The translations under genes and the position numbers were made by a program. A DNA stretch of 64,000 nt from Roridomyces roridus (lineage: Eukaryota; Basidiomycota; Agaricomycetes; Agaricales; Mycenaceae): assembly GCA_029378245.1 (NCBI GenBank), contig JARKIF010000010.1, positions 1,984,001-2,048,000 on the forward strand. Direction: 5' to 3'. Position 1 is the stretch's first letter; each line of letters starts with the position of its first letter. The notes under the pieces were generated by a model that saw only the letters and a program-made list of their open reading frames with translations, had not been told where the DNA came from and made no database searches. Positions 1 to 64,000 of this stretch are shown in pieces.

Positions 1-129
1 ACGATACAGGCGAGGCTAGTGGCGCCGAGGAACTAGAACTACTCCAGGGGATGGAGGAGCTGCGCGGCGGAGAGTCGGCAGCTGGGCAGTACTACATGGG
101 GGCGTCAATAATGGGGATGGTCTTGGTTT
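1..129 (+). CDS. possible 3' exon of a gene cut by the window edge
   Basis: Reading from base 3 the plus strand is open and begins DTGEASGAEELELLQG, an acidic Ala/Glu-rich stretch followed by a hydrophobic run (SIMGMVL). A GT at about 130 could be a donor. No domain is recognised, and the gene would start outside the window. It could also be a chance open frame, so this is only a marker for the left edge. Confidence 0.25.
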
Positions 130-1132
130 GTGGTTCACAACTCAGTTCCAACTTCCTCGTCATATCTCAACGTAGATTCTGATCATTTGCAACACTTGAA
201 CAATCTGGTCAATCAAGTGGAGCCCGTTTGGGGGACGGGAGTGTTCCCATTGATGCCGAGGAGGAGGAAGTATTTGTCTGGCTTGAGGATGAAGAGCACC
301 CTGAGGACTTCATGAATGCAGATGAATGTAATTTGATCCGGCTGTACTTGCCCCTCAGAGCCGCATGTCAAATCAATGTTGTAATACGGAAGAATGAGCT
401 GACGGTTACGGGGTCCCTACTTCGGAGCACTCGTTGACATCGGCCATCATGGATTATCATCGCGGTTCAAAGCGCGATGCTCCGGGCCTCCATAGCCCAG
501 TGCTCCTGTATCTCTGATCGTCGCTCTCAGGTCAACACATGCTCCGAGTCGTGATTTCATCTTGGTCGACCTGTGCCCTTGATTGGCCACTGCGCTGGGT
601 GGCATCGTCGGATACTGTTCTTTGCTGCTCAAAGAAGAATCTATCCGTCCAAATCACATCCGGATCGACAGTGAATCAATCAACAACGAATCTATCGCTG
701 GTCCCTCCCACGACGCATCGGTATATCATCCCATCCCTTCAAGACGAGTCCGCCTCCGACCCGTCTCTCGTAGGCAGACGCTTTCCTCCATGCCTTTCAC
801 CAAGATTTTTGACCTCTTTGACCTCGGATTCATTGCAAGGCCAGTCCTGGGTACTGTTCCTTCCTTGATTGTTTTTAGATATCATGATTCCTCGACATGA
901 AACGTCTTCGACTGCGGGAGGGAATCAAGCCCTCTTTTCTAGTCAGCGTCTTCGGCGCCTACTGACACGATCTTTCCTCCTCACCCACCACACCCACACT
1001 CCTTTCACCACCACCACTCCTTTCCAACGCCGCTCGTTATCCACATTCCTTGAATCGGTGCCTGGTGTGTGCTTTATTCCCAGTATTGACGAGTAGGTCT
1101 GACCTGGAATACGCACGCAGCTCGCTGTTGCC
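130..1132. other. no firm gene; upstream region of the first array gene
   Basis: Several short overlapping open frames occur on both strands. One at 228-437 (plus) has an acidic stretch PIDAEEEEVFVWLEDEEHPE that looks coding, but it has no clear partner exons. The rest (440-1130) shows no domain and no convincing splice pattern. It probably contains the promoter of the gene starting at 1133. Confidence 0.3.
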
Positions 1133-2608
1133 GTGATGCCTCACGCTGCTAATGGTGCCATGCACCCACGGATGCATCTTCACGATCGCTCCGGCGCTCT
1201 TGCTGTCCGCCAAAGAGGCGGCTTCACTACCACCATCTTCGCGACTGTTATAACGACTTTCGGAGGCGGCGGCGAAAACCCGGGCCATCGAACTCCAAAT
1301 AACGATCCTCCTACTGTCACGCAGGAACAGCCACCTCCTGCCACTCCGAATACGTCTACAACACCTACACCACCTACGACTACTCCGCCGACACCGACAC
1401 CGACATCGCCTTCCTCATCCACCACACGCCCATCGGTAACTAGCAGCAGTCCTTCCAATACTCCACCGGCTCCAATAGTATCGAGCGTCGCTCATTCCTC
1501 TCTCCCCATCACACATATAGCGAGCAGCCTAACAACTATCGCGTTAATCGGCGTTTCGCCGACCCACTCCTCCTCCCCCTCCTCCCTCCCAAGTGCTTCC
1601 GCCCTCCCCGACTCGTCAGACACCTCTTCTTCCCCCTCCTCTTCGCTCCCCGGATTGCTCTCCGCTCCCTCGGCATCTTCCTCCCCACCACCAGCCTCCA
1701 GCTCATCCAATACCCCAAAACACGCAGCCGTAGCAGCAGGCATCATCATCCCCATATTCCTGCTCCTCCTCCTCGCGAGCATCCTCATGTGGTTTCGTCG
1801 TCGTCGTCGGCAGCGTGAGGCGCAGTGGGAGACGGATGCTGAGGTGGCGAAGGAGGCGGCGGCGTGGAAACCACCGATGGTGTCGGTATCTGTCGCTGCT
1901 GCTGCCAGTGCCACCGACCGATCGCGTCATATGTCGAGCAGGACCAGTACCGCCTCCGAATCGCATGCGTACAGCCATTCTGCGGTGTCGCATCCGTATT
2001 CGAGTGGTTGGCAGACCAAGACGATTTCTCCGTTTAACGCTCGGTCGGCTTATGTGCCTGGGTTGTCGGAGGATGAGGGGGATTCTGAGGGCGAGGATGA
2101 GGGCGAGGGTGAGGGTGAGGTTGAGGGTGAAGGCATGGATTTGGGCGCTCAACAAATCCCCATAGCCGGAGTCTCAGCATGGTCTGCGAGAGTGCCTGCT
2201 TTCGACGGCCTAGGGTTCGACACGTCCATGTTCTCAATGCCATTCCACGCTGCAGGCTCTACTTCCCCTACTGCCTCAGTCTCGCATGAACAGGAGGACG
2301 GCCTGGGAGAGGATGGGAGCACCATACAGGATGTCGACTTCGAACCCTCCGAATCGGACGAAAAAACGGCTGCTGCTGATCCGGACCCAAAGTGGGCATC
2401 CGAACCTCCGCCCACTCCCCACACACCCGCCACGCCGGCTACCCCAGCTACGTTCAGAACAGGCACAGGCACTCCAGCCCTCTCGCGTGCGCCGACGTTC
2501 CGCACGGTTGCGTCGGCACCGCCGGGGTATGCGCGGCCGTTGCCGGAGCTGCCTGTGCCGGTGCCGATTCCCATGCCGGAGTTGATACATGTTGAATTTG
2601 GGCGGTAG
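1133..2608 (+). CDS. single-p​ass membrane protein, subfamily A, with C-terminal PPGY
   Basis: A single exon encodes 491 aa. Residues about 60-190 are Pro/Ser/Thr-rich and likely O-glycosylated. One membrane span lies at about 199-220 (IIIPIFLLLLLASILMWF), followed by RRRRR as a stop-transfer signal, so the C-terminus should be cytoplasmic. The tail holds an acidic Glu/Gly repeat (about 313-340), then SRAPTFRTVAS and APPGYARPLPELP, with PPGY at 463-466. The span and SRAPTFRT box match the minus-strand genes at 8373 and 11727. No classical signal peptide is seen at the first Met, so an upstream exon may be missing. PPxY is the known ligand of WW domains such as those of Rsp5/Nedd4 ligases; its use here is inferred. 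Confidence 0.72.
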   Translation: MMPHAANGAMHPRMHLHDRSGALAVRQRGGFTTTIFATVITTFGGGGENPGHRTPNNDPPTVTQEQPPPATPNTSTTPTPPTTTPPTPTPTSPSSSTTRPSVTSSSPSNTPPAPIVSSVAHSSLPITHIASSLTTIALIGVSPTHSSSPSSLPSASALPDSSDTSSSPSSSLPGLLSAPSASSSPPPASSSSNTPKHAAVAAGIIIPIFLLLLLASILMWFRRRRRQREAQWETDAEVAKEAAAWKPPMVSVSVAAAASATDRSRHMSSRTSTASESHAYSHSAVSHPYSSGWQTKTISPFNARSAYVPGLSEDEGDSEGEDEGEGEGEVEGEGMDLGAQQIPIAGVSAWSARVPAFDGLGFDTSMFSMPFHAAGSTSPTASVSHEQEDGLGEDGSTIQDVDFEPSESDEKTAAADPDPKWASEPPPTPHTPATPATPATFRTGTGTPALSRAPTFRTVASAPPGYARPLPELPVPVPIPMPELIHVEFGR

Positions 2609-3181
2609 ACTGGCTATGGGCAGGCTGGATACTTATTGGATACAATACGTACACAGATACCCTTTCGTTTTTGATACCTCAAGTTCTTCTTTCCCCGCTA
2701 GTTATTTTATTCCCCGCCGACTCACACCTTGACACGCCCACTATATACTACCCACCACACACCAACGTTCCGCACGGCGCATCAGCACCGTGCCGATCCC
2801 TACGCCAGAGCCGAAACACGTGCCGAGTTGATAAGTCTACGTCGAGCTTGGGCGGTAGATTGGCTAAACGTATAATTGCCTCCATACACAGAATCGTGAA
2901 TCTGTGATGAGAGAAGGTCTTTCATTGGTCCCTAAGATGAACCGTGTACTTGGCCCTCCGCCAGGGTACGATTTTCCCATCCTGCTGTTGATCCTTCGAA
3001 CTGCTGACCTTCTCTCATTGGTCTCTAAAATGAACCGTGTACTTAGCCTCCGCAAGGGTACAATTTTCCCTTCCTACTCTGATCCTTCGCATTCGTGTAG
3101 TCTTGGGGACGAAATCGTGTAAAACTGCCATGCACTGACTCGAAGTATGCTGCTGATTCCATCCATCCTCCTCCCACCCGA
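2609..3181. other. 3' flank of the first gene; source of a duplicated segment
   Basis: No gene is seen. The stretch from about 2575 to 2950 recurs with small changes at 6735-7085, including the phrase cagataccctttcgttttt. Two direct copies of ttggtccctaagatgaacc-like sequence lie at about 2922 and 3014. The second half probably holds the promoter of the seven-TM gene. Confidence 0.5.
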
Positions 3182-4363
3182 ATGTCGAACAGTACAGACT
3201 CCATTAACGTTGTCTTGCCAGGGGCTACTTTACAAAGTACTTTCCTGCAACTGTACATGAATGGACTCTACTCCGGCCTTTTCTTTGTGACACTCTACGG
3301 AATGGGTAAGTAACCCATCTACGTTGACTGGTATTATTTCGAACGCTGAAACGGAACAGTGTTCAAAAGGCCGATCTACCGCACCAACCCAGCGCTGCTC
3401 TCCGCACTGGTCATGATGTACATCCTCTCCACCGTGCACGTTATTGGGGATTGGATACTCCTGGAGCTGGGCGGCGGGTTTTTGGGATCGGGTCCGCTGT
3501 GGATAACGATCATGAGTTCTGTGGCGTTTACTCTGAACACACTTATCGCGGACCTCGTACTGGTGCGTGCGACTGTTCGTTCGAATTCTCCCGGGACTGA
3601 GCCAAGTTCCTGAAGATATGGAGATGCTGGAAAATCTGGAACAACAATTGGGTTATAGTAACCCTGCCTATCCTCTGTACCCTCACAGGCGCAGGTAAGT
3701 CACCCACTTTCAATCTTTCCCACAGAAGGAACATTCTGAACGACGGCGTTAAATCCCACCTAGCACTCGGCTTCAAATTCACACAAGAAACCCTATTCGT
3801 CCTACGCAACCCCGACACCAACGCTACCTACGTCGACTTTCTCACACCGTACATCAGCCTATCGCTCACGACGACCTGCCTCGCCACGGCTCTAATCATC
3901 TACCGCATTATTATGATGAGCAACCCAACTACCCGGAGTGCTCGCGGTTACATGCGGGTAATTGAGATCGTAGTGGAATCGGCGCTGTTGTATTTGGTCG
4001 CGCTGGCCGTGTACTTGCGGTACCTCGTGAGCGTAGACGGGTTCTTGACCGAATGGTACCCAAAAGCGGTCGTTGCGCAGATGACGGTGAGATTCTCTCT
4101 CTTTTCCTTTCTTTTATGTAAGCCGGTGTTGATGAACTGAACCATGACAGGGAATCGCACCGACCTTGATAGTCGCGCGAGTTACGTTTGGTCTTGCACG
4201 CCCTGAAGAGACGTGGAAGGGGAACATGTCGAGTCTCCGTTTCCGTGGTGGTTCGAATGTGACCCAACAACCAAACACTATTGCTCTAACTGCGCTTTCC
4301 AACAACAATTCAAGTGCCAGCAAGCCAGCGTCTATGCGAAGTATCAGTGGCGGGAGTATATAG
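3182..4363 (+). CDS. seven-TM-like integral membrane protein, five exons
   Basis: Exons at 3182-3305, 3360-3562, 3607-3694, 3764-4086 and 4151-4363 join in phase to give 316 aa. The protein is hydrophobic throughout, with about seven membrane spans: LYSGLFFVTLYGM, LVMMYILSTVHVIG, a loop with RCWKIW before WVIVTLPILC, the SLSLTTTCLATALIIYRI span, and SALLYLVALAVYLRYL. The last span runs into ARVTFGLARPEETW, followed by a Ser/Asn-rich tail. This layout is common in uncharacterised Agaricomycete seven-TM proteins. It is not an STE3-type pheromone receptor as far as can be judged. Exon 5 is duplicated at 7108-7317. Substrate or ligand cannot be inferred. Confidence 0.8.
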
Positions 4364-4717
4364 TAGGCAACGGAGGCAACGGATGTACACGGTGCACCGA
4401 TCCCAGAGATATTTGGATGATCAGGGCGGCGGGGAATTTGACGATATCTGCCAATGGAGAGCTCGAGACGCCACAGTACTCTAGCAAGCAGCAGCAACGG
4501 AGTAAAGTTCGATCTGATTTTCCAGCAAGCATCGTGTCGTATCCAGGTCGACAGTCAGCATCTTCCAACATTCATTCAACTGCCAAAGACGCGTGTTCCA
4601 TCAGAGAACGAGAAGCAGATACTTCAGATCAACGAATCAAGGAGGTGGAGGTATAATTGGATTGATTCGACGGGACTCGGAGGACATGTACAGCCCCCAA
4701 GAGCCCTACACAAAAAA
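4364..4717. other. 3' flank of the seven-TM gene, duplicated downstream
   Basis: No gene. This stretch aligns with 7318-7426 plus 8125-8372; in that second copy it is split by a 698-bp transposon. It leads directly into a fragment of a subfamily A gene. Confidence 0.55.
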
Positions 4718-4783
4718 TCATCCTACAGTGGGCAAAACGGGTATCTGCGGCAGCGGGCGCGAGTACTCGGGGAGCGGCTCGGG
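4718..4783 (-). pseudogene. truncated 3' end of a subfamily A membrane protein gene
   Basis: On the minus strand this stretch reads about 21 codons, EPLPEYSRPLPQIPVLPT-like, then TGA. It matches base for base, with few changes, the last codons of the intact gene at 8373-9545. The match stops abruptly near 4783, so the rest of this copy has been lost. A short hairpin lies just beyond the breakpoint, then the B gene at 4902. Confidence 0.65.
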
Positions 4784-4794
4784 GATAAAAAGAA

Positions 4795-4819
4795 CGATTC
4801 CTAAACGGGTTAGGAATCG
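4795..4819. repeat. perfect 9-bp hairpin at a duplication breakpoint
   Basis: The arms cgattccta (4795-4803) and taggaatcg (4811-4819) are exact reverse complements around a 7-nt loop. The hairpin lies where the similarity between the two duplicated segments ends. It may be a scar of the rearrangement or simply a terminator-like stem. Confidence 0.5.
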
Positions 4820-4901
4820 TAATTTTCTCGCCTATGTATTGCATTTGCCAAGAAGGGACTGGAGGGGGTATTTCAGTGCACCTAGCCAACCACCGAGCCT
4901 A

Positions 4902-6587
4902 CTACTGGGTATAATTCGGCGGCAAGTCAGCACGCGCACTCATAGCAGCCTCGAGCTGCGCCATGCGTTCCGCCATAACCCGGAGCTGCATCTCAGTTGC
5001 AGGATCCGGGCCAGGAGGACGTGACCCGCTCGATCCACCGTCGGCACCGGTGCTTGTCGGGACGCTGGTACCAGCGCCCGTACCGCTCCCACTGATGCTC
5101 GCTGCGACCGACGTGCTGGGCCTATGTCGGTTGTTATTCCACGACAGCGACCCAACGTCGATGTGTGGTTCTTTGTCCGGCAAGCGGGACGACAAAGGAA
5201 GCGACGAGGTGGATCCCGCGCCCGACTTCTCCCACATGGCAACCTGCGACGCCACTACCGCCTGCGGGATGGGCCTGTCGAGAGTAAGCGTCGAGCCCTG
5301 GTGCGTCAGCTCCATCCTCTCAGCAGCGGGGGGAGTGACAGCTTGAACTGGGGAAGGAGAGGTCGCTGGAGGTACATGTTCGAAACGCAGCCGGAAGCGC
5401 CTGCGCATACACCATAGGGTCAGTGCGATGAGTGCAAGAGCAACTAGCCCGCCGACGACACCGCCTGCGATGGCTGCCGTCGCCGTTGAGCGTGGTGCGG
5501 CTGAGGTTTCGGCGGGCTTGGCACTGGAGGAAGCGCTGGGGATAGAGATGGATGTTCCGGTGCTCGGGATAGCACCGCTGGGAGGCGGGGTGCCTGAGCC
5601 CGAGGTCCCACTGGAGAAACCCGATTTGGTAAGGCTCCCGCCGCTCGTGGTCCCTCCCGAAGCACTCGCCGCTGGCGCAGTCGCTGTTGGGCCGCCGCTC
5701 GGGAAAAAACCCGATTTGGTAGGGCTCCCGCCGCTCGTGGTTCCTCCCGAAGCACCCGCCGCTGGCACAGTCGCTGTTGGTGCGCCGCTCGGGAACAATA
5801 CGGCCCCACTGGGGATGAATGGCCCTACGGAAGCTGATGCACCTACACCCGCGAGACCGCCTTGGGCTTGCTGGAGGGTGCCTCAGTATCGCCGCCTGCT
5901 CAAAAAAATGACACATACGCCGGGGATTACGACGGACGCTGCGGCTTTTTGGAATGCAGCAAGACTGTTTGGTCCGGGCTTAATGTTGATTCCACCAACC
6001 ATTCCTTTAGTTGAGGTTAGTCAAGTAAGCACAGGGATGGAATTTCGTGCTGACCGGAGTTACAGTGAGGGCTTGGCAGCAGTTGTTTGCAGTAGAACCA
6101 TATTGCTGCGGAGAGTGTGTTCAATGCCTTGCTCTAGAGGACAGAAATGTACTCGTACGTGTGGTGTCGTCGGTGATCATCAAATCCCAAGAGGGCGGCG
6201 GAGACAAGGTGGTGCTTCCCTCGATGAGGATCCAACCCGAGTCGAAGCCACCTTGGAGCGGCGTGCATGGCGCGTTGAACGAAGACTGCGTCACCGAATG
6301 GTTCCCGGGACTGTGGGTGCGTATTCAGCAACGGACTGGAACGTCGTGAACTATGCTTACGACCCCGTCCATTCGAACGTGATGACTGAGCCGTTGGCAG
6401 CATTGAGGGTGTTGGGAATGAATTGGAAGATTCCTCCAGCGGTGCTCGCCTCCCCGCCGACCATGACGATCTACGCATGTGCGAGGAACATAAATGAGGA
6501 CGGGGGATGGACACTAGCACGTACCTGATTCTGGGCCGCTGCCACGGCAGCTGCGGCCAGAGTAGCGAAGATGCTGAATAGTTGCAT
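4902..6587 (-). CDS. membrane-anchored cupredoxin with subfamily B tail, six exons
   Basis: Exons at 6587-6525, 6470-6361, 6310-6159, 6105-6055, 6004-5919 and 5870-4902 agree in phase and give 476 aa. The signal peptide is MQLFSIFATLAAAAVAAAQ. Residues 22-150 are a cupredoxin-like domain of the fungal extracellular serine-rich type, with His62 in PGNHSV, then PIWFYC (Cys114), His122 and Met127 in CNSGM: the usual His-Cys-His-Met type 1 copper ligands. A Gly/Ser/Thr-rich stalk with two 30-residue repeats follows. A membrane span lies at about 286-308 (GGVVGGLVALALIALTLW) with MRRR after it. The tail carries STLTLDRPIPQAVVASQVAM and ends DLPPNYTQ. From TSISIPS onward it is nearly identical to the gene at 37624-38877, whose ectodomain is unrelated. 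Confidence 0.85.
5617..5796. repeat. 90-bp tandem repeat, two copies, in the stalk of the cupredoxin gene
   Basis: Two adjacent 90-bp units start at aaacccgatttggta (5617 and 5707). They differ at a few bases and encode two 30-residue stalk units of the kind PTATAPAASASGGTTSGG. The unit length keeps frame, so stalk length can vary without breaking the protein. Confidence 0.75.
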
Positions 6588-7107
6588 TTTCGGGGGAGCA
6601 GAGGAAAGGAGGAGCGAGACAAGATGCGGGACCCTCGACTTCTTAGGAAGGGCGTTTTATCAGCGTCACCCCACTAGAATAGAACATGGGACCAGTGAGG
6701 GTAGCAACTGGGTAGAGTGCGGTCTTACGGTTCGGCTCCGGAATTGATACACGTTGAGTTGGGCGGTAGACTGGGCAGGCTGGATACTTATTCGATACAA
6801 TATGCACGTACACAGATACCCTTTCGTTTTTGATACATCTTCTTCTTTCCGGGTTACATTTTATCCCCCGCCCTCACCCCCCACGCCCTTTACACCCACT
6901 ACCCACTACACACCAGACGCGCCACACCGGCTACGTCTGGAACCCCGCCTTCGGACCTGCGCCGAGTTGATAAGTCTACGTCGAGCTTGGGGGGTAGATT
7001 GGCTGAACATATAATTGCCTCCATACACAGCATCGTGAATCTGTGATGAGAGAAGGTCTTTCAATTGGTCCCTAAAATGAACCGTTTAATGAACTGAACC
7101 ATGGCAG

Positions 7108-7317
7108 GGAATCGCACCGACCTTGATCGTCGCGCGCGTTACCTTTGGTCTTGCCCACCCCGAGGAGACGTGGAAGGGGACGATGTCGAGTCTCCGCTTC
7201 CGTGGTGGTTCGAATGTGAACCAACAACCAAACACTAATGCCTTGACTGGGCTTTCCAACAATTCAAGTGCCAGCAAGCCAGCGTCTATGCGAAGTATCA
7301 GTGGCGGGAGTATATAA
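7108..7317 (+). pseudogene. orphan last exon of the seven-TM gene
   Basis: After an intact acceptor (ggcag) this stretch reads GIAPTLIVARVTFGLAHPEE and on to SMRSISGGSI and stop. It is nearly the same as exon 5 of the gene at 3182-4363, with Arg to His and Thr to Asn type changes. The first four exons are absent, so it cannot encode the membrane protein. The open frame is still intact, which suggests a recent duplication. Confidence 0.8.
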
Positions 7318-7426
7318 CTGTACGATCGGAGGCAACGGATGTACACCGATCACAAAGATGTTTGGATAATCAGGGCGGCGGGGCATTTGATGATAGCTGT
7401 GGCGTTTGTCCAATGGAGAGCTCGAG

Positions 7427-8124
7427 CGTATGGCAGGTATACTGTAGCAAAACCAGACACAAATTTACGCAAAATGACACAACCTCACTTGGATGAGAGA
7501 GCACAACGTGAAGCAACGACACAGGTTCATATTCTGATACCAAAACGACACAGCCCGATTCTGCAACAAACTTGAGCTGCAAGCTGAAATCAAAATGCGG
7601 CAGACGGAACAGAGTCCCTTGACATCAAACTTTGATTCACTGGGTGTTTGGCATCAACATTCCCGCCGGCATGTTGATGGAGGGAATCCGGGGGATGGAG
7701 CGACGGAGGTAATCCGGGTATATTCAACGCGGGGTGTAAGAGAGATGAATCCACGCTGGCCGAGGCAAACAGAAACTATAATCATCAAGATTCAACTCAG
7801 AAGACCCGTTGGCCACTGGTCAACGGCATGATCTCGTCACTGATGGGAAATCAACGGCCATTCTTCGGCAAATGGCAATGAACTTCCAATCCAACACCAA
7901 GGGGTCTAAGTTGAGTGGTTGCTCTTTGGTTGTGTCATTGGTTTTGAACATGATTTCCGGGGTGTGTTGAATGTGTTGACTAATTCTGAGGTTGTGTCGT
8001 TTTGCGTCAACTCGGCCAAAGTGTTTCTTTCTTTGTAAGAAAATGGCTCAAGTTGTGTCATTCCTTGTCTCAAAACCACCAGGTGTGTCAAAAAGAGGTT
8101 TTGCTACACTATACCTGCCATACG
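7427..8124. mobile_element. 698-bp MITE-like DNA transposon with 28-bp inverted ends
   Basis: The left end cgtatggcaggtata... and the right end ...tatacctgccatacg are inverted repeats, 27 of 28 bases matching (7427-7454 and 8097-8124). The flanks carry a possible 2-bp (ag) duplication. The inside repeats short tgacaca / tgtgtca motifs on both strands and has no transposase. The paralogous sequence at about 4462 lacks the element and gives the empty site. It is probably non-autonomous; the superfamily is not assigned. Confidence 0.85.
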
Positions 8125-8372
8125 AGTGGCCAAGGCAAAAACGGAGTCGATTACGTTCTGATTTCCCACAGGATCTTCCAGCGAGCATCATGTCGTATCT
8201 AGGTCGACAGTCAGCATCTTCCAACATTCAACTGCCAGAGACGCGTGTTCCATCAGAGAACGAGATGCAGATATACTTCAGACCAACGAATCAAGGAGGT
8301 GGCGGTATAATTGGATTGATTCGACGAGAACTCGGAGGATATGTACAGCCCCCAAGAGCCCTACACGAAAAA

Positions 8373-9545
8373 TCATGCCACGGTGGGCAAAAGGGGTATC
8401 GGCGGCAGCGGGCGCGAGTACTCGGGGAGCGGCTCTCCCGAGGAAGCGAACGTTCGGAATGTAGGTGCCCGGGAGACGGTACGTACGCGGGTCTCAACCG
8501 CTGTGCCAGTTGGTGTCTCGGTCGGCGTGATGCTGGTGGGACCTTGATCGAACAGCGGCACCTCCACATCCCTCGTAGCTAGCTGCGCTTTTTCTGGATC
8601 GTGGAGACGCCTGGGAGAAAGAGGGGGTTCCTGCGCCGTGGGTAGAAGGAATACTTCGGAACCCGTGGCGGATATGGGTGTAGTCGGGGAAGCGTCTGTC
8701 GTGTGGACGGATAAACCGGCGCCATGCTCGGTGGACGACGGCGCTCCGTGAGCCGAGGTCGCTGGCGATGGGAGGTGCTGACGCCATTGAGCGATCGCGA
8801 GCCTTTTGTCCGGATCCGTTTCTGGCCCACCACGCCGGCGCCGGCGATAGAGCGTGATGAGAATGCTCCCGAGGAGTAGGAGCAGGAATATAGGGACGAC
8901 CGTGGCAACTACGGTCACAGGTACGTGGGTGGGCGGATCGGATGATCCCTGTACGGTTGGCGCAGATGTCGAGGAAGGGATTGTGGATGAAGAGGCAACG
9001 GACGGGACGAAAAAGACGGTATTGCCACTGACGTCCGTGCTACTCGAGGCCGACGTCATACTCTGGCCCGGGCTGGATCGTGGCGACGACGGCACGGGCG
9101 CAGAGCTGGAGGGCGGCGGAGAATGAGAGCTAGAGTGACTGGGTGAAGGGGGTGGCGGGGGCGCAGAGCTGGCCTTTATCGGCGGAAAGGAATCAGAAAT
9201 AGTGGTTCCAGGTGGTGATGGTGGTGGTGGTGAACTTGGTGGTGAACTTGGTGATGAGGATGTTGGTGGTGGTGGTGGTGGTTGTGGTTGTGATGGTGGT
9301 GCGCTAATGGACAAAGGCGGAGAAGGAATAAAGGTCGGTGGGTCCGGTTGAAAGGTATCCGTATCCGTGGTTTGAGTGAATGGTATGGCGTCTCGGGCAG
9401 TGAGACGGCGTCGGGATCTGAAAGGATACGTTCGCCCCGCATGCCCAGTCACCACCGCTCGAAGAGGGCCCGACTCCGAGCTGAGGATGGACGAATGGGC
9501 CACCAATGTCGCAAGTTCCGTCATTGGGATGGGCTTCAGCGGCAT
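8373..9545 (-). CDS. single-pass membrane protein, subfamily A, LPEY tail
   Basis: The gene encodes 390 aa from the Met of MPLKPIP, which aligns with MAVQPVP of the paralogue at 11727. An intron with donor gtgcgtgtc and acceptor attag directly precedes this start, so an upstream exon is possible. The outside part is Pro/Ser-rich, with (ggt)n-type DNA at 9205-9300 on the plus strand giving a proline stalk. GTTISDSFPPIKASSAP lies in the stalk and is conserved between A genes. The span is VVPIFLLLLLGSILITLY followed by RRRRR. The tail contains ATGSEVFLLPT, DPEK, SRAPTFRTFAS and GEPLPEYSRPLPPIPLLP. LPxY is a weaker WW-domain ligand. Its neighbour at 10441 runs the other way, so the two share one upstream region. 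Confidence 0.78.
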   Translation of the reverse strand: MPLKPIPMTELATLVAHSSILSSESGPLRAVVTGHAGRTYPFRSRRRLTARDAIPFTQTTDTDTFQPDPPTFIPSPPLSISAPPSQPQPPPPPPTSSSPSSPPSSPPPPSPPGTTISDSFPPIKASSAPPPPPSPSHSSSHSPPPSSSAPVPSSPRSSPGQSMTSASSSTDVSGNTVFFVPSVASSSTIPSSTSAPTVQGSSDPPTHVPVTVVATVVPIFLLLLLGSILITLYRRRRRGGPETDPDKRLAIAQWRQHLPSPATSAHGAPSSTEHGAGLSVHTTDASPTTPISATGSEVFLLPTAQEPPLSPRRLHDPEKAQLATRDVEVPLFDQGPTSITPTETPTGTAVETRVRTVSRAPTFRTFASSGEPLPEYSRPLPPIPLLPTVA

Positions 9546-10440
9546 CCTAATGATATTTTGCATTAGCAGACAAATGTGTCATATACTCAGCGACACGCAC
9601 CGTCCGTCCTCCCAAGAGAAGTGTATGAATACCCTCCACAATCCAGAGAAAGAAAGAACGACTGAGGTCAGAAACAAGGAGCGTCGGTGGTGGGGGAGGC
9701 AAGGTATGAATCTTCCAGGAAGAGATGGACGATGACCGGTTGACCAGTGACAGTTGATCACTCCATTCGAAACGACATCGCACGGACTTCTTGGATTTGT
9801 TGATCGGAAATCGCAGAGGCGCTGAAAGGCAGTGGCGGGATGGAGATCGCACGGCGAGCGTGGGCAGAACCGCCAGTTTGATCATCCAGATGGCAGAGAT
9901 CTCTAGCTTCCTCCCATTGGAACGCCAATTGAACACCAATCCATGAATCTGACAGGTCGCAGGGAAGTGTTGCAGTGCGGTGTGGAGTTCTCACAGCCTC
10001 GAAGGCATGATGGCCGACGTAAAGCGAACGAAGGAGGATTGCTGAGGAGACGAGGAGGAGAAGAGGAGAAGAGGAGAAAATGTGACAGGTCACTTGCAGG
10101 TCACAGCGGTCCTGTGGCGTGATCCCATCAGGCCACGGAGATTGCCGTAACCCAGACATAGCTCCAACATAGCTCATCCAGCGAGGCAGGACAACTTTTA
10201 CCAAAGTTAGGAACGAGGGGCCGGATCACCTAGGTCAGTACTTAACTTGACCTGGCCACTGATAAGTAACTGACAGCAGCGTCCCTCCAGTCGACTTTGC
10301 ATTTTCCGTAGCTGCAACTCTTGGTCGTTCGTGACAAGAAAACATTCCACCATCCTGTATCGGGTGGATAAAAGCCGTCGGTGCGAGATCCTATACATCA
10401 TTTAATCCATAGCTCACGATTCTGGGGACACCAAGGAGCC
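9546..10440. promoter_or_regulatory. divergent intergenic region between an A gene and a B gene
   Basis: No gene is seen. The minus-strand side has a CT-rich stretch (ctcagtcgttctttctttctctgg) and an intron just before the A start. Related CT-rich stretches and introns sit at 12890-12960 and 18150-18200 before the other A genes. The plus-strand side leads to the B gene at 10441. A bidirectional promoter is likely but not proven. Confidence 0.45.
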
Positions 10441-11097
10441 ATGTCCCATTCTCATCATGCTGGACAAACTTCAATACAAGGAACGGTCATCGCCCCGAAT
10501 CCTAGCGATGGTTTCACGCCCGTCGGAGTATCTTCTGGGATTGCATTTTCAGCCAGCGCGACTGGCACCGTGAGCGTATCGCTCTCAACCAGCAATCCAC
10601 CTATCCAGGGCCCTACCGACATCCCCATCACAAGTAGCAACGCACCACTCCAGAGCACTCCCGTCATCCCCATCACAAGTAACAACTCCAGCCGACACGC
10701 AACGCCCATCGGTCCCATCGTGGGCGGTGCAATCGGAGGGATCGTCGCCCTGCTTCTTCTCGGAGGTCTCATCCTCTGGTGCAGACGAAGACGAGCGCGT
10801 TTCAACCTTCGTTCCGAACGGTTGCCTCCCACACCCCCGTTGGGCGAGTTGCGCTCAGGATCGAGGCTTGCGCTCGACAGGCCTGCCCTACCAGCAGTCA
10901 TTGAAAGCCAGGCAGCGATGTTGGAGAAGGCCAACGCATTGGCTGGCTCGAGAGTCCCAGCGGCACCGGATCCGATCTCGAGCTCCAATCCCGTCACGGA
11001 GACGCAATTTCGCGCCATGGCTGACCGTCTGGCAGTTGTGGAGGCGGCGTTGACTGCGCGGGATGAAGACTTGCCGCCAAATTATACGCCGGGTTAG
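10441..11097 (+). CDS. single-pass membrane protein, subfamily B, short ectodomain
   Basis: A single exon encodes 218 aa from MSHSHHAGQ. About 80 residues of Ser/Thr/Ile repeats (PITSSNAPLQSTPVIPITSN) precede the span GPIVGGAIGGIVALLLLGGL and then CRRRRARF. The tail has the B boxes LALDRPALPAVIESQAAMLE and RLAVVEAALTARDED, and ends LPPNYTPG. There is no signal peptide and no folded ectodomain, so it may insert as a signal-anchor protein or lack an upstream exon. An in-frame Met 60 bases earlier (10381) is an alternative start. Confidence 0.78.
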   Translation: MSHSHHAGQTSIQGTVIAPNPSDGFTPVGVSSGIAFSASATGTVSVSLSTSNPPIQGPTDIPITSSNAPLQSTPVIPITSNNSSRHATPIGPIVGGAIGGIVALLLLGGLILWCRRRRARFNLRSERLPPTPPLGELRSGSRLALDRPALPAVIESQAAMLEKANALAGSRVPAAPDPISSSNPVTETQFRAMADRLAVVEAALTARDEDLPPNYTPG

Positions 11098-11726
11098 AAT
11101 CCTTCACGGGTGGGATGAGGAAGAAGTTGAGGTTCCACTGGAGATGGATCTTGCTCTCGGAATCAGGCGCTCAGACAGGGCAGGAAACAACAGCATTGCA
11201 TTGCGGGTGATGGAAGGGGCGGCGAGGACAATTGATGAATTCCATTTTGAGACCAGAATCCAGATATGCGCTGAAGAAGTACCGTTTTGCCCGCCGGCGA
11301 AGATGGCGATTGCATGGAGAGCGTAGGCAACATTTCTGATCATCCAGACCGTCAGAGACTGACTTGCTTCCATTCAACAGCGGTTGGGCATCTGACAGGT
11401 CGCAGGGAACGGTTGCAGTGGAGTTTCTGGAAAGATCGCCGCCCTGTTGACCGAACGCAGAACTTTCCGTAAAGAAGGGAGAACTTCAAGTGAGCACACG
11501 GAAGGTTGCCGAGGATGGTGGGAGAAGCAACGTGGGAGTCACAGCGAGCTGATGTGATGTGATGTGATGTGATATCTCGGCCATCACGGCGCCAGTCGCA
11601 AATTCTTCGAACACCAGTTCAAAATTCAGCGACGGAAAAATCTGTCGTGTATGTATGTTCGAAATTATGATGATAGTTCGATGTCTTGGTGTACGGACAT
11701 CCTGGCGTACTGAGTGTAAAATCTGG
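11098..11726. other. convergent intergenic region
   Basis: It lies between the 3' ends of the B gene and the next A gene. No gene is seen. A tgatg run (gatgtgatgtgatgtgat) is at 11552-11570. From 11540 onward the sequence is repeated at 16835-17000 with a few changes, as part of the larger segmental duplication. Confidence 0.55.
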
Positions 11727-12842
11727 TTAAACAGCGCACAATGTGGGTATCTGCGGCACCGGGGGCGGGGGCAAGTACTCCGGCAGTGGCTCCCCGGCAG
11801 ACTCGGAAGCGAAGGTTCGGAATGTTGGTGCGCGCGAGACGCTGCCGCGGCGGGTATCTGCCGTCGTCTCGGTGGATGTGGGACTGATGGCGGACAAAAA
11901 TCCTGAGTCAGGATCTCCGAGAGATGGGTGGCCCTTTTCCGGATCGTCTTGAGTGAGACCCAGAGGAAACTCCTTGGTCGGACTGTCCGCTCTGGGCAGA
12001 AGAAATGCTTCTGAGCCCGTAGCCGAAGAGGGTGAGGTCGAGATGGCATCCGTCACGGGGGCAGATAGGCGATTGCTAGCGGATAGAGCAGCGTGCAATG
12101 AAGCTGAGCTCGTCGACGGCTCAAGCCGTTCGGCATCCGCAGTGTCTGCATATCGCCCTGCGCGACTTCGGCGACGACGGCGATATAGAGTGATGAGAAT
12201 GCTCGCGAGCAGGAGCAAGAGAAATATCGGGACGATGGTGCCAACTACGATTGAGACAGGAATTTGGTTGGGTGGGTTGGATGACCCATGTACTGGCGAA
12301 AACGTAGCAGAGAGCGTGGACGAGGAGGAAGGAGAGGGCAGGGTCAGAATCGTGTTAAGGATGCCGTTTGCGCTACGTGTACTGGTTGGCGATGCCTGAC
12401 TCCGGCTGGACTCTGACTCCGGCTGCGCAGTGGCAGAGCTCGAAGGCGACGATGAGTCAGAGTGGCTAGACGGAGGGGCTTGTTTGGACGCGGAGCTGGT
12501 TTGTATCAGCGGAAAAGAATGAAAGATAGTGGTTCCAGAAGACGATGCTGGTGGCGTGCTCGTCGGTGGTGGCGGGGGCGGAGTGGAAGTCGGCGGGCTG
12601 ACTATTGGAGTTGTAGAAAGTCCCGATTCGGCGTGGGTGGGATCGCCGACCGGGGGATCGAAGATGCCAGACAAAAGGTGGCTAACTCCATTCAAAATCC
12701 CGCTTTCCAGTTGTCGAACGCCAAGATAGCGTTGGGTACTGGAACAAGGAGTACATCCTGGATGCGCCGTCAACACCTCTTCAATGCGGTGCGATTCAGA
12801 TGCATCGATACTAGTCAACGAAGGGACTGGCTGGACCGCCAT
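11727..12842 (-). CDS. single-pass membrane protein, subfamily A, LPEY tail
   Basis: The gene encodes 371 aa from MAVQPVPSLTS. A conserved N-terminal segment (ESHRIEEVLTAHPG, RQLESGILNGV) is followed by a Pro/Ser/Thr stalk with GTTIFHSFPLIQTSSAS. The span TIVPIFLLLLLASILITLY comes next, then RRRRR. The cytoplasmic part has ERLEPSTSSASLHAALSASN, ATGSEAFLLPR, DDPEK, SVSRAPTFRTFASES and GEPLPEYLPPPPVPQIP. It is the intact relative of the broken copy at 16993-18077. An intron with donor gtgcgtgtc lies just upstream; with acceptor aatatcag it would join in frame to a hydrophobic, CT-rich-coded segment (LTSVVLCFFVFFLG), but no Met is found for that exon. Confidence 0.78.
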   Translation of the reverse strand: MAVQPVPSLTSIDASESHRIEEVLTAHPGCTPCSSTQRYLGVRQLESGILNGVSHLLSGIFDPPVGDPTHAESGLSTTPIVSPPTSTPPPPPPTSTPPASSSGTTIFHSFPLIQTSSASKQAPPSSHSDSSSPSSSATAQPESESSRSQASPTSTRSANGILNTILTLPSPSSSSTLSATFSPVHGSSNPPNQIPVSIVVGTIVPIFLLLLLASILITLYRRRRRSRAGRYADTADAERLEPSTSSASLHAALSASNRLSAPVTDAISTSPSSATGSEAFLLPRADSPTKEFPLGLTQDDPEKGHPSLGDPDSGFLSAISPTSTETTADTRRGSVSRAPTFRTFASESAGEPLPEYLPPPPVPQIPTLCAV

Positions 12843-14147
12843 CGGGACTGATATTCTGTTCAGCAATATATACGCAAGGCTCGAGATTGACACGCACCGT
12901 ACTCCCTACCCAGAAAAAAGACAAAGAAACAAAGAACGACTGAGGTGAGATTGAAGCGCACCGAGATGCTCGTCGGTGGCGAAGGCAGGATATGGAGAGG
13001 GTTTCCAGGGCGGGACGAAAACAGAGAAGGTCGGCTTCATTGGATCCGTGGGCAGAAAATACACGCCATTCGCAGGACAGAATTGGAGATCGTGGGCAGG
13101 GAGCCAACTTTGAGGTCTTCATCAGCGAGATGTATAGTACGCGGGTAGGCACCCAACAGATTGTGGAGCATCTGGGAAGACGACTTGAAGAAGGCCGGCT
13201 GGCAATTGAGGACTTCAAGGACGCAGCTGCATACTGGATCCACTCGCCTGAGAAGTGGATGATGATCATTGAGGAAGCCAGGCGCAGAGTCGGGGGCATG
13301 AGGATGCGCATGGTGGGAGAACAAGACAAGATGTGAAATGACACATGTCACGCTTCTCACAGTGATGGAATGCAATCCATAGCGGCGCGAGCACCGTTCC
13401 CCTACTCTTACAAGCCTTCCAATCTATTGAGAATCCTCTGGGTGCATCTTAAATGATTAAATGAAGGAGAGAAATGTGGGCCAATGTGGCAATCATCTGG
13501 ATCCGGGTTGAAATAGCGTGAGAAAGCAAACAAAGTGTCTTACGTGAATTGCGGAGAGTAATGTGGATCATGGTGGGAATTGATGGAGTAAATTTTGCAG
13601 GCCATCAAAACATTCAGCCCCACAGAACCTCTTGACAGAGTAGGGGATCTCCGGCCATCACGGCATCCGAAGTTCGAACGCGTGCCGTCTGAGCACCGAT
13701 GCTACATATGAGAACCGGCACTGTGTGCACCGTTAATCGAGAGACTGCGACTCTCCGAGTCACCGCAGAGCCAAAGATATCCAGTGGTCATCGCAGTGAT
13801 CAACGTTGTGGTCCACCAGAATTAGGACTCGCTCATATCCTTGACTACCACCCTCAAACTTCGAGTTTTATCACCGCTTAGTATATCAAGGCGCGCGATG
13901 GATTGCCGTTTGCGCACTAAAATTGAGCGTTGCAGTGCCCCTTAAGTATACGACTGGACACCTACTTCCGTTTCCTCCCTCTGACTCGGACGTTTCCCCC
14001 CTCGGCATTTTATCGAGATTATTGTTCAACTGCTCTAAAAGTCCTTTCGTATGTGTTCTATATTCAGCAGCATGCTCCTCTGTTGGGAATCTCACCGTTT
14101 TCCTCCAGAGGGACAAGACCAGGCATAAAATCAACGCAGGCGTCTGC
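12843..14147. promoter_or_regulatory. divergent intergenic region, duplicated at 18078-19102
   Basis: No gene is recognised. Blocks shared with 18150-18960 include aacaaagaacgactgaggtgagatt and gcgatggattgccgttt, and the phrase cttaagtatacgactggaca at 13940-13970. Short open frames in both copies do not keep a common frame. It probably contains promoters for both flanking genes. Confidence 0.5.
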
Positions 14148-14903
14148 ATGTCCATCTCCGCGTCTCGGACTCCGACTCCATTAAGTCCTCCGGGTTCGGG
14201 TGATTCGTCTCTGACTCTGACTCCGACTGCATCGAGTGGTCCGGATCCGGATCCGCCTCCCTCGCCGACTGCTACTACGACACCAAGCGCTCCCTCATCA
14301 CGCGCTCCGAGTTCCCCGAGTGTCGCTTCTGACCCTATCGTGGCTACGTTCATTGGAAGCTCATCATCACGGACGCCTCCCACGAGCAAATCCTCCGACA
14401 CTGCCCTTTTATCGCAACCAACTCCAGGCCCGACAGACTCCCCCATCGAGAGGCCTAGTTCTCCCCGACATCAACCTGCTGCCGTCGGTCCAATCGTCGG
14501 CGGCGCAGTCGGTGGGCTGCTCGCTCTTTTCCTGGTCGTAGGCCTCGTTGTTTGGCTGAGGCGAAGAGCCAGTAGTCTCAGACGCGCCGCTCCGTGTTCT
14601 CCCACATCCCCAGTCGGCGAAATACGCTCGGCATCGACACTTGCGCTCGACCGGCCCGCGCCATCAGCAGTGATCGAGTCTCAGGCCGCGATGTTGGAAA
14701 AAGCCAACGCTTGGTTGCCATCGGTACCATCCGGCTCGAGGCTCCCAGTGATGTCCGACGCCGCAGACTCCATAGGCAGCTCCAGCTCCGTTCCTGTGAT
14801 GGAGACGTGGCAGTTCCGCGCCATGGCTGAGCGCCTCGCGCTCGTGGAAGCGGCGTTGACAGCGCGCGGTGAAGATTTACCGCCAAATTATTCGCCGGGA
14901 TAA
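14148..14903 (+). CDS. single-pass membrane protein, subfamily B
   Basis: A single exon encodes 251 aa from MSISASRTPTP, chosen because the paralogue at 19103 starts at the equivalent place. The ectodomain is about 110 residues of Ser/Thr/Pro without a recognised fold. The span is GPIVGGAVGGLLALFLVVGL, followed by WLRRRASSLRR. The tail has EIRSASTLALDRPAPSAVIE, QAAMLEKANAW and RLALVEAALTARGED, and ends LPPNYSPG. The upstream 200 bp is conserved with the 19103 gene, which argues for a shared promoter rather than an upstream coding exon. Confidence 0.78.
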   Translation: MSISASRTPTPLSPPGSGDSSLTLTPTASSGPDPDPPPSPTATTTPSAPSSRAPSSPSVASDPIVATFIGSSSSRTPPTSKSSDTALLSQPTPGPTDSPIERPSSPRHQPAAVGPIVGGAVGGLLALFLVVGLVVWLRRRASSLRRAAPCSPTSPVGEIRSASTLALDRPAPSAVIESQAAMLEKANAWLPSVPSGSRLPVMSDAADSIGSSSSVPVMETWQFRAMAERLALVEAALTARGEDLPPNYSPG

Positions 14904-15781
14904 GGTGTCTTGTCGGTTTTCATGGTCACCGAGGGATGGTGACTGTGGGGCAGCACCTGAAGTTAGGCTGGATACTTCCAGAAAGTACAAAGTCTCTTGT
15001 ATGTATCTGTCTTGTCTGCTCCGTAGCGAGAATATCGATGCGATAGTCAAGGCCCTTGCGAACTTTGGGAGAATGGCCGTCAGAAGCAAAGGGGACCAAT
15101 TGAAATTTGAGTTGTGTTATCATTTATGCGGCTGGGCTGCGGATCACGCGGCATCAACATCATGTTTGTCCATGCCAAATAAACGCCACGTCTTGAAGTT
15201 CTCCCATCGCCGATCGGGAGTCCATCCCCATCTCGTTCCTCGCATACTTACAAACTGTCGATATTCCCGGATGTCTCTCTCGCCCATTCCGCTCCTCGAC
15301 TGCCCTGTGGACAGTGGGCGGCCTGAAGGCCGACGACTCACTGCTCGCGAGCCTACGCTATCATCCCGAGCAATGCTATTGTTGCAGCAATCCAGGCTTA
15401 GATATCTGCATCTTTACTTCTGAGATTCTCATCGCCCCCATCGGACACGGATCCGGGATACCTAGCAGTGCACAGATACGAAAAGGGAATCCAGCAGTGG
15501 CGCATCAGAACCATATGGATTGTCGTCGAGCACCGAATTTGGGGGTTCATTTGCTCTCCGTCTGCTCTCACCACTACCGCTTGACCACGAACCTAGAGGC
15601 TACTGCAGAACAGTATGCCTTCGCCAATTTGGATGCCTGAACCTCGGATATCGTACGTGCACCTCTCGCGTCCAACGAGGCTTTTAACCTCAATCTCTCG
15701 CTCAGAGACTCTTCTGCGGACTCAAGCGCCAATGAGCATGCAATAGCGTCGACGGGCCAAGGCTCCTGCCCTTCCGAAGGA
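14904..15781. other. spacer module upstream of a B gene
   Basis: Part of a conserved block found before several B genes. Landmarks are catctcgttcc (15230), gctattgttgcagcaatcca (15373), tctgagattctcatcgcc (15420), gaaaagggaatccagcagtg (15480) and tccgaaggaatgcacgg (15773). One frame is open in pieces and aligns with the frame upstream of the gene at 27530 (ASNEAFNLNL against ASNEALTLNL), but it carries a TGA at about 15638. It may be an old coding exon or a conserved leader. The first part (14904-15200) aligns with 20036-20190. Confidence 0.5.
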
Positions 15782-16650
15782 ATGCACGGTCCACTGAGAC
15801 GATACTTACGGTGTGCGTACTCCGATGCCCCACAGTCGAATCCCTCTTGAACGATTACTTAGCATTATTCCCATCGGCGTCTGCTCCCCTCAATGTAGCT
15901 GCTGAATGCGGCGGTTCCTGCCTGTCGATCCACGATTCCTGGGGTGATGGTGACTCTGAGAATGATGTTGACCGAAAGGGATACGCTAACTCTAGGAGAG
16001 CAACAGCAAACGAGTTGAGCACCTCCGGAAAGACTAAGGCCGGCAATGGCAACTCCGGCCAACTCAGTAGCAGCGACAACCCTTCGCCAAAACCTACGAT
16101 AGTCCTATCAACGGCACCCCAGATATCAGTCGTCCCCTCCTCCCCTCCGTCGAATACTCCGCTACCGGCCTCTACCACGAATCTTAGCTCTCTCACACAA
16201 AGATCTTCCACTTCGCTGATCGCCGGGGGGCTCGTGGGCGGCATCCTGGCCCTCTTACTGATAGGGCTCGCTTTGTGGTGGACCCGGTGGCGTCGTCTCC
16301 GCAAGGAGCGCAACTCGTCCCCTCGCAGAGTCTCATCCCCAGTCGACCAAGTTGGCGACATACGATCATCAACGATGCTCACGGCTGATCGGCCCGTGCC
16401 ACCAGCGGTGATAGCCGTACAAGCCGCGATGTTGGAGAAAGCCAACGCATCCACGTCGTCGCTTGTGTCTGGTCCCTCGGGGACGGGCTCATCTTCTGAT
16501 TCTTCTCCGGGTCGTAGCACTCGACGATCAGCCCCGGCCACGGAGACGCAGCTACGCGCCGTGTTGGAACGGCTTGCGCTGGTGGAGTCAGCGTTGACGG
16601 CCAGAGATGAAACTGGCGATGAGTTACCGCCAAATTATACTCCGCAGTGA
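15782..16650 (+). CDS. single-pass membrane protein, subfamily B (TADRP type), two exons
   Basis: Exon 1 (15782-15812, MHGPLRRYLR) and exon 2 (15863-16650) are joined across a 50-nt intron (gtgcgt..cttag) in phase, giving 272 aa. The ectodomain has PSASAPLNVAAECGGSC, then Asp- and Ser-rich sequence without a known fold. The span is LIAGGLVGGILALLLIGLAL followed by WWTRWRRLRK. The tail has the variant box SSTMLTADRPVPPAVIAVQA and RLALVESALTARDETGDE, and ends LPPNYTPQ. Its closest relative is the gene at 27530-28399. A contiguous start inside the intron (15811) is a less likely alternative. Confidence 0.72.
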
Positions 16651-16992
16651 CATCCCTTTGGACTTTTGACGGACAACAATATTTCTTTTTTTGGCAATAG
16701 AACGAACTTTTACTTACTTCCCATGTTGTGCTTGACGGCTCTTGTCGGCACCCTTGATTGTGATCAATAGATGCCGCGTGCGCCGGGATCAATTTCTTCA
16801 GATCACATTTGATATCAACTGCGGAAATGCAAAAGTGATGTGATGATATCTCGGCGCCAGTCGCAAATTCTTCGAACACCAGTTCAAAATTCAGCGACGG
16901 AAAAATCTGTCGTGTGTATGTGTCCGAAATTATGATGATAGTTCGATGTCTTGGTGTACGGACATCCTGGGCGTACTGAGTGTAAAATCTGG

Positions 16993-18077
16993 TTAAACGG
17001 CGCACAATGTGGGTATCTGCGGCACCGGGGGAGGGGGTGAGTACTCCGGCAATGGCTCCCCGGCAGACTCGGAAGCGAAGGTTCGGAATGATGTTGGTGC
17101 GCGCGAGACGCTGCCGCGGCGTGTATCTGCCGTCGTCGCAGTGGATGTGGGACTGGTGGCCGACGAAGATCCTGAGTCAGGATCTCCCAGAGCTGGGTGG
17201 GCCTTTTCCGGATCGTCTTGAGTGACATCCAGAGACAACGCCTTGGTCGGATTGTACTCCCGCAGAAGAAACGTTTCAGAGCCCGTGGCCGAGGAGGGTG
17301 AGCTCGAGATGGCATCCGTCACGGGGGCAGATAGGCGATTGCTAGCGGATAGAGCAGCGTGCAATGAAGCTGAGCTCGTCGATGTCAAGCCGTTCGGCAT
17401 CCGCCGTGTCTGCAGTTTGCCCTGCGTGACTTCGCCGGCGGCGGCGATATAGAGTGATAAGAATGCTCGAGAGGAGGAGCAGGAGGAATATCGGGACGAT
17501 GGTGCCGACTACGATTGACACGGGATTGTGGTTGGGCCTAGATGACCCATGTACTGGCGAAGACGTAGCAGGGAGCGCCGGACGAGGAGGAAGGAGAGGG
17601 CAGGGTGAGAATCGTGTTAAGGTTGTCGTTCGCGCTACGTGTACTGGCGAACGATCCATGACTCCATGTGGTGGCACAACTCGAAGGCAGCAATGAGTCA
17701 GAGTGACTAGACGGAGGGAGTTTGGACGCGGAGCTGGTTTGTATCGGTGGAAAAGAATGAAAGATGGTGGTTCCAGAAGACGATGCTACTGGTGTGCTCG
17801 TCGGTGAAGGCGGGGGCGGAGTGGAAGACGGCAGTCCGTCTACTGGAGTAGTAGAAAGTCCCGATTCGGTGTGGGTGGGACCGCTGACTGGGGGATCGAA
17901 GATGCCAGACAAAAGCTGGCTAACTCCATTCAAAATTCCGCTTTCAAGTTGTCGAACGCCAAGATAGCGTTGACTACTGGAACAAGGGGCACTTCCTGGA
18001 TGCGTCGTCAACACCTCTTCGATGCGGTGCGATTCCGATGAATCGATAGTCAACGAAGGGACTGGCTGGACCGCCAT
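16993..18077 (-). pseudogene. frameshifted subfamily A membrane protein gene
   Basis: It aligns end to end with the intact gene at 11727-12842, from MAVQPVPSLTI to QIPTLCAV and TAA. Relative to that gene there is one extra base near 17576-17580 (gagcgccggacg against gagcgtggacg) and a 2-base loss near 17380 (gtcgatgtcaag against gtcgacggctcaag). The net effect does not restore frame. The membrane span TIVPIFLLLLLSSILITLY and tail boxes SRAPTSFRTFASES and GEPLPEYSPPPPVPQIP are still readable in separate frames, so the breaks are recent. Sequencing error should be excluded. Confidence 0.8.
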
Positions 18078-19102
18078 TGAGATCCGTCTGACACGCTGTC
18101 TGCCGATGTGTTGTTTGAGTAATGTATGCGCAAGCTCGAGATTGACACGCACCGCAACCCAGAGAAATTACAGAGAAACAAAGAACGACTGAGGTGAGAT
18201 TGAAGGTGCGGACTGAGATACTCGTTGGTGGGTATGGGGTTTCCAGAGCGGGACGAAAACAGAGAAGGTTGTCGGCTTCGTTGGATCCGTGGTCGGCAGA
18301 GCGGAGAAAATATAACCGCAGGAAGGTCATTCGCAGGACAAAAATGGAGAGCGTGGGTAGGGAGCCAAATTTGAGGTGTTGATCAGCCAGATACGCGGCT
18401 AGCGATCCAACAGTCTGTGGAGCAACGGCTGCAGTAGAATCTTCTGCGAAGGCAATGAAGACGGCCGACTAGCAATCGCGGACTTCGAAGATGCGCCAAT
18501 GTATCGCTCCGAAGATGTGCCAGGCTGCGAGGACGACCATGGTGGAAGAAGAAAGGATGGAAATATGACATTGACAGTGATGTGACGCGATCTCTGGGCC
18601 CTGGCCATCACGGCGTTCCCAGTCGTCCTCTCTGAACGCATGCAGCATGCAGTCTGAGTCTCGTGCTAGCACCGAGGCGACATACTTATGATAGGCACCG
18701 TTAGTCGAGAGACTGTCAACTGCGTCTCTCACGGCAGAGCAAGTGGTCATATTGTTGTGGTTCACCAGAATTGGGACTCGCTTGTTGCTTGCTCGTACCC
18801 TCGACTACCACCCTCAGACTACAAGTCTCATCGACACATCAATGCGATGGATTGCCGTTGACGCACCAAAATTGAGATGCGTTGCAGTGCCACTTAAGTA
18901 TACGACTGGACAGTGGACACCTGCCGTTTCCTTCCCTCTACTCTGACGGGTATACGTTCCCCCCTGTGCATTTCATCGAGATTATCGCTGAACTCCGCTG
19001 AAAACCTTCTCGTACGTTCTCTATGTTCAGCAGCCTGCTCCTCTGCTGGGAATCTGACGGTGTATCTTCACGGGAACAGACAAGCCCAGGCAGAAACTCA
19101 CC
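18078..19102. promoter_or_regulatory. divergent intergenic region, copy of 12843-14147
   Basis: No gene is seen. It shares blocks with the region before the gene at 14148, including cttaagtatacgactggaca (18893) and tttcatcgagattat (18973). It probably drives the gene at 19103. Confidence 0.45.
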
Positions 19103-20035
19103 ATGTCAACTCCCCAGGGCCCGCCTCACAATCCCCAGGAGCCGCTCACAACTAGTTCTACTAATACAACTCGGAATCCCCCTCGTACTTCATCAATACT
19201 AGTAAGCGATCCTCCTCCGCCATCAACTGCTCCTGACACCGCCGTGCCTGCGGAGACATTTACGGTCCCGTTCTCCGTGGGCTCGGCATCACCAACGACG
19301 ACTGCGACGTCTGCTCCGGCCTCTCCCACCATTGACAGCAAATCATCCGACACCGCCCTGGTATCGCAGTCAGTTGCCCTTCCCAACCAGACAGACGCGC
19401 CTGTCGGGATAGGGAATGATACTGGTTCTCTCGGACATGCAACTCCCGTCGCTCCAATCGTCGGCGGTGCGCTCGGGGGACTACTCGTCCTGCTTCTCGC
19501 AGGTCTCATCCTCTGGCGTAGACGCAGGCGTCGAATAGAACGCAGAATAGAACGCACCACCTTGCTGTCTCCGACATCCCCAATCGGCGAGATACGCTCG
19601 GCATCGACTCTGGCGCTCGACCGGCCGGCTCCGGCAGCGGTGATCGAGTCACAGGCCGTGATGTTGGAAAAGGCAAACGCCTTCCTGACGTCGTCGGCAT
19701 CGTCCGGCCCGAGGCCCCCAGCGGCTTCTGAGTCCGAAGGGTTACTGGGCAGCTCGAGCTCTATTCCTGTGATGGAGATACAGGTCCGCGCCATGGCCGA
19801 GCGCCTCGCACTGGTGGAAGCGGCGTTAACAGCGCGCGGTGAAGATTTACCGCCGAATTATACGCCGGGACAAAGCGGATATATTGTTGTGTTTCAATGG
19901 GGATTGAGGAGGGAGGGTGCAAGTGTAGGCAGGCCACAGAGCTTGGGAAGAGCAGCACCTGAAGGCTGGATACACGGATTGAACCAGGAAGTACAAAGAC
20001 TCTTACATCGTAGCCAGAATATCGGACAATATTAG
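19103..20035 (+). CDS. single-pass membrane protein, subfamily B, with read-on C-terminus
   Basis: A single exon encodes 310 aa from MSTPQGPPHNP. A Ser/Thr/Pro ectodomain is followed by the span APIVGGALGGLLVLLLAGLI and WRRRRRRIERRIERT. The tail has EIRSASTLALDRPAPAAVIE, MLEKANAF, RLALVEAALTARGED and LPPNYTPG. In paralogues a stop follows directly (for example gggataagg at 14900); here it is gggacaaag, so translation runs on for 52 more residues (QSGYIVVFQWGLRREG...) through what is 3' flank elsewhere. The PPNY motif is therefore internal in this protein. Confidence 0.75.
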   Translation: MSTPQGPPHNPQEPLTTSSTNTTRNPPRTSSILVSDPPPPSTAPDTAVPAETFTVPFSVGSASPTTTATSAPASPTIDSKSSDTALVSQSVALPNQTDAPVGIGNDTGSLGHATPVAPIVGGALGGLLVLLLAGLILWRRRRRRIERRIERTTLLSPTSPIGEIRSASTLALDRPAPAAVIESQAVMLEKANAFLTSSASSGPRPPAASESEGLLGSSSSIPVMEIQVRAMAERLALVEAALTARGEDLPPNYTPGQSGYIVVFQWGLRREGASVGRPQSLGRAAPEGWIHGLNQEVQRLLHRSQNIGQY

Positions 20036-20848
20036 AGGAGAATGGCTTTCAGAAGCAACAGGGACGAATTTAAACTTGAGTCGTCTTATTCGCAGTTGAC
20101 ATACGGATGGGCTCCGGATCACACGGCATCAACATCCTTATGTTTGTCCATGCCAAAGAAACGCCACTTCTCACTGACCATCTCCGATCGGGACTCGGGA
20201 GTCCATCCCCATGATCCATCTCGTTCCCTGGCTTTCAAGCTGTCGATACGAGTCCATGTCTCAGATCTCTCTCGCCCGTGACACCCCTCCGCGTCGACTG
20301 CCCTCTGGACAGTCGGCGACTTTCAGCGTCGCTGCTCACCGGGCCACTTCCGACAACTCGATCCACTGGAATTGCTGCTCGCGACCACGCTCTTGCTACG
20401 CTGCCGGAGCCATGCTATTGTTGCAGCAATCCAAGCTCAGGTATCGTGTCTGCATCTTTGCTCCTGAGATTCTCATCGCCTCCATCAGAGATCTCATCCA
20501 GCAGCGCATACGACCAAAATCCACCTTGATTTCATTTGGGTGGCGGCATATCACAGAACAAGATAGATCTTTGTTCGCGCTCCGAACTTCGGATTCGGAG
20601 GCTTCTCACTTTTCTCTTCCCGCTACCCCTTGGCTACGATCCTCGAGGCTGCTGCAGCGCGGCATGTTCTCCCCTCACATAACTGAGTCTCGAATCAAGA
20701 TACGCCCTGGGACAAGCTGGCGACGAGGCATCCAGCATCTGTGCGTGCTCTGCATTGATCACACAGCGATAAGAGTCCTCATTCTCTGTCCAGCGAGTCA
20801 GGTACCAACGCGGGACCGGCTGACAGTCGTCCCAGCCTATCCAAACGA
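20036..20848. other. spacer module upstream of a B gene
   Basis: It is related to 14950-15480. It has the same landmarks: catccccatgatccatctc, gctattgttgcagcaatcc (20412), ctgagattctcatcgcc (20463), and a degenerate catcacagaacaagat (20549). A frame of 216 codons (20211-20861) crosses most of it but is not kept in the other modules. No function is assigned. Confidence 0.5.
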
Positions 20849-21890
20849 ATGCATGGGTTGAGGCTGAGACGCCATTCAGAGTGTACGTTCTTCCATAGAC
20901 CGTCTAATCGACCATATCTGACAATGTGATCCACGCATAGCCATTTCAAGTAAAATGCGTTCCCTTTTCCTTGTCATGCTCGTCATCGCTACTCTACCTG
21001 CCGGGGCTGCCGCCCAGCAGATTCAGATCAATGCCCCCACCGCTGCCAACCCCGCACGCCAGTGCGAGCCATTCAACATAACATGGACGGGTGGCACCCC
21101 TCCATATACTCTTGCCGCTTTTCCCGTCGTGAACGACACGAAGACGGTTGTTCCGATAGCTGACAGCGTGAATGGAACATCGCAAATATGGATTGTTCCA
21201 TTCAATGCCGGAGAATCAGTACAATTGGGTGTCGCCGACGCCAATGGTCACCAAAACGGATCTGCTTCTTTTTTCGTGGCGCCTGGATCTGGGGTCCCTT
21301 GCCTGATGGTCAATGCCAGTACCAGCCAGAGTCTAAGCAGGACATCGATCATCTCTTCGCAAACCCCCTTCCCTTCGAACTCCTCAACCACTGCCCTAAT
21401 CGCGAGCAAACGGACATCTGCCGCCGGGCCGATCCTAGGCGGCGTGCTCGGCGGCGCGGTCGCTGTTCTCCTCATCTGGTGGTGTATTCGCAGGCACCTC
21501 CGACTCCGCTCCCCGATTCCACCACTGGATGCGGAACAAATCGGCGAGATACGCTCCGCCTCTACACTTGCGCTCGACCGGCCCTCTCCGCCAGCGCTGA
21601 TCGAGTCGCAGGCTGCGATGTTGGAGAAATTGAATGCCTTTGTGACGGCCCTCCCTGCACCGGAGTCATTGTCTTCCGGCAGCTCGAGCTCCAATCGTGC
21701 CACGGAGACCCAGCTCCTGGCTGTCGTCGAACGAGTTGCGTTGTTGGAGGCAGCTTTGACTGCGAGGGGAGAGGCTCTACCGCCAAACTACATCGTAATT
21801 GATGTATGGACGGGAGCTCATCGAGGGTCGGATGAGATGGGTGGGATATCGGACTATGTACATATGCTTGCCAACAACTTCTCATATTGA
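20849..21890 (+). CDS. membrane protein, subfamily B, with CEPFNITWTGG ectodomain
   Basis: Exon 1 (20849-20882, MHGLRLRRHSE) and exon 2 (20941-21890) join in phase, giving 327 aa. If translation starts at the second Met (20955) the protein is 311 aa with a classical signal peptide MRSLFLVMLVIATLPAGAAA. The ectodomain QINAPTAANP..CEPFNITWTGG..PPYTL is a beta-sandwich type seen in fungal Ser/Thr-rich GPI or Kre9/Knh-like proteins (tentative). The Ser/Thr stalk and span GPILGGVLGGAVAVLLIWW follow, with the tail box LALDRPSPPALIESQAAMLE and LPPNY. After PPNY it runs 30 residues into sequence that is 3' flank in the paralogue at 25487. Confidence 0.75.
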
Positions 21891-22613
21891 TGTTGGATTA
21901 TTGCAGAAGATGGAATTCTTATTGTAGAATGTTCTACTAAAGACAGTACGTATCCCATCCGTTCTCAATCTTCCAGCTCATTCTCTGAGGAAGATCATGT
22001 CCAAATCTTGAATATCCTCTCCAGAGAACTCTGGGACTAGCCTCCGCTACCATGGCTCGATGACATGCGACCGCAAACCCGATAGTCCCGACCAAACAGT
22101 CAATTGGGCTAAATATGACTGCTTTTTGGCAACAGCGGTCGAACATCTTTGTTGTTGAGAGCACATCTCACATCGCCTCCATCGGATTTCTGGCAGGGCG
22201 TGGATACGAAAACAAAAAGGGAATCAAGCAGTGGCGCATCAGAACAAGATGGGTTTTCGTTTGTGGTGCTCACTGAGGACTTGGATGCCTCTCACACGAG
22301 TCTCTCACTCTACTCTTTCCGTTACTGGCTGACTTCAAACCTAGAGGCTGACCTCGGACCCTCCCATCCGCGCTCGAGATCCACTAAGCCGGCACTCCTC
22401 TTCCTGCGTTCAACAAGGCTTTTACTCTCAATCTTGGCTCAGGACCGTTGGTGCAGAATCACGTGGAGTCATTCAGCATCCGTTAGTGGCGACGGACCAC
22501 GGCCCCATCCCGTCCGAAGGAATGCACGATGCAGCCTGTCTGAAACGGAGACGATATTCGCGGTGTGCGTTCCTCGATCGATCTCAGCACTTGGATTATA
22601 ACTAACATTAGAT
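21891..22613. pseudogene. orphan 5' module of a lost B gene
   Basis: 22150-22585 matches the spacer modules (gaaaacaaaaagggaatcaa, catcagaacaagatggg, tccgaaggaatgcacgatgc) and ends in the conserved exon 1 phrase gagacgatattcgcggt followed by the donor gtgcgt. An acceptor-like cattag at 22606 is met at once by a transposon. No B ectodomain, span or tail follows, so only the upstream part of this unit survives. 21891-22149 is the 3' flank of the previous gene. Confidence 0.55.
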
Positions 22614-23028
22614 GGGTTGTGCAAAAGCCGCATGAGCCGCATGCGGCTCTGTGCGGATTTTTGGCATTGTGCAAAGCCGCACGAACTCAATGACCTGTAA
22701 TTGATTGGTAACGCACGGCGGAGCAATTTGATATCATTCTGGCATCGATGACCGCGCTTGCCGGGTGCCGGATCAGTCATGCGAGCCACCTGCGAACCGC
22801 ATCTGACGGAATGGGCAAGGGCTCCACCATGACCTCAGAACGTGAGTCAACATCCTCGCTGCCCACGGGCTCCACCAAGTCTCCACACTCATTGTTGGCC
22901 GAGATAGCCGTGATCGGCACCCTCTCGGCGTCTCTCAGCAGACCTGCCCCCGATAAATCCACACCAACAAGAACGCCGCATGCGGCTTTGCACAATGACA
23001 CAAAAGCCGCGTGCGGGGTTGCACAACC
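22614..23028. mobile_element. 415-bp MITE-like element with gggttgtgcaa ends
   Basis: The left end gggttgtgcaa (22614) and right end ttgcacaaccc (ending 23028) are exact inverted repeats of 11 bp. Both are followed inward by gccgc-rich palindromes (gagccgcatgcggctc, gccgcatgcggc) and the phrase gcattgtgcaaagccgc. There is no transposase. Target-site duplication is not obvious. A plus-strand open frame (22748-23047) crosses the right end and is probably not a gene. Confidence 0.6.
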
Positions 23029-24789
23029 CGTCTATTCCAGCGACTGAACAGCTGCTACAATTGTGTCTTTTCTCTGCGCTGGATGCGGAGAGTTCCGCCC
23101 CAGACATTATGATTCGTGGGACGATAGAGACGCGAGGCTTCTTACGTACTTGCCATCTCGAGGACAACAGCCTCAACTGACGCCTAGGACCAGCACCTGC
23201 GTCCAAATCATGATTTGACATCTGGTACTGTGGTACATTATCCGTTCTTTAAGATTATGGCTCCATCACTGATTGAACTTCTCCATTTGGGCATTCTCTT
23301 TTTGTCCTCCTCTCTCATCTTGCCGCCAAAGAAGCTCTTTCTCAACAGCTTTCTCATCATTTCATCCCACGAAGGCCGTGTACGACCCACTCCGCGCCCG
23401 AATCGATGCCACGGTTCAACAGCATTCCAGCCTTTTCCAGTAGTACTACAGCGCCGGCTTGAGGCCACGTATGCATGCCGGGAGCCATGGGATCGCTCTG
23501 AGCCTCCTGCTGCAAGTATTCCGAATTTGGATCCCTCTGCTTTTGCTCCACCGACACATCCACAGCTTTCGAGACGCGGAACAACAGTGGAGCAACTATG
23601 TATTGGCCGGAGGATGACGCGTCGCCCGGCATGCATGCTCATAAACACTGGACTGCCTCTTACCCACACCCACTTTCCTTCCTACCCATCCCTCCCGCTA
23701 CCTGATATTCTTTCTTGACCCTTGGGGATGCTCAAAATTTATCGGTTGCGCCGTCTAGCCCCTGGGACTCCACTCTTCAAGGGCTTTCTCAAATCTCAGG
23801 CTCCTCAAGCTGGCTTCTTGGGATTTACTCGGCGGACTGGCCTCTTTCACTCAACCCATCTTTCTGACTGAGCTAGACCTCCCCCTGATCGGCGCAGTCG
23901 CCCAAGTCGAATGTTTCGACCCCGGTCTCCCAATACGACATTGATTCTGTCATCGTACCCCCAGCCACGCAGAAACTTCGCCGTCCTCACCTGTTGTTTG
24001 CGTCCAGGTCCCAAAAAACTGGTTGAGTCTCTACGTGGTCTCAAACACGCACTTCCGCAACACTCAGTGTGGGGAAGACTCGACGGGATACAAAGCAAGA
24101 AGGGTACCACGGTGCGTGCGGTATTCTGTTCATCCATTCATTCAATTCCAGACTCATTGTGCTCCAGTGGACGGACATGTCGCTTGCCTACCCGCGCCGT
24201 TCCTCTGCCTCTGATATGACCGTGACGCTGGGTCGCTCCTTCCCCTGCGGCTGGCATTCGAAAGGAACCTTGCCCCAAACAGTTTGTTCCGCCGCCCGCG
24301 TCGAGGTGGAGACGATGGCGATCAATCGGGACTCGGGGGTCTTCGATGCAGTCCTCTCGCCACTGGCTACAACGCCCCATACACAACTCGCATTTTCTCC
24401 CTGTTCTCACCACCACTCCCGTCGTGAACCAAGTGGCGCGCCGTTCATCCGAGTCATCGACGGCTCCCGGATGCGCTGCCTCACGGGTGCGCTCATTACC
24501 CCGGCTGTTGTGTTTTGACCGAATTCACTTGGTAAGTATAAATAAAGCACGGATTTGGCACGGAACCGACGTGTTCCGGGATTCGCAACCGTGGGAATTC
24601 AAAATGATCTGTGTTGAATCATTCAGAACCATTGTCCTATGTACATAATTCCCTGCGGTTGATGATTTGTACAGTTTTGTGTTCCTTTCAAGTTCTTTTG
24701 CTACATTGAGTACTGTAGTTGGAAACTTGGAATTGATTTCGTTCAAATTTGCGACTCGTCTCCAGGCAGAAGAACTTCCGGAGCGAAGC
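23029..24789. other. 1.8 kb without a recognisable gene
   Basis: Open frames on both strands (for example 23215-23718 plus and 23238-23669 minus, which overlap) show no domain and no coherent splice pattern. 24530-24760 is AT-richer than its surroundings. It may hold a decayed gene. Confidence 0.4.
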
Positions 24790-25486
24790 GGAGGAATGTC
24801 TTGTTACAACTTCGAGAGTCCGTCCCATCTCGTTCCCCGCAGGCTGACGCGCCTCTAGTATCCACTGCTCTCACAGGATTCCAAGGGGATGAGAACCTCA
24901 TTGGATGGCACTGCCGCATCATTGGCCCATACTTAGGCTTCCACCGACAGGTATGCTATTTCGCCGAGTAATCTGGGCTTCTGTGTTTCATCTGTGATTC
25001 CGAGAACCTCATTGGCTCCGTCAGATCCCTTGCAGCGCATGGACACGATAAGGGACTCGACCAGTGGCGCATCCGAAGAACAAGATAGAACGTTGTTCGT
25101 ACCTTGTCTTTCTCCTTGCTTAAGACCTTGGACTTGGGGAGGAGGACTCTCACGATAATTTCCCTCTATTCCTACCCCTTGACTGGCTACCGTTGGATGA
25201 CTGAATCTTGGATTTACATGCATACCGGGGCAAGTTGGAGACGTGGACCGCAGCTTTCGTGCGCCGGCCTTCTTTGAGTGACAAGATCTCTTACGCTCTA
25301 CCAGCGACTTTCCTGACGGGTTGAGTGTCAGCCAGAGAAGGCATACGCATGATGGACCTGTGTCGGCGTCCGCCCATAGATCTTCCTACCCTCCCACTGG
25401 CTTGAGGCTGAGACGATACTCCCAATGTACGTTGTCCCATACACCCCTCAATGATGAATAAATCAGAAAATTTGGATCACGAACAG
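24790..25486. other. spacer module and intron upstream of a B gene
   Basis: Landmarks shared with 28490-29107 are cccatctcgttccccgcagg (24821), catccgaagaacaagatag (25066), gcaagttggagac (25222), caagatctcttacgctctac (25282) and ggctgagacgatactcccaat followed by gtacgt (25407-25433). The exon 1 frame is in phase with the next exon but contains no Met after an in-frame TGA near 25280. Confidence 0.5.
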
Positions 25487-26430
25487 GCGCTTTCAGCCAA
25501 CTTCATTCCCTCTTCCTTACCATCCTCTTCACCGCTACTCTAGTCGCCGGGCACGTTGCGATCAACCCACCGACGGCTGGCAATCCCGCGGTGGAGTGCG
25601 AGCCGTTCAACATAACATGGACTGACGGAGCCCCTCCATATCAGATTATGGTTCTATTTTACCCTGGCGACGGGCTACCTGCGAGCACGCTAGCTCAATT
25701 CGACGGTGTGATGGGACATTCGCAAGAATGGACTGTCAACGCCATTGCCAATGAAGCGCTGGCGTTCCTAATCTTAGACGCCAATCGTTATCCAAATGAA
25801 ACTCAGACGTTCAGGGTGGCACAGGGACTTGGTGCTTCTTGTTTAACGGTCAGCAGCTCCGAGGGGACAGCCCCCGGGTCATCCACGTTCTTGCCAGGGA
25901 GTTCGTCACTTCCCGCCTCACTAACACCTTCGCCGTCAACCTCTGCACTTGGGCACCCCGGTTCAACTAGCGACACTTTGCCGTCGCCGCACAAAAGAAA
26001 ATCTCCCATCGGGCCAGTTGTAGGCGGTGTCCTCGGCGGCTTGATCGTTCTTGTCCTCATCTGGTGGTGCATCCGAAGGCGGTCCAAGACTCGCCTCCGT
26101 ATCCGAGAGGGTCTTCTGTTCAACCCGTCGCCATCCCCGATTCCACCGCTGGATGCCGAACAAGTCGGCGAGTTACGCACCGACTCAACGCTGGCGCTCG
26201 ACCGGCCTGCGCCGCCGGCGGTCATCGAGACGCAGGCTGCGATGTTGGAAAAAGCCAACGCCTCGGTATCTGCTGTCCGGGTTCCTGTCGTTACATCCCC
26301 TGTCGGCAGATCAGGCTCCAATTCTGCCACGGGGGCGCCGCTCCAAGCCGTGGTCGCACGGCTTGCGTTGGTGGAGGCAGCGTTGACTGCGAGGGCTGAA
26401 GATTTACCGCCAGATTACAGCCCTGGCTAA
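25487..26430 (+). CDS. membrane protein, subfamily B, CEPFNITWTDG ectodomain; start codon missing
   Basis: From the acceptor at 25486 the frame is open for 313 residues. The segment LHSLFLTILFTATLVAG matches the signal peptide of the gene at 20849, but the Met codon is CTT. The ectodomain has INPPTAGNP..ECEPFNITWTDG and PYQIMVLFYPG, followed by a Ser/Thr stalk. The span is GPVVGGVLGGLIVLVLIWW, then CIRRR. The tail has LALDRPAPPAVIETQAAMLE, RLALVEAALTARAED and LPPDYSPG. The body is fully intact. It may use a near-cognate start, an unseen upstream exon, or be newly silenced; the first ATG in frame would be 25648, inside the ectodomain. Confidence 0.65.
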
Positions 26431-27529
26431 TTGGTTGGGAGTGTCGGACGAGGGTCGGATGAGATGGGTGGGATATCGGGATTCGGGCGATGCTTGACAT
26501 AACTTTTCATATCATGATGTTGGAATCCTGAATTTGTATTATATTTGTTTTACTAGCCTGCAGAAAAGGGGTCTACCTAAAGGAATGGTCTACCAAAGGC
26601 ATCCGATTTATTTGGATTACACACGACGCATCGGAACAACATCAACTTTCCCAATAAGATAGTTACAGATCTTGCTTCGCATAGCTCTTCATTTCGATGT
26701 TGGAATCCTGGAAGAGTGCAGGAGATGGAATGCCTAGTACTGTGTTTCCACAGAAAAGCGGTCTACATAAAGAAATAGTCTACCACTGCCAGAAGCATCC
26801 CATCTGTCGGATCACACGCGGAACGCTTCGGGAACGACAGCATGCAGCATGCTCATCAACGCCAAACAGTGGCAACACGATACAGATCTTGCTCTCACCG
26901 CCCATCTCAGACTTGTCTCAGACTCCCAGTCATCCATCTCAATCCTCAGGCTCCCGCTTGATCCCTGGCTATTCTCTCCGGTCAGTCACTTTGTTCCAAC
27001 GATCCTCTGCTACCCTCGCTCTACGGCGACGGTCAGCTGTCATGCTAGATATCACTGCTTCTGCCAACAACAGCGATCGCCGGTCCAGCATCTCTGTTGT
27101 TGAGAATCTACATCGCCTCCATCGGATATCTGGCAATGTATGGATGCGAAAAGGGAATGCAGCAGTGGCACATCAGAACAAGATGGATTGCCGTTCGTGC
27201 GCTGAGGACCTGGACGCCTCCCACGCGAGTCTCACTCTCCTCCTCTGTTACCGCTTAACTACGACCCTCGAGGCTGCTGCAGCGCAGCATGCCCACGCCA
27301 GTTTGGATGCGCACTGGAAAGCCATCGAGTTGGAAACTGTACGCGAACTCCTTCTCGCATCCAACGAGGCGCTTACTCTCAATCTCTTCAGAGCCTCTTC
27401 TGCGGATTCACGCGTAATCCAGCATCCATTGGCGTTGACTGAGTACGGTTACGTCCCTTCCGAAGGAAAGCCCGGTCCACTGGGACGATACTCACGGTGT
27501 ACGTACTCTGATTCCCCGTTGATTCCCTC
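26431..27529. other. duplicated 3' flank plus spacer module
   Basis: 26505-26615 and 26692-26800 are imperfect direct repeats (gatgttggaatcctg..cagaaaag.ggtctac) that also occur at 30250-30345. They are followed by the B spacer module (27100-27498), with catcggatatctggcaatg and catcagaacaagatgg. A 279-codon frame (26697-27533) spans all of it and is in phase with the next exon, but its first part is repeated 3' flank, so it is not taken as a gene. Confidence 0.5.
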
Positions 27530-28399
27530 GTGAACGGGCACTTAGCCGTACTCCCATCGGCGTCTGCTCCCCTCAATGTAGCTGCTGGATGCGGCGATTC
27601 CTGTCTGGCGAACTCCGATTCTTCGAGTGATGGTGACTCGGAGTATGATGCTGACCGACACGGGTATGCCAAATCTAGGAGAAGTTTAATAGAATCGGTT
27701 GCAAAGGCTCTCGCCTCCCCTAAATTCGGCACCGCCCCTTCGTTTACAATTCCTGCAACGACCATATCCGTCTCCGGCGAAAGCACATCTTTCGCCTCCA
27801 GTGAGTCGGTCGCACCTTCATCCTCCAGCACATCAACAACTCTTTTAACTCATTCGAATACACCCTCTTTGTCCACCACATCGGCAACTTTCTTGACTCA
27901 GTCGAATACGGCCGCGCCCACGGCCTCTGCGCTGAATCATAGCTCTGCCTCCCACAAATCATCCACATCGCTTATCGTGGGAGGCCTCGTTGGGGGCATC
28001 TTAGTACTCTCACTCATCGGGCTGACGTTGTGGTGGACTCGCCGGCGCTTTCGTCTTCGCTTCCAGCGCATCACCGCACGTCCCACAGCCCCAGTCCCAG
28101 CCGACCAAGTTGGCGATATCCGATCATCAACGACGCTCACGGCTGATCGGCCCGCGCCGCCAGCGGTGATAGCCGTACAAGCCGCGATGTTGGAAAAAGC
28201 CAACGCATCCACGTCGTCGCTCGTCTCCGGTCCCTCGGGGCCTACCTCAGCTTCTTCGAGTGGTAGCACTCGACGATCAGCCCCGGCCACGGAGACGCAA
28301 CTACGCGCCGTGTTGGAACGGCTTGCGCTGGTGGAGTCAGCGTTGACGGCCAGGGGTGAAACTGGCGATGATTTACCGCCGAATTATACTCCGCAGTGA
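27530..28399 (+). CDS. single-pass membrane protein, subfamily B (TADRP type)
   Basis: The continuous frame encodes 289 aa. It is the closest relative of the gene at 15782. By analogy there is probably an intron at 27499-27545 (gtacgt..cttag), with exon 1 ending GPLGRYSR. That exon lacks the MHG start of its relative (aag instead of atg) but is open upstream to Met codons at 27142 and earlier. The ectodomain is PSASAPLNVAAGCGDSC then Ser/Thr-rich. The span is LIVGGLVGGILVLSLIGLTL, then WWTRRRFRLRF. The tail has SSTTLTADRPAPPAVIAVQA and RLALVESALTARGETGDD, and ends LPPNYTPQ. The exact N-terminus is unresolved. Confidence 0.7.
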   Translation: MNGHLAVLPSASAPLNVAAGCGDSCLANSDSSSDGDSEYDADRHGYAKSRRSLIESVAKALASPKFGTAPSFTIPATTISVSGESTSFASSESVAPSSSSTSTTLLTHSNTPSLSTTSATFLTQSNTAAPTASALNHSSASHKSSTSLIVGGLVGGILVLSLIGLTLWWTRRRFRLRFQRITARPTAPVPADQVGDIRSSTTLTADRPAPPAVIAVQAAMLEKANASTSSLVSGPSGPTSASSSGSTRRSAPATETQLRAVLERLALVESALTARGETGDDLPPNYTPQ

Positions 28400-29107
28400 C
28401 GTCTCTTTGGACTTTTGATGGACAACAGTTTTTTTTGGCAATAGAACGAATTTTACTTACTTGGCATCTCGTTGTGAGGATAACGACCTCAATTGACGCT
28501 TCATATTGATTCAATGATTGCAACTTCGTCTGTCCCATCTTGTTCCCTCGCAGGCTGGACGCCCCTCTATTGCCCTCATAAGCTTCTCCGGCGGCCCGAC
28601 ATGTGTTATTGTCGCAGCAATCTCATCTTCTGTGCTTCTGTTTGCTCCCGTGAACCTTCATCGCTTCCTTCCGACGTATAACGGGAATCTACGGCGAGTG
28701 TGCGACTGGCGGCGCATCAGCACAAGATTCGTGCCTCAAGGTGCCTTGTACAATTTTACTTGGTACGAAGGAGGTATTTCACACGGGAGCCCCTCTATTG
28801 TGGCCCTACTCCAGGGACCAACCTCCAGCGCAGCTTGACGTTCCCTCGGATTCAAATGGCAAGTTGGAGACAAGGACTGCTGCCTTCGTACGCGCCCTCT
28901 TTCACTGAAAACAAGATCTCTTACTCTCTACCAGAGACGTCGGCCAGACCCATGCACATGCGGCAGTGTCCGTTCATAGGCCTGCCTACCGATTCAAACG
29001 AATACGTGATCCACACTGGGCTGGCTTAAGGCTGAGTCGATACTCTGCGTGTACGTTTTCCTCATTCTCGTTGATTATCCGTGATTCACAAGCCGGATAA
29101 CAAACAG
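28400..29107. other. spacer module and intron upstream of a broken B gene
   Basis: It shares blocks with 24790-25486: cccatcttgttccctcgcagg (28538), gcatcagcacaagatt (28714), gcaagttggagacaagg (28859), caagatctcttactctctac (28912), and the exon 1 end gtcgatactctgcgt followed by gtacgt at 29051. No independent gene is seen. Confidence 0.5.
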
Positions 29108-30161
29108 CCGCCTTCAGCAAAGTTCATTCCCTCTTCCTTTCCATCCTCTTCATCGCTACCCTACTTGCCGGTGCTGCCGCCGAGGACGGAATCGTGGTGA
29201 ACGCGCCCACCGCCGCGCAACCCGCCCGCGAGTGCGAGCCATTCGAAATAACTTGGACAGGCGGATCCGCTCCATATAAGATTCAGGTTATACGCCCCAT
29301 GACCACCCCACAGTCTCTGGGTGAGATCGTGCTTATTGCCGACCATGTGACTGGAACGTCACACACATGGATTGTTGCCTTTGATGCCGGAGTTTCGCTG
29401 GTATTCACCCTCGAGGACGCCATCGGTGGGGAGAACCTTGGTGGGGGATCCGCGTCTGATCCCTTCATCGTGGCCCCTGGAGCTGGGAGCTCTTGCCTGC
29501 CGGGCGTCGGCAGTGCCAGCCAGAGTCCCACATCAATCACCTCCAATGCAGTCTCGCGAGCACCCGTGCCTTCGAGTCCCTCGAGCATCGCTCCGGACTC
29601 GCTAACGCCCTCACCATCGGGTTTTTCACCTTCGCCTTCGCTAACGTCCTCCCCTTCGAGTTTTTCTCTCTCCTCTGGTGCCAAAAGTCCCTCGATCAGC
29701 GCTCCGGACTCGCTAACGCCCTCACCACCGGGTTCCTCGCTTTCGCCAACGTCCTCCCCTTCGAGTTTCTCACTCTCCCACCCGCCGGGCTCCACCACCA
29801 GCCCTTCCCCGGTCGCGCGCAAACGGAAATCTGCCGTGGGGCCGATCATAGGCGGCGTACTCGGCAGCAGCGTAGTCGCTCTACTCCTCGTGGCGTGGTG
29901 CTGTCTCCACAGGCGGTTCCGAGTCGAGCGTCTTATCCTGAAACCTTCGGGGTACCGTCGCAGGCCGCGATGTTGCGGAGAGCGAATGCTTCGAGTCCGG
30001 CACTCCCGGCACCGGAGATGCCCTCTGTCGGCATCGCGAACCCCAATCCTGCCGCGGAGACCCAGCTCCAAGCCGTGGTCGCACGGCTTGCCTTGGTGGA
30101 GGCGGCGTTGACTGCGAGGGATGCCGGTGAAGATTTGCCGCCAGATTACAGCCCCGGTTAA
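29108..30161 (+). pseudogene. frameshifted subfamily B gene, CEPFEITWTGG ectodomain
   Basis: The frame from the acceptor at 29107 reads AFSKVHSLFLSILFIATLLA (signal-like, with GTT where Met should be), then VNAPTAAQPARECEPFEIT and an enlarged Ser/Pro stalk with two SLTPSPxGxS-type blocks. The span is GPIIGGVLGSSVVALLLVAW. At about 29945-29960 roughly 75 bases that encode the LALDRPAPPAVIE box are missing and the frame changes. The rest of the tail (SQAAMLRRANAS, RLALVEAALTARDAGED, LPPDYSPG) is readable in another frame up to the stop at 30161. Confidence 0.75.
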
Positions 30162-30361
30162 GTAAACAATGCGGTTGGAATTGTCAGACGAGGGTGGGAT
30201 GAGATGGGTGGGACTTCGGGGTTCGGGCGATGCTTGACAATAACTTCTCATATCCACGTTGGAATCCTGAATTCTTATTAGTTTGTTTTGACCTGCAGAA
30301 AGTGGTCTACATAAAGAAGTGGTCTAACCCCATCTATCGGATCACATCCTCGCACCATACT

Positions 30362-30562
30362 CACACGGCACCGCCAGCGATCACAGCCGTACAAGCCGCG
30401 ATGTTGGAAAAAGTCAACACATCCACATCGTGGCTCGTCTCCGGTCCCTCGGGCCCTAGCTCATCTTAGCACTCGACAATCAGCACCTGCGACTGAGTTC
30501 GAATGGCTTGCGCTGGTGGAAGCGGAGGGGTGAAGATCTACCGCCGCATTAATAATTATACT
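30362..30562 (+). pseudogene. fragment of a TADRP-type B tail
   Basis: It reads PPAITAVQAAMLEKVNTSTS and a Ser/Gly stretch, then stops, followed out of frame by remnants of RLALVEA and of LPP.NYTP. It matches 28160-28395. There is no span or ectodomain. It follows a copy of the 3' flank repeat (30245-30345). Confidence 0.7.
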
Positions 30563-31228
30563 CCGAGCTGCAATTGCGCAGTTTGCCGTGCGTAGCACGT
30601 ATGTTGGCGGAGGTCACGGAGCCACGGTCTGTCGGGACTACATTGCACGTGAGCGCGTCATGATCGGGCTTTACCGGATCACGCGTCATGTTTGCCCCTG
30701 TCACATAAACGTCACGTCTTGTTCTTCGCGCCCACGCCCAACCCAAGCCCAACCCACGCCAATCCAGCCAGGCATCCGCGTCAGTGCTTCCGGCCCCCAG
30801 GATACTAGATACTTGGCGACGCACGGATGCGTACCGGGAAACGACAAGAACATCCGGCTGTGGCGCATCACAAGAATCTGGATTGTCGTCTAGACTCTAC
30901 TTATGGTACACACCTGGACATGAAGGCTTCTTAGGCTGCTCTTTCTTCCACCGCTTTACTAAGAGCCCCGAGGCCCAACATGTCTTCACCTGAGCCTGCC
31001 GCTGGAGAGCATTCGGTTTTCGGTTGCAACCCGACAACGCCTTTCTTACGGAGAGTTTGTGGCGGACGGACATTGGCACGCACATGTCTCGGCATCCGTC
31101 TGTGACTCTTCCTGCCCGACTGAGGGGATACGGGCTTTGACTTGGCTAAAGTTTAGACCAGACTCCCCCTGTATGTTTTCCTGGACAAGTTCTGATAGTA
31201 CAAGGCTCACAATCTACCTCGCGAATAG
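30563..31228. other. spacer module upstream of a broken B gene
   Basis: This is a weaker copy of the B spacer: tgtggcgcatcacaagaatctggattgtcg (30862) and an exon 1-like end gactccccct followed by gtatgt (31157-31170), with the acceptor cgaatag at 31222-31228. No separate gene is supported. Confidence 0.45.
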
Positions 31229-32415
31229 CCGCTTTCAGCAAAATACACTCCGTCTTCGTTATCGCCATCTTCGTCCCTTTCCTCTTCGCCAGTGCTGCTG
31301 CCGAGAAGTTACAAATCACCAACGCGCCCACGGCTGCCACTCCCCTCCTCGAGTGCGACCCGACCGAGATAAAATGGGTGGGCGGATCGCCTCCATACAT
31401 TGCTTTGGCCGTCGATCACCACGAGGGCGTCATTTGCTCGATTCGAAGGCTTGACTGGATTATCGCAGACATGGATTGTGAATGCGTGTTGGCTTTCGTT
31501 GATGCGGAGTTCGATCCGCGAGTATTCCGTTCAATAGGTAAGATTTACACGATGGCCGTGAGGCCTTCTGGGTACAAGCTCGTGGGGAATTCCCCCACTC
31601 TAGCTACAGTATATATACTAAATAGCATGCTGCGGCGCAGTCCGTAGCCCGTAGCCCGTAGTCTACGCAGCCCCGGCACAGTCCCGAATATTGTCCGTCG
31701 GGCATGTGGCCGAATGCCGCTCATATTCCAACAATGCGACTGCCAGTGCCTCCTTGTATTTCTTCGTCCAGGACGCCGCCAACAGTACAGCCAACTCTGC
31801 GGACTTCAATGTCACGGGAAATGATTCCTGTGTGCAATCTAGCACAACAAGCTCGGCTCCTTCTAATTCAACCGGCGGAGCCCCTGAGCCGACAGGCACT
31901 GGCAGCACCGGTAGGAGCTCCAACCATTCTCCCAACAAACCGAAATCCGTCCCCGGGCCAATCGTAGGGGGCGTACTGGGCGGCCTGCTCGCTCTGCTCA
32001 TTCTGTGGTGGTGCATGTGCAAGTGCTGGCGACTCCGCACTCGAGCCCGAGAGCGTCGTCTCCTGAGACCCTCGACATACCCAATTGCACCGCTAGATGA
32101 TGAACAAGCGGACGATGGAGATGTACTCTCAGCTCAGCCAGCCTCGACACTTGCACGTGCCCCGTCAGCATTGCATCCGCAGGCAGCCATGTTGGGAAAA
32201 GCGACCCCGGCCATCACTCTGCGCACACCCGACATGACTGGTGCCGATGCCGCAACTCGGGTTCGAACTTCCCTGCCACGGCAATTCCTGTTACGGCGAC
32301 GCAGTTCCGTGCCATGGTTGAGCGTCTAGCACTCGTGGAGGCGGCTTTGACTGCCCGCGATGAAGACTTGCCGCCAAACTACAGCCCCGGGCTAAATATC
32401 GTAGACGAGGGTTGA
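31229..32415 (+). pseudogene. degenerate subfamily B gene
   Basis: It begins AFSKIHSVFVIAIFVPFLFA (Met replaced by ATA), then QITNAPTAATP and ECDPTEIKWVGG. The ectodomain then changes frame near 31440. An extra 150 bp at 31535-31690 has no match in paralogues. A later frame gives the span GPIVGGVLGGLLALLILWWC, CRLRTRARER-like basic sequence and a poor copy of the tail box. Another frame change near 32260 precedes RLALVEAALTARDED and LPPNYSPG. Several independent breaks make it non-functional. Confidence 0.7.
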
Positions 32416-32524
32416 ATGAGAGGGATGGGATAAGGACGCGGATGATGCTATCATAAATTTTCATGTCGATTCTACTTGGTGTGGGAGATGGAATTCTGAT
32501 ACAGAGGAAGGCGTGGGCTGCAAT

Positions 32525-33842
32525 GTCGGAAAAATCCAAAGTTGATTAGATAGCATTGTATGTGATTATAATCCGTTGCAATCCCATAAAGATTTCGCGG
32601 ATTAGGTCGGAACATCCTAGGATTGTAACCGCTTACAATCCACCGCCAGCCTCATAATGGATTACTGAGTTGCAATCCATTGGGCCAATGTAATGCGTTA
32701 TAACGGAACTAATTTTGGGCCCAAAAAAAAAAACATTTGCTACACTACAACATCGTACACTGCATACATATTGCCCAACGGCCCCAACCCGCAACGCGAC
32801 GTGCCACCGGACTCCAGCCTCCTGGTCCTCACACCTCAGAGGGAAGAGCGGGCAATGACGTGGAGGAGAAGGGGGTTGGCGCCGTGGAGCCTGAGGAATG
32901 TGGGTGATGAGCGTGACGCATGAGACACCCGACAAACCATCGTTCTCTGTATACCGAGTCGAGGTGGTGCTGTTCCTCGTGCCGCTTCCCGAAAGTGGAG
33001 TCAGAAAGCTTGAATGGAGCGGTCAGAAAGACAACGACGACAAGATAAATGCGTACCGGCAGGCCGTGCCATCGAGAAGACCCCTGACTCCATTAGGCCC
33101 ACGAAGCGATGGCAAGATCTTGGGGAGCATCAGCAAGAGCTGACGAAGACACGCAGGACATACCTTGAGGTCTCGCCGTACACATCCGCGAGAGTATTAA
33201 AAACGCCGTGTTTGCGGGAGCTGCAATGCGAGAGAGCGGGGGCATGGGAGTTGTGGGGAAGAAACGGGGCAAGCGAAGGAGCAGCTCACCTCTTTATATA
33301 CCTGAAGCTCCACCTGCCCCACAGCCCCACTCTCCACCGGACAGGATGAGGTCAGAAGCTCCAAGACGCGAGGTGAGAGTCGACGGCGAGGGTGATGGTA
33401 ATGAGGATGATGTGGAGGAGGTAAGCACGAGGTATGTAGTCCGGGGTGGCCATGGGTAAGGGGCCAGTGAAGGGAGGAAAGGTCCGGTATCGGGTGTTTT
33501 CGGACTCACAGCCTTGAGTCTTGACGGATCAAATGTGACGTCATGGGGCTCCACAAGCCAACGAGCTCCAACGAGCCAGTTGCGAACAAGGGCTCCAGAT
33601 GAACATTGCCAGTCCGAATCCTCCTAGTCCAGTAGAGTAAGTGAGTAAGTACTTGAATCAATATATCATACCCAGCCAACCCAATCCCTTAATCACTGGC
33701 AAGCCATTGTAAACCAGGGGGTATCTGAGAATGGGTTCCAAACAGTTATAATCCACCCCGGGGTGGATTGCAACGCGTTGTAATCCACGGAAATCCCCTA
33801 ATCCATTATAATCCAATGCAATCATTTTGGCATTTTTCCGAC
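32525..33842. mobile_element. 1.3-kb element with gtcggaaaaat inverted ends
   Basis: gtcggaaaaatccaaagttgatt at 32525 is inverted as ..cattttggcatttttccgac ending 33842. Both ends are followed inward by clusters of attataatcc and ttgcaatcc / ggattgcaa motifs in both orientations, a subterminal repeat pattern typical of non-autonomous DNA transposons. The middle (32750-33700) has no transposase; a TATA-like tttatata is at 33293. Target-site duplication is not clear. Confidence 0.55.
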
Positions 33843-34064
33843 AAAGAAGTTCCGTTGCGCGAGTTCCACGAAAATCTCCTCATGGATTCCAAGGAGCTGC
33901 GAAGAATATTCAAAGTCCATCAGTCCCAGATGGATTCCCGTGTTTTCATCAAAGTTGCGACTTAGCGGGCTCTCACTTAATCCTGCTTGACTACCGCCAT
34001 CCCAGCTCCTGACCCTACCTTCAGACCGCTCGACGTCCTCGGTCAACAGGGCGTTAGAACCAAC

Positions 34065-35090
34065 ATGCACGGCAACATCAAGATGTTCCCCCTCCTAGCA
34101 ATCCTCAGCCTCATCGGCCCTTCCAGAGCTCAGATCGTCCCTGTGGTCGATACACCAACGAGCGCACGTCAATGCGAGTCATTCGACGTTATCTGGAACG
34201 GCGGAGTCACTCCCTACATACTCAGCATCCTACCCGAAGCGGGGGGCAATCCCATCGCTACATTCACCAACATATCGGATGAGGAGCAAGGTTGGGTTGT
34301 CAACGCGTCTATAGGCGCATCGCTCTTGTTCCAAGTCGAGGATGGGAATGGCGTCGTTGGGTGGTCGCATGCGTTTAAGGTGGTTGCTGGGAAGGGCATT
34401 GGGTGCATCGTCGAGGCGTCACCCAGTAGTACGGCGCCGGCGGGAACGGCGTCACACACCAGTCTCAGCTCAAGCCATCCAATTTCCGGCTCCAACTTAG
34501 ACTCACCTTCAACAACCCCCGCTGCGACGCCCTCCCCTTCCAACACCTCGACCACGAGTCCGGACACAGCCACATCCGCGACCTCTCCCCGACATAAACC
34601 CCCCATCGCCCCAATCGTAGGGGGCGTAGTGGGAGGAATCACCGTCCTCTTCTTAGGCCTCGTACCTCTGATCTGGTGGTGCAGACGCCGGCGCCCTCGC
34701 CCATCTAGTCTTGCCTTCTCACACACAACGGCAGAAATCCCGTTCATCACAGCAGAACGCGAGATCCGCTTGGAGCCCAACCGACCTGGGTTACCGGCTG
34801 TACTGGCTTTACAAGAACCGATGTTGGAGAAGGCTGGCGGCAGTCAGGGCACTTCTTCGGCTTCCCTCATTCCGCCGGCTTCTGCACCGGGACACGGGAC
34901 GGACACAGAGACAGAGACAGAGACAGAGGCAGAGACAGAGACAGATGCGCCAAACACTGGCCACCCGCCTCCCGATCCCCTCGCAGAGGCGCAAGCTCAA
35001 CTGCAGGCCGTCGTCGAGCGAGTTGCGATGCTAGAGGCGGTGTTGAGTACGCATCAAGCGGATTTGCCGCCGGGTTATACTCCATCTTGA
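34065..35090 (+). CDS. membrane protein, subfamily B, CESFDVIWNGG ectodomain, PPGY tail
   Basis: A single exon encodes 341 aa from MHGNIKMFPLLAILSLIG (signal peptide; the MHG start recalls exon 1 of other B genes). The ectodomain PTSARQCESFDVIWNGG..TPYIL runs to about residue 120, followed by a Ser/Thr stalk. The span is APIVGGVVGGITVLFLGLVP, then WWCRRRRPRP. The tail has a divergent box RPGLPAVLALQEPMLEKAGG, a Thr/Glu repeat encoded by (gacaga)n, QLQAVVERVAMLEAVLSTHQ and an end PPGYTPS. It has no intron where others do. It is the most divergent intact B member of the plus strand. Confidence 0.78.
   Translation: MHGNIKMFPLLAILSLIGPSRAQIVPVVDTPTSARQCESFDVIWNGGVTPYILSILPEAGGNPIATFTNISDEEQGWVVNASIGASLLFQVEDGNGVVGWSHAFKVVAGKGIGCIVEASPSSTAPAGTASHTSLSSSHPISGSNLDSPSTTPAATPSPSNTSTTSPDTATSATSPRHKPPIAPIVGGVVGGITVLFLGLVPLIWWCRRRRPRPSSLAFSHTTAEIPFITAEREIRLEPNRPGLPAVLALQEPMLEKAGGSQGTSSASLIPPASAPGHGTDTETETETEAETETDAPNTGHPPPDPLAEAQAQLQAVVERVAMLEAVLSTHQADLPPGYTPS
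34911..34949 (+). repeat. gacaga hexanucleotide repeat in a coding tail
   Basis: About six units of acagag/acagagg encode alternating Thr-Glu in the cytoplasmic tail of the gene at 34065. It is multiple-of-three, so length changes would keep frame. Confidence 0.8.
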
Positions 35091-35201
35091 TAGTGGACTC
35101 TCGATTATGCATTCGTTTAGTTCTACAACAATCTGCGCGGGAGAAATCAGAGAAATCAGAGAAATCGTCCACAAGCCAGCACGTAGGTAAACACTCACAC
35201 C

Positions 35202-36956
35202 TCACGGACACTCCGCCCCATCACACCCCACAATCCCCCCTACACTCGTAGTCTCAGGACTCATCTGCCACGGCGTAGTCAAATTCATCCTCCCGAGGTT
35301 CACCGGCGCGGGCATCCTCTCTGGCGTGAGAGTCAGATTCAAGCCTGGACGGAGGAGCACCCCGCGCCCGCCTGCGCCGAGGGCGGTTATGTTGGGTGCT
35401 GTGAAGGGGACGTAGCGTGATGATGCTGCGTTCAAGGTCAGTATGTTTCCTATCATGAGAGGATGAGATGAGAGATCAAGTCAGACAGACGCACTGAGTG
35501 GTCCGGATACAACGCCGGGTAGGTTGAACATGGGCACCTCGTTCACCGGGACGTGCAGATTCTTGTACCCCGTCTTGTCTGCGACGAAGGAGAATACGTT
35601 GCTCACGATGCTATTTGGCGTTCATCCATTCAGCCTTCAGTATTTGTACTTTGCAGAAGGAGAAGAGCGACGTACGGATTAGTATCCTGCCGCCCGAGAC
35701 TCATGAGCTCCCAATTCGCCTCAACAGTGCTGATGGTCGAGTAATGCGTGTACAAGGTATCGTCCTTCGTTCCCTTGAGATGGCTGGGGACTGCGTTGCC
35801 TGGAAAATTCATCAATGATTCGTGCAGTAAAGAGGCAGGACTCAGGAGAGGAATGACGCACCGAGTACCAACGTGAATACCGTATTCTGCTCGTTAGTCG
35901 ACTCGTTTTCGTCGAACGTGAGGAGAATGAGGGTATTCTCTCCGTTGACACGACTATCAGAGAGCAGTGGAACGAGCCAGTATTGCATCCACTGCGCTGC
36001 AAAGTCGATCGTCGTATCATGCGCGTCGTTTACCTGGCTTACGATTGTGATTTGAGAAACAAAGTAGCAGAAGAAACGCACGATATTCGGCGTAACGAAG
36101 ATCCATTGCGGAATCGTCCCGTTCACCACGTCGTTTGCAAAATCGTTGAACGTCCTGATGCGTGCAGCGCGCTTTGGGTCCTGGGCGATCGCATCGAAGA
36201 TCGTGAGCCCGTTGTGTTTGCGCCAGTAGTACGTGTACGACCCATCGGAGGGGGAGGCGTAGTCCGGGGAGGCGAATCTGCGTCGCGGAAGATTGGTCTT
36301 CTGTAAGGCAGAGGGAAGGATGGAGAGTGCGCACGTATAACCGTAAAACGCGTCGGACGGGAGGTTCTCTTGGTACGTAGCCCAAGAAACCCCCCGCTCT
36401 TCGAGTAGGTCGACGATCGTCGTGATATTAGCAGGGACTTGAGCTTCGTCAACGGAAAGGTCGACACGAATCGGAAAGACATACCATGGTACATATTATC
36501 ATCGTGCATCCCGAAAAAGTCACCTCCGATAGCACCAGCGTCTTCATCCATGATCAGCAGAAGAAGGAACTCGCCTAGAAGAGAACGACGCACAGTTGGG
36601 CTCCGAGGTGTGAGTGAGGGCGTTGAAGTTGGTGAACAGAATACCCTCCTTTGCAAGTTCTTCGAAGAGGGGGGTCGACGCTGCCGTCTGTACTCATTTT
36701 AGCAAGTAAATCTACAACTCTTAGTATGTGCATCGACACGTACCTCGTAATCCGTATTCTCCAACCAGACCTGGATAATGCGGTCGAACGCCTTCCCTTT
36801 GACAACCTCGGTGTCATGGAGGGTGGTGTTCGAAAACGAGGTGTAGTGGGCCGTCTGGACGAGCGGGCCTGCAGACGGCGGCACGAAATGTTGGGCAGCT
36901 GCGGCCGAGGCGTGGCGTACGCAGCCTGCTGCGAGGAGGACGGAGAGGAGGAACAT
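35202..36956 (-). CDS. secreted acid phosphatase, phosphoesterase (PF04185-like) family
   Basis: Nine exons (36956-36744, 36687-36594, 36541-36485, 36437-36335, 36277-36082, 36033-35862, 35799-35676, 35610-35495, 35449-35202) agree in phase and give 440 aa. The signal peptide is MFLLSVLLAAGCVRHASA. Family motifs in order are WLENTDYE near residue 70, HTSEPNY, GGDFFGMHDDN, NDAHDTT and TFDENES, the metal- and phosphate-binding positions of fungal phosphate-repressible acid phosphatases. The length fits the family. It probably releases phosphate outside the cell. It sits between two array genes with no obvious functional link. Confidence 0.88.
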
Positions 36957-37623
36957 TCTGGTATGCCAGAGTAAACAAAGACGAGGCGAAATATACCGTT
37001 TCAAATTCCCCGTCAAAAAGAGCCGCTCCTCGCCAGCGCATGGCTTTCAATCGCCCCTTGCGGCCTCGGTATTCAATATTTAAGATTGGAGTTCTATGGC
37101 TAGAGTTCATCACATGCTATTGGAACGTGCAAGATTCAATTGGCTGTTACGAAAAGAACGCACCGAGGCCGGGGCGGCAATGGCGCAGAGTCGGGGAAAT
37201 GGGATCACGACCCGCTGGCAGGTCCGCTAAAGATATGTGGACCAAGTCAATGACAGTCATCCACGAGGGACTTGAGAAGATGAGAGAGGGTCCGACTGAG
37301 CCATGTGAATGAGGCAAGATGAGGGCAGGAAGCAAGAGTGAAAATGATTGACAGCTGATGCGCTGACATCATTGACTCGGATCGAACTCGGCTCCGCGGC
37401 CAACTGGAACGCAAGTTCCCCTGTCACAATGAGGCTTCAGCCAGGCGCAGAAGTCTTCTCATCTGACGAAAAGTGCCTTGGACCTCTCAACTCGAGTTTG
37501 GAGCTGCATTTACCATCAATGGAAGTTGAGTGGGAAAGTTTATGGATTCTCGCATCCTTATTGTATCGTCCACAGGAATGGCCTGGAACCGAATATTCCA
37601 TTGCAAACCAACCACCGAGCCTA
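36957..37623. other. intergenic; no gene seen
   Basis: The left part is the upstream region of the phosphatase gene and the right part the 3' flank of the CFEM gene. Short open frames (37040-37312 plus) have no recognisable content. The last 20 bases (ccaaccaccgagcc) also precede the stop of the cupredoxin gene at 4902. Confidence 0.5.
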
Positions 37624-38877
37624 CTACTGGGTATAATTCGGCGGCAAATCAGCACGCGTACTAATAGCCGCCTCGAGCTGCGCCACGCGTTCCGCCATAA
37701 CGCGGAGCTGCATCTCAGTTGCAGGATCCGGGCGCGAAGGACGCGACCCGCTCGACCCGCCGTCGGCACTGGTGCTTGTCGGGACGCTGGTACCAGCGCC
37801 CGTGCCACTCCCACTGGCACTCGCGGAGAAAGACGTGCTGGGCCTATGTTGGGTGTTATTCCACATCAACGACCCAACGTCGATGTGTGGTTCTTTGTCA
37901 GGAACGCGGGACAGGCCTGTAGCTGAAGACAAAGGAAGCGACGAGGTGGATCCCAAGCCCGACTTTTCCCACATTGCAACCTGCGACGCCACCACCGCCT
38001 GCGGGATGGGCCGGTCGAGAGTAAGCGTCGAGCCCTGGTGTGTCTGCTCCATCCTCTCAGCAACAGGGGGAGTGCCAGCTGGAACTGGGGAAGGAGAGGT
38101 TGCTGGAGGTACACGTTCGACACGGAGCCGGAAGCGCCCGCGCATACACCATAGGGTCAGTGCGATGAGTGCAAGAGCAACTAGCCCGCCGACGACGCCG
38201 CCTGCGATGGCTGCCGTCGCCGTTGAGTGTGGTGCGGCTGAGGTTTCGCCGGGCTTGGCACTGGAGAAAGCGCTGGGGATAGAGATGGACGTCCTGGATG
38301 CAGACGAGGGGCCTATTGCACGTGAGTAGAAACATCAGAATTCTTATGTTGTATTGCGCACCTGAAGTCGGAGATGATATTGATAACGAGGATGTGATGT
38401 CAGGCGGAGTGGGGATTGGATTGGAAAAGACCATGCTCGCAGTCGAGGGGTCTTCAGGGACTGTGGATGCTATCGACCGCGGATAAGAACAACATTGGGA
38501 ATTGCAGACTTCATTACACACCTCCAGCATCTTGTCTTGGATCGAGGAGAGAATCTAGTCACATCAGACTCGGAGGCCGGGCAATTAGCAAGGGAGCGAC
38601 CCACGAGTGGCTATGGCGCACTGCGCACCAAGGAACATCTGTGCGTTGGGGAGGTCGTTCGGACAAGCTGAAGACACACAGTCCACGACGGCCACGACGA
38701 ATCTCTCGCTGAGGCACAGACAGGCGCCATCCCTGTATCGACGAATTAATCAAGTAGCGCCAGCTCAGCCAGCGTAGGAACGTACGAAGGGTTGCAGTTC
38801 GTGACCTCAAAATCGTTGCTCGCACCAGCGCACTTCTGGACGCACGGTGAAGAAGCGGTGGTGCGGTCGGAAGGCAT
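37624..38877 (-). CDS. CFEM-domain membrane protein with subfamily B tail
   Basis: Exons at 38877-38786, 38732-38629, 38508-38362 and 38312-37624 agree in phase and give 343 aa. Residues 10-70 are a CFEM domain: SPCVQKCAGAS, VTNCNPSDGACLCLSE, DCVSSACPNDLP and NSQCC provide the Cys set. A Ser/Thr/Pro stalk follows. From TSISIPS on, the span GGVVGGLVALALIALTLW and the tail (STLTLDRPIPQAVVASQVAM, ending DLPPNYTQ) are nearly identical to the cupredoxin gene at 4902. No signal peptide is seen at this Met, and an in-frame stop lies just upstream after an acceptor-like ctatag, so a leader exon is probably missing. CFEM domains bind haem or act as surface receptors in other fungi. Confidence 0.7.
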
Positions 38878-39444
38878 CTTGCTCTGGGAGAAGATGTGGG
38901 GTGGTGGCTATAGCGAGTGAATAAGTGGAGGCAAGGCCGTGCAATCATCCAATTTTGGTGAGACGCCAACCACCTGCAATTTAGTGGTGATGGACTGTTC
39001 ATCTCCCTAGAGATTGGCGCTCAGTTGCGGGAGTAAATCAAACGGGCTGTACGAGGCTCCGGGCGTGCTATAACCGTTAGGGCGGATGCATAGATACGAG
39101 CTGAACCGAGGTGGAAAAACGGTACTAGTACTTGTGTACAATGCTTCCGGAGCAGCAAAGAGATTTCGAGAAAGAAAGGAGTGCGAATCTGTCGGCTCTC
39201 GATCCAACGCATTTCAGGCAGGGGGGTATCGTACGCAGGAAAGCATTTGGGAGAGGTGTAGGGTCCTGGCTTTGTTGATTTCGTGCAATCAGCGACCGGA
39301 AAGCCGCAATGTAGGACAGGGATCAAGAGAGCTGTCGAGGTGGGTACCAGCGTCTGGATGGGTGGAGTAAATACGCCGAGGGACAGAATCGGCGAGGAAG
39401 CTCAAGCAAGATCATCTGATTTGAACGTAAAGGAACTGTGAAGG
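38878..39444. other. upstream of the CFEM gene; no gene seen
   Basis: Overlapping frames at 39007-39370 on both strands show no domain. A leader exon for the CFEM gene may lie here, but no hydrophobic segment with a usable donor was found. Confidence 0.4.
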
Positions 39445-39597
39445 CATCAGGAAAATGTAATCTTACTGGCGCGTTCTGGCAGTAACTGAAGGTAACTGGC
39501 GCTCTGGCGTGTCTGGCGCCAGACCGCCAGAATGTTGTCGAACATCTGCCAGAAAGATCAGAACTGCCAGAATCTGCCAGAATGTTACATTCTGGCT
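39445..39597. mobile_element. fold-back repeat rich in ctggcg / cgccag motifs
   Basis: It starts catcaggaaaatgtaatc and is built of ttctggc and gccagaa motifs in both orientations, so it can fold on itself. A relative in the opposite orientation lies at 42307-42452 and ends cattttcctgatg. There is no coding content. It could be a small MITE family, or the two could be ends of one 3-kb element. Confidence 0.55.
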
Positions 39598-40967
39598 GAC
39601 TTGACATGGGACCCCCGGCTCACCTCAAAATCAAACAGTATATCGTGGGCATGGTCTTCTACAGTGTTAAATATACTTGAAAATGGGATCGGGAGACTCA
39701 AGAGTGATGGATTCATACAGACTTAGCTTGTTGAATATTCGAGCACTCAGAGGGCACTCCTTCAAGCTTGCACCCTCAACAGCTCGAGTCGAGTACCGAG
39801 GCTGCCACGCTGGTCCAACTCTTTCGACTTCGGCACTACTTGGCCTTGGAAGATGGGACAAACGACATCTGAATCACACAATCCAATTCAACACTGAGTT
39901 TGACAAAAGCCAGGGGCGGGGCGGGGTATCACAAGGGAGAAGGATACGCGGCTTGTAGCCTCGGAGTCTCGGAGTCATAGTGGGCGACAAGTGGGCGAAC
40001 GGAATGCAGAGAATATCTCCAAGTCCGTTGCCGAGATGACGTGGATACCGGCGTTTCTATGGCCGGTCCACGTGATGTTGTTGACGACTGGATTGGAAAG
40101 AATGACAGCGGCCGTCAAACTCTTCTTTCCTCCCACCATCTCACTCCCCTCATCTCCTCCCTCCGTCTCCTCCCTCTCTCTTTTAGTCGGCGAGCTCCAG
40201 GGCTCTGAGCTCTCAGGGCAAGTCCTTTCCCGGCATTCGACTCACCGACGGCATATCTGATTGTGTATCCCAGGCTCCTCCAATGCAGATCACGACGGAA
40301 GACAGCGCAGGAACAGGCTGAAGCCCCGGTACGTGTCTTCGCGCATCTCATGTTCTCTCACTCACCGGTCCCATTAGACCTTTACCCGTCGCTCCCTCCT
40401 CGGCGTTTTGACTCCCCACCGCCGCCGCCGCCGCCGTAGTCGCGGCATCGTTACTCATCCCCTAGTGATTCCTCGGTGTGGTTTGTGCATGTGTTATCTC
40501 TTTTCACTCATTGACTGACTCTTAAGTAGAGCCGGCCACACTCCTCTGCAGCGTAAGCGTACTTCGGTGGTGCGTATAGATTGTCTTTGACTACTTGTAC
40601 TGCCTGACCCCATCGACAGTGCCGTCCGCGACGCCAGTCTTCCCCGCCGCATTCCCATCCGCTACACTTCCTCCCGGCTCCCGCTGAAACGGTGCACCAA
40701 CGTGCAGCAGTGAAATCGGACTAATCAACGAGCTAGACAATGTCAAGCTCTCAAATCCAAAACCAACTACCACTAATCAATGCCGTGTGTGTGTGTTCGG
40801 GGAGGTGGGTCAGGCGTATCGACCGTCAATTCAAATCACACAAGGATATTCCGAGCAGGTAAAACCAATGTATTTTATAGCGTAGAGCTACTACCGCAAT
40901 CAACCACCAAAGTTGGGCTTTCGTCAATGCTTGACCTTGCCGTAGGTATTCAACTAATTCACACAGA
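39598..40967. other. no firm gene; (ccg)n microsatellite
   Basis: Short frames on both strands have no recognised content. A pyrimidine-rich stretch lies at 40130-40180 and a (ccg) run at 40422-40436. Splice-like signals occur but no coherent protein emerges. Confidence 0.4.
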
Positions 40968-41216
40968 GGACTTCAGGATATCCACAGCTCGGTCTTTCGA
41001 CTTCAGGACGTCCACAGCTCGGTCGTATGCAACCAATCAAATTTAACCACACCGAATTCCAGTAACCTCAGAGAACCCACAGCTCAGCCCAACCGGAATG
41101 GACCTCAGGGCGCTCACAGCTCAGCGCTGGAGAACGGTCGAACTCAAAAAGGACTTCGGGGCACGCGCAGTCAAGCCGACGTTGCAATAATCCCACAGCT
41201 CAGTCAAAATGAAGTT
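40968..41216. repeat. degenerate direct repeats with ccacagctcag core
   Basis: Two close units (ggacttcaggatatccacag at 40970 and gacttcaggacgtccacag at 41000, period about 30 bp) are followed by looser copies around 41075, 41110 and 41190, all with cacagctcag. No open frame follows the period. Function unknown. Confidence 0.6.
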
Positions 41217-42306
41217 CGGTCGTATGTTATGCCAACAGAGGGGAGGGGGATTCACTGTTCTACACTAATTTACATGCCTTCCAATATACTGGCTACGGCT
41301 TGTCATTGTTCCGTGTTTTAACATCAACTTGATCCACTATCGTACTCTAGAGCGCCGCCGGGGGATGTTCCTCTGATTTGTATCCTGGTTTTGCCGTGGA
41401 ATGGCCGAGTAACCTTCTGAACATTCTGGCAGACTAAACCCGCCGGCAGTGGCTTTTCATATTCCTATCAGCACTGCCGGTCATGCCGAGCGTGTGCACT
41501 CGATGTGAACCACCGGCGGTCATGTCCATGGCATTCATTTTGCTTCCGAGACATTCCGTGTAGTTTCCGCGCCGCGGAATGTCATGATTCCTGTCAAATG
41601 TGGCAGAGTTCAACTCGCGCGTACTTCATGTAAATTCCAGTTGAACCGTGGGTGTTCTTAGCAAATGCAGCATAAAATGATTCCTTCCAATGTCCCAATT
41701 TGTTTAATGGCCTCGCGCCGTTGCATGCACTCGAGCTCGGCGGCATGGCGGCCGAGCTGTCATGATACTTGCATAGTAGCCGTGATAGGTGTGAGAATGA
41801 TGGTGGGCGGCATTCAAACGCGTCGGCGGCCTTAGTGCGCGATCCTGGGAGCGATCCGCACTCTCTGATCTCCTTATTCACTGGTTTAATCAACCGATTA
41901 GATTGAAAGGTCACATGAATTCGATTTATTTCAGCCGTGGTTGAATCCACGACTCATCACCGCTATGTCTGGCGTCACCGCTACCCAACAATACTGTACA
42001 TAGTAGTACGTCGCCATGTGTTCTGTCTGGACAAACACAGTACACTGACCACTTCTCGCAGCTCCGCTCATGTTTGTGTCGACGCTGTGCATGTTGGGGC
42101 GGCGTTCATTCGTCGCAGACATTCGAGTCTTGTCTGATGCTCCGTCTGGTCCCGGGTTGTGGCTGGGCTTGAGACAAGATAGCATTGCTACTCGTTTTAC
42201 TCGTCATTAGCTATTTGTTGTATTAGTTTACTGTCAATGCATTTATATTTCAATTCATGGGTCTGAATTATGAGGAGCAAGCCTGGGCAAGCTGCCGGGA
42301 TATGAC
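41217..42306. other. no gene seen
   Basis: AT- and repeat-rich sequence. Frames at 41594-41950 and 41931-42185 on the minus strand have no recognisable features. Confidence 0.4.
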
Positions 42307-42452
42307 CTTCTGGCGGAACTGGCGCCAGAATGTAGCTTCTGGCATGTTCTGGCGCCTGTAATGTCATTCTGGAGCCAGATGACATTCTGGCTTTCTGGCG
42401 GTTCTGGCGGTTCTGCTGCCAGAACCGCCAGAAAGAAAACATTTTCCTGATG
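42307..42452. mobile_element. second fold-back ctggcg repeat, opposite orientation
   Basis: ttctggcg and cgccagaa motifs alternate in both orientations. The right end ccgccagaaagaaaacatt and tcctgatg is the reverse complement of the left end of the repeat at 39445. No coding content. Confidence 0.55.
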
Positions 42453-43219
42453 GGCACTGCGGAAACTTGGTGGAACAGAACCTAGTCCGAGCTTGTACTA
42501 AGCGGATCGAGAGCTTGGACGCTGCAGAAGGTTGAGTTGGCTACGATTGGCTTGGTCAGCTCGGTTGAGTGTTCTCGATAGGTGTCCATCGAGTAGGGCG
42601 CCGGCCAAATCAAGTGCTGGCGGTGAAAGCAAAGATTTACAGCGTTACATGTCACGAGCGTCACCCATCATCACGCGTGACGATGCTTACCCTCCACGCT
42701 CACCATCGCTGGCGTCGCGGCCTCTCCTGGGTCCATCGAGCTCCTGAACACTGTGGGAACTTGTGAAGGCCATTCAAAAGTCTCCATCGACCATGTTCTC
42801 CCGCAGCAAGAGCCGGTTAAAGCGATGCATTTGTGCTGTTTTTCAGCTGGCGACTTCCACGTGAGCGCCTCGCAACTCTACTCAACTGTACCGCGTCTCA
42901 AACTCTCGCAGCCGACCCTCGTCGTCCCATTGTCCCCTCGCCGCCCTCCGCTGACACAGCCTGGAAAAAACACGCGCACTGATATGACATCTGCCATCAC
43001 CGGTTCACCCACTGTTCCCGGGCAACCTCTTTGTCCTCTGTTCCCTGAGCCACTCGACCACATGGAGACACCCTCAACACCTTCCATACACGGTTCTTTC
43101 CCACCAATCCAATCCGCTTAGCGCGCATGGGCCGCCACTCGCCAAATCGTCCCAAACACTTGACTTTCATGGTATTTCTCCCAACCAATCCATCAGCCCT
43201 CGCCTATTTTTTTTTCTGC
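42453..43219. other. upstream region of the C2H2 gene
   Basis: No gene is supported. A plus-strand frame at 42753-43121 is open but featureless. The stretch is probably promoter and 5' UTR of the gene at 43330. Confidence 0.45.
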
Positions 43220-43226
43220 TATAAAG
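43220..43226 (+). promoter_or_regulatory. TATA box of the C2H2 gene
   Basis: TATAAAG lies 104 bases before the start codon at 43330, preceded by a T-run (43207-43215). The position fits a core promoter with a 5' UTR of about 70 bases. Confidence 0.5.
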
Positions 43227-43329
43227 TGGGGGTGGATTGGGGCGATGGGAGACACGCTTGGAAGCCCCCCGCTCCCCCAAAGCAACGCTCAGCTCCTCCC
43301 GCCCCCTCCGATATACCGATATCATCGTC

Positions 43330-44358
43330 ATGCCTCGAGTGGCTACCACCTCTACCCTCCGCCCGCGTAAAGCGCCTGTCGTAAGTCTTTATATCCCATC
43401 TCGGAAATGACGCTGATTCATTCCTTTCAGAGTGGCAAGCGCCCTCCGTACCCGCCGCGCGAGTTTCAATGCTCCTCCGTCGGTTGTCCCTGGAGCTATA
43501 CTCGTCCGTTCGACCTGAAGCGGCACATGAATACCCACCTCTCGCCTGAGGAGAAGAACCTCAAGTGAGTTGCTACCACTCTTCTCGTGGCTCTTGATGA
43601 CTGAACGCGTTTAAAGGATGTTCAAATGCGAAGTTCCGCGCTGCCGCTTCAAGACGTTGCAGAAGTCGAATTTCGAGACGCATATAAATGCGAGGCAGTG
43701 CGTCCTCTTCCCTTCCATGCCCCCTCTGCCAGGCTGACAGATCTCTTGTAGCACTGGCGAGAAACCGCACGTCTGCCCGTGTGGTCAGTTCAGGACCGCC
43801 GATCCGTCGACCTTGTACAAGCACATGCGCGATATGCACCAGTACAAGGCCTACAGCGCCCCGCGCCGCAAGTCGAGGTCGCCTAGCGTCCTTAGCCCTG
43901 CGTCATTCCCTTCCACCGACTTGGAAGCGTTCGAGTCTCCATCTCCACCATGTTTGTCAATGGACATGGGTATCGACGTGGATAACCTCCCGCTCGATGC
44001 TTTCGCGGATTACTTCCCCCCGTCCTTCTCCTCCTCCTCCGCCACTTCCTCTTGCGAGTCTTGGCTCGAGGACCTCATTTGCATTCCACCGCGATCCCCG
44101 ACCCCGACGCCCGACGTTGATGCCCCGGCGACGCTCCACCCCGCCGCCGAGCAGGCAGTCTTCACGCCCGAGCTCGTCGATGCCTCGTATGCAAGCTGGT
44201 GGCCTTCCCCTCCCTCCTCCTCGCTCTCGGAACTGGAACCCGAGCCCCAATACATGTACGAGCGCCTCCCGTGGACGATGGGCCCGTCACATCCCTATGT
44301 CCCTGCGCCGCAGGAGGAGTTCCAGGTCGAGTGGGATGGTGTCTACGCTTCTGCTTGA
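43330..44358 (+). CDS. C2H2 zinc-finger transcription factor, four exons
   Basis: Exons 43330-43380, 43431-43564, 43617-43697 and 43752-44358 join in phase and give 290 aa. Three fingers occupy residues about 27-120: FQCSSVGCPWSY..LKRHMNTH, FKCEVPRCRFKT..FETHINARH with a TGEKP linker, and HVCPCGQF..LYKHMRDMH, whose Cys spacing is short. A basic stretch PRRKSRSP follows as a possible nuclear signal. The C-terminal half is Ser/Pro-rich and acidic, as in activation regions. The intron positions break the zinc fingers, which is usual in these fungi. Target genes are unknown. Confidence 0.85.
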
Positions 44359-44900
44359 GGGGTGGGCGAGTTATATTCTTATCTCTTATTCTTAAATCGT
44401 AGATTTTTATCTTTCTTTGGGTTTTTCTCCTTGGAGGCTTGTACGACTAGTAGATGGGTTCTCTCTGTATCTGTGTTTGTATTTTTCAATGGGATTTACG
44501 GGGACGAGGGTGGTTTTTTGTATCTATTCTTCGTGTGGAATCACCCAGGCCGAGCTGCTGAGTTCCGAATCATTACTAGGAGCAGGCTGACCTGCTGAAC
44601 TTCGGGTCGAAAGTTGAAACACAAAAAAGCCGCAGTCTGGAAGGATAACATGCCCCCGAATCGAACGAGGTGATACCCTTTGCTCCAATGTGGGAGACGA
44701 CAGTATCAACCCACACTTTCTCTGTAGTTTGTAAACGGACTCGATCGGAGTCGATGTTGGAGATTCCATGCGGATACTCTGTCGGTGAACTGACTGCTTG
44801 ATGTCGAAGCGCAAAAAAAAACGGTATATTGTCGCCCCAGAACATGCCCTCGAGTCGAACGAAGTGACAGGCTTTACTCTGATCCTGACCACGCCAGTAT
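44359..44900. repeat. two direct copies of a short repeat; no gene
   Basis: 44593-44680 and 44788-44880 share a layout: tcgaag.., a run of A, then catgcccccgaatcgaacga or catgccctcgagtcgaacga. Read on the minus strand they show the ctcgttcga.tcgag core that recurs up to 52.7 kb. No gene is seen. Confidence 0.55.
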
Positions 44901-45579
44901 TCAATCCATATACCCTCCGTCCCTCAACTCCTTCAAAGCCTTGTCCCTCTCATCGCGCTGCTCCACCCCGCCCGGGAACGACCACGTCCAAACACCGTCC
45001 TCATCCTCACCCGTCTCCTCATCCACATAATCCTCAAATCCCATATTCGCAATATCCAAATTTGCAGTCATACCCCACGTCTTTTCGAACGGGGCTCGAC
45101 AAGCACGGAAGACGTCCGTGTGGCCTATAGGGTTGCCCTCCTCGTCCTCTGTCGGGTCGTAGAATCGCTCGCAGACGAGCCAGGTCGCGGTAGCAAATCC
45201 ATTTTCGTCGATGACGAGCCAGGTGTACGGGGAGATGTCGAGCGCTTCCAGCGCCGCCTCGTTTGCGCGGATGAAGGTGTTGATCTGTGCGAGGGATTCC
45301 AATGTACTGTTGCTGCAGGCAAAGTCGTTCGGCGGAAACTCCGTTATTGGGAGTTTGGTGGTGGAGGGCTGGAGCCTGGGAGGATGGCAAGGTTTCGGAG
45401 TGAAGCAGGACCCATCGGCTGTCTTCGGGGTAGTCCCCGAATTCAAAGTCTTGGATCAGAAGGAGGGCACGATTGAGCGCCTATTGCTTCGCAGTGAGTT
45501 GGCATACTTTCACCGGGACCTGAAGCACCTTGAGTGGAACGCTCTTGGCGGTGATGAGGACGGGCCAGCGGCTGGCCAT
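44901..45579 (-). CDS. uncharacterised soluble protein, two exons
   Basis: Exon 1 (45579-45514, MASRWPVLITAKSVPL) joins exon 2 (45449-44901) in phase zero, giving 204 aa. There is no signal peptide or membrane span. The middle has LESLAQINTFIRANEAALEA and SPYTWLVIDENGFATATWLV, then an acidic C-terminal part (DEETGEDEDGVWTWSFPGG). The family is not recognised. The steady coding look and clean splice support a real gene. It converges with the C2H2 gene at its 3' end. Confidence 0.65.
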
Positions 45580-45936
45580 GGTGGTGAGATGCAAAGAGTG
45601 GTGCTAGTTGCACAGCCCTATGATGGGCGCCGAGAGCCGTTGAGATGCCGGTACTTATCGATTGGGCCGGCACGGTCGGCACCGCGATTCACCGGATACA
45701 ACCACGGGTCCACGTCCCCTTGTTCTTACCAGTCCATGGGGCCAATGGACCCCTTACGATTCACTTTATATCTGATTCGGGTGATCTCGTTCGAGTCGAG
45801 TTTAGGGTATAGGCGATAATATGAATGAATCTTGTGCGTTCTTTTTTCGCACCTTCGAACCACGATACTTACTTTGATTTACCAGTATAAACGACGGTCG
45901 ACATCACCATGGGTTCCAACAAGATCACAGTTTGAA
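45580..45936. other. short intergenic region with a ctcgttcga repeat copy
   Basis: No gene. One copy of the dispersed motif (ctcgttcgagtcgag) is at 45786. It is the upstream region of the minus-strand gene at 45579 and the 3' flank of the F-box gene. Confidence 0.5.
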
Positions 45937-47549
45937 TCAAAATTCCTCGGCATCCGAGTCCTCGTCTACCTCTCCCTCCTCCTCCTCCTCCTCCTCCTCA
46001 TCCGGTGCGCTCGACTGGCCCGAGGATTCGCCATCGTAATCTGCATCATCAAAGGTGTCGCCACCATAATAGTCCATCGGAGCACGCGACGCCTGGATGC
46101 CTCTTTCCCTGAGATACTCAAGATCTTCGCTGAAATCTTCGTCACCCCCCGACTCCGACTGCGACCCTGATTCCCATTCCAATCCGTGGTGAAAGTACAG
46201 AACCACAGTTTCCAGCACGGAAGACGATGCAGGCTCGCAGCGAGACTTGAGCATATCCACGCATCGGCGAGATTCGTCGATCTGGATTGTGCGCAGCTGC
46301 GGCACCAACACTTGATTGTTGCCAGAGTGCATGTCCATCCGTTGCAGTAAGGGAACAACTGCGTTGTCATGAGCTACACGAATTCCACCGTACGTCATCC
46401 AACGCAGTTCCAACGTGTCCAACTCGGGGAACATCTCAAGAACTGCGATCATCTTGTCTACTTGGTTGAAAAACTGGGCCAGCCGTAGACGCAGCCGACG
46501 TAACTTGAACGCCGATCTCGCGTGGAAGTCGATGAAAGCCTGGGCAGGCCAGCAGTCGATGTAATCGTCGGGGGATGTCGTGACGGTCAAATCCTGGAGG
46601 TTCGGCGTGATGAGGAAGTTCCAAGGGAAAGGATCCATGACACAAAAGGTAAGGTCGAGGACGCGCAAGTTCGGTAACGTTACGGGCGGCAAACTCATGC
46701 CTCGGCCGTAGTCGTCAAACCAAATTCGGCATTCAACGAGCTGTTTTGTGTACATAAGTAATGAGTACTTCATTTCGGGCGCTGAGCCAATCAATAACAC
46801 ACCTGGGAGGACAAGGACAAGATCGGGATGAGGGCCCAGTGGGGTATCCATGCGTTCACAACATTGAGGACGGTCAACTGTGCAAACGGCGGGTTCCATG
46901 CCTCGTGGCCAAAGACGGGAGCTTGGCGTAGATGCCATCCCGAACTAAGCGGATGTCCTAGTGAGAACTCTGACAACGACGGTGCATCGGCAATGATACC
47001 CCTTCCATCTGCCGACTCCATATTTTTCGCAGGCACGATCGCGTTGAATTTGATCAGGGAGTGAAAAGGCAACGGGTTCATCGCATTGAGTCGAGCCACG
47101 GTGTCGTGGTGCAGGTCGAGCGTGAGGGACCCTATGCGAGTAGCATGCGGCCGCAAAAGATCATACAAGCGGGTGGCATCGCCCAGTCCGCGCCGCACTT
47201 TAACAGAAAATGTGACGGTGGACTGTGCTGTTGGCATAGCCCGCTGGACACAATGGGTCAAGCAAGCCCGGAGCCGGTCGACCCTGTAGCTCGGCCAGCT
47301 TGGGCGCAACTTGATGACGAAGTGCTTCCAGAGATGTGCCATGTGTCGACTGTGCAGGATGGCCCGCCAAAGTGCGCAGACTTGTGAAAACAGGAGGATG
47401 GAGGGATATCGATCTGTTGGGTCGTTGCGATGCTGCGTTGGGGGAAGATGGATTGAAATGAGGGAAATATCGGAGAAGAAAATCTCCAGGATAGCTGAAT
47501 GAATTTCGGCGGGCAATCCGCCGGGCGGGGAGAGCGAGGAGGAAGCCAT
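45937..47549 (-). CDS. F-box protein with leucine-rich-like C-terminal part
   Basis: Two exons (47549-46803 and 46740-45937) join in phase and give 516 aa. The N-terminus holds an F-box-like motif (GLPAEIHSAILEIFFSDISL, then FSQVCALWRAILHS, residues about 9-75). Irregular leucine-rich segments follow (LPNLRVLDLTFCVM, FPELDTLELRWM). The C-terminus is very acidic with a Glu run coded by ctc repeats at 45970-45995 on the plus strand. Such proteins are expanded in Agaricomycetes and are thought to bring substrates to SCF ubiquitin ligases; the substrate here is unknown. Confidence 0.8.
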
Positions 47550-48072
47550 AGTGACGCCGCCCTGAAGGAGCCGCGTTAGATATAGTCGTCGAGTCCAATA
47601 GACAAGTGGATACGATAAGCCCCACCGGAAATGAAGTCGTATCTCCCACACGGACAAAGAGCATTGATGCCGACCATCAGCCGGGAGATTACGATCTCCG
47701 TCCAATTGTTCTTTGCAGAGACACAAAGACATTGCGGCTTCTGCGAGGCTACAGTCACAGCAAAAACTTCCATAAAACAAACGGGCAGTTTTTGATAAAG
47801 ACAGCTATTCTTTGTTAATCACAGTCAAACCAGTGGAAAGCAGTCCTCTCCCTGCCGAGCAGAAGGCATTTGTGAAAGGATATCATTATCATCCCCTTTG
47901 GACCGGGGAGAAAGAACTCCGTATGGAGGTCATGCTCGAGATTGGAAATCGTGCTGTGACCGTATAGAAATACTGGACTTTCACAGAATTAATTAGTCAA
48001 GGTCGGGCATCGAACCCTGTTCACTGCAACACGCACCGAGGGAGTCCGAGGAAAGACCGGCGGGCTGATCTG
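47550..48072. other. upstream of the F-box gene; no gene seen
   Basis: 47550-47780 is open in frame upstream of the F-box start but reads Cys-rich, unlikely sequence, so the later Met was kept. 47820-48072 shows nothing except a possible earlier piece of the terpene synthase remnant (48065-48110). Confidence 0.45.
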
Positions 48073-48375
48073 TTGCTTCAGACTGTTTGTCATCACATTC
48101 GAAATCCCGGAAGATATCTTGGCAGAAGTGCGATGGACTTTCTCGAGAAGTGGTATCGGCAACAGGCGGCTGAATTCTGTGCCCTGATGTGGGACTTGCC
48201 AGCGTGCGAGAACCACAAGATCCGCAATCAGTTGAAGACGTATCGTCTTCAGGCGGGCATTGCGGATTGGGTGACTGCGAGTTATGAGTGGAGCCTGGGA
48301 AACGGCAGGTACTTTCCTGGGAACGAGGATCTTGTCAAGGAGGGCGGAGCAGTACCGGTGTTGAAGAAGGAGTGA
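48073..48375 (+). pseudogene. C-terminal remnant of a sesquiterpene synthase-like gene
   Basis: The frame reads SAMDFLEKWYRQQAAEFCAL, then DLPACENHKIRNQLKTY and ADWVTASYEWSLGNGRYF before a stop at 48375. The order (helix, then W(V/I)xxxxxWS....RYF near the end) is the C-terminal signature of fungal class I terpene synthases. The metal-binding DDxx and NSE motifs, expected upstream, are absent within reach, so this is a fragment of about 80 residues. A short gene of another kind cannot be excluded. Confidence 0.5.
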
Positions 48376-49814
48376 TACCATGTTGAGTTGTTTAGAAATC
48401 AATGGCGCTGCGTAACGATCAGAGACCGCACTGCGCAACGGCAGAGTCCATGTGGCTCGTGAGCGCAGAAATAAGCATGTCCCGTCGATACTACCTCAAA
48501 CTCGATGCACCGACAGTAGCTTGCCCTGTTGACCTCGTTCGAGTCGAGCTCGGGGTAATGCGTGAAAACTGCAGCTTTTGTCTCTAGAATCGTTTGACAC
48601 TGAGGTCTCGACACGCTGATGGTGTGTTGGAACGAGGCCTAAGGCCGGTGGCTCGTTCGATTCGAGCGCTGAGTCCATGAGTAAAAATGAGAGAGACTTT
48701 TTTGGGTCTGGAATTTTCCTGGTTCCACTCGGGCTAGGTTTGATGCCGAGGTGCCGTATTGATAACTTACGAATGAGAATGCCTGACAGAAAGCCTCACT
48801 CGAACCACTTCGCCGCCATCCGTTCTCAAGGCAACGGTGCCCCAGGTCTCGACTGACACCGCTACGATTCTTTCGCTCGTTTGACCCGAGCCGGGCATTT
48901 CGCGATGCGAGTTGGATGCGAGACGAATTTTTGGCTCATCTGATTTCAAGCGAGTCAGAATTTTCAGTCTGGTTTTGGGATTGGGGCTGGGGTCACACTT
49001 GAACCGCTTCACCGGTCTTGATTCACGCACCCAGAATTCCGATTTCCTAGCTACCGTCTTTCGCTCGTTCGACTCGAGCCAGGGTGTTGATGGGCAAAAA
49101 GGTACCATTTTTTGGGGCCAGTCGGTTTGGTGATTTCAGGCGAGTACAGTACTATACGGTACTCCTGGGCTGGCCATCCTTCCAAGTACAACCACTGGAT
49201 TCAAAGTCAAATTGAAAGCCACTGTCTAAGTATTCGCCGGCGCCCACCCAGAATCTCTCACCCCTTCGCTCGTTCGATTCCAGCTGGGGTGTTGCCTACA
49301 GTAGACCAATGCAATGACTTTTTCGCCACATTCTTTTTTTTTTGCGGGTTCGAGTGATATAGTGAATCTGGATTGCCCGTTTGTCTCCGCCGAGCAGTCC
49401 GGCGTCTCTGACAACAAGAAGCGACGGATCCAGACCCCTTCCCCTTCCCTGCATCCCGATCTCAGATGTACATCTGATTTCGCTGTGCAGGCCACAAGCG
49501 AGGACAGCCGAGAGCCAGACTGTGCAGGTCTCCATTAGTGGCAAAGCTAGGGGTGCCTCCGCAGGAAGCAGCACGCAGAACGAAGTAATTGTGATTGTGA
49601 TGATACAAATTGAGTTCAGACTCCAGAGAGTGAGATATGTACGTAGGTACGTATTAGTATTACAGCAGTAACAGAACCCTCAGAAGAAGGAGACGAAGTA
49701 CATATTATTTCCCCCCGTGTCGCGTCGCGTCGATCCAGGACCCGACCACCTACCCGAGGGTAAATCCACCATGCGTCCCCAGATGTACCGCCATGGACCT
49801 ATCCCAAATCCGAA
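48376..49814. repeat. no gene; five copies of the ctcgttcga repeat
   Basis: Copies of the core cgttcga.tcgag lie near 48535, 48653, 48873 (degenerate), 49066 and 49268, often followed within 20-60 bases by gggtg and a ttttttg run. Open frames here are short and disagree. Nothing else is recognised. Confidence 0.5.
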
Positions 49815-51149
49815 TCAGACACAGGAAAGACAGGAGGCAACCCGGAAAACGCACGGATATGCACCGTAAGCGATCGAAGGAGACGGCGCCGGTACAGGAA
49901 ACCCGCCATAAGTACCAACCGAAAACAGACCCGCACCGGAAGCTTGCAGCACATTCGCTCCGGGAGCTTGTTGCATGAAATTCCACATTTCGTCTGGCTC
50001 CATTACCGCGGTGGGGTTGGAGAAGAATCCCATTTGTACCTGAGGAGGTGGAGGGGGCGGTTGGGGGAAGATGGGTATGTTCACGTCGTACTCGTTCGAA
50101 TGCGAGCCCTATGAGAGTAAGATCAGCGACGAGGATGATCAAGAGTAGCATGCGACGCACTACGCTGGGTCCCATCGCAAAGAATTCCGCGTAACTAGGA
50201 TCCGAAGGCCCAGATTCCGTGCTGAGCATCGCCATGAAATCGGCGTCATGCGGAACGACGGGAGGTGGTTCGATTATGAGACTTTCCGAAGGCGGGAACG
50301 AGGAGGCTGGTGGGGTTTGTGCGGGAGAAGAGGTGGTCGCAAGTGGAGATCCGGCCGGCAGCTCGACTTCGATGCCATTGATCCACGTGTCGAGGCGTGC
50401 AGGAGAAGACGACGAAGATGCAGAAGACGAGATCCGCTCGCTCCCACTGGCGTTGCGTGCAGACCTAGACTCGGACGTCGAGGTCTTGTTGCTGCGCGCA
50501 GAGTTGCTCTTGCTTGGCGCCCTCCGCCTCCTACCCCTCTCTGCATTCATCTCTGCATTCTCCTCGCCATCCACGTCCTGCTCCTCCCCAATAGTGTCCC
50601 CGTTATCCCCAAACCCAGCAGGAAACGCACCAAAAACCTCCTCATCGACTCTCAGCACATCCGTCGCCTCCACGCTCAACTCCCCAGGACCCTCCCGACG
50701 CTCGGCAATCCCAAGCTTCATCCGCAGCGTATTCACCTCTTCAACGAGCGCCTCCTGCTCAGCCATCATTCCCCGCAGTTGTTTCGCACAAGCCAGACGC
50801 TCTGCACGCTGTTTCTTCTGGTGGGCTATCGATTCGTTGACGATGATGCTTTTCGAGAGGCGGCGGGTGCTAGCCAGTCCGGGGAGGAGGCGTGCGAGCT
50901 CCTGTGTGCGTGCATGCGTTAGCGGGGAGGCAGTGGGGTGGGGTGGAGACTCACGATGAAATGTCCATTGAGCGCTTCACGCCGCTGCTTCTCGACCACG
51001 CGGTGCGTCGCTCGGTCGGCAGGCGTGAAGAGCCGAACGCGTTTGCGTCGTCCGCCCTGCCCCTCGGAGGATGAGGACGAAGCGATGGCAGTCGTGCTCA
51101 TGTGTTGTCGCTGGCCAGAGCTGGAGCCCTCGTCGTCCGTGGCTGGCAT
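49815..51149 (-). CDS. bHLH transcription factor, three exons
   Basis: Exons 51149-50955, 50901-50161 and 50108-49815 join in phase and give 409 aa. The basic region THRVVEKQRREALNGHF (about residues 48-64) has the His-Glu-Arg pattern of E-box binders. Helix 1 continues across the first intron (ELARLLPGLA), and after the loop helix 2 is SKSIIVNESIAHQKKQRAER, followed by a coiled coil (MMAEQEALVEEVNTLRMKL). The rest is Ser-, acidic- and Pro-rich and probably regulatory. A TATA-like tatatta lies about 60 bases upstream on the minus strand. Partner and targets are unknown. Confidence 0.87.
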
Positions 51150-51890
51150 GTGGTAGTATGAAGAAGAGAGAGACGAATGATGATGATGCGGGGTAGCCGC
51201 TCGGGTAATATAATGTCCAATTTGCGGTATCCGCCGGAAGTTCTTGGCTCGACGAAAAAAAAGGGGACGTGAGGGGACGGGTATATCTGGTTGATCAAGG
51301 AGAGGCACCCGCAATTGCTGACAGGAGGGCGTACCCTTTCTGAATACATTTTTCTTGTCTTTTTGAGATCGCTCACCCACATCGCCTAAATGAAAGGGCC
51401 ATGTGCGAGCGGATGAACCTGCACCCGTTTGTAAACACGCCGAATATGTTGATGCCCGGCGTGACTTCAGAGTGACTCGTGATCCCCGGCGTGGAATTGA
51501 ACCCCGAGACGCGAGCAGGTGCGAGCAGTGAATCGACCATCTCACATACACGTCAATTTCTTCTGGGATGGTGAGGAGACTCCGAAGTCGAGGTTGCACT
51601 TTGAAGAAATCTGATAAAATGAGTACACGCAGGTACACGCGAGCGTCGGGCTGCGTCGGGTTTCATCGACGAACAAAATTTGACCCCACCCTCGTTCAAC
51701 TGGAAGTGGTGCCGTAACCTGCCGTTGCCGAATCCGCTACATCCTTTTTTCGCACTAAAGACACGCTCCGCGCTAATGATCAGCAGCTACCACACAACTG
51801 GCTGGTTAAATACGTCCGTGCGGTGTTCCGTTTGAGGGCGCGGATCTTGGATATTTCTAATATGGAGTTTGAGGATAGAGCAGCGCTGGA
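51150..51890. other. upstream of the bHLH gene; no gene seen
   Basis: It contains the presumed promoter. One repeat copy cctcgttcaactggaagtgg lies at 51691. A minus-strand frame continues upstream of the bHLH start but reads like non-coding sequence. Confidence 0.45.
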
Positions 51891-51897
51891 GTTGAGG

Positions 51898-52186
51898 CCC
51901 AGTCAAAATCGGTCGTGCTGAGATTAGCTGAGAAATGCTGATATCGGTTGGACAGCTGTCCAGCAGATGTCAGCATATTTCAGCCGATCTCAGCCTATTT
52001 CAGCAAAAACCGTTTGCTGAGATATGCTCGTACCTGCTAAAACCACATAATTTTGGTGCATCTTGAATACATCTTTGAGTGCTGTAGCAGATCTCAGCAG
52101 AAAGCTGGACTCTCAGCATGTCCGTCTCGCTCGGAGCCGATATCAGCATTTCTCAGCTAATCTCAGCACGACCGATTTTGACTGGG
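51898..52186. mobile_element. 289-bp MITE with 50-bp perfect inverted ends and 7-bp target duplication
   Basis: The left end cccagtcaaaatcggtcgtg and its continuation to about 51947 is exactly inverted at 52137-52186. The flanks carry the direct repeat gttgagg (51891-51897 and 52187-52193). Inside, tcagc / gctga motifs repeat in both orientations. No coding content. The perfect arms indicate recent insertion. A related autonomous transposon must be elsewhere in the genome. Confidence 0.93.
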
Positions 52187-52193
52187 GTTGAGG

Positions 52194-53511
52194 GATGGAG
52201 GGTGCATCAACGTATCACAGTATTTCAACAGCATCGCTCCCAAGTTTGTTCGATTCGAGCTTGAGATCTTATGGAGTCGAGGATTCAACCTTTTTTAAAA
52301 ATTACTTGTGAAGTACAATTATGTATCTTTGAATTCTCCCTTTTACCTATGTATCCAGCCCAAGCCTGCCCAAGCATCACTTGCAACAAGCACTAGCCGT
52401 TCATTGCGGAACCATGGCACACTCAGCTCAGCGTGGCCGTCACACAACCCCGTTCGACCCGGGGTGGTGCCGTGGATTGATACTGTGCATCAATTTTTGT
52501 CAGCGTACTATTAGACGGCGTACACTTATTGCGGTTCGACGTTCAACGTCGGTATGCGGCGCAGTTGAAAATGTAAGTATAGCAGCCTGAATGCGTTTGT
52601 TTTGATGGGACCACCTTTGTTTTGATGAATCCGTTCAAAAACCCCTTCAATCAATTACCAAAGTGGGCAGTATACAGGTCTGCGTATTTTCATCAACATC
52701 TCATCCAACCTCGTTCAACTCGAGGTGGTGCCGTGGCTCTTCGAATTTGGGGTGATTTTTTCGTCTTTCTGTCTCGAAGACCTGAGAATCTCTCCCCCAC
52801 AAAACTGCCCGAGCTCGTTATCTATAAAAAGGAATTCGACACCTCAAGCGGGCCGTGTCTCGTTGGCGAGCGTCGACGAGGACAACCGACCAGGCGGATA
52901 AGCCTGTCGAACGTTGGTTCGAATCCAGCTTGGGCCATCGGGCAGAAAAAACAGAGCGTTTTTTTGATGAATCCGTTGGAAACGATGTCTGGTTTTCCGT
53001 AGTGCTTGTGGCCTGCTTTTTCTCCCAGCAACCTGGAGGTGTGCCAGCAAACAGAGCTGTGTGTGTCGATTCCGGATCATCCGTGCCATGGATCATTTCA
53101 CCGAGGATGAAAGTTACCGCGGCCGCTGGCTGGGCATGACTGCCGACGTTGACAGCGCTCTTCAAAGCAGTGTGCACGATTGGTGACTGGTCTGTTGCCA
53201 GGACATCTGAATCGAGACTACTCAGCAGATGTGCTGGCAGATGAGCGTCTCCATCGAAGTACATATTCTATTCATGCCCGACAAATTACAATTGCCCATC
53301 CCTCCGATCAAGCTGCGGTCTCTTTCGTAAACACCTCGTCCCTGTGAACTCGAGTCATCGCGTGCGATCCAACCTGATGCTGGTCGTCACACCTCCTGAT
53401 ATCTCCCCGCTCTAATTAATCCCCGCATAAAGTTGGAGCATGATGTGTATTCAAGGTGTTTTTACTCCTCTTCTCTTCCTTTGTTGGATTCACTCCTACC
53501 CGTAGTCGTCC
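52194..53511. other. no gene; repeat copies and a tRNA-like box
   Basis: Repeat cores are at 52249, 52457 and 52711, the last two followed by ggtggtgccgtgg. At 52908-52928 gttggttcgaatccagc resembles a tRNA T-arm but no full cloverleaf can be built. Minus-strand frames in 52818-53264 are the kind of spurious reading that such boxes give. Confidence 0.45.
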
Positions 53512-54191
53512 ATGTCGGCTTCCATCGCTTCGCTGTGCGACATTGGGCGATCGGGAGGCGTGCGTAGGAACGGAGATGGACATAACGACGCTTGGGACAC
53601 CACCCAAAGCGGGAATTTGGACATTAGGAGGAGCAACGGTGGCAATTTCGACACCGGGGTGGATTTCGACGATGCTACCATCCCAAGCTCTCTACCCCCG
53701 ACTCTGTCGTCTGATCAGTCGACATCTTTACCAACCCAGAGGTGCGATGTTGTCCACCAATTCCTTCCTTCCTTCACGCACCAATTTGTCCATTCAGTAG
53801 TGATACTCCTGAAAAAAGCACGATCATAGCCATCGTGCTCGGCACCATTGTTCCTCTGGTTGTCCTGGGGATGCTACTCTGGCTTTGGCTCCGTCGACGC
53901 AGGCGCCGACGCCGAGCCGGCGCGAGAAATCATGCCGATGTAGAAACCAGCATGTCGTCCACCACTGTTTCTCCGTACCGCGTGTCCATGGCCGATGTCG
54001 CGTCGTCCAGCGGCGGATGCAAAACAACGGATACTCACCGTGTATCCCCAACCCCAGAGTCGGCTCAGATGGGATCTTTGAGGCAGGAGAACGCGATACT
54101 TGCGGCGCGGGTCCGCCGACTTGAACTGCAGGCAGAGGTTGGGAGGGACACCAGTGCTTACTCAGAAGGACCGCCCCAATATTTGGACTGA
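53512..54191 (+). CDS. single-pass membrane protein with C-terminal PPQY
   Basis: Exon 1 (53512-53741) and exon 2 (53798-54191) join across a 56-nt intron in phase, giving 207 aa. The outside part is Asp/Asn/Gly/Ser-rich (about residues 15-80). The span is IIAIVLGTIVPLVVLGMLLW, followed by RRRRRRRR. The tail has Ser/Thr-rich sequence, a short coiled coil (LRQENAILAARVRRLELQAE) and the end SEGPPQYLD. It resembles the array proteins in layout (TIVPxxxLxLL span, coil, terminal PPxY) but not closely in sequence. The N-terminus is uncertain: an in-frame stop separates it from a hydrophobic run upstream (53440-53510). Confidence 0.65.
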
Positions 54192-54423
54192 TATGCCGTG
54201 AAAAGAACAGAAAAATGTACAAGCGGACGGAGAGAGGGAAGCAGTTGGAGGAGGAGGCGAGGAATTCGAGTGTGGTGACCAGGTCGTCGTTGGTATATTT
54301 AAATTGGAGGAGTGGGGGCACTACGCCAACGGTCAGCATGACCCCGAACCAAATTTTCCAGTAGGTTGAATGGCCTTTATGTAGGAACAACCCTGAATAA
54401 CAACGAGGGCTCACATATGGCCA

Positions 54424-55649
54424 TCAAGTAGCACACCCCGAAACCAAACTCGCAACAATACCCTCCATCAATCCACCCCTCGTCCTCTCCCCGACCAGGA
54501 AATCCAAAAACATATCCTCATGAAATCCACCCTCCTGCACGACAACCTCCACATTCCCATGATGTTCCCGAAGAATATCCGCCAACGCGAGGATATCGTC
54601 TACCATGAGCTCCTTCTCGCCGGCGGTGATGCGGATTGTGGAGACGAGCGTTGGGAGGCCCGAGAACCACATTCGCGATGCGAGGATGGGGTGTATGAAG
54701 ATGCGGTCGGTTTCAGAGCGTGCACTCGACGCGACGCGCGCACCGACCCAGCCCAACCCCTCCTTCGACACGTAGTCAATGCCGGAATTCGCGCTCCAGG
54801 AGGAGCTGCAGCATCGCAGGTCGACCCAAGGCGAGATGAGGTGCGCCGAGCGGAGGGTTCCGGGGATATTCAGGACAGGGACGGAGGGGTGTGGGTGGAG
54901 CATGTGTGAGAGGAGCTGGACGATAATGTTCCCGCCGGCGGAGTCGCCTACGAGTTGCAGACGTTGAGGATCTACGCCTGCGACGAGCAGAAATTCGACG
55001 GCGAGGCAGAGTTGTGTTAGTGGAGTGGGGAAGGTGGATTCCGGCCAGAGGGCTGGAAAAGTCGTTGGAGTGAATGCAAGGGCGAGGAGCACGACTTACA
55101 GTAGTTGAGCATCGCGATTCCCGGAGTTACTCTCTTCCTCTCCATCTCGGTGCGTACATGGTGCAGAAAGAGCAGGTGCGGTTCGTGTGGTGGCATCGCA
55201 AATCCGCCGCCTACGAGATGAGAACGAATACCCGACAAGAGCAGAAACACGGACCGTGAAGGAAGAGGATGACATCCCCCAGCCGCTTCGGACCAACCCA
55301 AAGCAACCGCGCCCCACCACCAATTTCATCCACGATGGGCGGAATCTTGGCCTTTTTCGCCCATGTCGTATACACTCCAAGCGTCGTCCCCGCATAGGCC
55401 CGAATCTCGGGCACTGTCAGCGCAGATGCGACGTATCTGAACGCGCAGTCACAGATAATCCGTTTGAAGTTCCGATTTTTGTTGTACGGCGCTCGTAGAG
55501 TCGTAAGGAGCTTCCAGAGCACTACGGCCGCTGCCAGCGAGAGAGAAGGACGGGCGACGGGTGAGATTGAGCGGGTAGACGAGCTTAGTGCGAGCCTCAC
55601 GCATTGGGACTAGTTTCACGAGCATCCATAGCAGCTGGAGGACGGACAT
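54424..55649 (-). CDS. alpha/beta hydrolase, HSL-type esterase or lipase
   Basis: Exons 55649-55601, 55530-55255, 55210-55100 and 55052-54424 join in phase and give 354 aa. An N-terminal hydrophobic stretch (LLWMLVKLVPMPAVVLWKLL) may anchor it in a membrane. The oxyanion motif HGGGF is split by an intron near residue 109. The nucleophile elbow is GDSAGG, and the C-terminal GGFHEDMFLDFL supplies the catalytic His. The acid residue is probably in GEKELMVDD. The family hydrolyses short acyl esters. The downstream neighbour on the plus strand (53512) converges with it. Confidence 0.85.
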
Positions 55650-56467
55650 CGGAGAGATGGTGGTGGCAGTCGGGAAGGCGCTGGACGGCGGCCGCGCTTA
55701 TGTCACCCGTGACGACTGATGTCCCTTGCTTCTCACCGTCATCTCTGATCTCTGTGCTGAGCACCCCTCCCGCAAAAACGAAGGCCTCAAGAGTCGAGAA
55801 CGGATACTCTTAATCTCAGCGAAACTTCAAGTATCTATTACTGCAGTCTTAGCATTGACTCTTGGACAATCGGACCGTGGAGTCGTGGACGCTATCCTGG
55901 CCATGACATTGACTGCCAATTGACTGCTCCTCCGCCGGACCTCCAACGTCTCTAGCCAAGCCAAAGAGCCGATGACCATCTGGTCTGAGTCTGATAGAAT
56001 TCATTTATCGCAATCATGTATGCAGTCAAGACTCAGGACATCGACATGACACCGCTACATGAATCGCGGATAGTAAAGACCTCGTGCCCGTGTGTAACAG
56101 TGTACATGAGGGACTCGGACAAAAGAACCCCTTCAACGTGCCCAGCATACGTCCATCTCCTCCTCAAGACCGCTAACCCGGTGTTAATCATCTCATCTCT
56201 CGTCTTCCTTTGGACAGTGTCATCTTCCGAACCCGTGCGATTCCCTGGATGGAGATTTCTTTGCAGACGGCATGTCGTTCTCCCCACCCTGACTCGCTAT
56301 TGAGGCGTTCCTATCATTCTCGTGTGCTTACCCGTCCGACAAGCTGCTTCCGAGGCGTCAAAAACTGTCAAACACCGGGCCTGCCAAGAGCTTCTCCTCA
56401 ACCGCAAGGGGGTTTTCCCCAGCTTCAAAAGCCAACCGTTCACAGTTCCCTCCTCATCACATTCGCG
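55650..56467. other. intergenic between divergent genes; no gene seen
   Basis: It contains the upstream regions of the esterase (minus) and the secreted protein (plus). Short open frames have no recognised content. Confidence 0.5.
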
Positions 56468-57094
56468 ATGCTCTCCAAAGTGAGTCCTCGGTCCAAACTA
56501 TCCAAAAGTGCATGCACATCGCTCATCACAGCGCCCCTAGCTCGACATCCTCCGCCTCTTGGCCCTATCAGCCATGGCCACCACCTGCGCCGCGCAACTC
56601 GTATCGACGTGTTTCGCTGCTCCGTCCAACCCCAACGATGCGTCTGGCTCCGCCAACTGCACGCGCTTCGTCAACGCATTCTGCGATGCCGAGGCTCAGG
56701 CTGTGTTTAACCCGGATGTGCGTATCTTCCCTCCGTGCTTCTCTCTTCTCCAAGTTCATGAAATGCACATGCAGGCCCTCCTCTCGCAAGACATGGCCTC
56801 GCGCTGCTTCAACATGAACGACGGCCTCAACCGCGCCTGCCACTTCAACGTCGTCAACACCAAATCGCCCGATACAGTCGGCACCATCCCGGATAACACC
56901 AACTGCAAAGCGGGGCTCAACAATTTGTTTACGGCGCCTCGGTTTTGTGATTTCGTGCGTCCTAGCGCTAGTGTCGTCCTTCATGATCAGATGGCTGATG
57001 ACTGGATTTATGATAGGGCGGCAAGACTTCGGTCGCGGCGTCCAATATGATCGTCTCGGTGGCTATGGCTCCGGGAGCTTGCTTCACGCTCTAG
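56468..57094 (+). CDS. small secreted cysteine-containing protein, four exons
   Basis: Exons 56468-56479, 56541-56717, 56775-56954 and 57017-57094 join in phase and give 148 aa. The signal peptide is MLSKLDILRLLALSAMATTC or thereabouts, with cleavage after CAA. The mature part has CFAAPSN, NCTRFVNAFCDAEAQ, RCFNMNDGLNRACHFNVVN and CDFGGKTS, with eight or so Cys and probable N-glycosylation at NCT. A weakly hydrophobic C-terminus (SNMIVSVAMAPGACFTL) could be a GPI signal, but it is short. The family is not recognised. Confidence 0.72.
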
Positions 57095-60000
57095 TTGGTT
57101 TTGTGAAAGAAGTCCGTGAATGTACCAAAGGAAGGAAATTTGAAGGTCTTGGTCGTCTTCGAACTGTAGCTGATGTTGTCTGTTTGGCTTGAACGACTCA
57201 ATTTTTGTATGACTCGTGTGAAGCCGCTCGCTTTTAGAAGATCTATAACAAATGAGCCTGTCTCGTGAGTCGTGAGTACGCGTGAGTCGTCGGCCCCTTT
57301 CATTTAGATTTCCAACAGCCGTGATTCCGCCACAGCATCCGTCCGTCATCCCGTGTACATTCCTTGTGCTGCTGTTTGAACAAAGGGTGTTCAACATTGG
57401 ATTTCGGTAAGTAAGTAGGCTCACGAATATTCAACTCAGATGGAACACGACGAATTCGAATGCGCACAGCGGAGACTTTTCCAGGCTACGTCTTCTGGCA
57501 CTTCAGCTTTGGCGTTTGCTGGAACCAAGGAACCAGGGAAAGGCCTGTTCGATTCGGGACTGGGTGATGTGAATACATCGGAGATGTTCGTTTTGTCTAA
57601 TACATTATACAAGTCTCACCGTTAGGCGACTTGTCAAACCTATAACTCACAACCTGCCAACTCGTAATAGTGCAGGTTTATCCGAACATCTTGAAGTCCT
57701 CGTGGTACCTTCCATCAATGTGTAGATTTGAAGGCGTTGGACCACCTCTCTCGCCTTCCTCGGCTTCGCGCTGTCTGTCGTTCATGAACATGTGGTGGCA
57801 TGAGACTCCGAAAGAGAGATGCCATGTTCATTGTTCAACTCTCTCTTTCGGAGTCTTCACGCCTCAAACACCTTGGTTGTTTGCCCGCGCTCAAAGCATT
57901 ACAATATCAGTGGTCCATGGACGCTACGCCGAACTCCTCGAACAAACGGGAAGGTCTTTTGTTTGGAATTATTGCTGAACCTTTAGGTTTGGCTACCCGA
58001 GGCATTGTACTTTTTGTCCATCAGTGGCAGTGTATGTACGTAACATATTGATTGACATTCGCCCGGCACTCAAAACACCTTCCAGCAAACTCCAACCTCG
58101 CATGAGCCTCACCGACAAGTCGGCAGTGATTCTCTATAGCCATGCTATTGCAACGGCTCCTCATATTTCAGAGTTTGCAGATACACTACTTATGGTGGTC
58201 ATTGCGAGTGTTCGGCACGATGTCCGTGACGTGGGAGGAAGGTGACATTGATCTCCGTTTCCGTTTCCCCCGGCCGCCTTCCTCACTGTTGTTACAGCGT
58301 ACTTCCGTGACCCTGGCCTGGCTGCCTTCAGTTCAACTTCAGTTTCATCTTGTTCCTGACTGTTTCCATTCTGCACATGGTGTGGATTCAGGCGAGATCA
58401 AATATTGATCCAACTTCATCGCTCGATCATCGCGTTGATTGATTCCACAGCCACGCCTGTCACACACTAAGTAACAGTCTCACACCACCACGACTTTCTG
58501 TTCTCGTTTGGTTCTCGTTCAGAAAGACCACCCCCTCGGACTTCAAGGTGAACTCGCATGGTCCTCTTTCCGCATCCTTGCTCAGACTTCTCGCTCACCA
58601 AACCCGTGCTTTATCTGCCCTCCGGCCCAAATGGTATGTACCACCGTGTCTCCAATGCCCCTCGATACAGCCCAGCATCTTGATCCCAGAATATAAATGC
58701 TGGGCATGCTGGATTTCTATCCTGACTACCACCTCAGTCGGCCAAGAGCTCAATATCGGCAAGCCTCTCTTGACGCCATGCCGGTCCTGGAGTCCCGCCG
58801 TAGGAGTCACACGGTTTTCATCAGCTCGTGGCTGCAGCCTGATTTGGAGCTGCAACTCGCAGTGCACGATGGAATGATGTCACCCTTGGTGAGTACTCAC
58901 GGTTAAATTGCTTCGCTCAGCGGTTGACATCAGTCTCGCAGTCCTATTCGGTGACCAGCCTCACTGTTTCCCTGATGATTCTCCGTGTATACCCCATCCC
59001 ATCCAATATCGCTGACTTACAGACGCCAAGTATTTGCCCATCGGTTATATGTGTCTACTCCCCGTTTCCTACGCCATCTTCCCCAGCACTTCACTGCCTC
59101 TGATTACTTTTTCGCACAACCTAACCCCACTTTCAATTCAGATTCGTCGCCCGCAACACTCGCTCCTCGTCCACGTTCAGTGGTCCAACGGTAACACATC
59201 TCCCACGCCTCTCAGTCTGACTGTCTGACACAGTAATTTTTTATCCTTCTATATTGCTTCAATACCACGGGAAATGCTGGCTCAGATACGACGCCGGGTT
59301 ACCGTCAATGAAATTCCGTATGCCGGTCAACCGCACGCTGCCCTCACTTCTTACATTTAGAGCGCCGGGAAGTCGCCGAGTGAATCTGGTGCACGGGCGA
59401 TCCCTCTGTGTGAGTTTGGATGCAGATAAACGCCGGCGTGCAGCCGGCATTATTGGGCAATATTACGATCCTGGCAGACGCTCATCGAAAACAATCGGAC
59501 GAATGGTGGCGTGGGTTTCGTTCTTCCGTTTATCTTGCCTTGTACTCACAAGTCACTGGAATCCTCTGCAACGGCAACGACAAGTGCACGTCGTATTTGA
59601 TATCTCCTCTCTGTGAAGACGCGCGTGAGTCAAAGGCAAGAACAAGTTTTTCCATAACCACAGTGGGTGCTGGGATGAAGGCGACTGTTGCATCGTGTTT
59701 AGGTGACGTTGCATGCACCCCATGCAGTGCTCGTTGAGCTGCTAGAGAATGGGCGCGGCGATTTATGACCACCCTTGGACCGACGTTCAGTTTCACCAAG
59801 TTGCTCCTGTGCGTCTCGGATATTCCGTGTCACAGTCGGGTGTGTCCCCAGTGTCTTCAGTGATGATTCCCTTCAGACTGTGACCAGTCAGGACACCAGT
59901 ATCACTACGGGGATCTTGGTATTGTGGATGTCTTGTCTTCCATCTGTGCCAATGCCACGGCTTCCTCATCTTCCCTTCACTCCACCGGCCTTGCTGCTCC

Positions 60001-60900
60001 TCCTGCCGCAGGCCCGCAGCTCTCTGCTGATAGTGATGTAGGCCAAGGACTCTCTGCATCAAACCTTGTCTACTCTGTACTTCACCGACGACGTGGCTTC
60101 AAAATTGTCAAGCTAACCTTGGCTGAGAAGTTGTTCCGGATAACTCAAGCTCCACCGAACCTCGGTGGCGGAGAGGAATCTGAACGCGCTAATACAGTTT
60201 TTACATCGTCTGTTTCAAGAGAGGGTGCGCAGAATCATGGTCAATGGGACCTGCGAGCAGCCGCCGGTACCGTACCTGCAAGATGGAGGCTCTGTCGTGT
60301 CGTGTACATCAATGGCAGCGGCGACTCAGAAGTCAATCGCCCGGTCAAGGCAATTGGCCCACCGCGCCAGTTTTGCCAGGCACACCAGGGTGAAGGTGAA
60401 TTGTTGGCGAAACATGTTTTGGCTCGATCTTCCTATGTACACTTCTGACGCTGAACCGGCCATTCATCTTTCAAGTGCTAGTGTCTTCTCTTTACTCTCA
60501 TTCTCCCCACCGGCCGCCAGATGTGTTCACTTGAATGTATTTGTCTCTGATACAAGCAACAGCTGAAGGGAGGGCAAAAGGTTCAGCACCCGCCTCAAAG
60601 AGGCCCAATCCCAAGTCATTAATATTGTCGAATTGTGTCTCCTTGCGCAGCTGAAATCAGTGACATCAATCAACAAAGAGGGCACGCTGCTTTGTCAGCA
60701 CCTCCTCCTTCCCTTCTGCCATCTTCTCGTCGCTTTCGGCGTCCTGCATCCAGCCATATTCACGCGCCCAGAGCCCGAAGTTAGACCATCTGGTACTCCT
60801 GACTTCTATATCACTTGACACTGCGTAAGCCCATCTACAATCGACGGGCTCCAGTTCCAGTGACGACACCTCTCCGAGTCCTTGTCCTTCCAGCGACCCC
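57095..60900. other. 3.8 kb unresolved; coding-like pieces on the plus strand
   Basis: Plus-strand pieces look translated but do not join into a recognised protein. They are at 59034-59200 (YAIFPSTSLPLITFSHNL, VHVQWSNG), 59254-59616, 59420-59737 (SDEWWRGFRSSVYLALYSQV) and 59924-60130 (DVLSSICANATASSSSLHST). Possible introns are 58891-58940 and 59033-area gt/ag pairs. It may be one degenerate or multi-exon surface protein gene. 57100-58500 shows only short frames and one strong hairpin. Confidence 0.35.
57803..57856. repeat. 16-bp perfect hairpin
   Basis: agactccgaaagagag (57803-57818) and ctctctttcggagtct (57841-57856) are exact reverse complements with a 22-nt loop. No gene is known here. 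It could be an RNA structure or a remnant of a fold-back element. Confidence 0.7.
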
Positions 60901-62567
60901 ATGCACCGCGCACTTCAAATAGACGAGATAGTGGGGATGATATGCGTTCAAATTTCACGGGCTGGCCCCTCCGATTGGTCGGCTGGACTTCCCACCGAGG
61001 AGTATTCGAGTTACTGTGATGATCTGGCTCGGCTCGCCAGAACATGCACGGCTTTCTTGGATCCCGCGTTAGATGCCCTGTGGAGCTTCCAGGGCACCCT
61101 TCTTTATCTCCTTCGCACCATGCCGAGCGATCTCTGGGATATAGAGGTCACTCCGTACGGCGAAGACAGTGACGCGGATTGCGACGACCCAGAGAATGAT
61201 ATATTCCTGGACATTGTGAGTTGACCCCATTCATCACGCGTCCGCATCTGTTGACATCTTTTTAGAGTCTTAAGCGCACCTCAAGGACCTCTGACTGGGA
61301 TCGGTTCTCCTTTTATGCTCGTCGTGTGAGATCCTTCAAGGATGCTCACGCATCCGAGGGGACATCAGTCGTCTATGACACCCTTGCAGCCAATTTTCCA
61401 AGTGGTACCATCTTCCCCAAACTCCAGATCCTGGATTGGTCCCCCTTGGACGGCGAACTTTTTCATCATGTCCACATTTTCTTGTGCACACGAATAACGC
61501 GCCTCGAGTTGAACCTGGACCTCGCAACCGATTTCGCCATCTTCAAAACACTGTTAACCACATTCACCGGTTTGAAAAACCTCAATCTTTGCACCGGCTT
61601 CGACGATGTCAACATCCACAGCGTTACACGCGATCCATTGTTTCGCCGATTCCTCTGCTCCATGCAGGATCTTGAAACCTTCGTTACCCCTAGTTTGGAT
61701 TCCGAGACGCTCGACCACCTATCACGCCTTCCACGGCTTCGGTACCTTGCGCTCATGTCCGATACGCCGCCTCGCCTTCCTCCACGCCCGAATCACCTCC
61801 CTTGCTTTCCTGCGCTTAGCAGCTTTGAATGCGAGTCCTTAGAAGCCGCACCGAATCTTCTCGAGAGAACGGGAAAGTCGTTGATCGAGTTCCGTGTTTC
61901 CTCGAGCATTCGGGCTACCTCTCCGACAAAAAAAATCTACCAACAACTCTGCGACGCCCTCGCATCGAGCTGCACCCACACTCTGCTCGAGGAGATTACC
62001 GTGGACAAGGCGTGTGACGAGCAGCCCATAAATCCAACCCAATTGGATCTCTACGCCGTTTCGGGGGACGACCTCAGGATCCTTTTCTGTTTCAGGAACC
62101 TCCTCTACGTGTCGCTCGCACATTGCATTGCGGTCGACTTGGACGATACGGTAGCTCTGGACATGGCTCGCGCGTGGCCGTGCATCGAGCTGCTAGCGTT
62201 CCCTTGTGACACAACACACCGCATCAAGCCCCGGATGACGCTCGAGGGTGTTTACGCGTTCGCGCAACACTGCCCCTTGCTCGAAGAGCTTTCCATATTA
62301 TTCGATGCCACAACCGTCCCGACATTGAAACTCACGACGGAGGGGAAGAAACAGCGTCGAGTCTCCCAGGAGCAACTCACATTCCTCAACGTGGCGTATT
62401 CGCACATTGGGACGACGGAAAAGGAAGGGTGGCGCGTGGCCGACTTTCTGCTCACCATTTTCCCCGAGTTGGAAACGGTCACGGTCATGGAGCTAAATTC
62501 GTCTGCGGGTGAACAGGCGTTGGCGATGCATGAGGCTTGGATACAACTCTGCGAGGATTTCTTTTGA
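60901..62567 (+). CDS. F-box-like protein with LRR-type C-terminal part
   Basis: Exon 1 (60901-61215) and exon 2 (61266-62567) join in phase and give 538 aa. The N-terminus (MHRALQIDEIVGMICVQI, then LARLARTCTAFLDPALDALW) is the degenerate F-box pattern common in Agaricomycetes. The remainder is leucine-rich without strict repeats (FPKLQILDWSPL, LRYLALMSDTP, CPLLEELSILFD, FPELETVTVMEL). The length and layout are typical. Likely role: substrate adaptor of an SCF ubiquitin ligase; substrate unknown. Confidence 0.82.
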
Positions 62568-63011
62568 TGCATCGAGGCGCATCCGGAGGTCTCCCAGTGC
62601 GTCTAAATTTCGGCTCAGGCTGATGACTTCCACTCAGATCATTCCTGTGTAGCTGAACTCCTGTGCTCAATCTTCCCCGCGTTGTGACAGGTGTCAGCGG
62701 CGTACAAGGTCAGCATGAAAGTGCCTGATAGATTTTCTGGTATCGTAGCAGCAGATTTCAGAGGTCTTCCGGTCCCCGTGTTTGATGTTTGGCTCGAGGC
62801 TGATATTACTTCCCACTTGTTTCGTTCCTGCTGGTAATCTTGTCTTGTAGATTATGAAGATTCTGCAAGATAGGTTGGCTACTCTGCGTCCTCGCCGTCC
62901 ATTATTAAAAAGTTGAACCCTCCGTCCACTCTCTGAAATTTTCATAATAGCTGAACTCCAAGGGCGGAATTGAATTGTCCTTACCCGTAATATCCCGAAT
63001 CGTCCTCTCCT
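62568..63011. other. convergent intergenic region; no gene seen
   Basis: 3' flanks of the F-box-like and Zn2Cys6 genes. Frames at 62694-62945 have no recognised content. Confidence 0.55.
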
Positions 63012-63677
63012 TCAGGCTCGGACACCGTCAACTTCCCGAGGTCCGCTCGCATATGAATGTGGATAGCTACGATGGCCATCGGTTTGCATGCCGTAGCCAA
63101 CCGCCGGAGGATAGCCCGAGGCGTGTACATGTACATGTTCCGCGGGGTCAAATTGCCCAGTACCCACGTTCACTCCAAGGCCGATGAATTGCAGATCGGG
63201 ATGGCCCGCGCCAAACTCCATCGCGCCCAACGGTGGGAGTGACTGCCCGTAATACCGTGGTCGTGCACCGGGGGGCGGGGGAAAGGTGTATGGGAGTCGG
63301 GGCGCGAGGTTGCCACTGTGATGGCTAGCGCTCAAGTCAACAGGGACGGCGATAGCGGACGTGGATTCAAGCGAACTTGCCGGGGGTGCTTGGACGGGGT
63401 CGGACTCTGCCAATGCCTCTGCGATATTCACAGACATGTACTCACAGGCGAGGTTGAGCCGCGCACAGCGTTGACAGGGATTTGTGGGGGGTTGCTCAAA
63501 TGTTATGCACTGCAGAGAGAAAATGACTTGAGTACGAAAAGCGAACAGAAGCTCTGTACTCACCCGTAATTTTCGCTTCCGACATGGTAGGCAAGCGATG
63601 ATCGTCCGGCGCTTCCTCGTAGCATGGGGAGCATTCGAGTGTGGTTTTTGACCGTGGGCAGCGCAATTCTCCGCCAT
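63012..63677 (-). CDS. Zn2Cys6 (binuclear zinc cluster) regulator, short
   Basis: Two exons (63677-63564 and 63509-63012) join in phase zero across an intron that splits the zinc cluster, giving 203 aa. The cluster reads ACLPCRKRKLR | C, then ten residues, CQRC and ARLNLAC: all six Cys at family spacing (residues about 29-63). If the intron is kept, translation continues in frame with 18 extra residues inside the cluster, which would disrupt it. The remainder is Pro/Gly/His-rich without the usual fungal middle homology region, so the protein is much shorter than most of the family. Confidence 0.8.
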   Translation of the reverse strand: MAENCAAHGQKPHSNAPHATRKRRTIIACLPCRKRKLRVSTELLFAFRTQVIFSLQCITFEQPPTNPCQRCARLNLACEYMSVNIAEALAESDPVQAPPASSLESTSAIAVPVDLSASHHSGNLAPRLPYTFPPPPGARPRYYGQSLPPLGAMEFGAGHPDLQFIGLGVNVGTGQFDPAEHVHVHASGYPPAVGYGMQTDGHRSYPHSYASGPREVDGVRA

Positions 63678-63712
63678 GAGTGCTACGTTGTAGCGTTGTA
63701 CTCCGCAGACTG

Positions 63713-63721
63713 GCTCTATTT
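63713..63721 (-). promoter_or_regulatory. TATA-like element of the Zn2Cys6 gene
   Basis: On the minus strand gataaatag lies about 40 bases before the start codon at 63677. Weak but well placed. Confidence 0.35.
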
Positions 63722-64000
63722 ATCGTTTCCGACTCCCTTGTTTTGATACCTCGTTTTAGTATGAATCTAACAGAAAGGGCGTTTTGTGAGTAGAGTTTCT
63801 GTAGGATGACAAGGAAAGTTACTTCGTGCCGTTGATTTTCCGGACGAATAATTGCTGTTGCTTAAGCGATGACGACCGGATATAGCCTTGGAACTTGATA
63901 ATCGACCTCGTCAGTCAGACTCACCGGTTTCATTGGTAGAAAACCGTCTACGGACTAGAGTATCTTGTCCTCGCGGTAGCGTCAGGGTTTATAGGTGGGA
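63722..64000. other. right window edge; no gene seen
   Basis: Upstream region of the Zn2Cys6 gene. No open frame of note reaches the window end. Confidence 0.5.

Follow-up and report, generated by a model that had tools for sequence, protein, structure and literature searches.

The window analysed here, 64,000 nucleotides of DNA from the mushroom Roridomyces roridus (Mycenaceae), contains a run of genes whose predicted products keep one membrane span and tail while changing what lies outside the membrane, which raises the question of what a common tail does for such different proteins. A sequence-only reading had described a tandem array of modular single-pass surface proteins with constant tails and changing ectodomains, and proposed a repertoire of surface sensors or recognition proteins sharing an intracellular output. 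The array is confirmed, as ten copies of the B family with an open span and tail can be aligned, with 20 invariant columns, although the inventory required revision: the three intact A genes stood, joined by one frameshifted copy, whereas "about nine" B genes became ten, and five broken copies became three B and one A (Table 1). We favour, at a probability of about 0.5, the explanation that B proteins are single-pass receptors or adaptors that carry a PY motif, differ by exchange of their ectodomains and have one output in common, through ubiquitin and endocytosis.

In the B alignment, each copy has a single hydrophobic span followed by Arg-rich residues, a cytosolic tail being the putative orientation. 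The ATG used by B5 is missing in B6, B8 and B9, a signal peptide was sought for the CFEM copy (Bm2) and not found, and none was obvious in B1, B2 and B4 as predicted (P0003-P0005).

Table 1. Features of the array, in window coordinates
Feature	Position	Strand	Description	Basis
A1	1133..2608	+	Ser/Thr/Pro-rich single-pass protein, PPGY in tail	ORF, tail alignment
Direct repeat, copy 1	4129..4305	no strand	Left of cupredoxin-like gene	90% identical to 7086-7262
Bm1	4902..6587	-	Cupredoxin-like ectodomain with span and PPNY tail; six hand-assigned exons; not present in haplotype B	
Bm1 exchanged 3' cassette	4902..5555	-	Linker end, span, tail, stop	90% identical to 37624-38292
Direct repeat, copy 2	7086..7262	no strand	Right of cupredoxin-like gene	Partner of 4129-4305
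A2	8373..9578	-	Single-pass, LPEY in tail; open frame, start not fixed	ORF, tail alignment
B1	10441..11097	+	Ser/Thr-rich, span, tail, PPNY	ORF, alignment, P0003
A3	11727..12905	-	Single-pass, LPEY in tail; open frame, start not fixed	ORF, tail alignment
B2	14148..14903	+	Ser/Thr-rich, span, tail, PPNY	ORF, alignment, P0005
B3	15736..16650	+	Ser/Thr-rich, span, tail, PPNY; start not found	ORF, alignment
A4	16993..18167	-	Broken A copy; open version in haplotype B	ORFs; L074
B4	19103..20035	+	Ser/Thr-rich, span, tail, PPNY and 57 more residues in open frame	P0004
B5	20955..21890	+	Signal-peptide-like start, beta-sandwich, span, tail, PPNY and 32 more residues	ORF, alignment
B6	25462..26430	+	Beta-sandwich, span, tail, PPDY; start in upstream exon	NCBI model P0001
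B7	27512..28399	+	Ser/Thr-rich, span, tail, PPNY; start not fixed	ORF, alignment
B8	29101..30161	+	Beta-sandwich copy; tail with deletion and frameshift relative to haplotype B, open there	
B tail fragment	30203..30530	+	PY motif lost	
B9	31216..32418	+	Broken beta-sandwich copy; absent from haplotype B	
B10	34065..35090	+	Signal-peptide-like start, beta-sandwich, span, tail, PPGY	ORF, alignment
Bm2	37624..38877	-	CFEM, linker, span, tail, PPNY	P0007 (NCBI model), alignment, Pfam
Bm2 exchanged 3' cassette	37624..38292	-	Counterpart of 4902-5555	

Four unrelated outside types, rather than the one fixed ectodomain of a single known family, are found on the B span and tail: a CFEM domain, a cupredoxin-like domain, a predicted beta-sandwich (the CEPFNITWTGG domain), and a Ser/Thr-rich stretch only. 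The CFEM domain matches PF05730 with 30.8 bits on the hand-spliced exons of Bm2 (cut-off 22) and 25.7 bits on the NCBI model P0007, and aligns to Csa2 (4y7s) with an E of 1.1e-4. All six aligned sequences retain eight cysteines and the Asp of DxxCLC, which we take to be the haem-binding CFEM Asp. A conserved CFEM Asp is described as required for haem binding by Rbt5 and Pga7 (PMC4183699). Bm2 has a membrane span and tail in place of a GPI anchor or secretion.

The cupredoxin-like domain reached only 14.2 bits against PF00127, under the cut-off of 21.2, with NCBIfam matches to pseudoazurin and halocyanin that are both sub-threshold, and a four-row profile found no match among solved structures. 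UniRef gives its paralogue P0026 the name "Cupredoxin", and this protein has weak matches to plastocyanin (E 0.12 and 0.17). The cupredoxin copper-ligand rule is His, Cys, His, Met, a pattern present in Bm1 and P0026, with the Met replaced in C90. An AlphaFold2 model of the whole of P0026, made with no alignment, was too poor to use (mean pLDDT 40.4). The CEPFNITWTGG domain has no fitting Pfam family at E <= 1, and a Kre9/KNH identity (PF10342) was rejected, as Pfam gave no such match up to E 1. From a nine-row alignment, AlphaFold2 predicts nine strands (mean pLDDT 83.7), a fold that Foldseek sets among Ig-, FnIII- and SKICH-type beta-sandwiches, with no match at E <= 0.001.

These outsides have been exchanged over a common 3' end. 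The cupredoxin-like gene Bm1 and the CFEM gene Bm2 share 90% identity across the final 0.7 kb (629/702 columns), an identity that begins abruptly just before the span, with no match between the domains upstream. As read from the two aligned genes, this breakpoint is the clearest proof of module exchange. Across a tail tree of 28 rows, the four outside types require at least seven ectodomain changes, when the minimum possible is three, two or more being unavoidable on its starred branches for each of the cupredoxin-like and CFEM types.

The tails themselves share a motif. Among the 28 B tails compared, a selection of open tails from the genome together with profile-search matches, all have PPxY at the C-terminus or close to it, and the P, P and Y of this motif account for three of the eight columns without any variation in an alignment of 154. 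In 25 of them it falls in the final 15 residues, counted from the stop or the end of the protein, the exceptions that read on being B4, B5 and P0008. Two dispersed loci with "no ectodomain" (C90:619 kb and C474:74 kb) were left out of this set, as one stops after box 1 and the other shifts frame there. Relatives without the PY motif were also found, since P0009 has PPNC, P0010 and P0031 have none, and the C135 locus has none in its open frame. The genome searches gave 94, 99 and 30 matches, of which a selection was read, many being repeats of contig C489 elsewhere or weak span-only matches. In the A family, all seven tails read out of 30 matches have either LPEY (A2, A3, three haplotype B copies and C2:1.708 Mb) or PPGY (A1). 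The presence of a PY motif in all 28 B tails compared and in the seven A tails read is new here.

The B tail probably carries a docking signal for the ubiquitin machinery, with PPxY, LPEY and PPGY as putative ligands of WW domains. The genome encodes at least two WW-HECT loci, on C223 and C480, each with three WW domains followed by a HECT domain on one strand, and a third WW/HECT set lies on C18. A lysine in box 1 is conserved in 26 of the 28 tails. A lysine-poor tail as a special design was rejected, as a control found the scarcity to be general (1.5% in ectodomains, 1.2% in tails); hence only the conserved position of the lysine counts. The PY motif had been absent from the sequence-only reading, whose proposal of a shared output it makes concrete by pointing to a ubiquitin ligase with WW domains as a candidate. 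That interpretation is supported in part, by the several unrelated outsides on one span and tail, the clustering of the genes, the copies confined to one haplotype and the faster change outside than inside, with sensing of cell wall, nutrient or non-self as a possible role.

The same boxes could instead belong to Wsc/Mid2-like sensors of wall integrity or nutrients, in which a Ser/Thr-rich linker would act as a stiff glycosylated spring, the ectodomain would contact the wall, box 1 or the helix would signal inward, and the PY motif would set turnover only. Wsc and Mid2 cell-wall sensors have a Ser/Thr-rich single-pass layout, which is shared by the open copies with their Ser/Thr-rich linkers and single hydrophobic spans, and the tail does have conserved boxes besides the PY motif. 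However, the tail differs from theirs, ten window reading frames had no WSC or Mid2 match in Pfam up to E 1, and the PY motif is no less invariant than any other box, making such sensors an unlikely explanation.

Comparison between haplotypes found differences in both gene content and rate. Contig C489 has its own array in the same gene order, with DNA 71-97% identical, and was taken as the second haplotype (haplotype B); hence the window array is not an artefact of one contig. At its end (about 2.096-2.111 Mb), contig C2 carries a nearly identical inverted version of C489, with 98.1-99.7% identity across three compared stretches, and C489 is repeated on several short contigs as well; both redundancies were excluded from copy counts. 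Another contig pair, L001/L002, is 99.8% identical, and may be one haplotype twice. Three B copies occur in one haplotype only (Bm1, B4 and B9), an allele of B4 having been looked for in haplotype B and none found. Bm1 is flanked by direct repeats, to both of which the matching haplotype B stretch aligns.

Pooling B6, B8 (up to its frameshift) and B10, dN between haplotypes was 0.151 in the beta-sandwich and 0.020 in the span and tail, a 7.5-fold difference reached in none of 5000 permutations, with omega at 0.64 (bootstrap 0.42-0.95) and 0.26 respectively. As dS was also lower in the tail (0.077) than in the domain (0.237), gene conversion accounts for part of this contrast, which is absent in omega from B10 alone (0.28 and 0.31). 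The Ser/Thr-rich copies and A2 were dropped from the pool, since most of their ectodomain alignments were poor or crossed frame changes, the ectodomain frames of B2 and B3 failing to align between haplotypes; A2 nevertheless differed in the same direction (omega 0.59 in the ectodomain, 0.31 in the tail), and the A1 and A3 pairs were not located by motifs.

Such change might mark the beta-sandwich copies as polymorphic surface proteins for recognition, whose diversity is maintained by selection, with the tail as a common effector or down-regulator. The domain omega of B6 (0.96) and B8 (0.81), and the three copies without a counterpart, would fit a recognition repertoire, but the pooled value is below one, the B10 domain is at 0.28, B9 is broken anyway, and only two haplotypes were compared. 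Nor was hyperdivergence confined to the array supported, as the left flank is also only 89-94% identical (97% on the right); therefore the divergence between haplotypes is unusable as evidence for self/non-self recognition, and selection for diversity is an improbable account of the array.

A first homology search returned only proteins from the window's own contig. Two profile searches reaching other species, each scoring about 8000 candidates, found the B tail in five species of Mycena, in four of which CFEM scores above the cut-off. Among the matches listed outside R. roridus, the tail is clear only in Mycena, and the readable ectodomains are CFEM. A largely neutral history, in which surface glycoprotein genes multiplied in tandem and decayed while gene conversion kept alike tails that serve only anchoring and turnover, would explain the several broken copies, the unalignable B2 and B3 ectodomain frames and the low tail dS, but is hard to credit when tails are under purifying selection (omega 0.26) and the cassette is conserved in dispersed R. 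roridus loci and five Mycena species. No treatment of this family was recognised in the portions of open-licence full text searched.

The PY-motif receptor explanation can be set out as a mechanism. Firstly, B proteins are built on one conserved cassette of span, box 1, short helix and LPPxY. Secondly, the ectodomain would set what is bound, probably haem for CFEM, perhaps copper for the cupredoxin-like domain, and some partner for the fast-evolving beta-sandwich. Thirdly, LPPxY would be bound by the WW domains of a ubiquitin ligase of the Nedd4/Rsp5 type, and we propose that the protein or its partner would consequently be ubiquitylated, then endocytosed or sorted to the vacuole. Fourthly, recombination in the array would join other ectodomains to the 3' cassette, creating new receptors. 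The A family carries a motif of this kind, LPEY or PPGY, on an unrelated tail. Counting against the explanation are the relatives and the window fragment that lack the PY motif, its non-terminal position in B4, B5 and P0008, the sub-threshold score of the cupredoxin-like domain, the part of the rate contrast owed to gene conversion, and the several copies in which no signal peptide was recognised. A more specific version is doubtful: that box 1 is the acceptor, that receptors for haem, copper and fast-changing partners are all internalised by one such ligase, that the CFEM form takes up haem by endocytosis on its own, having the endocytic signal missing from GPI-anchored CFEM proteins, and that the beta-sandwich form is a variable recognition repertoire differing between haplotypes.

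If the tail does recruit a ubiquitin ligase, this would be a plug-in design, in which the binding target changes while the route of internalisation stays, and a single means of shutdown or uptake may be common to many sensors or receptors. The locus also preserves, in the breakpoint shared by Bm1 and Bm2, a naturally occurring trace of ectodomain exchange, and documents putative receptor repertoires that vary from one haplotype of a mushroom to the other.

Parts of this arrangement resemble known systems. R. roridus CFEM proteins are similar to the hemophores Rbt5, Pga7 and Csa2 in their score above the Pfam cut-off, eight cysteines, Asp position and Csa2 match, but the Candida proteins are described as GPI-anchored or secreted (PMC9635878), whereas these have a span and PY tail. 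Haem uptake has been argued in that article to need an additional transmembrane protein, with Frp1 and Frp2 reported (PMC9635878); if the tail recruits a ubiquitin ligase, the CFEM form would make testable how bound haem could enter by ESCRT-dependent endocytosis at this step. Among yeast membrane proteins, Bsd2, Tre1/2, Ear1 and Ssh4 recruit Rsp5 via PPXY or LPXY, but have other folds (SPRY domains in Ear1 and Ssh4), and the accessible text does not mention ectodomain exchange for them (PMC2810449). Closer in form are Comm, PRRG and Rcr, short single-pass proteins with cytosolic L/PPxY-type motifs, the cytosolic side being predicted here; no sequence relation to them was found, and the ten reading frames scanned in the window gave no match to Rcr PF12273 up to E 1. 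L/PPxY of PRRG4 and Comm binds Nedd4, the PY motifs of Rcr1 bind Rsp5, and Comm, PRRG4 and Rcr control the surface levels of other proteins (PMC3764795, PMC5578492). PRRG, too, has a small extracellular domain, but in R. roridus one tail serves four ectodomain types, duplicated in an array.

Exchangeable ectodomains are carried here on one cassette, the B-type 3' unit of membrane span, box 1, short helix-like box and LPPxY; this sets the proteins apart from PY-motif single-pass adaptors, a kind already known in outline. The sequence-only reading had described a tandem array of surface proteins, and its anatomy of both array and proteins was right. In the window, span and tail are open in ten B genes, and three further B copies are broken or fragmentary; of the A genes, three are open and one is broken. 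Stop-to-stop frames and DNA repeat families (20 of 34 families listed) give the same set of copies. At least four of the window's proteins (P0001, P0002, P0006 and P0007) are "hypothetical proteins" at NCBI, and P0007 is named CFEM-containing by UniRef.

Coordinates of the array and associated features (window positions unless a contig is named)
Feature	Position (strand)	Remark
Window	C2:1984001-2048000	assembly of 90.8 Mb
Array	1.1 to 38.9 kb	
Segment containing Bm1	4781-8134	about 3.3 kb, lacking from C489
Segment containing B9	30292-33843	about 3.5 kb, lacking from C489
Putative multi-span membrane protein gene fragments	3601-4305, 7086-7493; C489:75862-76977	repeated; flank Bm1
Phosphoesterase family protein	35842-36495 (-)	PF04185, 70 bits; within array
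A-like span match	53820-54065 (+)	weak (E 4.7e-4, 40% identity); outside array
Leucine-rich-repeat match	61266-62567 (+)	weak, below cut-off
Array of the other haplotype, inverted copy	C2, about 2096-2111 kb	contig end; 98.1-99.7% to C489 (stretches compared)
L064	C90:619 kb	ectodomain nearly nil
L065	C474:74 kb	ectodomain nearly nil

The ectodomains are of several kinds. The CFEM domain of Bm2 exceeds the Pfam cut-off, and a profile of six CFEM domains from cassette proteins matched the hemophore Csa2. The Bm1 ectodomain is cupredoxin-like, as indicated by several sub-threshold matches, the UniRef name of a paralogue and the ligand pattern; against this, one profile search for this domain returned no match at all. 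The CEPFNITWTGG domain, present in five copies (B5, B6, B8, B9 and B10), is a predicted beta-sandwich that modelling would place among the Ig, FnIII and SKICH folds. The outside of B1, B2, B3, B4 and B7 is readable as Ser/Thr-rich sequence only.

Exchange is indicated in two ways. Firstly, an alignment of Bm1 and Bm2 that runs from 5555 and 38292, respectively, to just beyond the stop has 702 columns, 629 of them identical, and nothing outside this 3' stretch aligns at E 1e-3 with 7-base words; the edge of identity falls some 20 bases into the final exon of the NCBI model of Bm2, immediately before the span. Secondly, the four ectodomain labels require seven changes on a tail tree of 28 rows, the minimum possible being three, with the starred branches forcing at least two for cupredoxin-like, two for CFEM and one each for the others; the position of some rows (C57, M. 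pura) is unsure, because their branches are long.

Ten aligned B tails share the order of glycine-rich span, Arg-rich stretch, box 1 (LDRPxPPAVIxSQAAMLEK), helix-like box (RxMAERxAxLEAAxxAR) and LPPxY, a pattern that persists when seven of these ten are compared with tails from five dispersed loci and a single copy of haplotype B. Across a larger set of 28 open tails (10 window, 8 haplotype B, 5 dispersed, 5 Mycena), 8 of 154 columns are fully invariant, and three of these are the two prolines and the tyrosine of PPxY. In 25 of the 28 the motif falls among the final 15 residues of the open frame or protein, with 57 residues beyond it in B4, 32 in B5 and about 180 in the M. capillaripes model P0008. 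Outside this set, PPxY is absent from M. vulgaris P0009 (which has PPNC) and P0010, M. leptocephala P0031, the C135 locus of R. roridus and the fragment at about 30.5 kb in the window. The A tails show no sequence relationship to the B tails, and all seven read have a motif, LPEY in six and PPGY in A1.

C489, taken as the other haplotype, lacks the Bm1 and B9 segments, and a B4 query found no match above 72% identity on C489 and no counterpart in the C489 stretch compared, which covers the array there except for parts such as C489:89.4-93.5 and 95.8-97.3 kb. In the window the Bm1 region is bordered by 90% direct repeats, compatible with presence or absence through unequal recombination. The inverted copy at the C2 end is likely a fold-back or misjoined haplotype of the assembly. 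Between pooled alleles of B6, B8 and B10, the domain has dN 0.151 and omega 0.64 (bootstrap 0.42-0.95), the linker omega 0.69, and the span and tail dN 0.020 and omega 0.26 (0.11-0.54); the dN difference between domain and tail was reached in 0 of 5000 permutations. However, dS is lower in the tail (0.077) than in the domain (0.237), and therefore homogenisation contributes to the contrast, while B10 taken singly has no omega contrast.

Elsewhere in R. roridus, the cassette accompanies CFEM at C301, cupredoxin-like domains at C57, C90 and C474, and the beta-sandwich at C390. At L064 and L065, a signal-peptide-like start leads straight into the span; both may be broken, since L064 ends after box 1 and L065 shifts frame there. 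Among the protein matches listed, the cassette occurs in Mycena capillaripes, M. vulgaris, M. leptocephala, M. rebaudengoi and M. pura; these searches require shared exact words and score a limited number of candidates, and hence absence from further species means little. CFEM exceeds the Pfam cut-off in P0023 (M. vulgaris), P0025, P0028 and P0029, and scores 18.2 and 21.8 bits in P0009 and P0010; P0008 has the first half of the CFEM motif only, its ectodomain giving no match in a Pfam scan. The proposal of one clustered tail family with many ectodomains holds within the R. roridus genome, whereas CFEM is the sole type seen with the tail in other species, among the matches listed. Weak matches with a different ectodomain, M. 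galericulata P0032, M. latifolia P0018 and Favolaschia P0013, have a C-terminal (L/P/Q)P-(P/A)-Y-like motif (QPPPY, QPPAY and LPPPY), to be read in the knowledge that the profile itself retrieved them. These three represent a further single-pass family, present in Favolaschia and Mycena, whose conserved ectodomain reads NITIDDTN...WHDG.

PPxY and LPxY are ligands of WW domains, and the R. roridus contigs C223 and C480 each encode three WW domains followed by HECT in six-frame matches; a third such set, on C18, has the WW scores of C223 and is perhaps its allele. For these reasons the tail is read as a cassette that would act in docking and ubiquitylation, each step beyond the motif being inferred. 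The candidate ubiquitin acceptor would be the box-1 lysine, found in 26 of the 28 tails, although a control count found lysine scarce throughout these proteins, not in the tail alone. Published work describes weaker binding of PRRG4 to NEDD4 and other WW proteins when its LPSY tyrosine is changed (PMC3764795), and recruitment of Rsp5 by yeast membrane adaptors through PPxY/LPxY-type motifs (PMC2810449, PMC5578492). The CFEM form suggests a haem-binding receptor that would bear its own endocytic signal. In Candida, as set out in PMC9635878, haem use requires ESCRT, and an extra transmembrane protein was argued for and then identified as Frp1 and Frp2. The CFEM proteins described there are GPI-anchored or secreted, whereas the form found here has a span and a PY tail.
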